Assembly (NCBI GenBank): GCA_017506865.1
Contig: JAFCMP010000379.1
Location: 310,001 to 374,000, forward strand
Direction: 5' to 3'
Length of the DNA stretch: 64,000 nucleotides
Source: Tribonema minus
Lineage: Eukaryota > Sar > Xanthophyceae > Tribonematales > Tribonemataceae
This document shows, one piece after another, positions 1-64,000 of this stretch (positions are counted from its first letter, which is position 1; each line of letters opens with the position of its first letter). Below the pieces are notes generated by a model. It was given only the letters and a program-made list of their open reading frames with translations. It ran no database searches and was not told the origin of the DNA. The position numbers and the translations under genes are program-made.

Positions 1-356
1 AGTCACCCTACATCTGTCTCTGGCCAAAAGCAGGCCTGGCTCAGGCGGGTGTGTATAGGGGGGGGGGGGGGGGGGGGGGGGGGAAGACCCTATGCATAGA
101 ACTGCCGCAGAGACCCCCATTTTGCCCTTCACTACATGCTTGTCACAATGCCTTGAGGTATACACGAGGACTTGTACGCTTCAAATCATGCATGTTTGAA
201 TATCCTAGTACGATTGAAAGCGCTGTCCGGTTAGCAACCGCAATCTATGTACCTCCATGTACGTACGTCAAGGTTCGCAGGGTACCGCAATCAAGCACTT
301 CAATCACCCCCCCCCCTTCCCCGGTCTCCTCCGCTGCCCCCCCCCCCCCCCCTTAG
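1..356. other. Unassigned left edge with G and C homopolymers
   Basis: A run of about 24 G (58-83) and C-rich tracts (307-354) occupy this stretch. The C tract ends in TTAG at 353-356, the acceptor of the first visible exon of the M8-like gene, so at least the right part is intron. No exon was recognised here. Confidence 0.5.
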
Positions 357-3300
357 GCCCACCACCCCCTCCTCGGGCTACAACATCCAGCTGGTCTTCA
401 GTGCTGCCACTACCCCTGACATTCAGGCAGCGTTCACGGCGGCTGCTGCGCGCTGGCAGACGGTCATCACGGGCGACCTGTGGGACGTACCCGCAATGAA
501 CATTGACTGGCTGTCCGGCGCCATCCCGGGTGTCTCGTACAAGGTGCGTCAACTTCAAGTGTTGAAGTAGACTTCAACTATTGAAGTAGACCCCCCCGCC
601 TCTCTTACCCTGAGCAGCAGCAGCAGCAGCCTGTCCACGTCAGCAGAAACCCGACGCGTGCCGTGTGCGCCTGGTAGCTGGGTGCTGTTTCAAACTGCAA
701 AGTTGAAGTTGCAACTCAGGGGGAGCGCGAGCAACATTGACTGGCTGTCCGGCGCCATCCCGGGCGTCTCGTACACGGTGCGTCGGCTTCAACTGTTAAT
801 TTAGTCTTCGACTATTGAAGTTGACTCTCCCGCCTCTCTCGACTGGCTCTCCGGCGCCATCCCGGGCGTCTCGTACACGGTGCGTCGGCTTTGACTGTTG
901 AAGTAGACCCCCCCGCCTCTCTCATGTCTCACCTGCTCATGCGGGCTTCCCGTCTTGATCGTCACGGGTCGCCCATTTCTGGTGGCGCCGTCGTGAGCCA
1001 CACGCTCTCTCCCACTCACCAGAAGGCGCCGGTAGCTCGTACGCGGTGAGTGGACGGCGGCGCTCATCCAGAGGGCGCCCGCCTGATGGCGCGCCGCCAC
1101 GCGCGCCTGAGCGGCATACGCTATGTCGCGACGACGCGCGCGCCGGCGCAGTTGAGCGCTGCTGCTGCATACTTGAGCGCCGTTACTGCTCCTGCGCGCT
1201 TGAGCGCTGCTGCTGCTGCTGCTGCTGCACAGTTGAGCGCTGCTGCTGTGCAGTTGAGCGTTGCTGCTGCGCAGTTGAGCGCTGCTGCTCTGCAGGAGCA
1301 GCGACGGCATGCGCGCTGCAGCGGCGCCGCCGCCCAGGGTCACAGTTGAAGATGCGGTCAGTGCGCCTGACGTCGCGTTCTCATTTCTGACCCAAACCTC
1401 AACCCTGAAGTTAACCCTGTGGGCTCTCTGGAGTCCCCTTCTTGAGCGCTAGGGTGAGCGTCAGGGTTGGGGTCAGGGTGAGGATTAGGGTGTGATTGTC
1501 AGACAGATCGTCATACTGCGTGCTGTTGCCGGCTCGCAATGCCCGCCATGCCTCCAGCCGGATGTATTAGGCAGTTTCAGCCCCCCGGAAGCGCCGAGTG
1601 ACCTCATCACACCCTACCTGCTGCACCTCCTGCGCTTGGACCACGAGCCAGGCCACTCCATACGGCTGACTCACATCTTGCGCTGGCGGTTGCTTGCTGT
1701 TGCGCAGGGCGCCGTTGATGACATCGTCATTGGAGTGGACGTCGTCCTGGACGGTGAGCGCTGCTGCAAACCCTAGTTGATGTTAGGGTAAGGGCTAGCG
1801 TTGGGTTGTTGGGTTTACAGATGGATCCTTGCCAACTCCATTTCTGAACTTCAAGTACCTGCCAGCCCTAACCCTAACCTTAGCCCGTGGCCCTGGACGG
1901 GAGCCAGTGCTGCAAAACCTTGTTGCTGTCGGGGTTAGGGCTAGTGTTAAAATTGTGGAGGAGTATCTGTGCCAACTCCACACCTGGACTTCAAGTACGT
2001 GCTAACCCTAAACCTAAGAAGCCAACCCTGCGCGCGAGTTAGCCGTACTCTACAAACAGGCATCCTCGGTTCTGCGCATCACAATTCACATGTTATGGTA
2101 GCTGTTCTTGCCTTACCTAGACCCTGCTAGCCCTACATCAGCGAGGACAGGGGTGACCCCCGCATGACACACGTCGCCATTGGCGGGCAAAATGCAGAAT
2201 TGATGCGTGACTTGGAGTGTAAACTAAGAATAAGTTGAGTGCGAGCATTGCAAAGCACCTCAAAGTATTGATACTTTGATTCAACCGTAACCGGAGTGTG
2301 AGACAGCCCAAAATGCGTTGGCGGGCAAGTGACGCAGAGCCCGTCTGTGGATCTCACTGGATCCGCCCGCATCATCACTTGGAGTGCCCCCCCCCCCGCC
2401 CCCTCTCCCTTGCTTGCTTGCTGCAGTTTTCATCTCAAGGTCATACATCCCTGCCCCATCGCTCCGCTCTGACGCTCGGTCCCCCCCTCTCACATCCCGC
2501 CAACAACCTTGCTAGCCCTCATAGGCATTGACAACACCCCCCCCCCCCCCCCGCCCCCCCCCGCTGGCTGCTCTGGAAAACCTAGCTACGCTAGCCCTCA
2601 CAGGCATTGACGACCCCCCCCCTGCCCCCCCCCCCCCCCCACACACGCTGATCGCTGCTGCAGACACGCTGACTTCCTCCCGCCCTATTTCCCCCCCCCC
2701 CGCCCCCCCCCCCTGCTGATCGCTGCTGCAGACACGCTGACTTCCTCCCGCCCTATTTCGGGCAGCGGCCAGATCCTGTGGATCCGCGGCGGCCCGTCCC
2801 TGCCTGTCTCGGCCGTCATGAAGTACAAGATACGACGCTCCAGCGCGGCGGCGCTGGTCGCCGACGGCGGCTACTTCCGCACCGTCGTGCTGCACACCAT
2901 GGGCCAAGTGCTGGGTGAGCGCTGCCACCGCTGGCTCGTTTGCTGTTTAGTCATCAAAATAAACTATCTGCTGTTCAGTTGTGAAAATGAATTCTTCGGC
3001 GGTTTTCGACCGCAGCCCTGGTGCGGCGCGGCGCGCCGACCCAACCTCAACTCCAACTTCAAAGTGCTCATGCGCGCAGCTCAGCTCATCTCGCCGACAG
3101 AGGCTTCTTCTGCTACGTCGTGATGCGAACTGTGGGCTGAGTGCCGCGTGCGCTGCCCCTTGGTCATGGTTAGGGTAGGGGGTAGACTAGGGTTAGGGTT
3201 ACGGGGGAAGGGGTATGTACGTTAGGTTGACGGCAGGTCCTTTCCCAACCTCAGCTGTGGCCATGTGCAGCATTCTGCTGCTGTAGCAATGCATGCCTCA

Positions 3301-3417
3301 GCATCTGCAAGTTTGCTGCTCGCATCTCAATTACCTACGTTCTTCAAGTGCGAGCGCCCCTGACCTTCAAACAACTTAAAGTGCGTGCTGACGCGCGCTG
3401 CGCACTTGCCGCCCACG

Positions 3418-3448
<31 letters not shown>

Positions 3449-6400
3449 CCCCCCTGCAGCTTGTCTGCATGTACAATTGCCCCGCGCCAGCCTCACTGAC
3501 CTCTAGTGCATCCCTATACCCCCCAAGTGTATGCTGAACCACCCCGCGCATGCCCCCCCCCCCCCCCCCCCCCTCCGCAGGCTATGGCTGGATGGCCTCC
3601 TCCTCTGCCACTTAGTCCGGTGCCGCGTGTAGCCTCTAATGCATCTCTATAGCCCTCAAGTGTATGCTGAGGTACGATGCACATGCCCCCTCCCCCCTCC
3701 CCCCCTCGCCCCCCCCCCCCGCAATGCTGAGGCACGATGCATGTGCCCCCTCCCCCCCCCCCCCCCTTCTCCCCCCCCGCAGGCTATGGTTGGATGGCCT
3801 CCTCCTCTGCCACCAAGTGCGGCGCCGCGTGCAGGAGCTCTGGCAACCCCCTGTACACCGCGGGCGCTGTCGCCACGTGCAACGCTCAGGTCAAGGCGAC
3901 GGAGCTCGGGCTCAGCGATCCCCTGGTGCTAGGTGAGTTGCTCTTCGTCCCTGACCCGAGCAATGCTGCAAGACGACTACCACTAGCTTGTTTGCTTGTT
4001 GCTCGCTGATGGCCGTGCTTCCGCAGCAGAATGAACCACCCGCTGCTTGCTCACCCCTTGGTTTGTGACAAAGTTTACTGAGCACTGCGGCTCAACACGC
4101 CCATGTCCCCAGGGGCTGTCAGGCGATGGTCAGCAAAAGTGGTAACATTGACGGGGGGCGGCAGCGCGCCGGTCGCATTCTGAGGGTTCAGAGGTGATCA
4201 TCAGTGCGCGCTGAGACACTTTCAAGGTGTTCACAATGCGCATGTAGAGTCTGATACAAGTAGCGAGCTGGACGTCTACCATCTGAGGGGTTTGGGGTGT
4301 GAGCCCAAGAGGGGGGGGGGCACGCTCTGGAGTGGGTTCAGGCTCAGGTGACTACCATCATTCCGAGGGACAAGCACAGTCGTAGTTCAGCGGTCTACCC
4401 CTACATCGCTCGTGAACGATGGTGCGAGTCCCGAAGCAAGAGAGAAGAGTCTTAATCTGCAGTCTTTTAGTCTGTGAACCGAACGTTAGTTGAAATGCTC
4501 AACTAAGCATGGATTATAGACCAGATGATTGAGGCTGAGACTTCGTCTTTCAGTAGCAGTGGCATCACTTTGATCGATCATGTCCCTTCACGAAAAAAGC
4601 TGAACATGCAGCGCGTGTCCCGTGTGTCCGGTTTTGCAGAAACTTCCGGAAGCTCAGCCTGCTACGCATGGAGTGAGGTAAGCTAGGGTTAGGCTTAGGT
4701 TTAGGGCTGCAGCGGGGCGGTGACGCTCCTCCCATCTCTGTTCAACTTCAAGTACGGCACACTGTATTTAGGCGCAGAAACGAAAGAGGAATATACCCAT
4801 GTGCACTCCCCACTACCCTACCCTGACCCACCACGTAACCCTACGGTGCACTGCTATCACATCTCTTCCAGATTAAGTCAGCGCTCGTCAGGCGGTGGCG
4901 GACACGCCGTTGCTTCCGCGCCAGATGCTGAGTACACCACAATGTTACTGCCTGCATGCACCCCGCATGGATGCACGCGCGCGTGCGGGCGCAGCAGCGG
5001 TTGGGCGCGTTTGTGTTTGAGGTCTGCACCTGGTATCGCGCTTTGCAGCAATTGCATTCTGCTGCGGCGGCCTGCGCTTAGGGTTGTAGGGTTAAAGTCA
5101 GGGTCAGGGTTAGGGTTAGGGTTAGGGTTAAGCTGAGCACCTTTATTCCCCTGTAGCAGCAACACTGAGCGTTAGGGTTGAAGTTGCTCCGGATCAGGGT
5201 TGAAGTTGCTGCGGCCCCAATGCGTCGCACGGACTTCAACTTCACGAGCACCTCGTACGCCTGGCTTACACCATAATGCGCGTTAGGGCCAGAGTCAGGG
5301 CGAGGGTCGTTGCCGGCTATGATATCATTATTCTGCTGCAGCGTGACGTAGTGTTAGGGTTAGGGTCAGGTCGGCGTGCCAGCCATCCTGTGCTACGACT
5401 TGCCCGGCTCGAAGCGGTTGTATGAGTGTACATACTTCTATCCTATACATACTCTACACAGTATGTGACCATCTAGTTGCACTCACTTCGATGTGAAGCG
5501 ACTTGTGGGCGCGGAACAGCTCAGCAGGAAAGTGGATTGAGATCTTGCCCGCTTGCTGAGTGAGCGCGGCTTCTTAGTGTCATCGCACAACGGACCAGAC
5601 TCAGCTAGTCAGATGCGGCATGTGCGCGACAGCTGGCACTTCGTATATACATGTGAATATCACTAGCCGCGATGGTCACTAGCCCGCAAGCTGCGGCGCG
5701 GTGCCCACGCCTTGTAATGAGACCTCCGGGGCACTCACATATACCTACCTACGCCTCCTCGCAGCGTTCGCGCACGTGCTTGCAGCTGTGCACCTAAGCT
5801 CATGACCAGCGCCCTGTCTGAGACTGGACTAGCTGTTTAAAGCCCCAGGGGGTAAGGTTCTTGGTGTCATCACATCCAATGGTCACTACCACGTCGGCCT
5901 GATGCTGCGGCGATGCGTACTTCTGCATTCACGTCACCGCCGCCAGGTACACTGGCCTGAGCGCTGCGATGCGCCATCAACACCTTGACGTGAACCGCTA
6001 ACATCCACTCATTCATTCATTCATTCATTCATGCACGTGTATTTATGTATGTGTGTACACCGCTCTGTCTTCGCGCCTGCAGACCCAGCTGTGCAACGAG
6101 CTCATGACCAGCGCCCTGTCCGGCACCGTCAACCCCCTCAGCGCCATCACCATGTAAGTTCAACACGCTGATGCCATGCATACCTACCTGGGGTGCTGTT
6201 GAAGTTGAAGTTGAGATCGAAGCATCATGTACTGTGCACAGCTGACTTGCAGCGACTGTGCTGCTGCGTGCCTGCCATCGCGGCATGATTGACAGCGCTG
6301 CAGCCACACCTGCAACTGCCAAGCGCTGATTTGTGCAATGTGCGCACGGCCGCTGCGGGATCCATCATTCCAATTTACGGTCATCTTGTGAGCTCCTCTC

Positions 6401-8138
6401 TGTGCTGATCAAGGATATGTTGATTAGAAAAGTTGGTACGACTGTGGGCTAGCGGCAGCTGTCACCTGGATGAAGCATTGTGAAGTGAGCATCTAATGCA
6501 GTAGCGGGCATGCACAGCCAGCAGTGTTCCCTTGTGCCAATGGTCTCAGCGCACATCTCAGCACCTTCATATACAATGCGGCCTGAGCTAGACTGTGCCT
6601 GCTGCCACGAGCGACCGAAGTGCCCTCAGGTTTAGAGTTAGGGTCGTCCATGCATCACTACCCCACAAACCTAAGCCGATCATGGCCGGTTCACTGCCCC
6701 CTGCACGGGCGTAGAGCGCCATGGTCGGTAATGTCTGCTCGGTTGTGGCTGCTTGTACAGCTCCGTGTCCCATCCTGCTCGGCTGCTGCTGCGAGTGCAC
6801 CCTGCCTTCGCATTGCTGCTCTTAGGGTTAGGGTTAGCTAACCCTAACCCTATAACTGCGTGCCATCAAAGCTTGTGTTGAAACAGGTATTGATCCTTGT
6901 GCCATGCCTGCTCCGCTTCCCGTGTGCTTGTCTTGCCTAACAAAGTGGCGCAATGCAGGACTTGGGCTACCAGGTCAGTGGCTGATAACTTCACGTTCAG
7001 CACGCTTGAAGTTCATCAGAGCAGGCAGTTGTAGTTGCGCCAGACTAAAAGTGTTTTTTCTGCTTGTGTACATATCACTATGGGCTCATAAGATGTAAGA
7101 GGGTTTTACTCCCAAGGCGTGATGCTTTTGCGGGGCAACAGCCGCATGGCGGAGATGCTAAGATCTGGTGCCGCATTTGTGTGCGTTTCTGGCAGTTACG
7201 TCACCAGAATCACAGTATACATACATATGTAGGGCATGGCAGTAAATGCCAGCCATGCTGCAGGCACCTGCAGACTGCAGTGCTGATGCCACCTTGTGGT
7301 GCCTCGTGCAGCCCAGTGTGCCACCGCTTTGACTATGTAAATGACGTAGGTTCACTCTGTGCATGCTCAGTGCTCCGCGCATGCCATTTTCTACTTAGAG
7401 TAGGCAGCTCCAAAATGCACTATTCGAGACCGAATACCGGGGCCTTCTGCAACTTGCGCAAACGGTCGGACTCAGTGGCGTGCGTGTGCTGTGCATGCAT
7501 TTTCAATCGAATCACCCTAACCCTAACCTAAAGTGCCCCTGAGCGCTGCTGCGACCACATGCCGCATGGCTCAGCCATTAGGGTCAGTTACACGTCGGTT
7601 GTATGGCAAGCATGGGTGGGCAGGGTAAGGGGTAGGGGTTAAGTTGGGAAAAGTTGAAGTTGCCGAAAGTGCTGCATGCGTACGTGCCGCCGGCCTGTGC
7701 ATGCCATAGCAATTGCTTCGGCATCCGTGGGGACCTTTTGAAGTCACGAGTTTTGCACTGCGCAGCGCAGAGGACCTGCTTAATCTAGCCCTAACCTAAC
7801 CCATTGAACCTTGGCCAGAACTAGCAAACTTGAAGCTCAAGGATGTGCGCGACGTTGACGAAGAAAACGCACTTCAAGTAGAAGAAGCAATGCCAGGTGC
7901 TGTGCCCGCTAGAACTGTTGACGATCGAAGCTCGTGTGCGTGAGTCCGGTGAGTTGAAGTGGGGACAAACTTGGGGTTAATGGATGTGCATGCTGGTGAC
8001 GCTCCGCAGGTGGACTACACCAAGGCCGACGCCTTCAACCCCGCGGGCTGCATGGCCTTCCCGGACAGCAAGGATGGCGTCAAGTGGCTCAACACGAGCG
8101 TGCCTTCCACGCCCAAGGTCGTGAAGCCTAAGGCCTAA
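357..8138 (+). CDS. Leishmanolysin-like (M8) protein, 5' partial, probable pseudoenzyme
   Basis: Eight exons chain in phase: 357-543, 1708-1753, 2732-2914, 3783-3932, 4640-4677, 6083-6153, 6946-6973, 8010-8138 (stop TAA), about 276 residues. The first exon follows an acceptor at 355-356, so the N-terminus (probably signal peptide and pro-region) lies upstream or outside the window. Family landmarks in order are AAARWQTVITGDLWDV, VDDIVIGVDVV, then the active-site exon, NELMTSALSGTVNPLSAIT and IGAMQDLGYQVDY; these are typical of secreted leishmanolysin-like zinc peptidases. The zinc site is broken: where the family has HExxH this protein reads HTMGQVLG, and the later third-His segment reads CYAWSE. 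Catalysis is therefore unlikely. Exons of 28, 38 and 46 bp are very short but keep the frame. It could still be a binding or adhesion protein. Several introns contain copies of the neighbouring exon ends. Confidence 0.8.
496..1050 (+). repeat. Donor echoes of M8-like exon 357-543
   Basis: The end of the first visible exon plus its donor (about 496-605) is repeated at about 731-839 and 840-925, with a shorter remnant at about 1024-1050. Each copy keeps the WLSGAIPGVSY coding segment, the GTGCGT-type donor and the following C-rich stretch, with substitutions. The copies lie only downstream of the exon, inside its intron. Confidence 0.85.
1887..1990 (+). repeat. Donor echo of M8-like exon 1708-1753
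   Basis: The stretch from the end of the 46 bp exon into its intron (about 1741-1850) recurs about 147 bp further on. In the copy the donor GGTGAG has become GGGAG, so the splice site is lost. Both copies also carry a TTAGGG-like stretch and an ACTTCAAGTAC motif. Confidence 0.7.
2643..2690 (+). repeat. Acceptor echo of M8-like exon 2732-2914
   Basis: The acceptor region and first bases of the exon (about 2715-2759) have an upstream copy here, each preceded by its own C homopolymer. The copy runs into another C tract where the true exon continues. Confidence 0.75.
3088..3160 (+). repeat. Decayed donor echo of M8-like active-site exon
   Basis: The stretch resembles about 2861-2930, the end of the active-site exon and its donor, with many substitutions and a stop in frame. 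It lies downstream of that exon within the same intron. Confidence 0.55.
3538..3640 (+). repeat. Acceptor echo of M8-like exon 3783-3932, with stop
   Basis: A C tract, CGCAG acceptor and the coding segment YGWMASSSA recur upstream of the true exon. In the copy the codon matching Lys is TAG, so its use would truncate the protein. A further short intron segment ending in a C tract is present three times between 3510 and 3770. Confidence 0.85.
5105..5131. repeat. Interstitial TTAGGG array
   Basis: Four to five TTAGGG-like units in an intron of the M8-like gene; similar short arrays with variant units occur nearby at 1445-1490 and 5351-5367. Confidence 0.9.
5783..5830 (+). repeat. Acceptor echo of M8-like exon 6083-6153, with stop
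   Basis: A copy of the acceptor and first half of the NELMTSAL-coding exon lies about 290 bp upstream of the real exon. It contains TAA in the reading frame of the exon. Confidence 0.8.
6823..6852. repeat. Perfect head-to-head telomere-like palindrome
   Basis: Fifteen bases of TTAGGG-type repeat are followed directly by their exact reverse complement, giving a 30 bp palindrome without spacer. It lies in an intron of the M8-like gene, about 90 bp before a 28 bp microexon. Confidence 0.95.
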
Positions 8139-10879
8139 GGCAGCAGCGCTCATCCACCAGGACCTACACACCGTGGCCTTGTGGCTGAAGTCGGTCCCTT
8201 CAACTCTTCCGCTTAGAAAGAGGTTCAGGTTCCAGCCATCATCTCGAGTCACCGGGCCCATGGCTGGTGTCATCGGTCTGCCGTCACGGCAGACTCGCAC
8301 GCACGTCGCAACATCACATGTCCGGCGACTGCCCGCACGCACTTTTCGCGCACCTCGGCACGGCGCAGGCATCTCAAGAAGGAGACGTTGCCTCGTGCTC
8401 ACGCTGTGGTGACAGCTTCTCTCGTCCAAAGAGAGCGGAGCTGGGCGCCAGCTTGAGGTTCATAGTAGAGTATGATAAGGCCGTGGGTTGACACCATGCG
8501 TATTGAAGTTGAAGTTTAGCGGTGGAGTGTCCCCGGCGCAATCACAGTTACGCCATCACAAAATTTTCTCAAGAGTTTCGTGCTGTGGTTTTGCAGACAG
8601 AGGGGCGGGGGGGAGGGGGGGGGGGGAGTCAGCCGAGAGGGCAATGTGTCGGTAGGCTCCAGCCTCAGGACCCGCTCTTGCGCGCTGATGTTGAAGTTGT
8701 GCCATAGGCACGACGGCAAGCGCAACTTCAAGCGTTGGCGGTGTAGTTTCGCGACGTAGCTTCGGCGGTGGACGACAGTGTTGGCAGGCAATATGCTGGC
8801 CGTGATTCGCACCAAGTTTTTATGCGAGTGAGGCGCAGTGAATCACACAAGTTTTTATCAAAGCATCTTCGGCAGACGGTTACTCCGTATTTTGCCAGCG
8901 CACAGCGCCACATCGCGGTAAATGCACGGCAAACCCAGAGTGGGGCGCGTGATTTTTCTGCATGTATCGTGTCTCTGGCTGCTGTGTCCTGTATGTATGC
9001 ATGTCTGCTTCAGCACACCAGCGCTAGGCGCGCCAAACTTTACAAAGTCGTGTGCATCTCTGATGCTGCCTGATGCATGGACTCTCATGCCGAACCCATT
9101 CTACCTAACAGCGAAGTTTGAACAAGACTCATGCATCTCTGACGATGCCTGCGCATGCAAGGCCTCTCAAGCCCATCATTTCAATGCAAAGTCGAATAAG
9201 GCTCTTACATGCGCATTGGAAACTGGCCACGCTTTAAGCTTGCTTAAAAGCAGCTCCATGGATTGTGAGTGCTTTTACCGCCAGAAGACACTGGCAGGCA
9301 CAAGCAGCCGGGCCTCGCCCGTCGTTTCAGCAGATGCTACACGTGCATGTTACCCTCAAGTTTGTACGTCCAGAAAGCCGGCACGGCCAAATGCAAGAGA
9401 GTACACGAGATGCCATTTGGCGGCGGCGGCGTTTGAGTGGTTGTCGTTGCGATACTTTCAGACTGTCATACGACATGTAGATTCCTTACAGCTAGATGCC
9501 AATCATCTGGCTTTTTCGCGCCCTGAGCGAGAATTAATAAAAAGTACACGAGCACCATTGGCGCCGTTGCAATGTTGTCATGTCACCATGAACTGTTCTT
9601 CTAACCAGCATCGCCAAATGGCACCCCAACTCTATCATCATCCATGTATGTTCTGACTCCGCCTTGTGTGCCATGATGCACTGCCATGACACGCCTTTGT
9701 TTTTGTGTAGTTGCTCGCAGGCAGGTAGGCATAGAGTTGGTAGGCGACCCATCAGATCGTTGCGGGGGCGTGAGTGCAGAGTTTTCTGCAACGTCAGCCA
9801 ACATGGAATGCCAACGACAATACCGATCGCTCCCGGGGGCAGAATTTTTTAAAACCATGCTGCTGTGGCACTTCCCGAAGCCGGGCAAGCCCTACGGAAC
9901 ATCCAACTTGAACTTGCAGTTGCGGCATGCGTTGAAGTTCTGAGCAACAGCAGCGCAGAAGTAGCAGCAGCAGCAACAGCAGGCACTAAGATCACGACTC
10001 TGACAACCTTCGTTGATCCATTTTGATTGTGATGTGATGCATGCATGTGTGAACTTGCCCCCGAACCTCAACTTTGCTGGTGACGCACCAGACGACGACG
10101 TACGCACATACTTCAAGTACGAGACCCACACGCGTGCTTGCAGCGCAGGGGTATGTAGGTACCTGCCAAAGCGCTCCGTACTGCAACATGAATGACGCTC
10201 CAATAAATGGTGCCGCCACTACAACTTGAAGTTGAACTAGAGCACAAAGTGCGCCAGTCAGCGTACGCGCACACGGCGGTCTGAACGGACCGCTGGCATT
10301 TGCTTGCTTTCGAATCGCGCAAGCAGCTGACGCGCAGCAGCAGATGCGCGGCGTTGGCCACAGCGCTGCGCGCGGCACGTCACCAACTTCAAGCCGTGCA
10401 GCAACTTCAAGCCACGCAGCCGCACCGACAGCACCCCACACCATGGCCGGCCTATTGCAAGACCCAGTCTCGACACCATTTCCGTGTGCTCATTGGCGCC
10501 TCAGCCTCCGCAGCCCGCGCGGCCGGAAAAGCGCTGCGTCAGCCGCTGCTGCGTCGAGCGCTGCTGCAGTTGAGCGCTGCTGCGCGCTGCGCCGATCGTC
10601 CATATTGATTCGAATGGCGCTCGCGACCGCCGCGCAGCACTGCGGCTGACGCGTCACAGCGAAATGCTCTCCGCCGCAGCGACACACGGGGAGTCTGTCC
10701 GCGCGCCGCAGCGGTCCAAAAACACCGACACCACTGCTCGCGTTGCTGAGCACCGCCATTCGAAGCGCTGACACGCACGCACGCAGCGCTCCCATGCGTC
10801 TGCAGCAGCTGCAGCAGCAGCGGCGGCACCAGTGGCTGAGCAATGCGCACACCAGCACCGGAGCACAGCTGCCCCTGCG
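8139..10879. other. Convergent intergenic spacer
   Basis: The spacer lies between the stop codon of the plus-strand M8-like gene and that of the minus-strand lipin gene. It holds 3' untranslated sequence of both, a G homopolymer stretch near 8605-8626, a local imperfect duplication around 9040-9170 and the dispersed repeat at 9406-9552. I recognise no conserved gene. A 244-codon open frame at 8922-9656 overlaps the repeat and is not credible as a gene. Confidence 0.6.
9406..9552. repeat. Dispersed repeat, copy 1 (SINE-like)
   Basis: About 145 bp shared with 22739-22890 at roughly 85-90 percent by eye, ending in an A-rich tail (AATAAAAAG). A 10 bp direct repeat, AGTACACGAG, is found at 9400-9409 and 9543-9552, like a target-site duplication. 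No coding capacity is evident, so it may be a short non-autonomous retroelement. Confidence 0.65.
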
Positions 10880-13800
10880 TCAGCACAGGTCCGCCGCGTC
10901 AGCGTCGAGCAGCTGCGGCGGCGGCGTGCGCCAGAAGTTGAGGTCCGAGTACGCGTCGCCAATGGGCGCAAGCGCTGCCGCCGCGCTGCTGCTGCTGGCG
11001 GCGGCAGCAGCGGACTGCGGCGGAAAGATCTCGCCGGACATTTTTGCCATTTCCGCCCAGGTCTGCAGCGCAGCGGGAGAAAGAGCATGAGTTGGTATGG
11101 TGAGACCATGCATGGCATGAAATGGCAGCGAAGAGGGGCCAATCGCGGCGGAAAGATGTAGCCGAGCATTTTTGCCATTTCCGCCCGCGTCCGCAGCGCG
11201 GCAAGAGAGAGGCGCGAGTTGGCGCGGTGAACGTGTGCGTCAAACGGCAGCGAAAAGCAGTAGAAAGATTTCGCCTAACACTTTCTTTGCCATTTTCGCC
11301 CAGGTCTACGCTGCGACAGGACGGAGGCGCGAGTTGTCGTCAGATGGCAGCAAAGAGTGGCAGATTGTGTGGTGGTAAGATATCCGGCCATTTTCGCCCA
11401 AGTCTGCTATGTGACAGGAGAGATGAGTGAGTTGGCATACGAGCGCGCGAGTGCATGTAGTCGGGTGGCAGCGAAAAGCGGCGCGCGCCGCGCGCAGCTG
11501 TGTGCCGATCGCACGTGCAGCGCGCACGTACGTGCTTTGATGACGCAATGGTCGTCTGAGTCAGCCAGACGGTGCGGCAGAGTACGCTACGCTGGCGCGT
11601 TTATTCCGTGGAAACAATGCTAATAGCATATTCACTCCCTTGCGTGCTGCTGACGGTTTGCGGTTGTGGCATGCTGCTCTCGTTCCGGCGCACGCAGAGC
11701 ACAAGACGGTGGGAACTTCAAGCATGCAACGCCGCGCCCTGTTGAACTTCAACTGGCTCGCACCGCGCCCTGCGGATCTTCAACTGGCTCACAAGTACAA
11801 AGCGCACATGCGCGCCTGCAAGCGCACCGCGCCCTGCTCAACTTCAATTGACTGCTGAACTTCAAGTGGATGCTCAACTTCAGCCGGCTCGCCAGCCTCA
11901 CCGCGCACACGGCGTGCTGCTCCGAACCCTTGCAACGCAATGGCCCGCCATCCCATGCCGCATGCCCGCAAACCCGCAGCAGCAGCAGCAGCAGCGCCCA
12001 TTACGTGATGCTCTGAGCCTTGCCAACACTTCAATGCCGTGCTTCATACCTTTCTGAAGGTCCGGTTGGCAGTCGTAACTGTGGAAGCACTGTCCACGCG
12101 AAATATGCGCCCCTCGGGAACCCCCACTTCTGCCAGAGTCGCCGCCTCGGCATGAGATGCGCAGAACCCTGTCGCGGCAGCGGGAGCGGGGGGTGGGTGC
12201 ACGGGGGGGGGGGGGGGGGGGGGGGGCGGCGCTTGAGAGGGGGGGGGGGCAGCACAAAGGATGTCCAGCGCACTGTGACCCTGGCCTGACTGGTTCAGCA
12301 TGTGGTGCCTTGGCTCCTACCCTCGAGCCCTCCTCTCATCTTACAGCCAAGGTTGGCGGGCTGAGAGCCCTTGTAAAATCAGGGACGCGGCCCAAGGTGG
12401 TTCAGCGCACTGTGGCCCTCTGACTGGCTTAATAGATGGTAGCCCTGGCCCTACTCGTTGCCCTAGTTTGAGCCTGGCTCTAACCCTACTTGATGCTGAC
12501 GCAAATACCTTGGCGCCCATCGTGCGAGCGGAATCGGCGAGTAGAACCGTCTGAAGCTCAAGTGTAAGTGATACGTGCCTTACCCATTCAGTCAACGCAC
12601 TGCGCACCCCGCGCAGATCAGCCACGCAATAAACATCGGCCTGGTGTGGAGCCTGTCTGCCATCGAGGTTCTTGTTCAGATATTGAGTACTGCTCACACC
12701 TACATGCGATCTGAGACATGCGATGTGAGACAGAAAGGCTATTTCGCGCTGCCAACCAACACACCAGCAAGTACTCACTTCTAAATGCACACGACTGGCG
12801 TCGGTCCCTGGTTGCTTTGGCCTGATCACACAACTGGCATCGGTCTTCGGTTGCTTTGATCACCTTTGTATCTACCTCTGAAGGTCAGGCTAGTGGGCAG
12901 TGACTCTCGGCGTTGTCTCCAGCACTAGCCACGCTACTGCCATTAGCTCCTGCACTTCGCTCTGAGCATGCCATACGCTGCTGACAATTGCGCGTGGCAC
13001 CTGCCATGTAAGCAACAACTTGAAGCACCGTGGCAACAGGCCCCGCAGAACGGCAAGCAACACACTTCAAAATTGAACTTCTTGACTTCAAATCTGCGCG
13101 CGCACCTGCGTGGAAGGGGTTGGAGCCCTGCGGGAACAGGCCCCTCAGACCGGCGAGAGCGGCTAGCGCAAACGCTGCCTGCGACTCCTCGCCAGAGTAG
13201 CCCTTGCCCTTGCCAGCCTGATCGGCGCCGAACAGTACCCTGAGAGGGGGGGGGGCGGTTTCACCCGTAACTGTCAGCGGTTTCACCCGTAACAGTCGGA
13301 TCAGTAGGCAGGTAGGCATGTGCAGGTACGCTCTTCTGAAAGTGCAAGGCTGATGTCATTTGTGTTCTTTGCAGTATCAACGCGCCCGCAGCGCGTGCAT
13401 ACCCCCATGTAGTTGAAGTTCAACTTTTATGTGAGAGCGGCAGATGTGCAACTTCAATCAGAACTTGCAGCTGGCGCCGTAGCCGGAACTCACCCCGGGG
13501 ACCTGAGAACGGGACTGTCGGCGGCAACAGCGGCATTCTGCGCCCCCCTCGCCCGCTTGCCCCCGCCGCCGCCGATGCGCACGACGTGATAGCCATGGCG
13601 CAGTAGGACAACGTACAGATCCGCAGCGGCCGCATTTGCCTGTGATGGGGGGGCGGCGCGGCGCATAGGAGGCCTCGGGATGAATTCTGTTGTGGCACAA
13701 GTGACGCTTCGCGATGAGGTTCTGTGATGAAATGATGCGCACTACGTGGTAGCCGTGGCGGAAGAGCACGCTGTACAGATCCGCCGCGGCCGCGTTTGCC

Positions 13801-16800
13801 TGTGATCAAGGGGGGTGTCGTGGCGTAAATGAGGCTTCGTGATGAGCTTTGTTTCTTTTGAGTACTTCTTGCCACAGACATGAGGCTTCGTGATCAGGCT
13901 TCGTGATGAAGTCCGTTGCCTTCTACTCAGTCCTTCCTTCAATTTATTATCTTCGACTCATTTCTGGCTGAGTCCGTGGCCTGTTGGACGATGGCTCATG
14001 TCTGCGTGTCTTCGCAAACACCATGGCACAAGAGGACACCGCATCAGTTCGGTGCGGTGCAACCGCGCGTTTGTCTGTGGTTGAAGGGCGTTAAAGAGGT
14101 TACATGTTCGACTCGACCTCTGCGCTTGGAAGTGGCTCATGCGGCCGCACCACGACCATGGCAACCTCCTCGATGCCGAAGTGTTGCAGATCACTTCTGC
14201 GGTCAATCTCATCAGCATGCAACTCCGTCAGCACCATAAGTCATGCGGTTGCGCACGCGCGCGCGACCGCATACGGACGTTTCATATCAGTGCATCAATA
14301 AACTTCAACAAAATTCTAGCTTCAAACGCAGGTGACTCGCCTGCGAGCGCCGCCGCGACCTCCGCCGGCACCACGACGCGCGTGCCCGCGTTCCACAGGA
14401 ACACGCACGCCGTCACCGTCTCCAGCGCCGTCGCCGCTTCAACAAATTCACAAATTCAACAATTAGTGACTCGCCTGCGAGAGCGCCGCCGCGACCTCCG
14501 CCAGCACCATGACGCGCGCGCCGGCGTCCCACAGGACGTTTCCGACATAAAAACTTAAAACACTTTCCTCTAGCTTCAACAAACGGTGACTCGCCTGCGA
14601 GAGCGCCGCAGCGACCTCCGTCAGCACCACGACGCGTGCGTCGGCGTCCCACAGGAACACGCGCGCCGGCACCGTCTCCAGCGTCATCGCCTCTTCAACA
14701 AATTTACAACTTCAACACATTCACAACTTCAACCACCAGTGCGGTGACTCGCGCCTGCGAGAGCGCCGCTGCAACCCCCGTCAGTACAACCTCCGTCAGC
14801 GCGCGGGCGTCCCACAGGACGTTTCAGATCCATTCACCAAGAAACTTGAACAACTTCACAACTTCAACAGTTGGTGACTCGCCTGCGAGAGCGCCGCCGC
14901 AACCTCCGTCAGCACCACGACGCGCGCGCCCGCATCCCACAGGACGCTTGATATCAGCTCAGGTGGTGGGTCTCGACAAGCAGTCTTCAACAACTTTCAA
15001 CCTCAACAATGAGTGACCTGCCTGCGAGAGCGCCGCTGCGACCTCCGTCAGCACCACGACGCGCGCGCCGGCGTCCCACAAAAACACGCGCGCCGTCACC
15101 GTCTCCAGCGTCGTCGCCGCGGCCACCGTCGCGACGGCAGCGCTCGCTGCTGTCGCCGCCGCCGCGAGCGAGGCTGGCGACGGGGACTTGGCGGCGGCGG
15201 CGTCTGCAGCAGCGCTCAGCACCAGCGACAGCTGCACCGTGTTGGCGCCGGGGCGCAGGTTGAGCGTCTGCGGCGGTTGTGGGTGGGTGGGTGGGGGGGG
15301 GGGGGGGGGGCGTCCACATTTTTGATGAGTGCATAAAGGACATTCCAGGCTTTTCACACAGAAGCGCCATGCGATTGAGCGATGAGTCATGCACTCAAAA
15401 TTGCATTGTGCGCTGCGAGTACTTAAATGTGCACGGGAATGGATGACACCGGCATGGGCGACAGCTGTCTGAGCGTACTGGCACATGGGCATGCTTCAAA
15501 TTTGCTGTAGGTGCCGTCACCGCTGCCACAAGCGAGGGAGGACGTTGGCCTTGTCAGCAGCAGCGCTCGGCCTGATAAGAGACAAGCTGCACTGCCCGGA
15601 CACAGTTGATACGTATTCAAACAACAGTATCAGTGATTTGAAGTTCATCGTGAGGATGCTGAGCGCCATTGCCTCCGTGTGGTGTGCTTCATAAGCAGGT
15701 GCATACCTCGCTGCTGATGTCAGTACACGCCAGAGTACACCTGAATTAGAGTGTGGATTGTCACTGCAGCACGGCTGCACGCAGTCCGGCGGATTGTCCA
15801 CGCGCATCCGTGATGTTGACCCTGATCCTAACTCTAACCCTAACCCCCCATACTGCGGTATAGATTCCTGACCGCAGCAGCTGACAGTCAATGAGGCCAA
15901 CTAGGGTCAGGCCAAGAGAAGCACCCAGCAAAGCGGTCAGCTGCCGGCGTCAGACGCGGCGGATGCCTGCTGCCCACATGCCATTATGTCATAAGCTGCT
16001 ATCGTCAATAAGCAAGTGCGACGATATGTGTGAGTGAAGGACCGGGTGGTATACCTACATTCAGCTGCACAACGGCTACGCCTGTTGCCTGTGTCAGCGG
16101 CTGCCCCCCAGCTGCGTGGACACCTTCCCCTACACCAGCAACATGACCATACATTATTGCTTTGCTGTGTAGACACGTAATCAGTTGGTGCCTACCCTGC
16201 CAGCTTGCCCCTTCGCGCAGTACAAACGTACGAAACACCAGGCATTCAAATCTCACCCGTGCTTTGTGGTTTCGCACGCCCATAACACTTCCGCAACCAC
16301 AACGATTACGGACGATGATACACGCATTGGTTGACCTTGCACCACTCCGTAATAACTGCTGCTGAGTACTTGAAGCATCTGATGCCAGAACTCTGCAAAA
16401 CTGCAGTGATACACTATAATACCGCATACAACATACATACCTGCAGCTGCCGCGAGCTCGGGCACAGCGTCCGCCCTCTGCCCCCCCTCCGCCGCCCCCC
16501 CCCGCGCCCCCCCGCCCCCCCCCGCGCCCCCCCTCCGCCAGCGCCCCCCCCCCCAGCTGCTCTTCCCCAGCCTGTCCGCCAGCCAGCCCACCCCCCACCA
16601 GCCCCCCGCCTGCACCCCCGCACCCCCCTCCGCCGCCGTCACCGCAGACGCCGCCGCCGCGCCTGCTGCCGCCGCTGCTGCTGCCGCGTCGCTGCCATTG
16701 GGCGCCGCCGCTGCTGCGCCAGCGTTGCTGATCACTGCGGGTTCTGCAGCGTCCGAACTTGCTGCCGCATCGGCTGGCGCAGCTTCAGCTGATGCGGCGG

Positions 16801-19216
16801 CGGCGTCAGCAGTGTCAGCGCTCGGCGCTGCCGCAGCTGCTGCCAGCGGCAGCGCTGCGTCCGGCTCCGCTGCGGCGCCGCCATGTGCGTTGTCTGCTGC
16901 ATCGTCTGCTGCACTGACATCCGCCGTAGCATCGCGCTGACTGTGCTCTTCCGATAGCGCAGGCGCTGCCTGCTCGGTTTCTCCATCAGACAAAAGCGCA
17001 GCAGATGCCGCTGCCGCGCCGCTGCTGCCGTCCGCAGCCGTGCCGAGCGCTGCTGCAGCGTCAGCTGCTGCGAGTGCGCTTTCTGTGGAATTCGCGACAG
17101 CGCTGCTGCCTGAACGTGGTGCACCATTGCCATCATAACTAGTGCCGTTGCTGTCAGCAGTGCTGCTGCCGGCAAGTGGTGCGCCGTTACCATCGACAGT
17201 GGTGCCGTCGCTTTCGGTGGAGCTGCGCTCTGCGCCCATTGTGACTCTGAGCGGATCGCCGCTGCCTCCGCCCACACCAGCAGCAGCCTCCGTTGCTGCG
17301 CTGGTGCAGGTCTGGGGCAGGGCAGCGCCGCCGTCGCCGTCGCCGCCGCCACCGCTGCTGCTGCCGCTGTTCACGCCGCTGCTGCCGCCAGCGCCCTCAA
17401 GCCCCATCTCGACACCAGCAGCATCACCACCAGTACCATCGCTCACAGGCCCCACACCAGCATGACCATCCTCATCAGCAACGACGTCACCGCTGCCGCT
17501 GCGAGCGCCGCTGCCGCTGCGAGCGCCGCTGCTGTAGCTGTCGCCGCGATCGTCGCCATCAATGCCATCGCTGCCGCCGCCACCACCGCCGCCGCCATCA
17601 TCAGCGCTCGCAGCATCTTGCGCCTCCACATCGCCGCGCGCAGCGCCAAAGTCTTCGTTGTCGCTGCTGCTGCAGCTGTCGCCGTGGTAGTGCCCGCCGG
17701 CCTCCTCCGTCGAAGTCGAAGACGCGGACGAGACCGTCGCCAGCGCGTGCGCGATGGCGGCAGTGGCTGTAGCAGCTGCCGCTGCCGCCGCCGCGTCCGC
17801 CACCGCCGCCGCGGCGCTGCCGCCGTGCGCGAGGAGGGGGCGGCCGAAGGCGGCGGCGGCGACGACGTGCGGCAGCGCTGCTGTCAGGTCCAGGATGCGG
17901 CCGTCGACGAGCACGCGCAGCCGCGGATCCGCCAGCAACTCCTGCGGAGGCAGCAGCAGCAGCAGCAGCGGGGCACTGTGTTGAGTGGCGGGATGGCAGC
18001 AGCAGCAGCAGCGGTGCACCGTGTTGAGTAAAAGCGCACGCACACGTAGGCATAGCAAATGCGGGCAGCACTCATCGGCTGCGTATTCGCAGCGCAACCG
18101 CGTTGCACCCCGGCAGAGACGCGCAGAGGTGGCATGGGATGGCAGCAGCAGCAGCAGCAGCAGCAGCACCAGCAGCGGCGGCAGCAGCAGCAGCAGCAGC
18201 AGCAGCAGCGGCGGCAGTGCACTGTGGTGAGTGGCAGGGGCGCGCATTGTGTGGACCTTACTTCTCTGCTTCACCTAATGCCACAAGTGGTTGATATTTT
18301 CGGCGTTGAAAACCTGGCGGCGGCGGGGTGGGGGGGTGCGGCAGATGCAGCAACACTCATCGGATGCGCGGCCGCGTTACGACCCGGCAGAGACGCGCTG
18401 ATGGCATCGCGTCGCCAGCATGGTTGACGTATGCTTTCAGGTACTTGAAGTATGCGCAAGCATGCGTGCGTGAGTGTATCCATCAAGAAATGCATGACGT
18501 TCTACGACCACGACAGCATTCACGCGCAGCCATCCAAAGCGTGCCGCCGCTTCGCTCCCAAACTTTAAATTCAAGTCTCACCGGCGCGCGCGCTGCAAAG
18601 GCCTCCCACGAGACGGCGGCGTCGCAGAACGCAGCCCACGCGCCCGGCGCATCTGCAGCGGAGCCCGCCGTCACCGCCGCGCCGCACAGCGACAGCGCCG
18701 GCAGCGGCGGCGGCGGCGTCACATTCAAAGCTGAAGTCGCCGTTGCGCCGCCGCCGCTGCCGCTCATCGCGCTGCCGCCGCCGCTCCGCTGCTGCTGCCA
18801 CGCGAGCGCCGCCGCCGCCGCCGCTGGCTGCTGCTGCTGCTGCAACCGGTAAACGCCAGTGCCGGCGCCCGCTGCTTGCGAGTATGCCGGTGGCGCGTGT
18901 GCACCCCACGCGGGGGGCGTGTGCGATGCGCTGAGGGATCCGGAGGGGGGATAGTTCTGGAACCGCAGGCTGGAGAGCGGACCGCCTCCCATGGCAATTT
19001 CGAAGCCTGCAGAGGAGGAGGGGGCGAAGCCAGCGTCGTCTGGGGGTGCGTGTGCAGAGGTAGATGGTTTTCCGCCTACATGCGGAAGGACCGCCGATGT
19101 GCAGAAGCATCGGATGCGTTCGCAAAGATCAAATGAGTGTGTACATGCGCGCACCAGCGCTCTTCGCGCTCGCGCAGCAGTCGGCGCCGCAGCGTGCGCA
19201 TTGGCGCACACTTCCG

Positions 19217-19254
<38 letters not shown>

Positions 19255-21983
19255 GCAGCACGGTGCTGACTGCTCAGTGCACAAAGCTGACTGCTCTGTG
19301 CGCCAGCACATGCGCGAGTCATGCATAGCAGCGCTCCACGCGCCCCCCCCCCCCCCCCCCTTCGCGGCCCCACGCTCCGTGCCCCCCGCTGCACAGATTG
19401 AGGGGCGTCACGCATCTACACTACCGTACGCGCATTCGCGCGCATATGACGGATCCGACGACAACACCGTCAGGCCAGGGACATGAGGCCTGCTGCCCCT
19501 TGCCCAGTACCGAGCGGCCACACCAGAACACCTACGCCCCCTCGCAGACCACGCGTGCCGCGCCGCGGGTTAACGGTTGAAGTTTGAGCCGTTGAAAGTT
19601 GAAGTTTTGGGTTACTAGTTGAAGTTTGAGGCTTGACGGGCTCGCGCTTTCTCACCCGACAGATCCGTCATGGACCCGCACGGCGACAGTTGAAGTTTGA
19701 GGCATTAATATTTGAGGTTTTTGGGTTACTAGTTGAAGTTTGAGTGCGCGCGCGCGCGCTTCCTCACCCGACAGATCCGTCATGGACCCACACGGCGTAT
19801 GGAACCCGCCGAGCGACAGCAGCGAGTCCGTGCGACCGCCGATGCCGCCGCCGCCGCCGCCGCCGCCCGGCAGCGCTCCCTCCTGCCGCTGCTGCTGCTG
19901 CTGCCACGCGTACGGTGCGCCGCAGTTGTGGCACGCCTGGCAGGGGTACCACGTCTCCTGACTCGCGTCCTCGCTCACGGTGGAGAGCGCGCCCGTGGGG
20001 ACGGCGTGCTGCTGCTGCTGCTGCTGCGGCGGCGGCGCAGCGTGCGGCGGCGGCAGCGGCGGCGGCGCCTGCAGGCGCGTGTGCGTTGCGTCAGTGCACA
20101 GCGCAGTGGAACGCGCGCGCACAGTACGCACAGCGCGACCTACGAATCTAAGCTGAGAATAAGAACAATGACCTAAGAATGAGAACCATGAGGTCTGTCT
20201 GTCACAGCGCGCGGAGGCGCGTCCCGCTCTCTGAGCCGTGTGGCCATCGCAGCAGCAGCGCCCCAGCGTGGGTGACACATGACGCTAAGGTTGACCCGCG
20301 GCACATTGTGTGCCGTCACGTCGGTGTGCAGAAGACCTGTGTGCACACGTTGCAGAGCCTAACCCTAACCCTAACCCTAATCCCAACCCTAAACCTAACC
20401 CTAGGGCTGCGGCGAGCGACGCTGCCGTGCTGCGGGTGGCCACGTGCGTGTTGATGCGGCGTGCGCAAGCGCCCGCTGCACAGCAGCCAGCGTCTGTTTT
20501 GACGTCACTCGTGGAGGAATGCTGACATCTTCAGTGCAGAGTCTCGCGCGCTTTGTGGGGTTTGTGTTGTGTCTCATCATGATCCTTTCTGAGGTAAAGT
20601 GCAGTGTCACTGCAGAACACCAGGCAGCGGCATGTCCGCTGCCTGTCTGGGAGCACCTCTACGCTCAAGCATCCGGTTCATGAGCTCAATGAAAATTGAT
20701 TTGAAACAAAATTCGTCCATCACTTGTTGCTCATTCAGCGGTTCTGGTGGATTTGACAACAAACAAAGGTGCGTGCAGTCTTGGAATCACAGAGCAGCAC
20801 AACAGCAGGGCCGTATTAGGAACGGTATAACCGTTGAAGCCTGCAAGTGACTACGCTGCAGGAATAGCTCGTGCTGCACCTCACAATGAACTGCACTGCT
20901 GCTCCTGTAGCACTGTTTACGGCCACTCTTGAACTTTTGATCAATGCTGTTTTGAAGTCAGGACTGTGAGATAGGTGCACAGTTTCGGGCGGCACAACTG
21001 CAGCTGAAACAAACGCTACGATGCTGCTATTGCCACCTGCATCATCGCGCGTAAGCATTCGCCCCTGCATAATCCAACAACAACGTCATGCGATGACTGA
21101 CCGGAGCTGCAACAGCGACTGACGCAGCGACGCCACCATCGCCACTCAAACCATCGCGCCCCCCCTGCTGCTGCTGCTGCTGCGGCTGCGCTGCCGCCGA
21201 CGCCGCCGCCGCAGCAGCAGCCTCAGCATGCGCCGCCGCCACCGCCTGCTGCTGCCGCGACGCGCGCTGGTAGCCCGTGCCAGCGCCGCCTGGCGAATGC
21301 CGCCTAGTAGGCAGCGCTCCGTACGTCCAGCTCCACCACCAGCTGCCCCCCTGGCCATCTTCCCCTCCGTCCCCCGCGCCCCCGGCCCCTGCCCCCACGC
21401 CAGAGCTACTCGCATCCAGCCCCGGCTCGCAGGAGGACGACTCCCGGCTGTCGCGCATGTCGGGCGCGGCAGCGGCGGCGGCGGCGCCTGCGGTGCCGCC
21501 AGCGGCGGCGGCGGCAGCGCTGGCGACCAGCGCGTGGTACGCATTTGAGTCTGCGTCGTCGCCGCTGCTGTACTCGCACGATGCGTCGCTGGTGAAGTCG
21601 GCGGCCGTCACGGCGCGCTCTCCGCCGCTGGCAGCTGCGCTGCCGCCACCGCCGCCGCCGCCACCGCCACCGCCGCCGCCGCAGCCCCCGGTGAAAAATG
21701 CTTCCCCTGCTGCTCCCAGCCGCGCCGTTAGCGGCACAGGTCGGGAATCCACTGCGAGCAGAATGGTGGCACGTGTTGCCGTGTCAGCAGCTGCCGCTGC
21801 GCCCTGTGCAAAGCGCACGTGAAAGGGGGTTGATGCCAGCAGCAGCGTCGTCGCGTCGCCGTCCGTGCCATGGTCCTTGTTGCGACGGTGCTGCACGACG
21901 ATGACATCCAGTGCTCCGCTGGGCGCACCGCCGAAGCCCAGGGTGCCGGTGATGTAGTTTTTCGCGCCTTGCAACACATTCAT
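10880..21983 (-). CDS. PAH1: Lipin/PAH phosphatidate phosphatase homologue, catalytic motifs not intact
   Basis: Lipins dephosphorylate phosphatidate to diacylglycerol at the ER and nuclear membrane. Exons found, 5' to 3': 21983-21102, 20068-19768, 19075-18582, 17941-16441, 15267-15018, 13639-13494, 13239-13106, 12168-12050, 11062-10880; about 1,336 residues so far. Start MNVLQGAKNYITGTLG opens the N-LIP domain (residues 1 to about 110, ending LGAAGEAFFTGG); an upstream ATG at 22046 is possible. Exon 4 begins with the conserved PELLADPRLRVLVDGR block and then has about 450 residues rich in Ala, Ser and Gly. LRPGANTVQLSL and RVFLWDAGARVVV start C-LIP, but the DxDGT motif is not seen; NPFHAGFC replaces NPFYAGFGNRxTD. 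VGVPEGRIFRVDS, TANRTFRK, GEIFPPQ and DLNFWRTPPP complete the family C-terminus. Phases join within exons 1-4 and 6-9; at least one exon is missing between 4 and 5 and probably between 5 and 6. Confidence 0.88.
11145..11470 (-). repeat. Acceptor echoes of the last lipin exon (three copies)
   Basis: The acceptor and start of the last exon (11062 downwards, coding TWAEMAKMSGEIFPP) are repeated upstream in the intron at about 11145-11190, 11258-11312 and 11371-11410, spaced 112-125 bp. The first copy reads almost the same peptide (AEMAKMLGYIFPP); the others decay progressively with distance. Confidence 0.9.
13018..13062 (-). repeat. Donor echo of lipin exon 13239-13106
   Basis: The segment coding LRGLFPQ and the bases up to the donor recur downstream in the following intron, with substitutions. 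Confidence 0.65.
13735..13810 (-). repeat. Acceptor echo of lipin exon 13639-13494
   Basis: The acceptor ATCACAG and the coding segment ANAAAADLYVVLLRHGYHVV have an upstream copy reading DLYSVLFRHGYHVV. The copy is open in frame and could splice as an alternative or extra exon. Confidence 0.85.
14331..14985 (-). repeat. Donor echo array of lipin exon 15267-15018 (five clear copies)
   Basis: The exon end coding RVFLWDAGARVVV and its donor recur downstream at about 14876-14950, 14743-14830, 14587-14690, 14467-14545 and 14331-14440, with a weaker copy near 14140-14290. Units are 120-155 bp. Each pair is separated by AACTTCAAC-type spacer. Most copies keep the FLW(D/N)AG reading frame open. Confidence 0.92.
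15525..15610 (-). repeat. Acceptor-side echo of lipin exon 15267-15018
   Basis: This stretch resembles the 5' part of the exon (about 15160-15250), with the same order of Ala-codon runs but many differences. It lies upstream in the preceding intron. Confidence 0.5.
17950..18420 (-). repeat. CAG/CTG trinucleotide runs and duplicated intron segment
   Basis: Several CAG runs (longest around 18145-18215) lie in the intron before lipin exon 4. A segment at about 18063-18140 is repeated at about 18340-18410, each copy containing ACTCATCGG and CGGCAGAGACGCGC, about 280 bp apart. Confidence 0.8.
19640..19690 (-). repeat. Donor echo of lipin exon 20068-19768
   Basis: The exon end and donor (around 19755-19800) recur about 110 bp downstream in the intron, nearly unchanged over the 25 bp spanning the junction. 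Both copies are followed by GTTGAAGTT-type sequence. Confidence 0.85.
20359..20403. repeat. Interstitial CCCTAA array
   Basis: About seven CCCTAA-type units, some variant, in the first intron of the lipin gene. Confidence 0.9.
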
Positions 21984-24163
21984 CGCGGCCTCCTTGCCTA
22001 CTTCAACGACGATGCCCGAGGTTGCTGTATCACCATCCAGATGCAAGGGTTGTCTTGCCAGGAGACAAGTAGCAACTATCTGAAATCGGCAGTCAGGTAC
22101 AGCTCATAAGGCTCTTCAGCTTGATCACGCACTCCACGTCACGATCAGCAAACAGGACCTGCAAGGATGAGTGAATCAACGAGACAAATCGGATTGTGAA
22201 GTCCTCGTCTCTCCATGCAGGCACAGCGTCCGTGATCGCAAAGTAAACACTGCAAACAAAGAATGACATTTTCAGCAGTGCGTAGCCAACAATGAAGCGA
22301 GGGTACCACGACAGCGCGGTGCCAACTGGCACGAAAGCGAATTGAACATGCGTCACGCACCTTTTGCTTGAACCTTCCGGTGTAGCGGATCTGCTGGCGG
22401 ACCAGCCAGCACGAATGCACTCGCAGCACACAACACCTCTCCCACGCGCGTTCCCTGCAGAGCGCGTGGCACTTTTGCGAGAGGGACCCCCACGGCGAGG
22501 ATCAAGTCCTGGGTACGTTCACGTACGCGAACGTGTGGCATATGGCATGATGAACGTGAACGTCATGGTGAACGTATGCATGACGAATGATTGATATGCT
22601 CTTCGATGCATGCGTCATGCCAGCAATGTTTGTAAAACAAATCGCCCCCAACGCATCTACTTTACTTCAAGAATCTACCAAAGTGTTCTACGTTTGCCAA
22701 CTCGCTGGGTGATGTACGGAGGACGTAGGGGAGGATCCCGAGATGCCATTTGGCGGCGGCGGCGTTTGAGTGGTTGTTGTTGAGACGCTTTCAGACTGTC
22801 ACACGACATGAGATTCCGTACAGCAAGCTTCAAGTTAGATGCCATTCATCTGGGCTTTTTTCGCGCCCTGAGCGAGAACTAATAAAAAAGTACAGAGCAG
22901 CAACCCTCATGTGCTCATGAACACAAACATCAAACAAAAGCATGATCAACAGCGCCTGCCCGGGCATCAGTCGCTTTTATCTCACATACAGTATGACGTA
23001 TTGCACCATCACCATCCATTGCTTGAGAAGTGCATGCTGTAGATCAGATGCAGTATACGTTCGCGCAAACAAGCATTGCAGTAATTTATGGCGCTGTGCC
23101 ATTCCACTTGCCGAGGATTGTGGGGTGTGAGTCAGACATGTGAGCGCAACTTGAAGGCGAAAAATCAGCATTCAGATTTGGCACATCATACGCCAGATAC
23201 GCCAGCAGTGCTCTCACATCAGCAGTGTATATTCTCATGAAACACCATCACATGCACAGTGTTAGAAGCAACAGAGCACCAGGGTAGTGATAACGAGGAC
23301 AGATATGTTGGAGGTTACAGGTGATGGTGGTGCTCAGGCAGCATGATCAGCGCGCATTACCCTTTCCACTGTTGAGTCTCAAGAGAGTCTTGTACTACCA
23401 AGTACAGCCAGCAGTTTACTATGTATGTACAGCAAACAGGTGCACAGCATTGTCAACAAGCCACACCATGACGCCAAGCAGGCAGCAGATGCAGAACAGC
23501 AGGCAGAAGAAGACAAAAATACAAATTGCTGAAGCAAAAACGAATTCGTGATTTACCCTGACAGCGGTCAAATTCGTCATGGACAAAGCCAGTCCCCATA
23601 GTGTATGGGTGTGTCATGAGAGGAACCCAGCAGTTTCATGGCTGGCATGGACACAAATGAGATCGGGGGGGGGAGGGGTGGGGGCGGAAGTGGAGTGCTG
23701 AAGATAACGATACCTAGGCAAAGGACTGCGGAAGGAACCAACCCGATGGGCAAACGGACGCTAAAAGGGGCAACCGGCCCCCAGGGCAGGGATTGAAATC
23801 GTGGGCGCGTACCTAGCAGCCCCAAGCCTGTGCGATTGCAGTACGGATGAGGAAAGATGGCGGGAAAGGGGTGGCCGTACTCACGGGCGCAGAGCAGCGA
23901 TGGAGCGGCGTGCCACGTGTTTCCGCGCCGTCGCCGTTTCGTTCCGAGACCACCACCCTGTCATACCTACCTACTGGAGTGGCAGGGGGAAGGGGACGTC
24001 TTGCCCATATGAGGGGGGGGGAGGGGGGGGGGTGTGCAGGGGGCTCGAGTAATGATGGCGGCGCGCGTGTGGCATCACACGGCGCCGCCGCAACGTCTAC
24101 GGTCGCAAGCAAAGGCGCATCTGTGTATCAGCGGCAGCCGCAGGTGGTGCGGCGCAGCGCTGT
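21984..24163. other. Spacer between lipin start and phosphate transporter stop
   Basis: Both flanking genes are on the minus strand, so this holds the lipin promoter and 5' UTR and the transporter 3' UTR. A minus-strand open frame of 112 codons (22093-22431) with two hydrophobic stretches has no family I recognise. The second copy of the dispersed repeat lies at 22739-22890. G homopolymers occur near 23665-23690 and 24010-24032. Confidence 0.5.
22739..22890. repeat. Dispersed repeat, copy 2 (SINE-like)
   Basis: Matches 9406-9552 over its whole length, including the G-rich start (TTTGGCGGCGGCGGCGTTTG), the CGCGCCCTGAGCGAGAA block and the A-rich tail. No clear flanking direct repeat is visible at this copy. 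Confidence 0.65.
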
Positions 24164-27100
24164 TTACGCAGAGGCCTCGACGCTTGCGCGCTTCTTCAGG
24201 AGCCCCGGGTCCTGGGAGTCGTGAAGCTCGAGCTGCTCCAGAGACTTGCCTGCGGAGGGGGAGGGGGGGGGGGGGGGGGGGGGAGGCGTTAGCGCCTGAG
24301 AGTTGGAGAACATTTGGAGAGGTGCATCAATGCTGCACGTGTCACCGCGCCAACAGAGGAATTCTACGTGATAAAGCACATACATCATGTAGCACATACA
24401 TGAGCAAGACGGATACTGGATTGGGCAAGGCAGTGACAGTGCACATTCACCTGTGACCACTGGTTCCCGAGCATCACAACACAAGTGTGCACCTCAAAGC
24501 ATATACATGTGTGTAGCTGTAACAACCAGTACCGTTACCACATACACTTCAAGCTAAATCAATACAAACAGCCGTGACTACATTACCGCACGCACTCACC
24601 CTTGGTCTCCGGGACAAAGAGCAGCGACACGATGAGCCCCAGGCCGTTGGTCGCGGCGAGGATGGCCAGCGAGTTCTGCAGGCCAATGCCGACGTTGCCG
24701 TAGTCCTTCTTGTCGTCCGGGTTGCTGGGGTCCTTGGAGGCGTACAGGAAGCCAAAGGCGCCGATGATGGCGCCCGCCTTGCCGCACGCCGCGCAGAAGC
24801 CGTGCGCCGAGCACCGCCACGCCGAGGGGAAGACCTCCGAGGGGATGATGAAGGTGGTGGAGTTGGGGCCCCAGTTGGCGAAGAAGAAGGTGGCTGGGGG
24901 GGGGGGGGGGGGGGGCGAGGGGGAGGGGTTTCGGGGGCAGGTTGAGCGTAGCTGCTGGGGCGTGCATGTCGCATGTGCTTTCACCAATCTGACATTGGTC
25001 GGGCAGCATGTGAAGAGGCCCAGTGTTGCGAACAGAAAGGAGCTTGATTGCTCATGTTGTAGTGTCGAAACAGTGATACCGTAACCTGCTGCTCACCATT
25101 CAGGATGACAAGGCAGCGACAAGGTCGGGCAGGTCGTTGCAGGCTTGAATGCTGCACGTTCAAATGTGTGCAGACTGCAGAACATGTTGCTTGCAAACCA
25201 GCCACGATGATATTGAGATTCATGTACGCCGTTACTCACCAGCGTACAGGATGACGAAGGCGGCGACGTGGTCGAGCAGGTCGTTGTAGGCACCGGCGAG
25301 GATGGCCATGAAGAGGGTCATCATCAGGAAGCCGCCGTCCTGGATCTTCTTGCGGCCGAGCTTCTCAACGGTGAAGACGGTCTGCAACAAGTTATATGAG
25401 TGACAGGAGCAGAGTCAGTACGCTGTAGTGGATTGCTGGACTGTGTGAAGTGTGTCTGCAATGTGTCACAGCTCATTGCAGCGGAAAAGAGCTTTGAGTG
25501 ACCTAAGATAGCTTGATCTGTGCGATGTGAAGACACGCAGCAGATACGGCACGTGCATTGATAGCTGTTGCTCAGCAAACCATGGTGCAATGCCGGCATG
25601 CAAAACTCATCCACATTAGTGATGCACATCATCTTGGTGAGGTGAATACCATGACAGTCGTGTGCCCTTGAGCGCAATGACCTCTTTGAAGTGCCAGTCA
25701 TGCAACCAAATGTGTTATTTTCAAGGCACAGGGGACACCAACTCACCATCCAGTAGCCGGGGATGGTGCTGAAGAGGGCGAGGATAGCCTGCGCGGAGAG
25801 GAGCAAAACGGATCATGGCATTAGCAAAATGGAAGTTGCATGTCACATACATATAGCAGGACCAGTCAAGCCAATGGGGCAGGCATCCAAGCGCAATGCG
25901 ATTTGTAGGCACTCTCATCACTAGGTCATCTCTCCCACACATTGCTGATAGCTGCCATAACCGCGCCCTCACGAGCACAGGCCGCGCCGATGAGCACTGC
26001 AATCACCAGCGTAATTCACTCAGACTGCAGCAGTTTCTGCTGTTCTGCGCGACCATCTACCGCATCCCCGCAAGCACTTGCCCAAACTACATGCCTGAAG
26101 CACGAGCACAGGCTCCTGCGCACACAACAGCTGAGCACTGCCACTCACTGCGTCAACTTCTAAGGTATTCACCTGGGCGCGGGCGATGAGGAAGGTCTCA
26201 AACAGGGGGCTCATCCAGCAGCCGTCGTCCTTGCTGTGGCACGAGTGCGCCAGGCTGTTCTGCAGGTCGGACGCGCAGTTGGCCGTGCCGGCGACGATGT
26301 CCTGGACCGCAGCGGAGGACGTGCCGGAGCCATACTCGTAGATGTTGGCGGAGCTGCGGTGGCAGGGCGAGAGAGAGGAGAGGTGGATGGTGAGTGGACT
26401 GCCAATGCGCATGCGCAGACTGGCGGTTACTCATGCAGAAAAGTCTTTCAAAAACTATCGCTACTGTACCAAGATTCAAAGACCATTTCAAGAGCATTTG
26501 CGAGTAAAGTAACCTTTGGTATACTATCTGTTGCTAGGTATCAAGATACAAAGGGCATGTCACCAATATGAACACGGCACATGTTGCACAGATCTCAAGA
26601 CTGACCTGCAAGTCGTCTTGAGGGGGACCAGGGGCGACTGGTGGTAGATGTCAGTCTGGGGCCAGAACACGTTGATCTTGGGCACCCAGCCTGTGCACCA
26701 ATGGGCATCACCAACACAGAGGAGAGAGGATCCAGAGTCAGGGTTGCATGTGTGTTGCGAGCCATGTCTTGACAAGGAAACAAAAAAAGAAAACACTTGG
26801 GGTGTGGCTGTAGGCTGCATCAGGAATTCACTCGAGCAAAATCACCGGCACAAAAGGTATCTCACATGCAGCGAGGTATACAACGCACACGTGTATTCAC
26901 GCACTCCAGCAGCAAAATCACCATCACAAAGGCATACCGACATACCCCACACGGGACGCATCACTCACCGATGGTCTTGAACACGTCGGACTGGAACAGG
27001 CCCTGGGAGTAGAAGGCAATGTCGAGGAGGAACCAGCACATGGCGCAGCCAAAGAGGCGCGAGCCGTAGACCTTGACAAACTCGCGCCACGTCTGGCGGC

Positions 27101-30100
27101 GGATGGCGCTGGAGTCCTCGGCGACGACTGCCTGGCCTAGCACGCCAGACATGTCCTTGGACGCCTTGGCCTCGTCGTGGGCAACCTGCATGGTGTACCT
27201 GAGGGGATAAGGGGAAGAGGGGGTGGGGGTGAGCACTGCTGCGTGTACTGTAGTCTTGTTGAAGAGGCAGAAAAACCCATGGCACAACACTACGGACATG
27301 TCCTTGGACGCCTTGGCCTCGTCGTGGGCAACCTGCATGGTGTACCTGAGGGGATAAGGGGAAGAGGGGGTGGGGGTGAGCACTGCTGCGTGCACTGTAG
27401 TCTTGATGAAGAGGCAGAAAAACCCATGGCACAACACTACGGTCATCAGTCTCGGATCCTCCCTGCCACAGCATATGCATAAAAAACGCCGCTCTTCGCA
27501 TGACTGGAGCTCAGAAGCCATAGCTAATACATCGCGTTAACACAGTGCGACAGCAACAGACTCGCTACTGCTTGTGGAGAAATGAAACGACTGATGATGG
27601 GGTACCACCGCCACTTCAACTGTGCGAACAGGCGCTCCATGCGACAGCAACAGACTCGCTACTGCTTGTGGAGAAATGAAACGACTTGATGGTGGGGTAC
27701 CACCGCCACTTCAACTGTGTGTTCAACTGTGTGAACAGTCGCTCCACTGTGGCACCGCAACAACCACACTACTCAACAACTAGCCATGTCTACCCACTCA
27801 TGTGCATAGTTTTTTTTTTTTTTTTTTCTGTACAAAATCCAACTTCAACTTGACGGTCTTAGCGCTCACCGTGCGGTCTCCGGCATCTTGTTGCGCAGGT
27901 ACATGGTGGCGACGGTGGGGATGGCGCTGAAGGTCAGCACGATGCGCCATACGTAGTCAGCGTTCTGCGGGCTCTGGGGGGCCAGGTTGTGGAACGCGGC
28001 GGAGACGATGACGGTGACCGCCGCGGCGACCAGGATGCCGGTGCCCTGCATGGCGAACACGGCCGCCACGAAGGCACCGCGGTTCTTGATGGAGCTGCGC
28101 AGGCAGGGGGAGCACAGGGAAGGCAAAGCGGTTGGAGTTAAGAGATGAGCAGTTGGCTTGAGCGATGCGCAAGAAGCGTCACGCAGTGCTGAAAATCATG
28201 GCGGCATGAACCTCACGGAACAGCTGGTTGACGCCAAAACGACATGTGTAGGCAACATGCTCCATGCGATGGGAAACTTGTAGATAGCTGATAACAGGAG
28301 TATGTATGTGATGGTAGCTTGTGGTGCATCATAAAACAGATCCTACACATCACTATGGCAGAGTGTGCTCGAGCTGCATGCACGACGCATGAGGCAATGT
28401 ATTCCTTGGCACTCACAACACAGTTCAAAAAGTGTTCAAGACTTCAAGTGGCGCACCTGTACTCCGACATGATGGTGGCGGAGAGCGGGTAGTCGCCGCC
28501 AACGCCCAGACCAAGCCTGCGAGGATGCAGACAAGCGGAGGACATTCGTAGAACAGGTTCAAGGTTGAGGTGACATAACACAAGCTGTCGGCAAGGGCGA
28601 CTGACTGCGCAACGCCTCACAAACGGCAAGCACATGACAGTGGGAAAAAGCCGCGCACAGACTAAGATACTGCCGTGGGGCAAAGCGACTCATTACGCGG
28701 GGCGTCTGCCCCTATCACATGTTGAAAAGCACCAGCTGACCAGCACAAAAAACCTCTATGATAGACAAGCGCCACCTTGCATGCTCAAACTTTGAACCGC
28801 GTCTTGGCAACTGCCGAGGCGGCCCTCAGCTTCTGTTGCATCCATCGCAGCCGCCAGACAACAAGCACGCCAGTGCCCGCGTAATTTCGTGTCAACACAA
28901 CCTGCCCCAGAAATGTGTACGAATGATCTGCTCATTACTCACATGAAACGCCAGAAGCACAGGGTGCCGATGACTGCGTCAGGGGAGTTGCCAAAAGACA
29001 GACCAGAGCCGATGCTGGAGACGACCATGAGCCAGAGGGTGAGGCCGTACACGGACTTGCGGCCGAATTTGTCGCCCTGTGGTCGATGCAATGTGAGCAA
29101 AACCACCAATCATGAGATTTTGAAAGGTGACTTTGTGCATGACAATTGGCAGTGTCAGAATCGACATGGTGCTGGAAACAACCATGAGGCATTGACGACA
29201 CAGACTAATGAATAAAGCGACCACTCTATGACATGTATTGACCATTGTGACATGGAATGGTCATGGCTGAAAGTGCAACCGATGTTCATTGGTGGCAGTT
29301 TTGGGGTTGGATGGCATGCAGTCCGTAGCTCAAACACATGGAGGATGAGGTACAGACGGTGAAAGTGCGCAACACGTCTGTGCCACAGTATGTGTTGCAT
29401 CATCTAGACGCAACCATGGTGCACTCACAATGCGCTCCCAAACATACACGCAAGTGTTGTCAGGTGCACTGATGTGTCAAATGCACTGTTGTGCAATGAG
29501 CCATAAATTTCCAAAACATTTCAGTTCTGACAGAACTTCAACTCACCAGGTAACCAAAGAGAAGCTGGCCTGCAAGGGTTCCGCACAGGGCCACACTCGA
29601 CAGCGCTGCGGCAATGTTGATGGGCATGTGTCCGCCGTAGCTGCAGGGAGTCAAAGTAAAGAAAATCATCGTATCGTTAGTTGCAGAAATGTTGACACGT
29701 CAAGTTGCACAATCACGCATGCGTGGAGTTGTGGGCCGCAGTTGATGCAAGGGCAATAGCTGACAAGATCGCTTCTGCATCCACACTTAACAACTGCCTG
29801 CGATACTTCTATGACTATGTATGTATGTATCTCTTATGACAATGAACAATGGGTGTGGAGAACCGGCACCAAATGACAACAAAACCGACATGGTCGATCT
29901 GCCCCTGACTTGCCAGTGCGTAGCATTCATCAAGAAATAGACACGCCGCATGAGCAAAATGAGGGTGGACTCACTAGATGCGGCCGATCAGCTTGGTGAG
30001 GAGGCCAATGGAGAACAGGTCATCTGCAACAAAGGGGCAATGCAATCAGATCCAAACGTCAGAGAATGTACAGACACACAACAAGGCTTCTGACAGGGCA

Positions 30101-31354
30101 GGCGGAGACCCTTTGCTCCAGCACAACGAGTGGGCAGTTGAAACGTGCGTCAAAAATGAGTTGGTTGCCAGCTTGCAGCATGCAAAACGAATGTCATGAC
30201 ATTTCAGCTGTGCCATGACGCCAATGCGCCAGAGACTTGCATTTGTGCTGCAGCTGCCAGGGACATATTTATGAACACATGGACGTTGAAGGTCCGGCCT
30301 TCATGCACTTGACACTCACATGCGTCTGTGAAGAATCCCATGCCCGCGATGGCCACAGTCTTGATGTGGAAGAGACTGCCAAGAATATAGACACACATAA
30401 AGGAAATGGCACTGAGCGTCAGTGCGCAATGACTCATGCAAAAAAATGACGCCAAAGCAATTCATGTCCCCAGTGTTATCTTTCCTGTTGCGAAGGCTTA
30501 GAGTAAGTCTGTTGCGCAGGCTTAGAGTGAGTTACAACTCAAGCCCGGAATACATCAACAAAAACACGGACCCTCATCAGCATCATCGCAGCCCGAGCTG
30601 AAGTGCAGCAGCTACCCGATGACTGCCAAACACCAAGATGCGCTGCAATTAGTTGCTTATGCTCAAGACCACTCAGACATGATGGGGCCGAGCTAACAAG
30701 AGTCAGCGTTCAATGACCGATCCTCGCGGAGGGAGGCCGAGGCGAGCGTGAAGTATAAGTCGTACCAGCATCATCGTTTGAGTGAGCGTGAGCGCACTGC
30801 AACGTTGTCGGTTAAAGTGAGCACCTAACGAATCTGTGTCGGATAGACGGCTTGTGCGGCTAAGGCGACAGCGAACATCGGCTCAAATGTTGCTGGTGGT
30901 AATCGCTGGGCAAGTTGAAGCTCTCGCCAGCTTACTTGCGGCTGGGGGTAGTGCCACACTCACAGGCACTGCATGCGCATAAGCATCGGATATCTGTTGC
31001 TTTGCAAGCCAGGTAGCAAAGCAGGCAGCGTCGCTTGCAATTGCCGCAACCAGGACTATCACGACTGCTGCCACAACCGCAGTCCTGGCCGCAACCATCG
31101 TGCCGGCTATGCGGCGCAAACCCATAGCTTGCTCACGGATAACGCATGACGCACCGCGGAAATGCTGGTCTGCCACGGTAAGGATGGGGGTGGTGAAGCC
31201 TAGGTGCTGCGGGTCGCCATATAGCAGGCGGCATTTGCTGAACTCACCTCGTTTTGGCATTGTCCAGCGAGGCCAGCACTCCGCTGGCTGGTGCTGCGCC
31301 GTCCATGGGAGCTGTGCGGGGATCAGTGGTGTCCTTGGCACCGAGGGGAGACAT
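24164..31354 (-). CDS. PHT1: PHT1-type H+/phosphate symporter (MFS)
   Basis: Imports inorganic phosphate with protons across the plasma membrane. Fourteen exons chain in phase with GT-AG introns: 31354-31248, 30375-30320, 30023-29975, 29640-29547, 29076-28943, 28516-28457, 28094-27870, 27198-26969, 26690-26606, 26353-26173, 25788-25747, 25381-25240, 24893-24600, 24249-24164 (TAA): 594 residues, slightly longer than the usual 520-560. Landmarks: LASLDNAKT then [19 protein letters not shown] (about 40-60), [32 protein letters not shown], the PHT1 signature [14 protein letters not shown] (about 150-165), [21 protein letters not shown] (about 300), [14 protein letters not shown] (about 470) and [14 protein letters not shown] near the C-terminus. 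The Asp, Tyr, Gln, Trp and Asn positions known to bind phosphate in this family are all kept. The large central loop is present. It is the only fully phased gene in the window. Promoter and exon 1 also exist as a second copy at 34706-35051. Confidence 0.97.
25094..25146 (-). repeat. Donor echo of transporter exon 25381-25240
   Basis: The exon end coding [19 protein letters not shown] recurs about 145 bp downstream as a decayed copy, with a one-codon deletion and frame loss. Confidence 0.8.
27148..27441 (-). repeat. Recent 147 bp tandem duplication across a transporter acceptor
   Basis: Two head-to-tail copies, 27148-27294 and 27295-27441, differ at only about three positions. Each holds the start of exon 27198-26969 ([16 protein letters not shown]), its acceptor and polypyrimidine tract. 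The lower-coordinate copy joins the rest of the exon; the upstream copy is an unused or alternative acceptor. Confidence 0.95.
27548..27752 (-). repeat. Tandem duplication of about 100 bp in transporter intron 7
   Basis: Two near-identical units of about 101 bp beginning GCGACAGCAACAGACTCGC; the second has an extra GTGTGTTCAACT-like insertion. Purely intronic. Confidence 0.9.
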
Positions 31355-31594
31355 CGACGGCGGGGGGCCTCAGGCGTGGGCTGATCAGGCTGCACGCTTG
31401 GTCTGGCTGCTCCGCTGTGAGTGCCCTGTGTGTGTGTGTTGTTGTGTGGTGGCCTCAAGGTTTGTGGCTGCAACAAAGCGTCGCCGAGCCAGCTGAATCA
31501 CTTGATTCAGTCGTGAATCTGGTCTTGGTCGCTGCTTGCTCTTTCATTTGGAGCCCCGATGTGGTGTAAGAGTGCCATGCAGCGGCGCGAGAGC
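31249..31594 (-). promoter_or_regulatory. Transporter exon 1 and upstream region, source copy of a 346 bp repeat
   Basis: The repeat covers 106 of the 107 bp of exon 1 plus about 240 bp upstream of the ATG (at 31354), presumably 5' UTR and core promoter. It matches 34706-35051 without visible differences. The match stops one base before the exon 1 donor. Confidence 0.9.
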
Positions 31595-34457
31595 GGGAAA
31601 GGGCCGTAATATATCACGAGCCAACCCTCTGAAGCTGCGACCAGCCGTGCGCAGCAGCCACGACTAGAGGCTGCAGCGATGCCCATCGCGCTCGCAGCCA
31701 GCGCACGCTCGCGCGTAGCCCGTGCGTCGAGCAGAGGGCATGGGAGCGAGTGTCGTTAGAGTGCTGTGAGGAACGGGGTTTTGGGGGTTGAAGATGTTGA
31801 CCCCATTTATTTATCAGCGGTGCTTCTTTATCCCGGACGTCGCAGACTGGATGCTCGGCACAGCTTGCTTGCGTCGGTACGGCCGCCAGCTTGCTTTGCT
31901 GATGCGACAGCTTGCTTTGCTGATGTTGCAGGAGGGTTCGCCTAGGTTCAACGATTGACGGGTGCTGCTGCGAAAATCAAATGCACTCAAGTTGAAGGCT
32001 CATCTGATGCGATGTGCGATCTGCTAAGATTCGGCCTGCGTCTTTGGCAGTGGATGGATGAGCCCACCCACATGCGGTGCCAACGGCAGCAAGATGTGCC
32101 ATGTGTATGATCTGCCAGCTGAGCTGGCGAGTAGCTGTTGTACTCTTCACTGTCGTAGTGGCTCAGGTTGTCACTGCTGCACAAGGCAACAAGGCGGCAG
32201 CTGCCTACTAGGTCAAAATGTCATGTAGTACGAGTATGAATTCTTCTTGCTCACATTGTCAGGCTGAGCAGGGATGCTCACTCCGCGACGACGTCAGGGA
32301 TGTGTGGTCAGGACGATGTTTTCACGTTGACAGTTGCGTGCAATTCCTTCAACTCTCACTGAGATGACGATATGATGGCCATGGTGCAAGCGGCAAAGAA
32401 TCTGCATGCATGTGTATATACAACCAACAGCGTGTATCATCTGCCGTCCGAATCGCTTGCCAATAATGTCCCAGACAATCATGCAATGAGAGGCACTCAC
32501 AGAGTCAGTGGCCGGGCACTGCATATGGCATGGCAATGTGCAGGCAATCAGTGACTGGCAGAACTACTAGACTACGTACTACGATTTCAACATGTTAAAA
32601 CACAACTGTTACACCGTGTGACCGGCGAAAACTTGATGATCAGTGCAGTCTATGTGCTACTAGTAGTACCTGTACTATTCAGCGCTTGTTGGCCTGGCTT
32701 GCCAACAGTGTGCTACATGTAGTCACTGTGCTTTAGGAGCTGCAATCAAGCACTGCAATTTCAAACCCGATCTTTCGGTGCAGGCAACAGAGTCAGTTGG
32801 ACCAGCCCTTTTTTGTCTCATTTGGCAGGTGCAACTTAAAAACGGTCGGGCTTGAGAAATTTCCAGCTCCCACTAGTCCACAGTGAAATTAGATGCAACT
32901 TGCTGGCCTCAGGCTGCCACGTGCATTTGTGCAAACTACAAGCTATGAAAACCTCTCAGAGGCTCCTGAACACACTTCTGAACAGCTACACCGTGTGACT
33001 TCGAAGTACATGCTGGCCATGCACACCCGGCCCAGGTCTTCCCTGCACGCCGGCAGCGCCATGGCCACATTCGCCGCAAGGCAGCGGCGACGAGCATGAC
33101 TGAGACAATCAACACTCTACAGCAGTATCCAGGGCAATTTTGCAGCTACCAGTGGTCATGCATACACAATGTCATGCCATTATGGTGTACTAAAAATTTA
33201 TGATGTGTATGGCATACACTGTATGCCCCACTTCAGGCCGAAGGCGCCAGCGCCTGATTGCAATTTGGGCATGTGGACGGCGCGACGCTACAATCTTGAA
33301 GTTCATCGCAGATCTTGACAATGTGGCACAAAATTTCCCCCAGGGTACTGAATAAAAGTGTGCCAACGAAGAGCGCACTTGCAAAGACCGCCCACAAAGC
33401 TCAGACACAATTGGCGTGAAAATGCCTAGGCTGCAGTGTCTGCGGGCAGCAGCCCAAAATGTGACGTTGCCACATACACGGACTGGGGGACATCTTGCTA
33501 AGTTGCCGTGACGGCAATTCACTGATGCTGACTGTGATGGCCTGCTGGTTGTAGATGGACTTCAGGGCTACTATGTAATAGAATTCAAACCATTCCACTC
33601 CAAAAGCAGCCCTCTACAGCCACATGTCATGGCGCCCTTCGTTCACTGGCAGATAGCGGCACGAGCATTGAGTACACTCATTCTCCCCCACTGCAGCAGT
33701 GTGCTTCAGCTGTGTGTCTCTCACATTTGTACAACTCATCAACTGTGTTACACCCATTCCTTCCACAACACAGTTGAGTGCTTGAACTGACAGTGTGCAA
33801 CTTGTGGCACATTGTGCTTTAGCACTTGATTGACAGAATCTGTTGCTCCCATGTGAGTCAATGACAGTCCCACCAATTTGAAAGGCAACGAGGCAACATC
33901 TACGTCCAGGATTCCAGCTTCAATCCATGTCTGTGCGACACCGCAATGACTGGTCTCAGCTCTGGCGCTCATGGTGTGAAATCAATGCACGTTAGGCTGA
34001 GTTGCTGATGCATGTCACCTGCAGGCGACGCATCTGCTGCGGCTCTCGTGATGCCACAACCCTGCTTGTGTCAGCTTTGTCTGCAGCGCGCTCATCGGGT
34101 GTTGCTGCGAGGATTCAGTGTGCGCCTTTGTGCACATGGCTTGGTCGCTCCGACTCTCTAAAAACTTCCTCCCCCGTGGACACGCACCTCGATCCTTCAC
34201 ACACCGCTGCCTGAAAAAATATAGTTCAAGTTCAATCATCAAGTGTCTGTTGAAGTTTTGACTTGAGGAGAGCAGCAGCAGCGCGCAGGCAGCGCAGAGG
34301 CTGAGGAACGCAGCGCGCAGCTGCTTCGAGTCGCGCCAAGGGCTTTAAAACACACTTCAGCTCTGACTGCAAAGTAAACACAAGCAGCATAACGTTGGCT
34401 GAGCTGCATCCTGGCAAGGATGAGGATGCATCCCCCCGCAAAACTGAAGGTGAACCT

Positions 34458-34811
34458 TTAGGTTGGCAGGTTTCTTGACGGCGCTGATGCTATTTCAGCG
34501 GCGCACACATTCGAATTGTGCTGACACGCCACAGCAGCGGTGTGCATCGACCATGCGCCAAACAACTCGCAGGAGCCAGATGAGAAGCTCGATGTCACGT
34601 GAGCACGGTGAGCAGGGTGACAGAGATTTATCGCCCCGGGGCCTTCGATGATCTCCGCGAGCAGCCTTGCTGTTCGAGCACTGCAAGTGCTAGTCGCTTG
34701 ACACGTCGTTTTGGCATTGTCCAGCGAGGCCAGCACTCCGCTGGCTGGTGCTGCGCCGTCCATGGGAGCTGTGCGGGGATCAGTGGTGTCCTTGGCACCG
34801 AGGGGAGACAT
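34458..34811 (-). pseudogene. Chimeric ORF starting with duplicated transporter exon 1
   Basis: The duplicated ATG opens a frame of 117 codons. Its first 34 residues ([13 protein letters not shown] to LASLDNAKT) equal the transporter N-terminus; the remaining 83 residues, rich in Ala, Ser and Cys, come from unrelated sequence and match nothing I know. Because about 240 bp of upstream sequence was copied as well, the frame may be transcribed. It could be a dead fragment or a young gene. Confidence 0.5.
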
Positions 34812-35051
34812 CGACGGCGGGGGGCCTCAGGCGTGGGCTGATCAGGCTGCACGCTTGGTCTGGCTGCTCCGCTGTGAGTGCCCTGTGTGTGTGTGTTGTT
34901 GTGTGGTGGCCTCAAGGTTTGTGGCTGCAACAAAGCGTCGCCGAGCCAGCTGAATCACTTGATTCAGTCGTGAATCTGGTCTTGGTCGCTGCTTGCTCTT
35001 TCATTTGGAGCCCCGATGTGGTGTAAGAGTGCCATGCAGCGGCGCGAGAGC
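34706..35051 (-). repeat. Duplicate of transporter promoter and exon 1
   Basis: Identical by eye to 31249-31594, offset 3,457 bp, same orientation. The homologous block ends at the last-but-one base of the exon; the GTGAGT donor is absent and the copy reads on into unrelated sequence. Upstream homology ends about 240 bp before the ATG. Confidence 0.95.
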
Positions 35052-36571
35052 AGGGGGGAGGCGCGGAGGCTGACCGGCGAGGAGGAGTGGCAGCGCGTGT
35101 CGGAATATGGACCTCGCTCATATTCTAGTGTCCGACTCAGAATCAGCGCTCATCAGTTGCATGTTGCGTGATGACATACTTGCGACCAGGTACCTGTTGA
35201 GAATGGCCGTCACATTACGCGCGTGCGTCGCGCTGCGCGCCGCCGCGGCCGCCCGCCGGGCAGGGGCCTTCTCGCTCGCGGCGACCTGACAGATGGCAGC
35301 TGCGCCAGCGATGACGGTTATGGGATGATGACGATGAATTTCTCTACGGTGACGGCTTTGACTTCTGCGACGTGCAGCGCGCGAGGCTCGCGAGTTGAGG
35401 CGGCGCCCCTCTCCAAGTGTGGCGTGCCTCGAGGAGGCCTTTTTGCCGAAAGTTTTCGGCGCCGCAATCACAAACGTGCTGCAAGCCTGGGTGGCGAGGC
35501 CCGCTCAAGCGGAGGATGCTCGGCAGCGTTGCCACTGCAGTCACGCTTGACCTGCCTCACCGCTCTGGTCTCCCCACGGCTGCTGAGGGTCTCCCATGAA
35601 TTGTTTCGCAGCTGCAAACACAAATGCCAAGATGTGTGCTTCAACCCCCTTCGCACTGTGCTTGGGTAATGCGGCGCCCTTGAGCACAACGGGGGGTACA
35701 CCATGCTGCAGCGAATTGCATCTCTCGCATGTCCAACCTGATGTATTTGCGTAGTGTGAAGTTTGACCGCGGAGCTTGGCAGCTGCCGTGTGTGCAAGTC
35801 GGCGTACACCAATGGCGCATGCTCTTGGAGGCATTGATGTTGGATGAAATTGAAGTTTTCTAATTTGACCAACCAGACAAGTGAGGCCGGTTTTCATGTG
35901 CTTGACTCACTTGACAAGTGACGTTTGCCGCTGCAATGCTGTCTGGCGCTGACATGTGTGTGTATTCGGCAGATGTGGTTGGACTGAACGGCAGTATGTA
36001 ATGATGGACGCAACTGTTTCTTTAAACCGTTGCTGCAGAGATGACGTCTTTGCTACGGCGTTGAACTGTTGCATGTTGCCTAACGTGATTGGCAGTCTGT
36101 GACCTCTGGCAGGCGGATGTCTGTGAATCAGCCAACGACAGCTCTGTTGGGTGTCCGTTCTGTTTTGTTCAAGTGCAAGACAATGACTCATCAGCCAATG
36201 ACAGCTCTACTTAGGCCACTGTTATCACAGTGTTGTTCTGTCAAGTACAAGACAATGGCTCGCGCGTACAGCTCACACTTGCGTGCTGCACATTTTGGCA
36301 CATGATCTGCGACGGTTCGCTGTGGCACATCATGCTCCTGCCAATTGGCACAGCCTAGACTATCGTATGCTCGCAAGAAAAGTCACTGCTATCATATGCA
36401 CATCAAAACAACCAGAAAAGAAAGGAACCAAGTGCTTGCAAGAACCAAGTCAATATACCACATCAAGCATGGGCACCACTGTGACCAGCCGCTCAATGCA
36501 TGTGCAAACAGCCAAGCACATCCCGTCAGCTCACACCGGGCCTTCACCAGCACACCATTATAGACAGCTAC

Positions 36572-39500
36572 TCAGTTGCCAGACTCGCCGCCCTGCGGCT
36601 GCTGCGCTGGCCGCTGCTTGGGCACGCTGCCAGGCGGTGGCGTCCACAGCGACTTGCCCGTGGTGGAGTTGAAGAAGTACTCGCGCTGCTGCTTGCTCGA
36701 GCGCTGGACCGTCCACCCCGGCGGCAGCACAAAGTCGTGCGGCTGTAGCTGCCCCTGCGCCGCCGCCGCCGCCGCTGGCTGCGGCGCCTGCTGCTGCTGC
36801 TGCAGCGGCGGCGGCCGTTGCACCTGCTGCGGCCGCTGCTGCTGCTGTTGCGGTGGAGGCGGCAGCCGCTGCTGCTGCGGTGGCGGCGGCCGGTGCGCCG
36901 GCGCCGCTGCCGCAGCAGGCGGCTTGGCAGCAGCTGGCGGATGCGATGCCGCTGGTGCCGCCGCGGCCGCTGCTGCCGCAGGTGCTTGCAGCGCTGCCGC
37001 ACTGCCACTACCACCGCTGCCGCCGCCGCCCGCAACCGCTGGTGCTGCCCGTGTGACAGGAGAACCAGGGGGTGTGAAGGGGGAGAAGCCACCGGCAGGA
37101 GCGAAGGGGGACTTGAAGGGGGAGGCAGGGCCCCCACCCAGGCTCAGTGCCTCCTTCAGCGGCAAAGCTGCGGCCCCCGCACCTAGAGGGGATACAGCCG
37201 CCGGCGCCGCCGCCGCCGCCGGCGGCTGTTGCGGGGGCTCTGTGCTCTTGGGCTTGGCGGCGGGGGGAGGGGGCGGAGGGCGCTGCACTGCCTGCTGCGG
37301 CGGCGGCGGCTTCACCTGCTGCGGCTGCTTCGCCATCTGCTTCTGCTGCTGCTGCCCCGCCGCAGGAGGCGGCGGCGGCGGCGGCCGCACCGCCGGCTTC
37401 GCGGCGGCAGCGGCCGCGGCAGCGGCGGGCGCAGCAGCTTCGGCGGCAGCGCCGCCTGCGGCTGCAGGCGCTGCCGGCGGTGCTGCCTCCGTTGACGGCA
37501 GCTCCAGCAGCGCGAGCGGCGGCGCGGCAGCGGCGGTGGCGGCGCGCTTCGCGTCGAGCACCGCCTTGCGGCGCAGGGCGCTCTCCGAGACAAACTTTCG
37601 CGGGCGCTTCGAGTGGAGGCTCGAGACGAGGTTCGAGATGCCCGCCGCGCTGGCGCCGCCGGGCGGCGCGCCCGCTTCCGGCACGCGCTTGCGCTTCGCC
37701 GCCGCCGCCGCCGCCGCCTCCGTCGCCTCTGCCGCCGCGGCGCCCGCCTCCAAGCTCAAGTTGAGGTTGGGCGCGTCCACCGCCATGCTGTCCCCCTCCG
37801 CGCCCTCCCCCTCCGAGGGGGGCGCGAGCGAGAGGGGGGCGTGCAGGGGGGTGCGCGGGGGGGTGAGCGCGGCGTCGGCGGTGGCAACGTCGCCCTCGTG
37901 GGGGAGCAGGATGGCGGCCTCGTCTGCAGCTTCGTCGAGCGCCATGTCCGCCAGGCCCTCGCTGATCGCGCCGCCTGGGGAGAGCGCGAGTGCGGGCGCG
38001 GGGCGCAGAGATGTGGATGAGAAGTCGCATGTACCGTGAGGGAAAGATGAAAAGGGCTTTGGAAAGAGAGTAAAATAGTGCTTGAAAGGTGCTGAAAGGT
38101 GCTGGAAGTTGCAAGTACCGTGCGGGGAAGATGAAGAGAACATCGGAAAGAGAGTGAAATAATGTGCTATGAATTGCTGGAAGGTGCTAGTCTGCTTTCC
38201 AACGTGGCAAGTTTGCGGCTGGCCAGGCACGTGCGGGGGGCGCGGACACCTACTTGAAGTACATGGCAGTGTGAATCTGCCATTGTCGGCGAAGCGACTG
38301 CTGGTTTCGTCTGTGGCGTTGTCGTGTGCATACCCACCTGTTTCCTTACCGGCACAGTGGACTTCGAGTTGAAGTGTACACCATACATGTTGAGGGCTGG
38401 TCTGCCGCCGCTGGCACGCGCGAGCACGGCAGTAATGCGGCCACTGGCGGGGTCAGAAGAGACGGTGCCATGCAGCGCTTTTGGCAGTGCAGCACAGAGC
38501 AGAGCTTGTCTATATGACCTTGCTGCAACATTCAGCACGGTGCACCATTCAGCACGTGCACTCGCAAGTGGTGTTACGGCCTGTTGGGCGACGGCCGGCT
38601 TCTGTCTGAGCCTCTGCTGTCTGCAACATATCAAGTTCCTTCATAATTGCATACTTCACAACATCCTCTCAAACATGCGCTTTGATGTATGCTGTAGGTA
38701 GATTAGAGAGTAAAGCTCCAACAACTTAGGCATCACTCAGGATTGAGGGGTGCTGCATCCCAGATATATCTTGAAGTTTGTTATTGAAGTTAGCACTTGC
38801 GGCTACGCCTCACCTCCACCGTCCCTGCCTGACGAGCCCAAGCTCCTGCCGCCACCTCCCCGCCTCTGCTGCCTGGTAGCAAGGTAGAAACAATACATAC
38901 GGCACGGCGACGCAACAAACTTCAGTGTGCAGTTTCAAATGGTACCCTCGTGGCTGAGCCTGGCTCAGTCCGCAAGTCTGCTATGGCACACTGCGAACTA
39001 CTTCTCAGGTGGATGTGATAAAGCAAGAAAGAGCAAGGCCTGCTTTCATATGAGAGGATGTGTGCGCGTGTGCTGCCTACGAGGATGTGTACATGTATGC
39101 TCCTGTTGCCCAGATGCACACTTGCTCGTCATGACAACCATGCGCGGCCAAGTCCGGCCTGCGAAGCGTCTCTCCGTGTCCACCTCGGCGCACAGCGGTT
39201 CAGCCAGCGCGCACGCACTGACCATCAGCCGTCGACTTGCACCCACCTAGCAGGGCTGTCAACATCCGCGGCGACATGTGGCATTGCATGACCTCCTGAG
39301 GCTTCAAAGACTCATTATCCCAGACCATCAACGATGCGGCGCACGACGGCACCATCACAGCACATTATCGCCCAACATGCAGCGCTTTTGCTCAACTTCC
39401 ACACGACCGCGCGCGCACCTGAGGGGATTGCCAAAAAACCCACGGCGACCTTGCACTGCCTGATTTTCTGAGGCTTCACCGACCTGAGATCCTCCTCATC

Positions 39501-42500
39501 TGATTCAATCCGATGATCATCCCGCACACAACAGCCCGGTCGCAGGGCCGTATCCCGCGCGCGCACCTGAAGGGGTTGCCGGACCTTGCGCTGCATGACC
39601 TGCCGACTCGCGGTAGTCCTCTCACTCCACCAATCAGTCATTCTGCGCAGCACCACTGCAGTACCGCGCCCTACAACCTTCAGTAGCACACAGCGTTTTG
39701 CCTATGTGGCCACGCACCTGAAGGAGTTGTAATCAACGGCGACCTTGCGCTGCATGACATCCTGCGGCGTCGCGGCCTCGCGGCACTCAACTGACTCAAT
39801 CCATCAACCATTCGGCCCGTTGCGACAACTCTTGCCTGACGTAAAGCGCTGTCACAACTTCCACGGCACACACCCACCTGAAGGGATTGCCGAAATCCAC
39901 CGCGACCTTGCGCTGCATGACCTTCTGCGGCGTCGCCGCCTCACGGTAGTAATCTAACTCAATCCATCAGTCGTTCCACGCACAACAATACCGCCGCAGC
40001 GCCATGCCCTGCAAAGCGCTTGTTCCCACGTGACCGTGCACGTACGCACCTGAAGGGATTGCCGAAATCCACCGCGACCTTGCGCTGCATGACCTCCTGC
40101 GGCGTCGCCGCCTCGCGGTAGTCGTCATTGCGCACGTCCGGGTCGCGCAGCGGCTCGCGCGACAGCAGCAGCGCAATGTAGTTGCTCATGTCGTGCACGC
40201 TGCGCGCGGGCGCGAGCGACTGGCTGACCTCGGCGAGTAGCGAGGCGCCACCTGGCGTGCTCTGAGAGGCGCCACGTGGCGCGCTCTGAGAGGCGCCACG
40301 TGGCGCGCGCGCGGCGTGCGTGCTGAAGAGGCCTGCGGGGAGGCGCAAGATGTTGTCAGTGCGTAACGCGCTTGAGCACTGTGCAGTTTTGGGGCTTATG
40401 CTGACACCCTGTAGCGGGCGTTGCACTGTGATCGTCTGGGTTGTTCTGTGCTTCGAGCGAGACCCAACAATGGCGCAAGAAATGAAAGCGAGTCGCATCG
40501 CAAATACGGGGCAGTGTTTGAGAGGCGGTTGGGGACGCTGTTGCGCAGAGAAGCTGTGGTCGCTGAGAGCGCACGCAGTGGTCGCTTCATGAGAGCGGTC
40601 AGAGGTGAAGGTGGTCAGGTGATCCACACACTAAGCGATGCGAGCACTGCTCAGCTACAGGATGCTGACCCCCAGTGCTTAGTTGATGTCATATGTGTGC
40701 CAAGGGGGTGGCGGGCAGTTGCCAAGTAGGGTCAGTGCAAAGCAAACAAGGGCTGAGGGTTCTTCGCAGAGTCTGGTGTTGCAGTGCGCAGGTGCACACA
40801 AGCGCTTCAACAGGCAGACAGCACAACACGCGTGGCACATGACAGCCAACGCCGCGACTAATTATTTGGTGACAACTTCATAAAGCACAAGGGCCTCAAC
40901 GTGTGTCTATAGGTGTGTTTGAAATGCATCTAGTTGCCCATTGCGCAGGAAAGTCCAACCATACATGGCTTGCGTGCCCGACAACTGGCATGTATGAACC
41001 TCAACATGAAAACTTCAAGTAACACATTTGGACTGAGCGTTGCGCACCTGTCACCGTGACCCCCATTCCCCCGCCGAAGAGCCCCCTGCGCATGCGCTCA
41101 AAGTGCTCCAGGAGCTGTCCCGGTGGCACACACAGAAGCGCCTCAAGCCCCGCTTCGAGATCTGTGAGCAGCAAGCAAGGCATGAAAGATGGTAAACAGC
41201 GGGGCAGTGTTTGCTATTCGTACCGCTTGTCTGTCTTTGATGCGGCTGTTTGGGCGTGATAGTCATCATAGAAAGAGTCATCATCAGCGGCTTGCGTACT
41301 GGATGCAGCAGTCGTGATCACAGATCAGTAATCATCAACCACAATCAGTCACCGAAGAGAGCTTGCAGGATCTGTGGGCAGTGAGCCAGGAATGCAAAGC
41401 TGGAAAGCTGAGGTTGCAATCCAAAAACAAAAAGATCGGAAACTCTATTTAGGATATCGTTGCATCAGTGCACTCTTGCCACTTGGACCCGGAGCTGAAT
41501 GCTGTTCCAAGCCGCCCCGCTGTCTTTTCTGTGCCGAGAATCGAAAGTGGCTGTTGCTCTGGGTGCACCTTACAAGGGCTACACATCATAAGGGACACTG
41601 GCAGCAGACGTCGGCCACCTAGCAAATGCAGTTGCAAGATGTGACCTGCGCAGCGTCGCATGTACCGCGCGCCACCAGCGCGTGCTGCAGCACCAGGTGC
41701 GATTTCAGCTTACTTAAAGTGCTGGTGCAGCACGCATGTATCTCGTCCCTGCAGTTGCTGCAGCGTTGAATGATGCTGTCCCCGCTATTTGGAGGTATGA
41801 TGTTGTTGACTTCAATGTGGCTGGTGACCAGCTGCCGGCACTGCACACAGGGCTAGCGCCACAGGCGAATTTCCTCGCTTGGGGCACAAACGAGCTAACC
41901 CTAATCCTAACCCTATGTTCCTCCCACTGCGTGCTGAATGCAGCACCCCCCCCTACCCTCCAGAGAAGGCACGCTCACAGCTTCACTTGTACTTCAATTT
42001 ACTCTTGCTTGAGGGGCGAAAAATGTACTTCACCTGTGCCACTTCAAGTCAGCGCTCACCTTGCTGAGCGCGGCTGCCGTGGCTGCCGTGCGTCGCAGGT
42101 GTCGACGTCGTGCGCAGCGGCGCTGTCGAGGCGTGCACTGACTCCAGCTCCGCTCTGCAAAATGCGATACGCGCAACAGCAGGGCAACACTTGAAGTGAG
42201 TATGGTGACTCTCCAAAAATGAGCCGCCGGTCGAGGCGTGCATGGACTCAAGCTCCGCTCTGCAAAAACACGATGCTTGTAACAGCGGTGCAGCACTTCA
42301 AAGTATGGAAGGGATGTTATCGATGCGCATAACAGCAGGGCAACGTGACAGCAAAGCCACGCTTCAAGGTATGGGAGTGATACTGTCGGACTCAAGCTCC
42401 GCTCTGCGACACGTGATGCATGTGAACACCTTCAAGTACCTGACAGCGCCCATGAGGCTATTAGGGTGCATGCGGTGTAGTGCGAGAGCTCAAAGTGCCA

Positions 42501-45500
42501 TCCTTGCTTCCAAAACGGTACCTGACAGCAGTGTCCTTGTGGCTGTTGGCGTGCATACAGTATGGTGCGAGAGCTCTAGTAGTGCCCTTCCTGACAGCGT
42601 CCTTTATGGCTGTTGACGTGCATGCAGTACTTTGCGAGAGCTCAAATAGTGCCGATCTTGCTTCCAAAACCGGTACCTGACAGCTCCTAGAGGCTATTAA
42701 GGTGCATGAGCATGATGTGAGAGCGCAAAGAGTGCTGTTCCTGCTTCCACAAATGGCACCTTACAGCGTCCTTGAGGCTATTAAGGTGAGCGTGCACGCG
42801 TTGCGGCAGCGGTCGCTCGATGGCCTGGTCTTGTACAAGCAGGTGCAGGCCCATAGGCTTCAGTGCTCTGCACAAAGAAAAGTCACAGAGGGTATGGCAC
42901 AGCGTCAGCTATACATGCCTACCCCTGCCCCACCCCCCTGATGCGCACCTCCATAGCGAAAAGCCAAGGGGCGCGACAGGAGAGCATCAGCTATACATGC
43001 CTATCCCTACATTATCTGATGAGCTGCACATGCCTGCACCTGCCCCCTCCCCACCCTCACCGCAAACTTCAGCCAGAGAAAAGCGGGGCGGGGAGATGGA
43101 TGAGCATCAGCTATACGTGGCTACCCTCCTGCGTCCGATGCACGGCTCAGCAGAGCGTCAGATGTACATGCCTACCCCCCCCTGCGTCCGATGCACGGCT
43201 CAGCAGATGTGGGGCCCCTGGAAGCTGCTGTTGCGTGTTACGAACCGCCAAAGCGAGCAAGCGCTCCGAAACCATCAGCCTAAAGCAGTACTTCAGGTTG
43301 CACTTGAACTTCATGCAGGTAGAGTACTTCAAAATCATTTCTTGTTCCACAGTGCCCACGGGCCAGCACACCAAAATACAGATATCGCGAGAGCAGCTAC
43401 CGTAGGCAACAACTGTGGCTGTGTGCCCTTATGCGGCACATGAGTCAGCACAGCAAGTCGCTCGCATGCGTTGCGCTGCCCAGCACAAACAACGACTGAT
43501 AAGCACTTCCTCTCGTGAACAATGCGATTGGCTCGCCTGCGTTGCACTGCCAAACTGATAACCATGAGAGCGAAACCTTCACCGCTTTGAGCGATGCGAC
43601 TGGCTCGCCGGTGTTGCGCTGCCATACGCAAACAACGACTGACAAAAACTTCCCCTCTTGAGCACAGCAACTGGCACGCCTGCGTTGCACTGTCAAAAGC
43701 ACAAACAAAACGACAAAACCTTTGCCGCATGGAGCAGTGCAACTGGCTCCCCTGCATCGAAGTGCTACAACAGCAACAACAAGAACTTCAAAAACAAGAA
43801 CTTCCACAACAGCTTCAACAACACAACAATAAAATCACATTTTGAAGGTGGCGTGGTAGTAGAGCGGCACCGCCGTCAGGTACGTCTTGAGGTCGTTGCG
43901 CCACTTGGGCGTGAGACAAAACTTCGACAACAAGAACTTCAACAATACAACAACTTCACCTTTTAAGGGCGGCGTGGTAGTAGAGCGGCACAGCCGTCAG
44001 GTACGTCTTGAAATCGTTGCGCCACTCAGGCGTCAGGCTGGCGACTGTATTTGTCTTGTCCCCTGCTCACGTGATCGCAGGAGCAGAGCGACACAACAGC
44101 GCGCAGCAGCGGGCATAGAGTTAGACTCAGTGCATGGCTGTAACGCAGGGTGCACGTGCTGCCAGGACAGGCCGTGTCCCGTGGTCACGGGAGCACAGGT
44201 AAGTATTGAAGTCGTTGCGCCACTCAAGCGTGAGGCTGGCTACAGTATTCGTCTTGTCCCCTGCGCACGTGACCACAGGAGCAGAGCGACACAACAGCGC
44301 GCAGGAGCAAGCGTACGATGAGAGCCAGACTCAGTGCACGGCTGTGACGCAATGTGCACATGCTGCAGCTGTGTCCCGTGCTCACAGGAGCACATGAGCG
44401 AGGCAATGTCAGAGCACGTGTATGAGCGGGCTTCAGAGACATTTGAGTCAATGGTTGACGCACGGCTGCAACGCGAGGCACACCACTGTAACGGGAGATG
44501 CAGGTGTAATGAGGGAAATGGCAGCGGTGGGTGAGCACGCGCCAAACTCTCCTGCTCAACTGACAGAAATAGGTGCAAAAGCACACATTGGCAAGCAATC
44601 CTGCAACCGTCGGCCATGCCTCAAGGTGCAGTCGGCAATGGCAGTGGCCCTGCGTGCCCCCCATGCATAAGGAAAGCTACTGAACCTGCAGACGGCACAG
44701 GAACAGAGTACGGGGCAAGCAGGAGTACGCAGACAAGGGCTCACACAAGCATCATCCATCGTTCATAGACGTCGGCGACCGCAGTGTGCCCTGCTGCAAG
44801 CGCAGCCCTAATCCCAACATGTGCTTGCCCCCCACCCCCCCCTTTGCCTCGTATGCAAACAGACCACCATGTGAGGGCGGGTCCTACAGGCACGTCAGCA
44901 GGTTCCGCAGACAACTCTCACCACTGCCTGAAGCTACTTCATGTAATGTGCTTGCTGAAGCCAGCATGCGTGCAATCAGGTTACCTGCTGCGCCGGGGAG
45001 CGCTGCCGCCGCGGCCTGTGACGCGTTGAGTATGAGCAGCTGCTCAATTTGCAGCAGCAGGTGCACCAGCCAAGGGAAGTTGTACGGCAGCACCTGCGGC
45101 AGCGCATGAGCCCGGAGAGCACGGTCGGTGCGGGTGAGTCAGCAATGTTAGCGGCTCAGTTGTGTCAGTGGCTCAGTTGTGTCAGCAATTGTCAGCGGCT
45201 TACTTGTGTCAACGGCTCAGTTGTGTCAGCGGCTCAGTCATATCAGCGGCTCAGTTGCGTCAGCAGCTCAGTTGTGTCAGCGGCTCCGTTGAGTCAGCGG
45301 CTCACTTGTGCCAGCTGTTCAGTTGTGCCAGTGGCTCAGTCATGTCAGCAAGCGTGCGTGCCCCTAGGTTGGTATGCTGTGCCCGCAGACAACAGCAGTG
45401 TCCTGCGTACGCCAGGGGCAGCAAGTGCCCCAACAGATACGGTTACGACACAGGGCGCGGTGCGAGTATGGCGCTGCGCGTCAGCAGGGGCGTTTACGTA

Positions 45501-48500
45501 ACATCGGCTACAGGGGCAAGAGTGCCGCAGCTACTGAACGCTTCAGAGACAGCCTGCGCACAGCAGATACGAATTTAAGCTGTCAGGCACACATGTGAGC
45601 ACGATCCTGCATGTGAGAAGTGGCATATACGGAGATGGCTGACCACTCTCAAGAACCCGGTGCAACTATGCTCTGAGAAACAAGTGCAACCATTCACACT
45701 GCCGCTCAGTCTCACGAACGTCAAGAACCCTAACCCTAACCCTAAAAACGCACCGTCAGCGTCCCCCTGCCGACGAGCCTGTGCCCCTGCAGGAACGCCC
45801 AGGGGACAAACGTCGGTGGCACTGCTCCGCCGGCGCTACCCGCAAGCTGCAGCGGCGACGGCACGGCACGCGCGAAGAGTGGCCACTTGGCGTCCTTTGG
45901 CATTCGCGCTGGGGTGACGGTGGTGGCTGCGCATGATTGAGGAGGGAAGGGGGGGGGGGGGGGGGCAAAGGGGGGTAAGTGTGGGGGGTGCGAGACGACA
46001 CATGACGAGCGGTGGTTGTCGCAAGCTGCAGCGGCGACGGCACGGCACGCGCGAGGAGTGGCCACTTGGCGTCCTTGGGCATTCGCGCGGGCGTGACGGT
46101 GGTAGCTGCCCACGCATGCCGCACGCGCGAACAGAGGTGGTGGTGCAGGGGGGAAGGGGAGGGTGCAAAAGGGGGGCGGGGGGGGGGGGGGGGGGGGGGG
46201 AAATGAGAAGGCGACACTCGACGGGTAGTTGTCGCAGCGAAGTGACAGGTGTGAAGGGGGGGGGGGGGTATGAGATGCGAATGACGTGGCAGGCAATGGT
46301 TGCTGCCAATATAAAGGGGGGGGTATGAGCTGAAAGATGTAATGGCGGGGGGTCGTTGGGGGCGCTGTATGACAGTTGTGAGGGGGGGGGGAGGAGCGGG
46401 GGGGGGTGGGGCGGGGTCTGCGATGCGAGACGACATGGCGGGCGGAAATGGTCACCATTATGAGGAATAGGGGCGCCCCCTGCTGCAGACATGCGGCAAA
46501 CAAGGAAGCGCACAGCTGTCGCTAGGAGCGCTTCAGCATGCGCAGGGCTACAACAGCACAGTGGCTGCGAGGAATGCGGGCAGGGGGGTGGGTGGGTATG
46601 GGGGGGGGGGGTTATGTACATAACACATGTAGAAACTAGTTCAAATTGAAGTAGCAAAGTGCTCAAACTTGAAACGCGCCTCAATACAAGCAGCGGCTTC
46701 TTAGCACCGTGCATGGGGGAGGTCGAGCGACAGTGCGAGGTGCACGAAGTCACTGCAGCAGCACCGCCAGTGTCAGCGCAGGGCTCCCCACTGCGCGCAA
46801 GCCCGTGGCAAAGCTGACACACTACTGCTGCTCAGCGCTGGTAGTCACTGTCACTCCCGTGCTGACTCGCGAGGACCCCGACATCCCAGTCACTCATGGC
46901 AGTCACAGCTAGGGCTTGCAGTTTTTAAAAGACGTACATAGTCGAGGCCTGGGGTTGCACCTTCCACAATGATCTTAATTGCACCAGAAACACCGCCACA
47001 CATCAGAGCATTACCTCTGCTGAAAAAGCAACGCTGCCGCGCGAGAAGGACACATTCATGTGCATCCAGCATGACGACGGCGCATACACTTTTTTTGTTC
47101 ATCACCATTACCTCTGCTGGAGTAGAACGCGGTAGCGGCGGAGGGCGCGTTGCCAGCGCACCACTCCACCTCGTGCTGATTACGCGGCAGCGTTGGAAGC
47201 GCGACGAGTACATGTTCATGGCACATGTGTTGCACGTTTGACGCAGCACATGTGTACACGACTTGCATATCTTGCGTTGTTCAGGTTTAGGGTTAGGGTT
47301 AGGGTTAGAGTTTAGGGTTAGGGTTCGGGTTAGGGTTTCCGCCCCTCAAGCGGAAGCAAATCAAGTACGCATTCATGTACATCCGGCATGACAACGGCCC
47401 GTGGACACATTACATTACATGATCGTGCACAACAATTACCTCTGTTGGAACAGAACGCGGCAGCGGCGGAGGGCGCGTTGCCCGTGCACCACTCCACCCC
47501 GTACTCAGCACGCGGCAGCAGCAAGTACAAATTCAAGTATACTTCTATCCAGCATGACGACGGCGCATACAGCATTGTTGTCAATCACCATTACCTCTGC
47601 TGGAGTAGAACGCCGTCGCGGCGGAGGGCGCGTTGCCTGCGCACCACTCCACCTTGTACTTACGGCAATGGCGCGAGAGGTCCATCTGCATGTACATCCA
47701 GCCTGAATACATCGCACACAACATTGTTGTTAATCGCCATTACCTCTGCTGGAGTAGAATGCGGTAGCAGCGGAAGGCGCGTTGCCCGCGCACCACTCCA
47801 CCTCGTACTCGTCCATCGCAATGCCGAGCCGTGCTGCGGCTGCCGCGGCCTTAACGGTAGGGTCCGACGACGCGTCCGCAGGCACCTTGTAGAAGACCTG
47901 ACGGTACATGAAAGCGGTGCTCAACCTGATTAGTGCCAACGTGCACTGGCAAAGCTGACTGGATTGATTAATTGAGGGACTAGGGGTAGGGCTTGAGGGT
48001 TTGGTGCAGGGTGGGGTAGGGTTAGCGATGGGGTCCAACACCGCATCCGCAGGCACCTTGTAAAAGACCTTTTAATACCGCACGACAGCAGCGCGAGGGT
48101 AAGGTTAATCAGGGTTAGGGCTAGGGTTAGGGTCCGCTGCGGCATCCGCAGGCACCTTACAGCAGATCTTTTGATACTTAGGGTTAGGGTTAGGGTTAGG
48201 GTTAGTGGAACAGTAGCGCTCACCCACTGAGTCAGGGCGCACAGAGCGGCTTAACCTGTGTTGATAGAGCTGATTGGAATGATAGATTGAGGGGGTAGGG
48301 TTGGGGTTTTAGAGTTGGGTGCAGGGCGAGGTCAACCAGGGGTAGGGTTAGGGTTTGGTGTCCGACGCGTCTGGAGGCACTTTGTAGAAAACCTGGTGAT
48401 ACACTGGCACAGTGTTCAACGGGATGAGTCAGGCATTGAGAGCCTGCAGTGCATGGGAAACAGCTGCACAACCGACTTGTGACTGATTGAATGTGTGAGT

Positions 48501-51500
48501 ACCACAATGCACATACACGGACATACTTCTAAAGATAGATAGAGAGATCGTAGTACCTCCGGTTGCCTCGTGCGCAGCGGCGGCAGGTCGTCTTGCACGC
48601 GCTCCGCAATACATGTATGTGCTGATATACATATCAAGCGCTCTTACATCGTGACCCCCCCCCATGTATACGTGTGTGTATCTTTTTTCATGTGCATACT
48701 TCTATATGTATACACGCATGTATTCACGCATATACTTGTATTTACAGAGAGATATTGTACTTCCGGTTGCCCCGTGCGCAGCGGCGGCAGGTCGTCCCGC
48801 ACGCGCTCCGCAATACATGTATATAAATTAATATACATATCAAGCGCTCTTATATCGTGACTTCCCTCACATGTACGTAGGTGAATATGTATAGATCTGT
48901 GCATATATATGTATATATATGCGGCGTATTAAACGCATATACTTCAATTTTATAGGGGGAGATCGCACCTCCGGTTGCCCCGTGCGCAGCGGCGGCAGAT
49001 CATCACGCGCACGCTCCACTAGGCCGTCGACGACCACGCCGGCCTCCGGCAGCGGCCACGATGCATATATACATATCAAGCGCTCTTATATCGTGACCCC
49101 CCCCCATATGTACGTGTATGTATCTTTATATGTGCATACTTCTACATGTATATACGCGCACACTTCTGTTGATAGAGAGATTTCGTACCTCCGGTTGCCC
49201 CGTGCGCAGCGGCGGCAGGTCATCTCGCGCGCGGTCCACGAGGCCTTCGATGGCCACGCCGGCCTCTGGCAGAGGCCACGATGCCGTGCCGCGCCGCATC
49301 GTCAGTATGCCTCTGACAGGTTTGCCAGACTCGTCCTGGACGAGCGACGCATTGTTACAGTTGCAACAATATCAGGACAAGACGCTCGCGATATATCTTC
49401 GCAGCATGCACGGGTCATGGAAAGCATCCGGGTTCAGTTGCGTCGTCAGTATGCCTCTCCCCGGCTTGCCGGTCTCGTCCTGCGAGCGATGCAACGAGCA
49501 CTGTGACGACTACAAAAACCCACAAAAACTCATGAGGTTCATCCCAGGTCAGTATGCCCCTCACAAGCTTGCCGGACTCGTTCCGCGAGCGAGGCATTGT
49601 GACAGATACAATGTGACTGTGAAAACGACTCACACAAAGGACAAAAATGCGCTTGAGAAACCTTCGGATCATCCCAGCGCTTTGCACCAGGTTTGTGAGC
49701 ATACACCAGACACTGACAAGTACAGCAATGTACTGCACGTGTACTGGGCGCCGCAAGTTCAACTTTGCTTGGCTGCGCTGAAGTCATGTCTCAACTATGG
49801 CCAGGACCTGAGGCAACCCAGCTTTGAGCATACTGTACCAACTACCGAAGAGTACAGCGATGCACTGCAAATGTACTGGGCTACCCCGCTGAAGTCATGC
49901 TTCAAATACGGCCAGAACCTGAGGCAACACAGCTCGTCTGGCACCTGCCGGTTAATGTCATTGTCCGCACGCATACCCAGTCCACTTTGATGACAAAGCA
50001 CGCATTATCACGACAAATCAGTCCACACATGCACGCCTCCTCAAAGCGCAAGCGCACAGCATCACAGCGTCCAGTCACAAGACCATTGCGTCAGTGCTCA
50101 ACTAGACTGTGCATTAAAGTGCACAAGAGCATACGCCTATGAAGGACCCCGACGTGCTGGTGTCAAAAAATTCAACTCGATGTTGAACAAGAGACTCAGT
50201 ATTGATGTTGTTTAACTTCATCTTACGCAGCGCTCCACATTACCCTGCTGCAACCCACTACATGGAACCACTTAGACAGCTCACCTTGCTGTCGAAGAGC
50301 GGCTTGAAAGGTGATGCAAATTCGGCTTCTGCTGTCGAGCTGCCTAGTAAACCTGATGTGATGTGCGGCAGGGGGCGAGGATCGTCGTCAATACGGCGAA
50401 GACAGTTCAACGCGTGGGCGAGCGAACTTTTACTTCAAGTGTAACTTCAGGTTAGTACGAGGTGGGCACCAACCGCGCAGCTGGTGGTGAGCGCCTCTTG
50501 TGCCGTGATACTGCAACGGCAAATTATATATACGCCTCACGTGCTTCGAAGCACCTGCGTCGTCCGAGCGCTGCTTGCTGATGACGTACGGGTAGGTAGG
50601 TAAGTATATCACACCCGCAGAGTCTGAGCGCTGCTCGCTGATGACATACAGGTAGGTAGGTAGGTGAATATATCACACCTGCATAGTCTGAGCGCTGCCA
50701 GGTAGCACGTCCGCGAGGCATCTAAGCTTCCTTCAGGTAATGCTGTACTCACACAATCTTAGTGAGCTAAGTGCTTGTGTACAAATGTACTGCAGGGTAA
50801 AGCCTTTTCAGGTAAATAGGTCGATAGGAATCACACGCTAGGTGGGCACGCCGCTGCAGGTACGCTTGATAACGCATACCCGCATGTACAGTGTGAGCGC
50901 TGCCTGCTGGTTGTAAGCATGGTAGGTAGGTACGCCTCCTCAGGGTTAGGGTTAGGATTAGGTATCTCATACCCGCAGAGTATCAGTCCGAGTGGACACA
51001 GTTTGTAGTTTCAAAAGAATCGGTACTACATGGTACCAGCATCAGCGTCCATCTTGTGGGCATCGACTTACATGTGCATGCTACGTAAGCCACTAATCAG
51101 TCAGGCGGGAGAGAACTGCCGGCATCGCAGCGGCGCTGCCCGCTCCTGCACGCATGCCAGGTAGCTGCGCCGACGCAAGCGCGCAAGCATCGCGTATCCA
51201 CGTCGCCTAAGTGCTGCCTGCTTCTACGCAGCTCGGTTGGTAAGCTTGTTTAGGTACATGGGCATCACACGCTAGGTGGGTGTACGCCTCTGCAGGTATG
51301 CAGGTATCACGTGCCCGTGAGCATGCTACCATGCGCTTCAAGTTACCGACCACACTTTTTCGCATCACCCATAACTTGCAAACCTCTGTACCGTTTCCGG
51401 TGGAAACTGACGCATCGTCAAGGGCATGTTGCCTTGTACACATACTATGCATCACTGATGTTGGCCAATGCGATGCACTCGTCAAGCTATATGCAAACGC

Positions 51501-54500
51501 AGGTATGATCCTTCAGGTACGTAGGTATTGTAGGTACTTGTATTACATACCCGTATCGGCCTCCATCTCCTGAGCATCACCAGCGGACGGCTGCCGCACA
51601 CGCCTTGAAGTATAGTGTGTATCAGTGATTCTGGCGAGTGCTATGCGCTCGTCAAGCAATGCGCGAATGCAGGTATGCTTCTTCAGGTAGGTAGGTATTC
51701 TAGGCATTACATACCTGTATCCGCCTCCATCTCCTGGGCATCACCAGCGGACGGCTGCCGCAAGCGGCCCGTCGCCGGCATGATGACTGCGCGCGGCGGC
51801 AGCGGCACGAGGCACACCGCCGGCCCCGCCTGCGCAGATGTAGAAAATGGAGGCACGACTCAGTGATTCGTTCGGTGCCACGCAGCATTGCAGTGCAACA
51901 AAAGCATCACAAAGAAGTGTTGCGTTGTGCAGAGTGCCGCGGTGATCACGCTGCGGCAGCAGCACGGCGCACGCCGCCGGTTCTGCCTAGACCCACTGCA
52001 CGGCAGGTACATCATGACTGCGCGCGGCAACAGGGGCACGAGGCACACCGTTGGCCCCGCCTGCACATAGGTGGCAAACGGAGGCGCAACTAAGTGATTC
52101 ATTGGGCAAACGACGGCGGTGATCGCGCAGCAGTGCAACAGTAGGGGCACAGAGTAGTGAATGAATTGGTCAGTGCACAGCGGCAATGACTGCGCGCGGC
52201 GGCAGGGGCGAGAGGCACACCGCCGGCCCTGCCTGCGTAGATGTAGCACACGAGGCAGAGCTCAGCGATTCGTTCGGCGCATGGCAGCGGTGATCGCGCG
52301 GTGGTGCTAGAGCAGGGGCACAAAGTAGTGACTCAATTGGTCTGCGATAGATTGCGTGCGGCAGCAGCGGCGCGAGGCGCACTGCTGATCCTTGGGTCTG
52401 CATGGGACCCTAACCCTGAACCTAGCGAGCCCGCTGCGATGCCGCTGGTTGCAGAACCTCTGCTGCGTGTTTGGGCCGTCTACTGGTCCCGTTCGGGGCG
52501 ATGAGACCTGGCCTTGTGCAGCACTGGGGTGATGAAGTACTGTCATTGAAGTTGCGGCTCGTACCTGCTGCAGCCGATGCACCAGCGCCTCTGTGCCGGA
52601 GCGTACGCCTGCTAGGCCGTAACAGCCCCTGTCGCACAAAGACACGCAATGCGGCAGTGTGGAGCAAGGGCAAGTCGGATTGCATCAGCTGTTTGCGCAT
52701 CAAAATGAAATGAGCGAGCTGCGGCGGCGCTGTGTCTAACCCTTGGTTTAGGGTTAGGGTTAGCGTTAGGATTAGCTGTGTATGCTTCGATACGCGTACG
52801 ACTAACGCAATCATGTCAACGAATGAGCACAAGATGGGGATCAACCAATCCATCGTTTGCACACAAACTCAGATACAAGTTCAAACATGCACACAAACTC
52901 AGAAACAAGTTCAAACATGCGACGCTCATGAGCTGGCAAAGTAGTTGGACCTGATGTTTCAGGGTTGAGGTGGGGTGAGAAGTATTTGCGCTGGCAGGTG
53001 CCACACCAAAGTAGTGTATGTGCGCTGCGGATAATGCGCATACCTCGAAATGGGAGTATCACCCTGGTGGTGATTCCATGCGCGACAGCGGCATATGAGG
53101 CGCCGAGGGCGCAACATGCCAAGCACCACTTGTTGAGATGCGCATGTAATCGCAGCTGACTGCGTATCTCGTACCTGACCTAAGCACCCACTTGACAGGA
53201 GGACCTTCAAAATACGCTCGTGGTAAGGTTGGCAATGCATGCCTCCCCGCCAATCTTACCATCCAAGAACAAGTAACGCGCTGGCTACTATGTTTCCACA
53301 CAAACCAAAAGGCTCACACCTGCTGCTGCGCAAGAGTACATCGAGAGTCCACTGTACCTGGCCTGTCCGCCGGTGGCCTCACACAGCTGACTGAGCGCCC
53401 TTCCCTGCAAAGCGCAGCAGCGCGCACAGACAAAGAGATTAAACCTATGACGCTGCAGCAGTGACGTCAAACAACCGACTCGAGAGGGGGCCCTGGGCAC
53501 AATTTCAAGTTATGGCACAACTTCAAGGTACGAAGCAGCACACACAAAGAGCAGCAGCGCACATAGACAGCAAGTGAGCAGTCGACGCGAACACGTATTT
53601 ACGTCTGTCTCCGTGGACATCACACTATGGGCAGCAGGAAAGTCGGTCGTCACACTTTCGCGCCGCCCCCTTTGCTCGTGCGAGAACACAAAGCTGGGTA
53701 CGGCAGCATGTGCCTTCAGTACCCACGCCACTATGCATATGGGCCCTGAAAGGCACAACGCATCACCGCCACTGACAACAATTACGCTCATGTGCCTACT
53801 CATGCGTGGCGAGTGGTGCCGCTCAGTCGCTGCCCCAGTGCTCAGCAGGCTGACCAGGGGGGCCCTCACAATGTATTTTGAAGCACTTCACAGAGTACAA
53901 CATATCGCATGTAAGCGTTGACGTGAGAGGCAGATCTAGACAGATGGCTGGGTGCGAACGGGGCGCCATACCCCTGACGCGCAACTAAAATGCGTTAGGA
54001 TCACCCCCCAACACCCTTGCACAGTTCGGATCTCCTCCTAACTCTAGAAGTGTGGCTGTTCCTAGCCTCCCGCAGCCCTAAAGGACTTGCCCTCGCAGTG
54101 ATTCCAAAGGACGCACTTGAGCGCTGACACAAGTGGCAATTTCTTGAACTGGCAACAGGGTGTGAATGGCGTGGTGTTGCCCCCTGGTGCGTGATCAGAA
54201 TGAACTACGGGCTGATTTCCGTTTTTACACCCTCACCCTGGAAGCGGGGGTGACCCTCGTCATAGCCCTACCTGGGCACTCACCCTAGAAGTGGATCCCA
54301 GCGACTCGTCTCCCGTGGGTTCCCCTGGCCCTAGCCCTACCAAGGTGCTTGCTTACTTTACTTACTTTCGTACTTACCCTAGCGGTGGGTCCAAGCGACT
54401 TCTCTCCCGTGAATTGCCCCTAGCCCTAGGCCTACTTATGTACTCATGTAGTTACTTACCCTACTTACTTGCGTACTTACCCTAGCGGTGGATCCCAGCG

Positions 54501-57500
54501 ACTCCTCTCCTGTCAGCACCAGGGCGTGCATGCGCTGCTCCCACCTGTATTAGGGTCAGTGTTAGGGTTACGGTTAGGGTTAGCCTAAGGGCGTGCATGC
54601 GCTGCTCCCCCCTGCCAACGCAGGGTCACCAGAGAGGCGAAACTGAAGTTCGTATAGAGTCGCACGCATGGGCCCTGCCGCTATAACCCCAAACCCTTAC
54701 CCTACTGGAGTACGTACGGCAGATAAACACACGGGCACAGGTCTGAAGTTCTGATCTAGGCCTAGACTCTGGTGGGCCAAAGCACTTTCCTGCCTGTCAA
54801 CACAGGATCACTGTAGGGACAAGAGTGAAATGAAGTCCCAGTGCCGCGAAAGAGTGGGGGACATGCCGCTCATTACTGCAGCGATCTAGACACGACCAGG
54901 TCAGAGCTTGGCAGGTGGAAACGTGGTTGCAGGTTGAACATTCTAATGTCGGCCAAAACTCTGGGCCTTTGCGCTAGCCCGGCAGCAAGTGATACCCTGC
55001 TGCAGCCGCGTGGCTAGTCTGGCCAATCTGGTGTCGGAGCGTCGTCGCGCTGGGAGCGCGTGGCGCTCCGAGCACATGCATCAGCGGCTCAACAGCAGCG
55101 GCTGCTGCGCTGCGAAGCGATGCGCACGCATATCGACAGCGGCAATGCACGGACAGTGACGCTGAAAGGCGACCTCCATGCGTACGCCCCAGTCTACAGT
55201 GATTGAACTTCAACTTGCACAACCAGCGCCAGCGTGCAAAGCCTCTGTGGCTTTAATCGCCGAGCCTCAGTGGCACGTGCCTTGGTGTGACCATGCGTAA
55301 TTCGCCACGATAGTGTGCAAAGCTTGCTGTTTGGCTCACAAGATGCTGCGCACTTCGCGGCTGCCCCCCTGCGCTCGCAGTTGCAACTTCAACTAGCACC
55401 ACCCAGCGCAGCGCTTGAACCGACGACATGCCTCACCCACTACAAGCACCGCAACGACTGCAGCGCACAGAACAAGGGTTGAGAAGTGCTTGCTTGCCTG
55501 TAAGGGGTCACGCTGAGGTCTTCACCGGGCATGAAGGCGACCGACAGTGGCGGGGCCCCTGGCACCCGGTCGGCGCTGTCTCTGAACAGCTTCTCGTTCC
55601 TCAGTTCGGCGGGGACTTCGGGGGGGGCGCCCTCCTGCAGCGGCGGCGCAGGAATAGGACAACGACATCAATGGATGCGCCCTGAAGCAAGTATATGTGC
55701 CTGTCGGCAGCGAGAAACCTCATACTCTTAAACTGTAACCAGGTACCGACAGCAGTATATCAAGCGATGATGACAACAGCTAGGAGGAGTGCGTTCAGGT
55801 ACGGTGCCTTGAGGCATGTTGTAGTGCGCTCACTGCTCAGCAGGGGAGACAGCGTCGTGCACATCTGCACTAGTGATGACGAGCCAAGCGCTTGGGGTTA
55901 AGGTTAGGGTTAGGTTAACCCTACGTCTATGCAAGGGTCGGCATTGTGCCCCCCTTCCCCTCGTCTCCCTTTTGAGTTGGAGACGCAGAGCGAAACGGTC
56001 GAGAATTCAGCAATTGCGGTGCGACATATTGCTCAGCGGGCGACACTGCGCCATGCGCATTCACGCGATCGTGATGACAACAGCTGGGCGCTGCCACCTG
56101 CAATGCTGACACTGGACAAAGGTCGTGGGGACAGGTAGAGCAGGTGCTCATGATGTGCGCACTTCAACTGTAGAACTCGAAACCTCAAGCGCGATGCACC
56201 TTCAGCGCGGCGGGCGTGTTGTGGGTGATGAGTCATATAAGGGTGCCGACGTCCACCTGCATCAGACATGACTGAACTTCCAACATGAACTAGTAACTCA
56301 TGGGTGACGCACCTTCAGCACGGCGGGCGTGTTATGCGGGATGAGTCATATGAGGGCACACTGACTGCATCAAATCGGAACTTCAAATGTGAACTCAAGA
56401 CATCAAGTGTGACGCACCTGTAGCGCGGCGGGCGTGTTGTGTGTGATGAGTATGAGGGCCCCCACGTCCACCTGCCACGGCAGCCGGCCGCGGCCCCAGT
56501 TGTCTACGCCGGAGAGCATCCTGCAGGAATGACGCGACGCAGAATGCACTTTTGTAAGTGTCGGGTAATTGTCGCGCACAGCGGGTGCAGATGTGATGCT
56601 GCATGGTCTCGTAGCGGAAATTGCTGAAGGCACGGCACGCTCCATGAGACGCATGTGCACACAGCGTGGCATCGTCGCTGTAACTGTCGGGTAACTGACG
56701 CCAGCTGAGCGTGCCGGTCTCATGTGATGCTTCACAGTATCGCGCCGGAGACCACTGTAGGCAGCGCACGGCACTGTCGGAGCGCTGACATCTACGCAGC
56801 CTATATGCCTCAAGTGCACAAACGCCGTTGTGGCGTCGTCATGTGACTGCAACAGTCCGTGCACGTATGGGCTGTCAGGCGATTACCGCGCAGAGGGTGC
56901 CGATGTGGTGCTATACGGTATCGCACCGGAGACTTGGCGGTGCGCCAACGGTGCGCTGGCCCGTGCGCGACCGCTGACTCACCGGTGCCTGTTCATGAGG
57001 TAGAAGCCGGAGCGCAGGGCGGGACCGAGTTGAGCGCTGCTGCCACCGCTGCCCTGAGCGCTGCCATCTTCAACTTCATCCTGCGGCGAGAGCAGCGGCA
57101 GCGGCAGCGCAGGCGGTTGAACACGTTGAGCTGGTGCTGCTGTCACGTGAAGAAGCTGCTGCGCACCGGGCCTGAGCCGAGCATGGCCGCGCTTGAGCGC
57201 TGCTGCTGCGCAGCGCTGGCAGAAATAGACGTAGTTGAAAGGTAGTGCTGAGCTTGCGTTCGACCACGAGATTGACGCTCGAAGCACGAGCAGAGCTTGA
57301 GCGCTGCTGCTGCTGCTGTTGTGAGCATTGCTGCTCCTGCAGCAGAATACATTACCAGACTTCATGGCTGCTGTTCTGTGCGCAAACAGCCTGCGTGACA
57401 GTTGGGCTGCTGTGCTGAGCACAGGTGCCGCACGCATCGAGCGACGAGCGCTGCTGCCCCTACACCGCGGCAGCAGTGCTCAGGCGACGAGCCCCTCCAA

Positions 57501-59989
57501 TTGAGCGCACGGCACTCCTGAACTCTATATATGGATACTTCAGAGATGCAGTTGAAGTTGATAACCCGCACGGCGCTGCTCAACCTGGGCGACCACGCAG
57601 GCCTGACCTTGGGCATTGGCAGATGTCTAACGTCAGAGGTGCAGTTGAAGTTGATGCATCTGTTGAAGTTGATACATCTCACATGATCTCGCGCTGCCCC
57701 TACATCGTAAACGCACTGAGCAATGTGGGCTGTGGAGTATGGTAGTTGCCCTCATGCGCACCATTCCCCTACGACATCGGTAGTGACTGGATTTGTATGC
57801 GACACAGCGTGCTCAGTGCTCAGGCTCAGTGCTCAGGCTTGACCCTACTGTGCCCCAACCTGACCAATCAATCGCCTCAGGGGCATCCGACCTGCGGGTG
57901 AAACACGACTGACTGACTGACTGAGATCTGGGCCTGCAATGGCACGTCACCTCCTGTTCCTACAGCCCCGGATTGACCACTTGATTAGCCTTTGACATCC
58001 GCAGCGCATTGAGCTAGACATTAATCCACACTTCAAGGCATGCTACTGAATGCGCCCTAAACTCCCAATCCAATCGCCTGCGGCATCCTATGCAACCAGA
58101 CAAAGAGCATTCCGAGCCTGACCCTGGGGGCGGTTCGTACACTTTAACCCCTTCCCGTAGCAGATCGGGCGTTTGTTCACCTTTGGCATGCGCAGCAATT
58201 TGAGCTGCGCCTCAACGTGCACTTCAAGGCATGAGCCTCACCACCCCCTTCACTTCTTCACTTACTAGTTTGAGAGCGCTCAAGTGTTCACTTTCTTGCT
58301 GACCTTTGGCATGCACAGCGATTTGCCTCATAGCGCACTTCAAGGATGAGCCTCACCACGCCCATCACCCCTTCACTACAAGCTTAATACCAGCTTGAAA
58401 GCATGATTGCTGACCTTAAGCAGCGCAGCATATCTCCCTTGTCTAGCTTGAGTTCACCTTTGGCATGCGCAGCATGCACTTCACCCCTTCAGTGACGTAC
58501 TGGGTTGGGAGCCTTGTGTTCACCTTTGGCATGCGCAGCAATTTGAGCTGCACCTCAAAGTGCACTTCACCCTTGCAGTGACTTACTGCTCAAGAGCACT
58601 TTCCCGCTGACCTTAGGCATGCGCAGCGATTTGAGCCTTATGTATTAAATTGAGAGCACGTTATTGCTGACCTGTGGCATGCACAGCGATTTGACTGAAT
58701 TTACTAGCTTGATAGTACTTTTACTTAATTGCTGACCTTTGGCATGCGCAGCGATTTGAGCTGCGCCTCAAAGTGCGCGGGGCCATCCCCCCAGCGGCAC
58801 AGCACCGCCTCCGGCCCCCCCGCCGTGGTCATCAGCAGGAACTGGTCGCCCTTGTTCCACCTGCAGCCCTGCGGGATGATACCATTACAGCGTTCACAGA
58901 TGTTGTCGTCAGCCTGTTGCAGTGATACGTTTTGGACTGACAGCTAACCCTGACCCTAACCCTAACCCTAACCCTAACCCTAAAATAGCGCCACCACCGT
59001 ACCAGAGGCGGACAACCAAGCACCCAAGCAGACACAACTCACGAGAGCATGTGTTGCCAGCAGAATAAGTGAATTTGGAGCACGGTGAGAACCCTGTCTA
59101 AGGTTGCACGTCAGTGCTCACCAAGGACCCAACCTCAGCATGTGCTGAGCTCTGCTCTGTCACATACGCTGCATCGCACAGCGTAGTCAGCCTGTCGCAG
59201 TGCTCAACAGGAGTCAGCCCGGTCTCGCGATTGGAGCTGCAAGAGAAAGCACGTTCCACTTGGCCGCACCATTACGACGCTTCAATGATGTTGATAGTCC
59301 TCGTGTGCCACGACATTTCAGAGCAGCATTGTGCCCTTTGGGAGGCTTGTGTTGTCGAACTCCATGTGCGTACAATGCGTTGCTGCGCTGACATATGAGC
59401 TACCGGGATGCTATCGCCTTGCATGACGCCGCTGACAGCAGAGCGCTGGTGTTTGGTAGGAAGAACTGTCTCATGAGACCATCAAATGGTGCAGACGATA
59501 TGCACCATGTGCAACATGAACATTTTGGTACCAACTTCAATCAGCAAACAAATGAAAGCCCTGGCAGGACTACTGCCTTGTCAATGCACATCACACGCTG
59601 TTTGCCGCCTTGTTGTGAGCTGCAACCAAATTCTTCAGCGTATCAAGCTCGGATCAAAGTCAGCACTTAACATGTGCCGAACATAATATATTCCCCTCGC
59701 ACTGCTGCGCCTGCATTCGTACGACACGGCACAGCGGCCACCAACACCGCCCCTGCCACATGCCACGCTCCTGGCAGCTACATCAGTAGCCAATGCTGTC
59801 TTATATTGACGATGATACACTCACCTTGGCAAGCGAGTCCACAGCTATCTTCGCCAGGTCCAACAAGCAGAAGTCCGGTGGCTTCTCGTTCTTCCTTTTC
59901 TCACTGTTGTGAGACAGGTGCTGGGGTTTGGCCAGCGGCGCCGCTGCCGCCATGGGCGGGCTGACATCTATCAGGAACAGCAGCATCAT
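36572..59989 (-). CDS. INTS6: Integrator complex subunit 6 (INTS6) with C-terminal WW domain
   Basis: INTS6 is part of the nuclear Integrator, which cleaves nascent RNA and bridges to PP2A at RNA polymerase II. Exons, 5' to 3': 59989-59825, 58868-58737, 57080-56983, 56520-56418, 55634-55526, about 55104-55050, 53404-53358, 52628-52565, 51829-51715, 50352-50285, 49335-49189, 47897-47744, 45926-45754, 45093-44985, 44037-43960, 41161-41048, 40332-40050, 37974-36572; about 1,120 residues. Most junctions are in phase. VWA domain: MMLLFLIDVSPPM, KGDQFLLMTTAGG, LGPALRSGFYLMNRHRMLSGVDNWGRG, ALILITHNTP. Then LCEATGG, EALVHRLQQ, SWPLPEAG, MDEYEVE, LPYNFPWLVHLL, TPEWRNDFKTYL, PPGQLLEHFERMRRGLF, MSNYIALLLSREPLRD and VAVDFGNPF, all in INTS6 order. 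The last exon starts with ADMALDEAADE, is Ala/Pro/Gln-rich and ends in a WW domain (GWTVQR, YFFNSTTGKSLW). Gaps remain at 44.0-45.0, 41.2-43.9 and 38-40 kb, where phases do not join. Confidence 0.9.
38025..38165 (-). repeat. Tandem intron repeat before the last INTS6 exon
   Basis: Two units of about 70 bp, each with CACTCTCTTTCC-like, CTTCATC and CACGGTAC segments, lie just upstream of the acceptor at 37975. Confidence 0.75.
39240..39953 (-). repeat. Donor echo array of INTS6 exon 40332-40050 (five copies)
   Basis: The exon end coding EVMQRKVAVDFGNPF plus its GTGCGT donor recurs downstream at about 39867-39953, 39710-39785, 39563-39625, 39411-39475 and 39240-39310. Spacing is 150-170 bp and similarity to the source falls with distance. 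The nearest copy is identical over most of the FGNPF-coding part. Confidence 0.93.
42130..42420 (-). repeat. Threefold repeat of a putative INTS6 exon start
   Basis: A block with the reverse complement of TTTTGCAGAGCGGAGCT recurs at about 42136, 42241 and 42384. The lowest copy is followed (minus strand) by an open stretch to a GTGAGC donor at about 42056, so it may be a true exon of INTS6 with two upstream acceptor echoes. The encoded residues are not recognisable. Confidence 0.5.
42470..42800 (-). repeat. Degenerate tandem repeat, about 80 bp units
   Basis: Four to five units share GCGAGAGCTCAAAGTGC, CTTGCTTCCAAAAC, GGTACCTGACAGC and GGCTATTAGGGTGC. The array lies in an INTS6 intron. The source junction was not identified. 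Confidence 0.8.
43450..43760 (-). repeat. Tandem repeat, about 70-74 bp units
   Basis: Four and a half units, each with an ATGCGACTGGCTCGCC-like and CGTTGCGCTGCC-like core, within the INTS6 gene. It may be another echo array; the source exon is unknown. Confidence 0.8.
43840..44245 (-). repeat. Threefold copy of the INTS6 WRND exon
   Basis: Copies at 43845-43920, 43960-44040 and 44165-44240 read WRNDLKTYLTAVPLYYHATF, WRNDFKTYLTAVPLYYHAAL and a shorter WRNDFNTYL. Only the middle one has both a CCAG acceptor and a GTGAAG donor, so it is taken as the real exon; the others could be alternative exons. Confidence 0.85.
45139..45355. repeat. Minisatellite, about 15-16 bp unit
   Basis: About thirteen units of the type GCGGCTCAGTTGTGTCA in the INTS6 intron upstream of exon 45093-44985. 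Confidence 0.95.
46017..46110 (-). repeat. Acceptor echo of INTS6 exon 45926-45754
   Basis: The exon start coding PARMPKDAKWPLFARAVPSP and its acceptor have an upstream copy about 175 bp away, more than 90 percent identical by eye and open in frame. Long C homopolymers on the sense strand precede both copies (45947-45966 and 46161-46200 in plus coordinates). Confidence 0.9.
47009..47662 (-). repeat. Donor echo array of INTS6 exon 47897-47744 (four copies)
   Basis: The exon end coding YEVEWCAGNAPSAATAFYSSR and its GTAATG donor recur downstream at about 47592-47662, 47437-47510, 47108-47178 and, shortened, 47009-47045. Three copies remain open over the whole coding part. Confidence 0.94.
47286..47337. 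repeat. Interstitial TTAGGG array between echoes
   Basis: About eight TTAGGG-type units, two variant, between the third and second donor echo of exon 47897-47744. Confidence 0.92.
48036..48402 (-). repeat. Acceptor echo array of INTS6 exon 47897-47744 (three copies)
   Basis: The exon start coding VFYKVPADAS recurs upstream at about 48040-48075, 48135-48178 and 48362-48402. Next to each copy lies a GGGTTAGGG-type stretch at the position where the exon itself has GGTAGGGTCC; a pure array of TTAGGG fills 48178-48205. Confidence 0.88.
48551..49060 (-). repeat. Donor echo array of INTS6 exon 49335-49189 (three copies)
   Basis: The exon end coding RARDDLPPLRTGQPE and its donor recur at about 48966-49060, 48757-48813 and 48551-48611, spaced 205-230 bp. 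Each unit also carries an AT-rich segment with TACATATCAAGCGCTCTTA. Copies become shorter with distance. Confidence 0.94.
49445..49598 (-). repeat. Acceptor echoes of INTS6 exon 49335-49189 (two copies)
   Basis: The exon start coding DESGKPVRGILT recurs upstream at about 49445-49495 (DETGKPGRGILT) and 49552-49598 (NESGKLVRGILT). Confidence 0.9.
51550..51600 (-). repeat. Donor-side echo of INTS6 exon 51829-51715
   Basis: The 3' part of the exon (GRLRQPSAGDAQEMEADT) recurs about 155 bp downstream with few changes. Confidence 0.8.
52013..52395 (-). repeat. Acceptor echo array of INTS6 exon 51829-51715 (three copies)
   Basis: The exon start coding AGPAVCLVPLPPRAVI with its acceptor recurs upstream at about 52013-52090, 52184-52275 and 52345-52395, each followed upstream by the same intron segment (GATTCGTTCGG-like). 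The nearest two copies are open in frame. Confidence 0.93.
56205..56365 (-). repeat. Donor echoes of INTS6 exon 56520-56418
   Basis: The exon end coding ITHNTPAAL and its GTGCGT donor recur at about 56310-56360 and 56205-56270, spaced about 105 bp; the farther copy has a stop in frame. Confidence 0.88.
57988..58695 (-). repeat. Donor echo array of INTS6 exon 58868-58737 (seven copies)
   Basis: The exon end coding EAQLKSLRMPK and its GTCAGC donor recur near 58672, 58606, 58518, 58452, 58303, 58180 and 57988. Recognisable parts are GGCATGCGCAGCGATTTGAG and AAGTGCACTTCA, with unit lengths 60-190 bp. This is the longest echo array in the window. Confidence 0.9.
58944..58984. repeat. Interstitial CCCTAA array
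   Basis: Six to seven CCCTAA units in INTS6 intron 1. Confidence 0.95.
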
Positions 59990-60100
59990 GGTGCAACGCT
60001 GGAAGTTGACTTCCACGCCTAAACTTCCAGCAACTTCAAGTACTTGAGTTTAAATCAAGAAAGAAAGGCTGGGACAGCCTTGCAGGCGGCGGGGGAAGGC
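59990..60100. promoter_or_regulatory. Possible bidirectional promoter
   Basis: Only 111 bp separate the chosen INTS6 start codon (minus) from the chosen start of the plus-strand gene. The stretch has an ACTTCAAGTACTTGAGTT block and no TATA box that I can see. If either 5' UTR is longer, the transcripts overlap. Confidence 0.5.
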
Positions 60101-63100
60101 ATGGGAGAGAAGGGCTCGTCATACGATCTGTTTGGAGTGCCTCATCAAGATAGCGGCGATGAGGCGATGGATGATGGCTCGACTGACAAAGTCAGGTCAG
60201 CGGCGGAAGCGCTGCAACTAAAGTACGGATTGGGCAGGGATACCGCAGAGGAGAAAGGTGAGGCTCCGAAGGCTGCATCAGCTCGTGCCGCCGCTTTGAG
60301 AAAATCTGCCGGGGGCGGCGGTGCCGACTCAATTCTGCAGCTGGCGGAGGAGTCGCACGCAGCAGCCGAAGCAGCACTAGCAGCAGCAGCCGCAGCAGCA
60401 GCGGCGGAGGCAGCCGACGCAGATGCTAACGGCGAGGACAATGGCGCCCAACGAAAAGGGGCGCGGAAGAAGAAGGCAAGACTGAGGCCGAACGCCAGAG
60501 CGAAGCTCAAGCGCGCTAAACAGGCCGCCGCTGCCGCTGCCGCCGCTGCCGAACGCGGCGACAATAGCGAAGACGATGACGGTGAGGAGGAAGAGTCAGA
60601 AGCCAGCGGCCCACCACCAAGGACTGCACCACCTGCTGCTGGCAAGCGCAGGAAGAAGCAGAAGCTGGACGGCGCTGCTTCGGACCAGTCATCGCGCAGC
60701 AACAGCAAGTCTCCCGTGCCGATGGCCTCACTGGAGGCAGCGGCAGCGGAGGCTGCTGCCGCTGCCGCCGCAGCCGCCGCGGCAGCCGCTGCTGGGATGG
60801 AAGGTATGTACGGCGCACACGCGCACCTGTAACTGCACACAACTTTGTCGCGTTTTATCCAGTGTCTAGTCCATGACTAGTGGCTACGCAATACGTCGCC
60901 GCCCGCACCAACAACCGTATTGCCTCTCGAGCAGTCGCATCTCTCTAACACAAACACACCAGACGCTCACTATCGTCTTGCGCGTGGATGTGTGCACCAC
61001 GTTCAGTACGAACTCACAGCAACACACCACACCGGCAGCGTACGCGCACACAGACTTGTGCGAGCTGTGCCGCGTTTCAGTACCCGTCGCGACAACCTGA
61101 GTTGAGGTCGCGGTCGTCGAACGTGCCGGCAGGGCCCATGTAGCATTCAGCATGACAATGACTGCTGTCTTACCACTACGCCGGCCACAGCGTCAGCTGC
61201 CACTTCCCACCTTGCTTTTTTTCACACTGAATGTTGTGACTACATTTATGCAGGCTAGTTGGTGTGCATATAGGGCACTCATGTTCCTTCTCTGTTGAAC
61301 GCTAGACGAGGCAACACTGCATAAGCACAAGCGCAGTGACTGCTGACATGTCTGCGAATGTGCGAGCCTGTTTCACTCCCCCCAGCTTCGACGTGTTGCA
61401 GTCGGGGTCTCGCAGGGGCGCGTACTACTGCCAGCGCACGTCCAACTGCATGACATCACATGGCACTCATGCGCACTCATCTGTCGCCGCAGTGGTAGCG
61501 CCGGCGCTCACTGGTCAACGCGGTGCATCGTTTCCATCTGCATTTGCGCAGTCACCACACTATCAGATTCGGCGGTCACTGGTCCTCGCCCGTGAGTCAT
61601 GAGTTGCATGCACCATGGAAGCCTACGAAGACTCGAGCTAAGAGACCGCATCTGACTCAAAGTCTTGTATCGATGTGGTGCGTTGTTTCCGTCTGCTCTC
61701 GCACACGGCGCAGTAGCGGAAGGCGGCGGCGGCGGCGCGGCGAAGAAGCCAGCGCTCAGCAAGCGCGCGCAGGTGAGACGCTGAGCATCACCATCACAAG
61801 CGCCAGTGGCGCCACGCACCGGTCACAGTTGCTGTCCTCGAGGCCAGGGCGAAGTGTGAAACAACAAGAGTGTCTCAATGTGATGACCCTTATCTCCGTC
61901 CACGAGTAAAAGTAAGTGCCCGCTGCCTTCACCTCCTCGGAAGTCACTGGTCTTTAGTGCGCCTTGTCCCACCTGGCCTGACGAGTCTATTGGCTGAGCA
62001 CCCTGGGGAGCAGGCAGTGCTGCAGCCACTAGGGCGCGAGATGTCAGCACAAATGGTGATGGCATCACTCACAGGCGGCATGAACTTAAACATTGAACTT
62101 TCACAGCACCTCAAAGACGGCACCAATCGGATCAGACGGCATAGGGTTAGGGTCAGGGTTAGACAGGTTTTGTTCAGAGCACCCTGGCACCCTCCTTTCA
62201 GCCACAAGATCGCATGTGTGGACCGTCCACATTCTGCGTGGCGTGGACACAACGGCACGGCGACAGCATGTGCGACTGCCGCCTCCCGAACCCAGACGTA
62301 ACCCTGACGAGCTCTTGTGTACGATTAGGGTTAGCGCTTTGGTTAGGGTCGGGGTTGGCATTATCATTAGGGTCAGGGTTAGCATTGCGGTTAGCATCAG
62401 CACCCCGCTCCCCACTGACTTCCCCCCCACCCCCCACCCCCCTCTTCGCCAACAACAGCAGAGGCAGAACCCTGCACCTCGCTGACCGCCCCCCCCCGCC
62501 CCCCATCTCTGCCAAAAACACAACAGCAGCGGGAGCGGCGCAACATCGCATTTAGCATTCTCAGCAACGCAGTGAGCGGCAGAATCCTGCACCCCACTGG
62601 CCGCTGCCCCCGCCCCCCCCCTCCTTCTCTCTCAACAACAGCAGAGAGAGCGGCGCCGCAGAGCGGAGGCGGCGGCGGCGGCCAAGGCGCGCGCCGCCAG
62701 CGACAACGGCGGCGGTGGCAGCACGGAACGAGACAGCGACGGCTCGCATTTCTACAACTAGGGTTAGGGTTATCATTGCAAACAGGCTCATGCACCACCC
62801 TGACCGCTGCTGCCCCCCCCCCCCCGTCTTCGCCAACGGCAACAGCAGCGGGAGCGGCGCCGTATCGCGGAGGCGGCAGCCGCCGCCAAGGCGCTCGCCG
62901 CCAGCGACAACGGCGGCGGCGGCAGCACGGAGCGAGACAGCGACGGCGACATTGGCATGGATGCGGATGTGGAGATGGAGGATGAGGGCATCAGCGTGGC
63001 GGCGGCGGCAACGGCGGCGTTGGCGGTGGCGGGGGGCGGTGAGGGGATGGAGGAGGGGGGGGAGGGGGAGGGGGGGGATGGGGGGGAGGGGGGTGAGGGG

Positions 63101-63154
63101 GTGCAGTATGCGGTGGCGCGGCAGGTGGGGCGCGACACTGCGCCGGAGATACTG
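60101..63154 (+). CDS. Unrecognised, probably nuclear, low-complexity protein (3' partial)
   Basis: Three exons chain in phase: 60101-60803, 61714-61772, 62849-63154; the last ends in a GTGAGT donor and the gene continues towards or past the right edge. About 356 residues are visible. The start MGEKGSSYDLFGVPHQDS is the first ATG in frame; an in-frame TTG lies upstream at 60044. There is a poly-Ala stretch near residue 100, a basic segment KKKARLRPNARAKLKRAKQ (about 130-150) likely to be a nuclear localisation signal, an acidic EDDDGEEEES stretch, a second basic KRRKKQK, another poly-Ala run, then RERRRIAEAAAAAKAL and an acidic Gly/Glu-rich tail ending VARQVGRDTAPEIL. I do not recognise the family. 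Divergent from INTS6, so a shared promoter is possible. Confidence 0.65.
61480..61585 (+). repeat. Acceptor echo of exon 61714-61772
   Basis: Segments resembling the acceptor region and exon start (GTCGCCGCAGTGGTAGCG and ATCGTTTCCATCTGC) occur about 150-230 bp upstream of the true acceptor. Confidence 0.55.
62440..62760 (+). repeat. Acceptor echo array of exon 62849-63154 (three copies)
   Basis: C homopolymer, CAACAGCAG acceptor and the RERRR-coding start recur near 62450, 62528 and 62638. The nearest copy is open for about 120 bp, reading RERRRAEAAAAAKARAASDNGGGG, and could act as an alternative exon. Confidence 0.9.
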
Positions 63155-64000
63155 GTGAGTGAGCCAGCGGCGCTCAGCACTGGTTCAACTTTAACTTCAA
63201 TGTGAAAGTGTCAGAAACGAGAACTAGCGATGTTGGTGGGGGAGCACCAGCCCCCGGCGTTGATATGTTGCGCAGTGATGAGTGTAGAGGGAAGGGGCAG
63301 GTATACTGATGATGAGTGAGCAGCAGCGCTCAGCACTGGTTGTTCAACTTCAACGTGAAAATGTGCGTCAGAAGCGAGAGTCAGAGATGTTGGTGAGGGA
63401 GCACCAGCGCCCGGCATTGATATGTTGTGCAATGAGGGGGAAGGGTCTGGGATACCGTGAGTGAGCAGCTGCGCTCAGCATTGGTTGGCAGTGGTGTGGT
63501 CACGGAATGTGTGCGAGAGGAGGGTGTGGGTTGAAGGGTAGGGTTTAGGGGCGGGGAGCGAGGGGCGATGCTCAGCAACTGATTGGACAGGAATCAGCGG
63601 GGGGGCTTCGAAATATGCTGTGGTCAGCAGACACGGCGGCGGAGACATTAGTACCTAGAGTATATGTAGGGGCGCAGGCAACAGCAGCGGCAGCGCTGCG
63701 TCAAGGAGTCGGGTGGGGTGGGGGAGGGGCGGTCTGGGCTGGTGCAGTATCTAGGGTAAGGGTTTAGAGTTAGGGGCAGAATTAGTTTAGTGAGGAGCGG
63801 CAGCGCTGTCTGAAGCGGTCGGGGCGGGTGCTGGGGGGTGCGGTATCGCAGTTTTGTGATGAGTCAGGCGCGGCGCTGCCCGGATGCAATGTGTGAGTGA
63901 GCAACGCTCAGAAAGGGCAGAGCAGGGACCGGCGTTTCTGTGTTTGTGCGGTATTGCGATTTGTGGCCAGCAAGTCGCCAGCCTCCGTGTGCAGCTGCGG
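63155..64000 (+). other. Intron with donor echoes, right edge
   Basis: The bases around the donor at 63154 (GATACTGGTGAGTGAGCCAG) recur near 63300 and 63450 in units of about 150 bp with shared GATGTTGGTGGGGGAGCACC-like and CCGGCGTTGATATGTTG-like parts. Beyond 63650 several CGGCAGCGCTG segments recur, possibly acceptor echoes of an exon outside the window. No exon was identified. Confidence 0.7.

What the first reader, a model, noticed from the sequence alone, without database searches (positions are those of the whole stretch)
357..63500. Splice-junction 'echoes': introns filled with tandem copies of their own exon boundaries
In all five genes, on both strands, the bases spanning a splice junction are copied one to seven times in the adjoining intron. 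More than twenty junctions show it. The direction follows a strict rule: exon 3' end plus donor is copied downstream, acceptor plus exon 5' end is copied upstream, so copies always fall inside the intron. Copies range from almost identical to nearly erased, usually decaying with distance. Established models of intron gain by tandem duplication produce one copy; a repeated, junction-centred process that keeps lengthening existing introns has not, to my knowledge, been described. Function (decoy splice sites, recursive splicing, alternative exons) is open.
Basis: partly seen in the sequence, partly recalled or inferred. Interest (0 to 1): 0.95.

Follow-up and report, generated by a model that had tools for sequence, protein, structure and literature searches.

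The report
Intron growth by splice-junction duplication
In this algal genome, short stretches straddling the edge of an exon are duplicated again and again into the neighbouring intron, which makes introns longer and leaves decaying, apparently unused copies of exon ends inside them.

Summary
In 43 curated introns of five window genes, 15 of 43 donor and 13 of 43 acceptor junctions have copies in their own intron; inverted copies 0 of 86, exon centres 0 of 20. It recurs elsewhere: 24 of 70 junctions in four more genes on the contig, 3 of 88 in light-harvesting genes on other contigs, and 4 of 4 AAA exons examined on further contigs.

The copies look like short local duplications, 29 of 57 nearest ones head-to-tail. 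Duplications wholly inside introns occur at 0.17-0.20 per kb in every gene set; junction-spanning ones exceed uniform placement many-fold, except in light-harvesting genes. Junction arrays span 22,977 of 74,120 intron bases and match the length difference between introns with and without them.

Copies show almost no coding constraint, and transcript-derived proteins of two genes omit them at eight array-bearing junctions. So: recurrent, near-neutral duplication whose intronic product escapes selection, not an evident splicing device. The one-way rule follows largely from selection and definition. What causes the junction excess is unknown. The organism is probably a Tribonema-like yellow-green alga (inferred).

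The parts
499..922 (+). Gene A: donor array of exon 357-543, two copies
1740..2017 (+). Gene A: donor array of exon 1708-1753, one copy
2511..2759 (+). Gene A: acceptor array of exon 2732-2914, one copy
2858..3157 (+). Gene A: donor array of exon 2732-2914, one copy
3500..3834 (+). Gene A: acceptor array of exon 3783-3932
5783..6120 (+). Gene A: acceptor-side copy of exon 6083-6153 (the copy starts just inside the exon)
11007..11434 (-). Gene B (lipin): array next to a predicted late exon (11062-10880); not among the 43 introns and not counted
   Evidence: reading by eye
13574..13853 (-). Gene B: acceptor array of exon 13639-13494, one copy
14256..15120 (-). Gene B: donor array of exon 15267-15018, five copies
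19573..19797 (-). Gene B: donor array of exon 20068-19768, one copy
24180..31354 (-). Gene C: phosphate transporter, 14 exons placed with transcript-derived protein P0001
25092..25291 (-). Gene C: donor copy of exon 25381-25240; omitted in P0001
27148..27446 (-). Gene C: acceptor copy of exon 27198-26969, 147-bp unit, 98% identical (recent); omitted in P0001
27546..27719 (-). Gene C: 94-bp duplication wholly inside an intron (background type), 97.5% identical
39414..40126 (-). Gene D (Integrator-6-like): donor array of exon 40332-40050, four or five copies
42125..42308 (-). Gene D: acceptor array of exon 42154-42060
42436..42788 (-). Gene D: donor array of exon 42867-42775
43794..44394 (-). 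Gene D: arrays on both sides of exon 44062-43960
45841..46112 (-). Gene D: acceptor copy of exon 45926-45754, 93.5% identical
47039..47810 (-). Gene D: donor array of exon 47897-47744, three copies
47851..48429 (-). Gene D: acceptor array of exon 47897-47744, three copies
48514..49284 (-). Gene D: donor array of exon 49335-49189, three copies
49296..49611 (-). Gene D: acceptor array of exon 49335-49189, two copies
51442..51762 (-). Gene D: donor array of exon 51829-51715
51776..52385 (-). Gene D: acceptor array of exon 51829-51715
54269..54513 (-). Gene D: donor array of exon 54545-54481, two copies
54521..54614 (-). Gene D: acceptor-side copy of exon 54545-54481
56161..56475 (-). Gene D: donor array of exon 56520-56418, two copies
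58173..58776 (-). Gene D: donor array of exon 58868-58737, five copies at the stricter and eight at the looser score
62368..62947 (+). Gene E: acceptor array of exon 62846-63154, two copies
63153..63487 (+). Gene E: repeat beginning at the donor of exon 62846-63154, almost wholly intronic; not counted as a junction array

Best explanation
Short local duplications recur at exon-intron boundaries. One breakpoint lies 14-102 nt inside the exon, the other in the intron; the first copy sits 53-326 nt from its junction (median 149). If the duplicate falls in the intron and the exon-adjacent splice site keeps its signals, splicing is unchanged and the duplication survives; if not, the mRNA gains sequence and the allele tends to be lost. 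Each new copy pushes older ones away from the exon, so arrays build up and the intron grows by about one unit per event, while old copies decay as ordinary intron DNA. Shown here: the anatomy, recurrence on several contigs, excess over uniform placement, link to intron length, near-absence of coding constraint, omission of the copies in transcript-derived proteins of two genes. Inferred: the repair step (fill-in and joining after offset nicks, which in rice gives tandem, partly tandem and nearby non-tandem copies), the role of purifying selection in the one-way rule, the outward push of older copies, and an exon-edge hot spot.
For: Junction arrays 26 against 8 free in the window and 24 against 6 in four further genes, where uniform placement predicts shares of 0.19 and 0.18 (P 7.6e-13, 3.5e-13; with a doubled visible lifetime 1.4e-7, 4.1e-8). 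In simulation the two kinds are almost equally detectable up to 0.15 divergence per branch and differ 0.36 to 0.16 at 0.20 (45 trials each). Array pairs of at least 90% identity: 12 junction, 2 free, 1 whole-exon. Flank homology fills the gap between junction and copy, as in head-to-tail duplication, in 29 of 57 nearest copies. Intron length; paralogous introns of 660 and 966 bp, the longer with two acceptor copies. Exon-specific changes 4, 5, 23 at codon positions 1-3, copy-specific ones 7.7, 5.5, 9.8%. Donor and acceptor sides equally affected, 30 and 27. Flank identity falls with order. Transcript-derived proteins. Rice precedent: passage of PMC7407515.
Against: In 28 of 57 nearest copies the head-to-tail signature is incomplete (12) or absent (16), so some copies may be non-tandem. 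Exonic parts of copies resemble each other more than intronic flanks (83 against 59%, 67 of 68 pairs), more than a neutral simulation gives (77 against 65%). Adjacent copies are not more alike than distant ones, and exonic identity hardly falls with order. Light-harvesting genes show no junction excess. Copy-specific changes have a mild third-position excess (odds 1.54, p=0.0008). The exon-edge hot spot has no identified cause, and most gene models outside genes C and GNL3 lack transcripts.
Confidence: 0.62

Rival explanations
1. No hot spot: short tandem duplications hit all DNA equally; those at junctions are merely noticed more and stay visible longer because the exon copy is conserved.
For: Duplications wholly inside introns exist at a steady 0.17-0.20 per kb; in light-harvesting genes the mix fits uniform placement (P=0.19); a junction share of 0.18-0.36 is expected anyway.
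Against: Excess with P below 1e-6 in two gene sets even with a doubled lifetime, also among pairs of at least 90% identity; simulated detectability nearly equal.
Confidence: 0.15
2. The copies have a function in splicing (decoy sites, splicing enhancers, regulated or recursive splicing) and are kept by selection.
For: Donor GT kept in 32 of 34 and acceptor AG in 15 of 18 copies; exonic parts more conserved than flanks; strong difference between gene classes.
Against: Copy-specific changes nearly even over codon positions; GT and AG retention is close to what the measured divergence predicts; spacing ignores frame; two transcript-derived proteins omit the copies, one isoform each. Non-coding function is not excluded.
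Confidence: 0.08
3. Arrays are ordinary old duplications whose exonic parts are refreshed by gene conversion from the exon, so junction arrays persist while others fade.
For: Exonic parts 83%, flanks 59% identical between copies, and exonic and flank identity do not correlate (rho 0.08, p=0.46).
Against: At some sites the exon has changed while the copies agree with each other: 32 of 1357 sites with two or more copies, 23 of them third positions, so those copies have not been refreshed since. Two duplicated genes with 18.7% third-position mismatch have a mean flank identity of 0.59, so fast flank change alone may suffice.
Confidence: 0.1
4. Assembly artefact.
For: Draft assembly of 554 contigs; no reads were available.
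Against: Most copies are diverged and differently spaced; they recur on many contigs; exon structures agree with independent transcript-derived proteins. Two contigs with the same locus agree at 99.93% over 5.9 kb, which speaks to general base accuracy only, since no array was compared there.
Confidence: 0.03

Closest known systems
Short tandem and near-tandem duplications ascribed to patch-mediated double-strand-break repair in rice (Vaughn and Bennetzen 2014, known to me here only through a passage and reference in PMC7407515)
   Same: Insertions in the 10-1000 bp range that are tandem, partly tandem, or copied from within about 200 bp
   Different: Here the duplications concentrate on exon-intron boundaries, recur at the same junction and make up much of the intron; breakpoints were not resolved well enough to prove the repair route
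Intron gain by internal gene duplication (titles by Gao and Lynch 2009, and Lehmann 2010 on intron sliding or tandem duplication, seen in the reference list of PMC3488318; model details recalled)
   Same: Duplication of a segment with splice-site sequence
   Different: Here existing introns grow; copies carry the exon end with the existing splice site and intron start, and many junctions fire repeatedly
Exon duplication giving alternative or mutually exclusive exons (recalled)
   Same: Exon sequence duplicated into the neighbouring intron
   Different: Here one end of the exon is copied as a rule (one whole-exon array of 50 junction-type arrays plus one), frame is ignored and copies decay
Introner and proliferating stwintron elements (stwintrons: abstract passage of PMC8469720; introners recalled)
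   Same: Change intron content on a large scale
   Different: Those spread one sequence among many genes; here each copy matches its own gene, not introns of other genes

Membership tests
Short tandem duplication (patch or end-joining type) | Unit of roughly 10-1000 bp copied in direct orientation close by | tested here: met
   First-copy spacing 53-326 nt; reverse complement 0 of 86
Short tandem duplication (patch or end-joining type) | Head-to-tail adjacency | tested here: inconclusive
   Full signature in 29 of 57 nearest copies, partial in 12, absent in 16
Short tandem duplication (patch or end-joining type) | Breakpoint signature (little microhomology) | tested here: inconclusive
   Too few exact young cases to judge
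Intron gain by tandem duplication | A new intron at a position that had none | not tested
   No intron-free relative could be compared
Intron gain by tandem duplication | Copy of the exon end abuts the opposite splice site of the new intron (recalled) | tested here: not met
   First copies lie 53-326 nt from their own junction in introns averaging 919-988 bp in the window and contig sample
Duplicated alternative exons | Whole exon with both splice sites copied | tested here: not met
   Exonic part 14-103 nt and never the whole exon in the window; one whole 42-nt exon in the sample
Duplicated alternative exons | Copies keep an open frame under coding selection | tested here: not met
   Copy-specific changes 7.7, 5.5 and 9.8% at codon positions 1-3
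Introner-like elements | Same sequence shared by introns of unrelated genes | tested here: not met
   Junction queries against introns of other genes: 99th percentile score 29, maximum 46 of 688, own-intron hits up to 126
Functional decoy splice sites | Copies recognised by the spliceosome | not testable with these tools
   No RNA reads held; two transcript-derived proteins omit copies at eight array-bearing junctions

The most novel reading that the evidence does not exclude
Exon-intron boundaries in this lineage are a mutational hot spot for short duplications, linked to splicing, transcription or exon chromatin, and act as a continuing conveyor, so that intron length is set largely by how often each junction has fired.
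Probability: 0.4. Interest if true: 0.86.

Novelty: new variant of a known kind. Interest (0 to 1): 0.72.

Why it matters
How introns grow is usually put down to mobile elements and random indels. Here about three tenths of the sampled intron bases outside light-harvesting genes lie in arrays of copied exon edges. That makes intron lengthening traceable event by event, gives a natural test of how many extra splice sites a spliceosome tolerates, and leaves near-neutral fossils of earlier exon sequence beside living genes. It also warns gene finders: my own predictor read several copies as exons.

Tried and rejected
Haematococcus was my first guess for the source, from GC and telomere-like repeats; dropped after the protein searches. 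An aphelid source, suggested by the EukProt label 'Partr' (read from memory as Paraphelidium), was dropped because the genome has 92 chlorophyll-binding matches and the named proteins nearest to GNL3 are from brown algae and their kin. A Tribonema-like host alga is inferred.

The idea that copies end sharply at the splice consensus came from nine hand-picked alignments. In 88 copies it does not hold in general: of 27 young copies 22 align 30 nt or more into the intron, but 11 of the 27 have low flank scores (16 or less), and 16 of 57 nearest copies have no clear flank homology, so it may hold for a minority. Nucleosome-sized units (147 bp) were considered; spacing is broad (53-326), so dropped. 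Gene conversion is left as a rival.

Rows left out: the low-complexity exon repeat 36800-37486, the gene B late-exon array (11007-11434) and the gene E donor repeat (63153-63487) are not in the junction counts. Micro-exon 6958-6972 of gene A was removed before the counts. In the sample, predicted exons that were copies or very short were dropped by hand. Gene M_28 was added because copies had been seen there and is left out of the counts I rely on. The light-harvesting group holds every light-harvesting model I made, but not every such gene in the fetched loci; two of its five junction arrays lie at the outer edge of a partial model, so the inner figure is 3 of 88. The Integrator search gave no own transcript. 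Ten paper searches listed no paper that I recognised as describing recurrent junction duplication; I saw titles, abstract starts and passages of five papers, no whole paper, and subscription journals are mostly not held.
Full report
WHAT WAS CHECKED. The window is bases 310001-374000 of contig C379 in a 158.18 Mb eukaryotic assembly of 554 contigs. A transcript-derived protein (P0001, 99% identical over 98% of the query) fixes all 13 introns of gene C, a phosphate transporter. Gene B is a lipin (Lipin_N above Pfam's cut-off, LNS2 below it). Gene D resembles Integrator subunit 6 (two homologues, both with PF25462). Genes A and E have no Pfam match at E 0.1 and rest on open frames and splice sites.

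THE ECHOES ARE REAL. In 43 introns (39,525 bp), 15 of 43 donor and 13 of 43 acceptor junctions match their own intron; reverse complement 0 of 86, intron on the other side of the exon 5 of 76, exon centres 0 of 20, intergenic 72-mers 3 of 57. Intron-interior 72-mers score 32 of 96, as often as junctions, but windows inside echo arrays were not excluded, so this control is not clean; the array counts below replace it. Direct local repeat pairs number 92; the 6 inverted rows are four self-palindromes and two in low-complexity exon.

THEY ARE NOT A LOCAL ODDITY. 210 kb more of the genome was fetched. Four further genes on the same contig (a zinc-knuckle/RRM protein, an HSP90, GNL3 and an M12B-type protease) have arrays at 24 of 70 junctions. 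Light-harvesting gene models on other contigs have them at 3 of 88 inner junctions, plus two at outer edges of partial models. A family search listed 19 AAA-domain exons. Row 1 and rows 6-19 were not examined, and these exon edges have no transcript support. A second transporter gene on C346 shows three copies of the region that is duplicated in gene C and further local repeats.

MORE THAN UNIFORM DUPLICATION. Arrays wholly inside introns occur at 0.20, 0.17 and 0.19 per kb in the window, the contig sample and the light-harvesting set. Junction arrays number 26 against 8 free, 24 against 6, and 5 against 4 (3 against 4 without the two outer-edge arrays). Uniform placement predicts junction shares of 0.191, 0.183 and 0.361; P = 7.6e-13, 3.5e-13 and 0.19; allowing junction arrays twice the visible lifetime, 1.4e-7, 4.1e-8 and 0.58. 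In simulation both kinds are almost equally detectable up to 0.11 divergence per branch, 0.89 against 0.73 at 0.15 and 0.36 against 0.16 at 0.20 (45 trials each). Arrays whose best pair is at least 90% identical in the window and contig sample: 12 junction, 2 free, 1 whole-exon. So the excess is strong in most genes and not seen in light-harvesting genes. Whether highly expressed genes purge junction copies or are not hit is unknown.

INTRONS GROW WITH IT. In 78 introns of the window and contig sample, 37 without junction arrays average 651 bp, 29 with one 1190 and 12 with two 1292 (p=7.5e-8 for with against without); after removing the array span the groups do not differ (p=0.90). Junction arrays span 22,977 of 74,120 intron bases and free arrays 4,144; the span includes the original unit, so the inserted share is somewhat smaller. 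Two light-harvesting genes sharing a 430-bp match at 90% identity show it directly: the intron before that exon is 660 bp in one and 966 bp in the other, which carries two acceptor copies.

ANATOMY. The first copy lies 53-326 nt from its junction, median 149 (n=57). Its exonic part is 14-102 nt, in the window never the whole exon. It is usually less than half of the spacing: median 0.32, 95th percentile 0.48, maximum 0.64. The intronic part is at least 42 nt at acceptors and 30 nt at donors, as expected if the exon-adjacent site must keep its signals. In 29 of 57 nearest copies, flank homology fills the whole gap, as in head-to-tail duplication; in 12 it is shorter and in 16 not clear. Spacing modulo three is 18, 22 and 17 for 0, 1 and 2. 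Donor and acceptor sides are about equally affected (30 and 27 junctions of 222), which speaks for a DNA-level process rather than one tied to a single splicing step.

COPIES EVOLVE NEARLY FREELY. Exon against copy in the window, mismatches are 7.9, 7.0 and 17.0% at codon positions 1, 2 and 3. With two or more copies to polarise (47 arrays with a known frame), exon-specific changes are 4, 5 and 23 of about 450 sites each; copy-specific ones 7.7, 5.5 and 9.8% per site. The exon is constrained, the copies nearly not. The mild third-position excess in copies (odds 1.54, p=0.0008) may be old synonymous states kept by older copies, or weak constraint. Donor GT survives in 32 of 34 and acceptor AG in 15 of 18 copies, close to the neutral expectation. 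P0001 lacks the copies at both array-bearing junctions of gene C. P0123, a 655-residue transcript-derived protein that matches the GNL3 gene at 627 residues, uses the exon-adjacent site at all six array-bearing junctions. Only one isoform of each was seen, and no RNA reads.

ORDER OF EVENTS. Identity of the intronic flank to the source falls from 0.676 in the first to 0.603 in the last copy (p=0.010, n=25), as if new copies form next to the exon. Exonic identity falls only slightly (p=0.11, n=30). Adjacent copies are hardly more alike than distant ones (0.856 against 0.850), consistent with copies made from the exon edge rather than from each other.

WHAT DOES NOT FIT YET. Between copies, the exonic part is 83% and the intronic flank 59% identical, exonic higher in 67 of 68 pairs; exonic and flank identity do not correlate (rho 0.08). 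A neutral simulation of the conveyor gave 77 and 65%, exonic higher in 155 of 184 pairs, or 72 and 59% with more indels. Two duplicated light-harvesting genes with 18.7% third-position mismatch have a mean flank identity of 0.59, so fast change of intron flanks may be enough, but refreshing of copies from the exon, weak constraint on copies, or non-tandem copying is not excluded.

COMPARISON WITH WHAT IS KNOWN. The elementary step looks like the short duplications described for rice, tandem, partly tandem or copied from within 200 bp, and ascribed to offset nicks and end joining (passage in PMC7407515). Models of intron gain by duplication concern new introns (titles in the reference list of PMC3488318; details recalled). 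I recognised no paper on repeated junction-centred duplication in ten searches of an open-access library. I therefore call it a new variant of a known kind: known step, new target, frequency and consequence.

ORGANISM. 92 chlorophyll-binding matches and GNL3 neighbours named Ectocarpus, Pylaiella, Scytosiphon, Chrysoparadoxa and Phaeothamnion suggest a photosynthetic stramenopile. The near-identical P0001 in a EukProt set labelled Partr suggests the host alga of that culture, a Tribonema; this last step rests on recall.

Noticed in passing
31245-31597 and 34702-35054: A 353-bp stretch covering the first coding exon of gene C is repeated 3.46 kb upstream at 99.4% identity, a recent non-tandem duplication.
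   Followed up: no
5087-5130, 20358-20403, 47283-47338, 48178-48205, 58944-58983: Telomere-like TTAGGG/CCCTAA runs lie inside genes, several within introns and beside arrays.
   Followed up: no
9412-9550 and 22738-22880: Two similar stretches of about 140 bp in non-coding DNA, perhaps a dispersed repeat; seen by eye only.
   Followed up: no
2732-2914: Gene A reads LHTMGQVLG where a zinc metalloprotease would have HExxH (motif recalled), perhaps a lost protease site; no Pfam match.
   Followed up: no
P0001 (EukProt Partr_v1_DN41087): A protein filed under a set labelled Partr is 99% identical to a gene of this chlorophyll-protein-bearing genome; if the label means the aphelid Paraphelidium (recalled), it is probably host carry-over.
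   Followed up: partly
C70:82001-88000 and C489:3001-9000 (L038, L039): Two contigs carry the same 5.9 kb at 99.93%, so the assembly keeps some duplicate or allelic contigs.
   Followed up: partly
L026 and L027: Paralogous light-harvesting genes: one has copies on both sides of an exon, the other none.
   Followed up: yes
C346:489732-490145 (L041): A second phosphate-transporter-like gene shows three copies of the stretch that is duplicated in gene C.
   Followed up: partly
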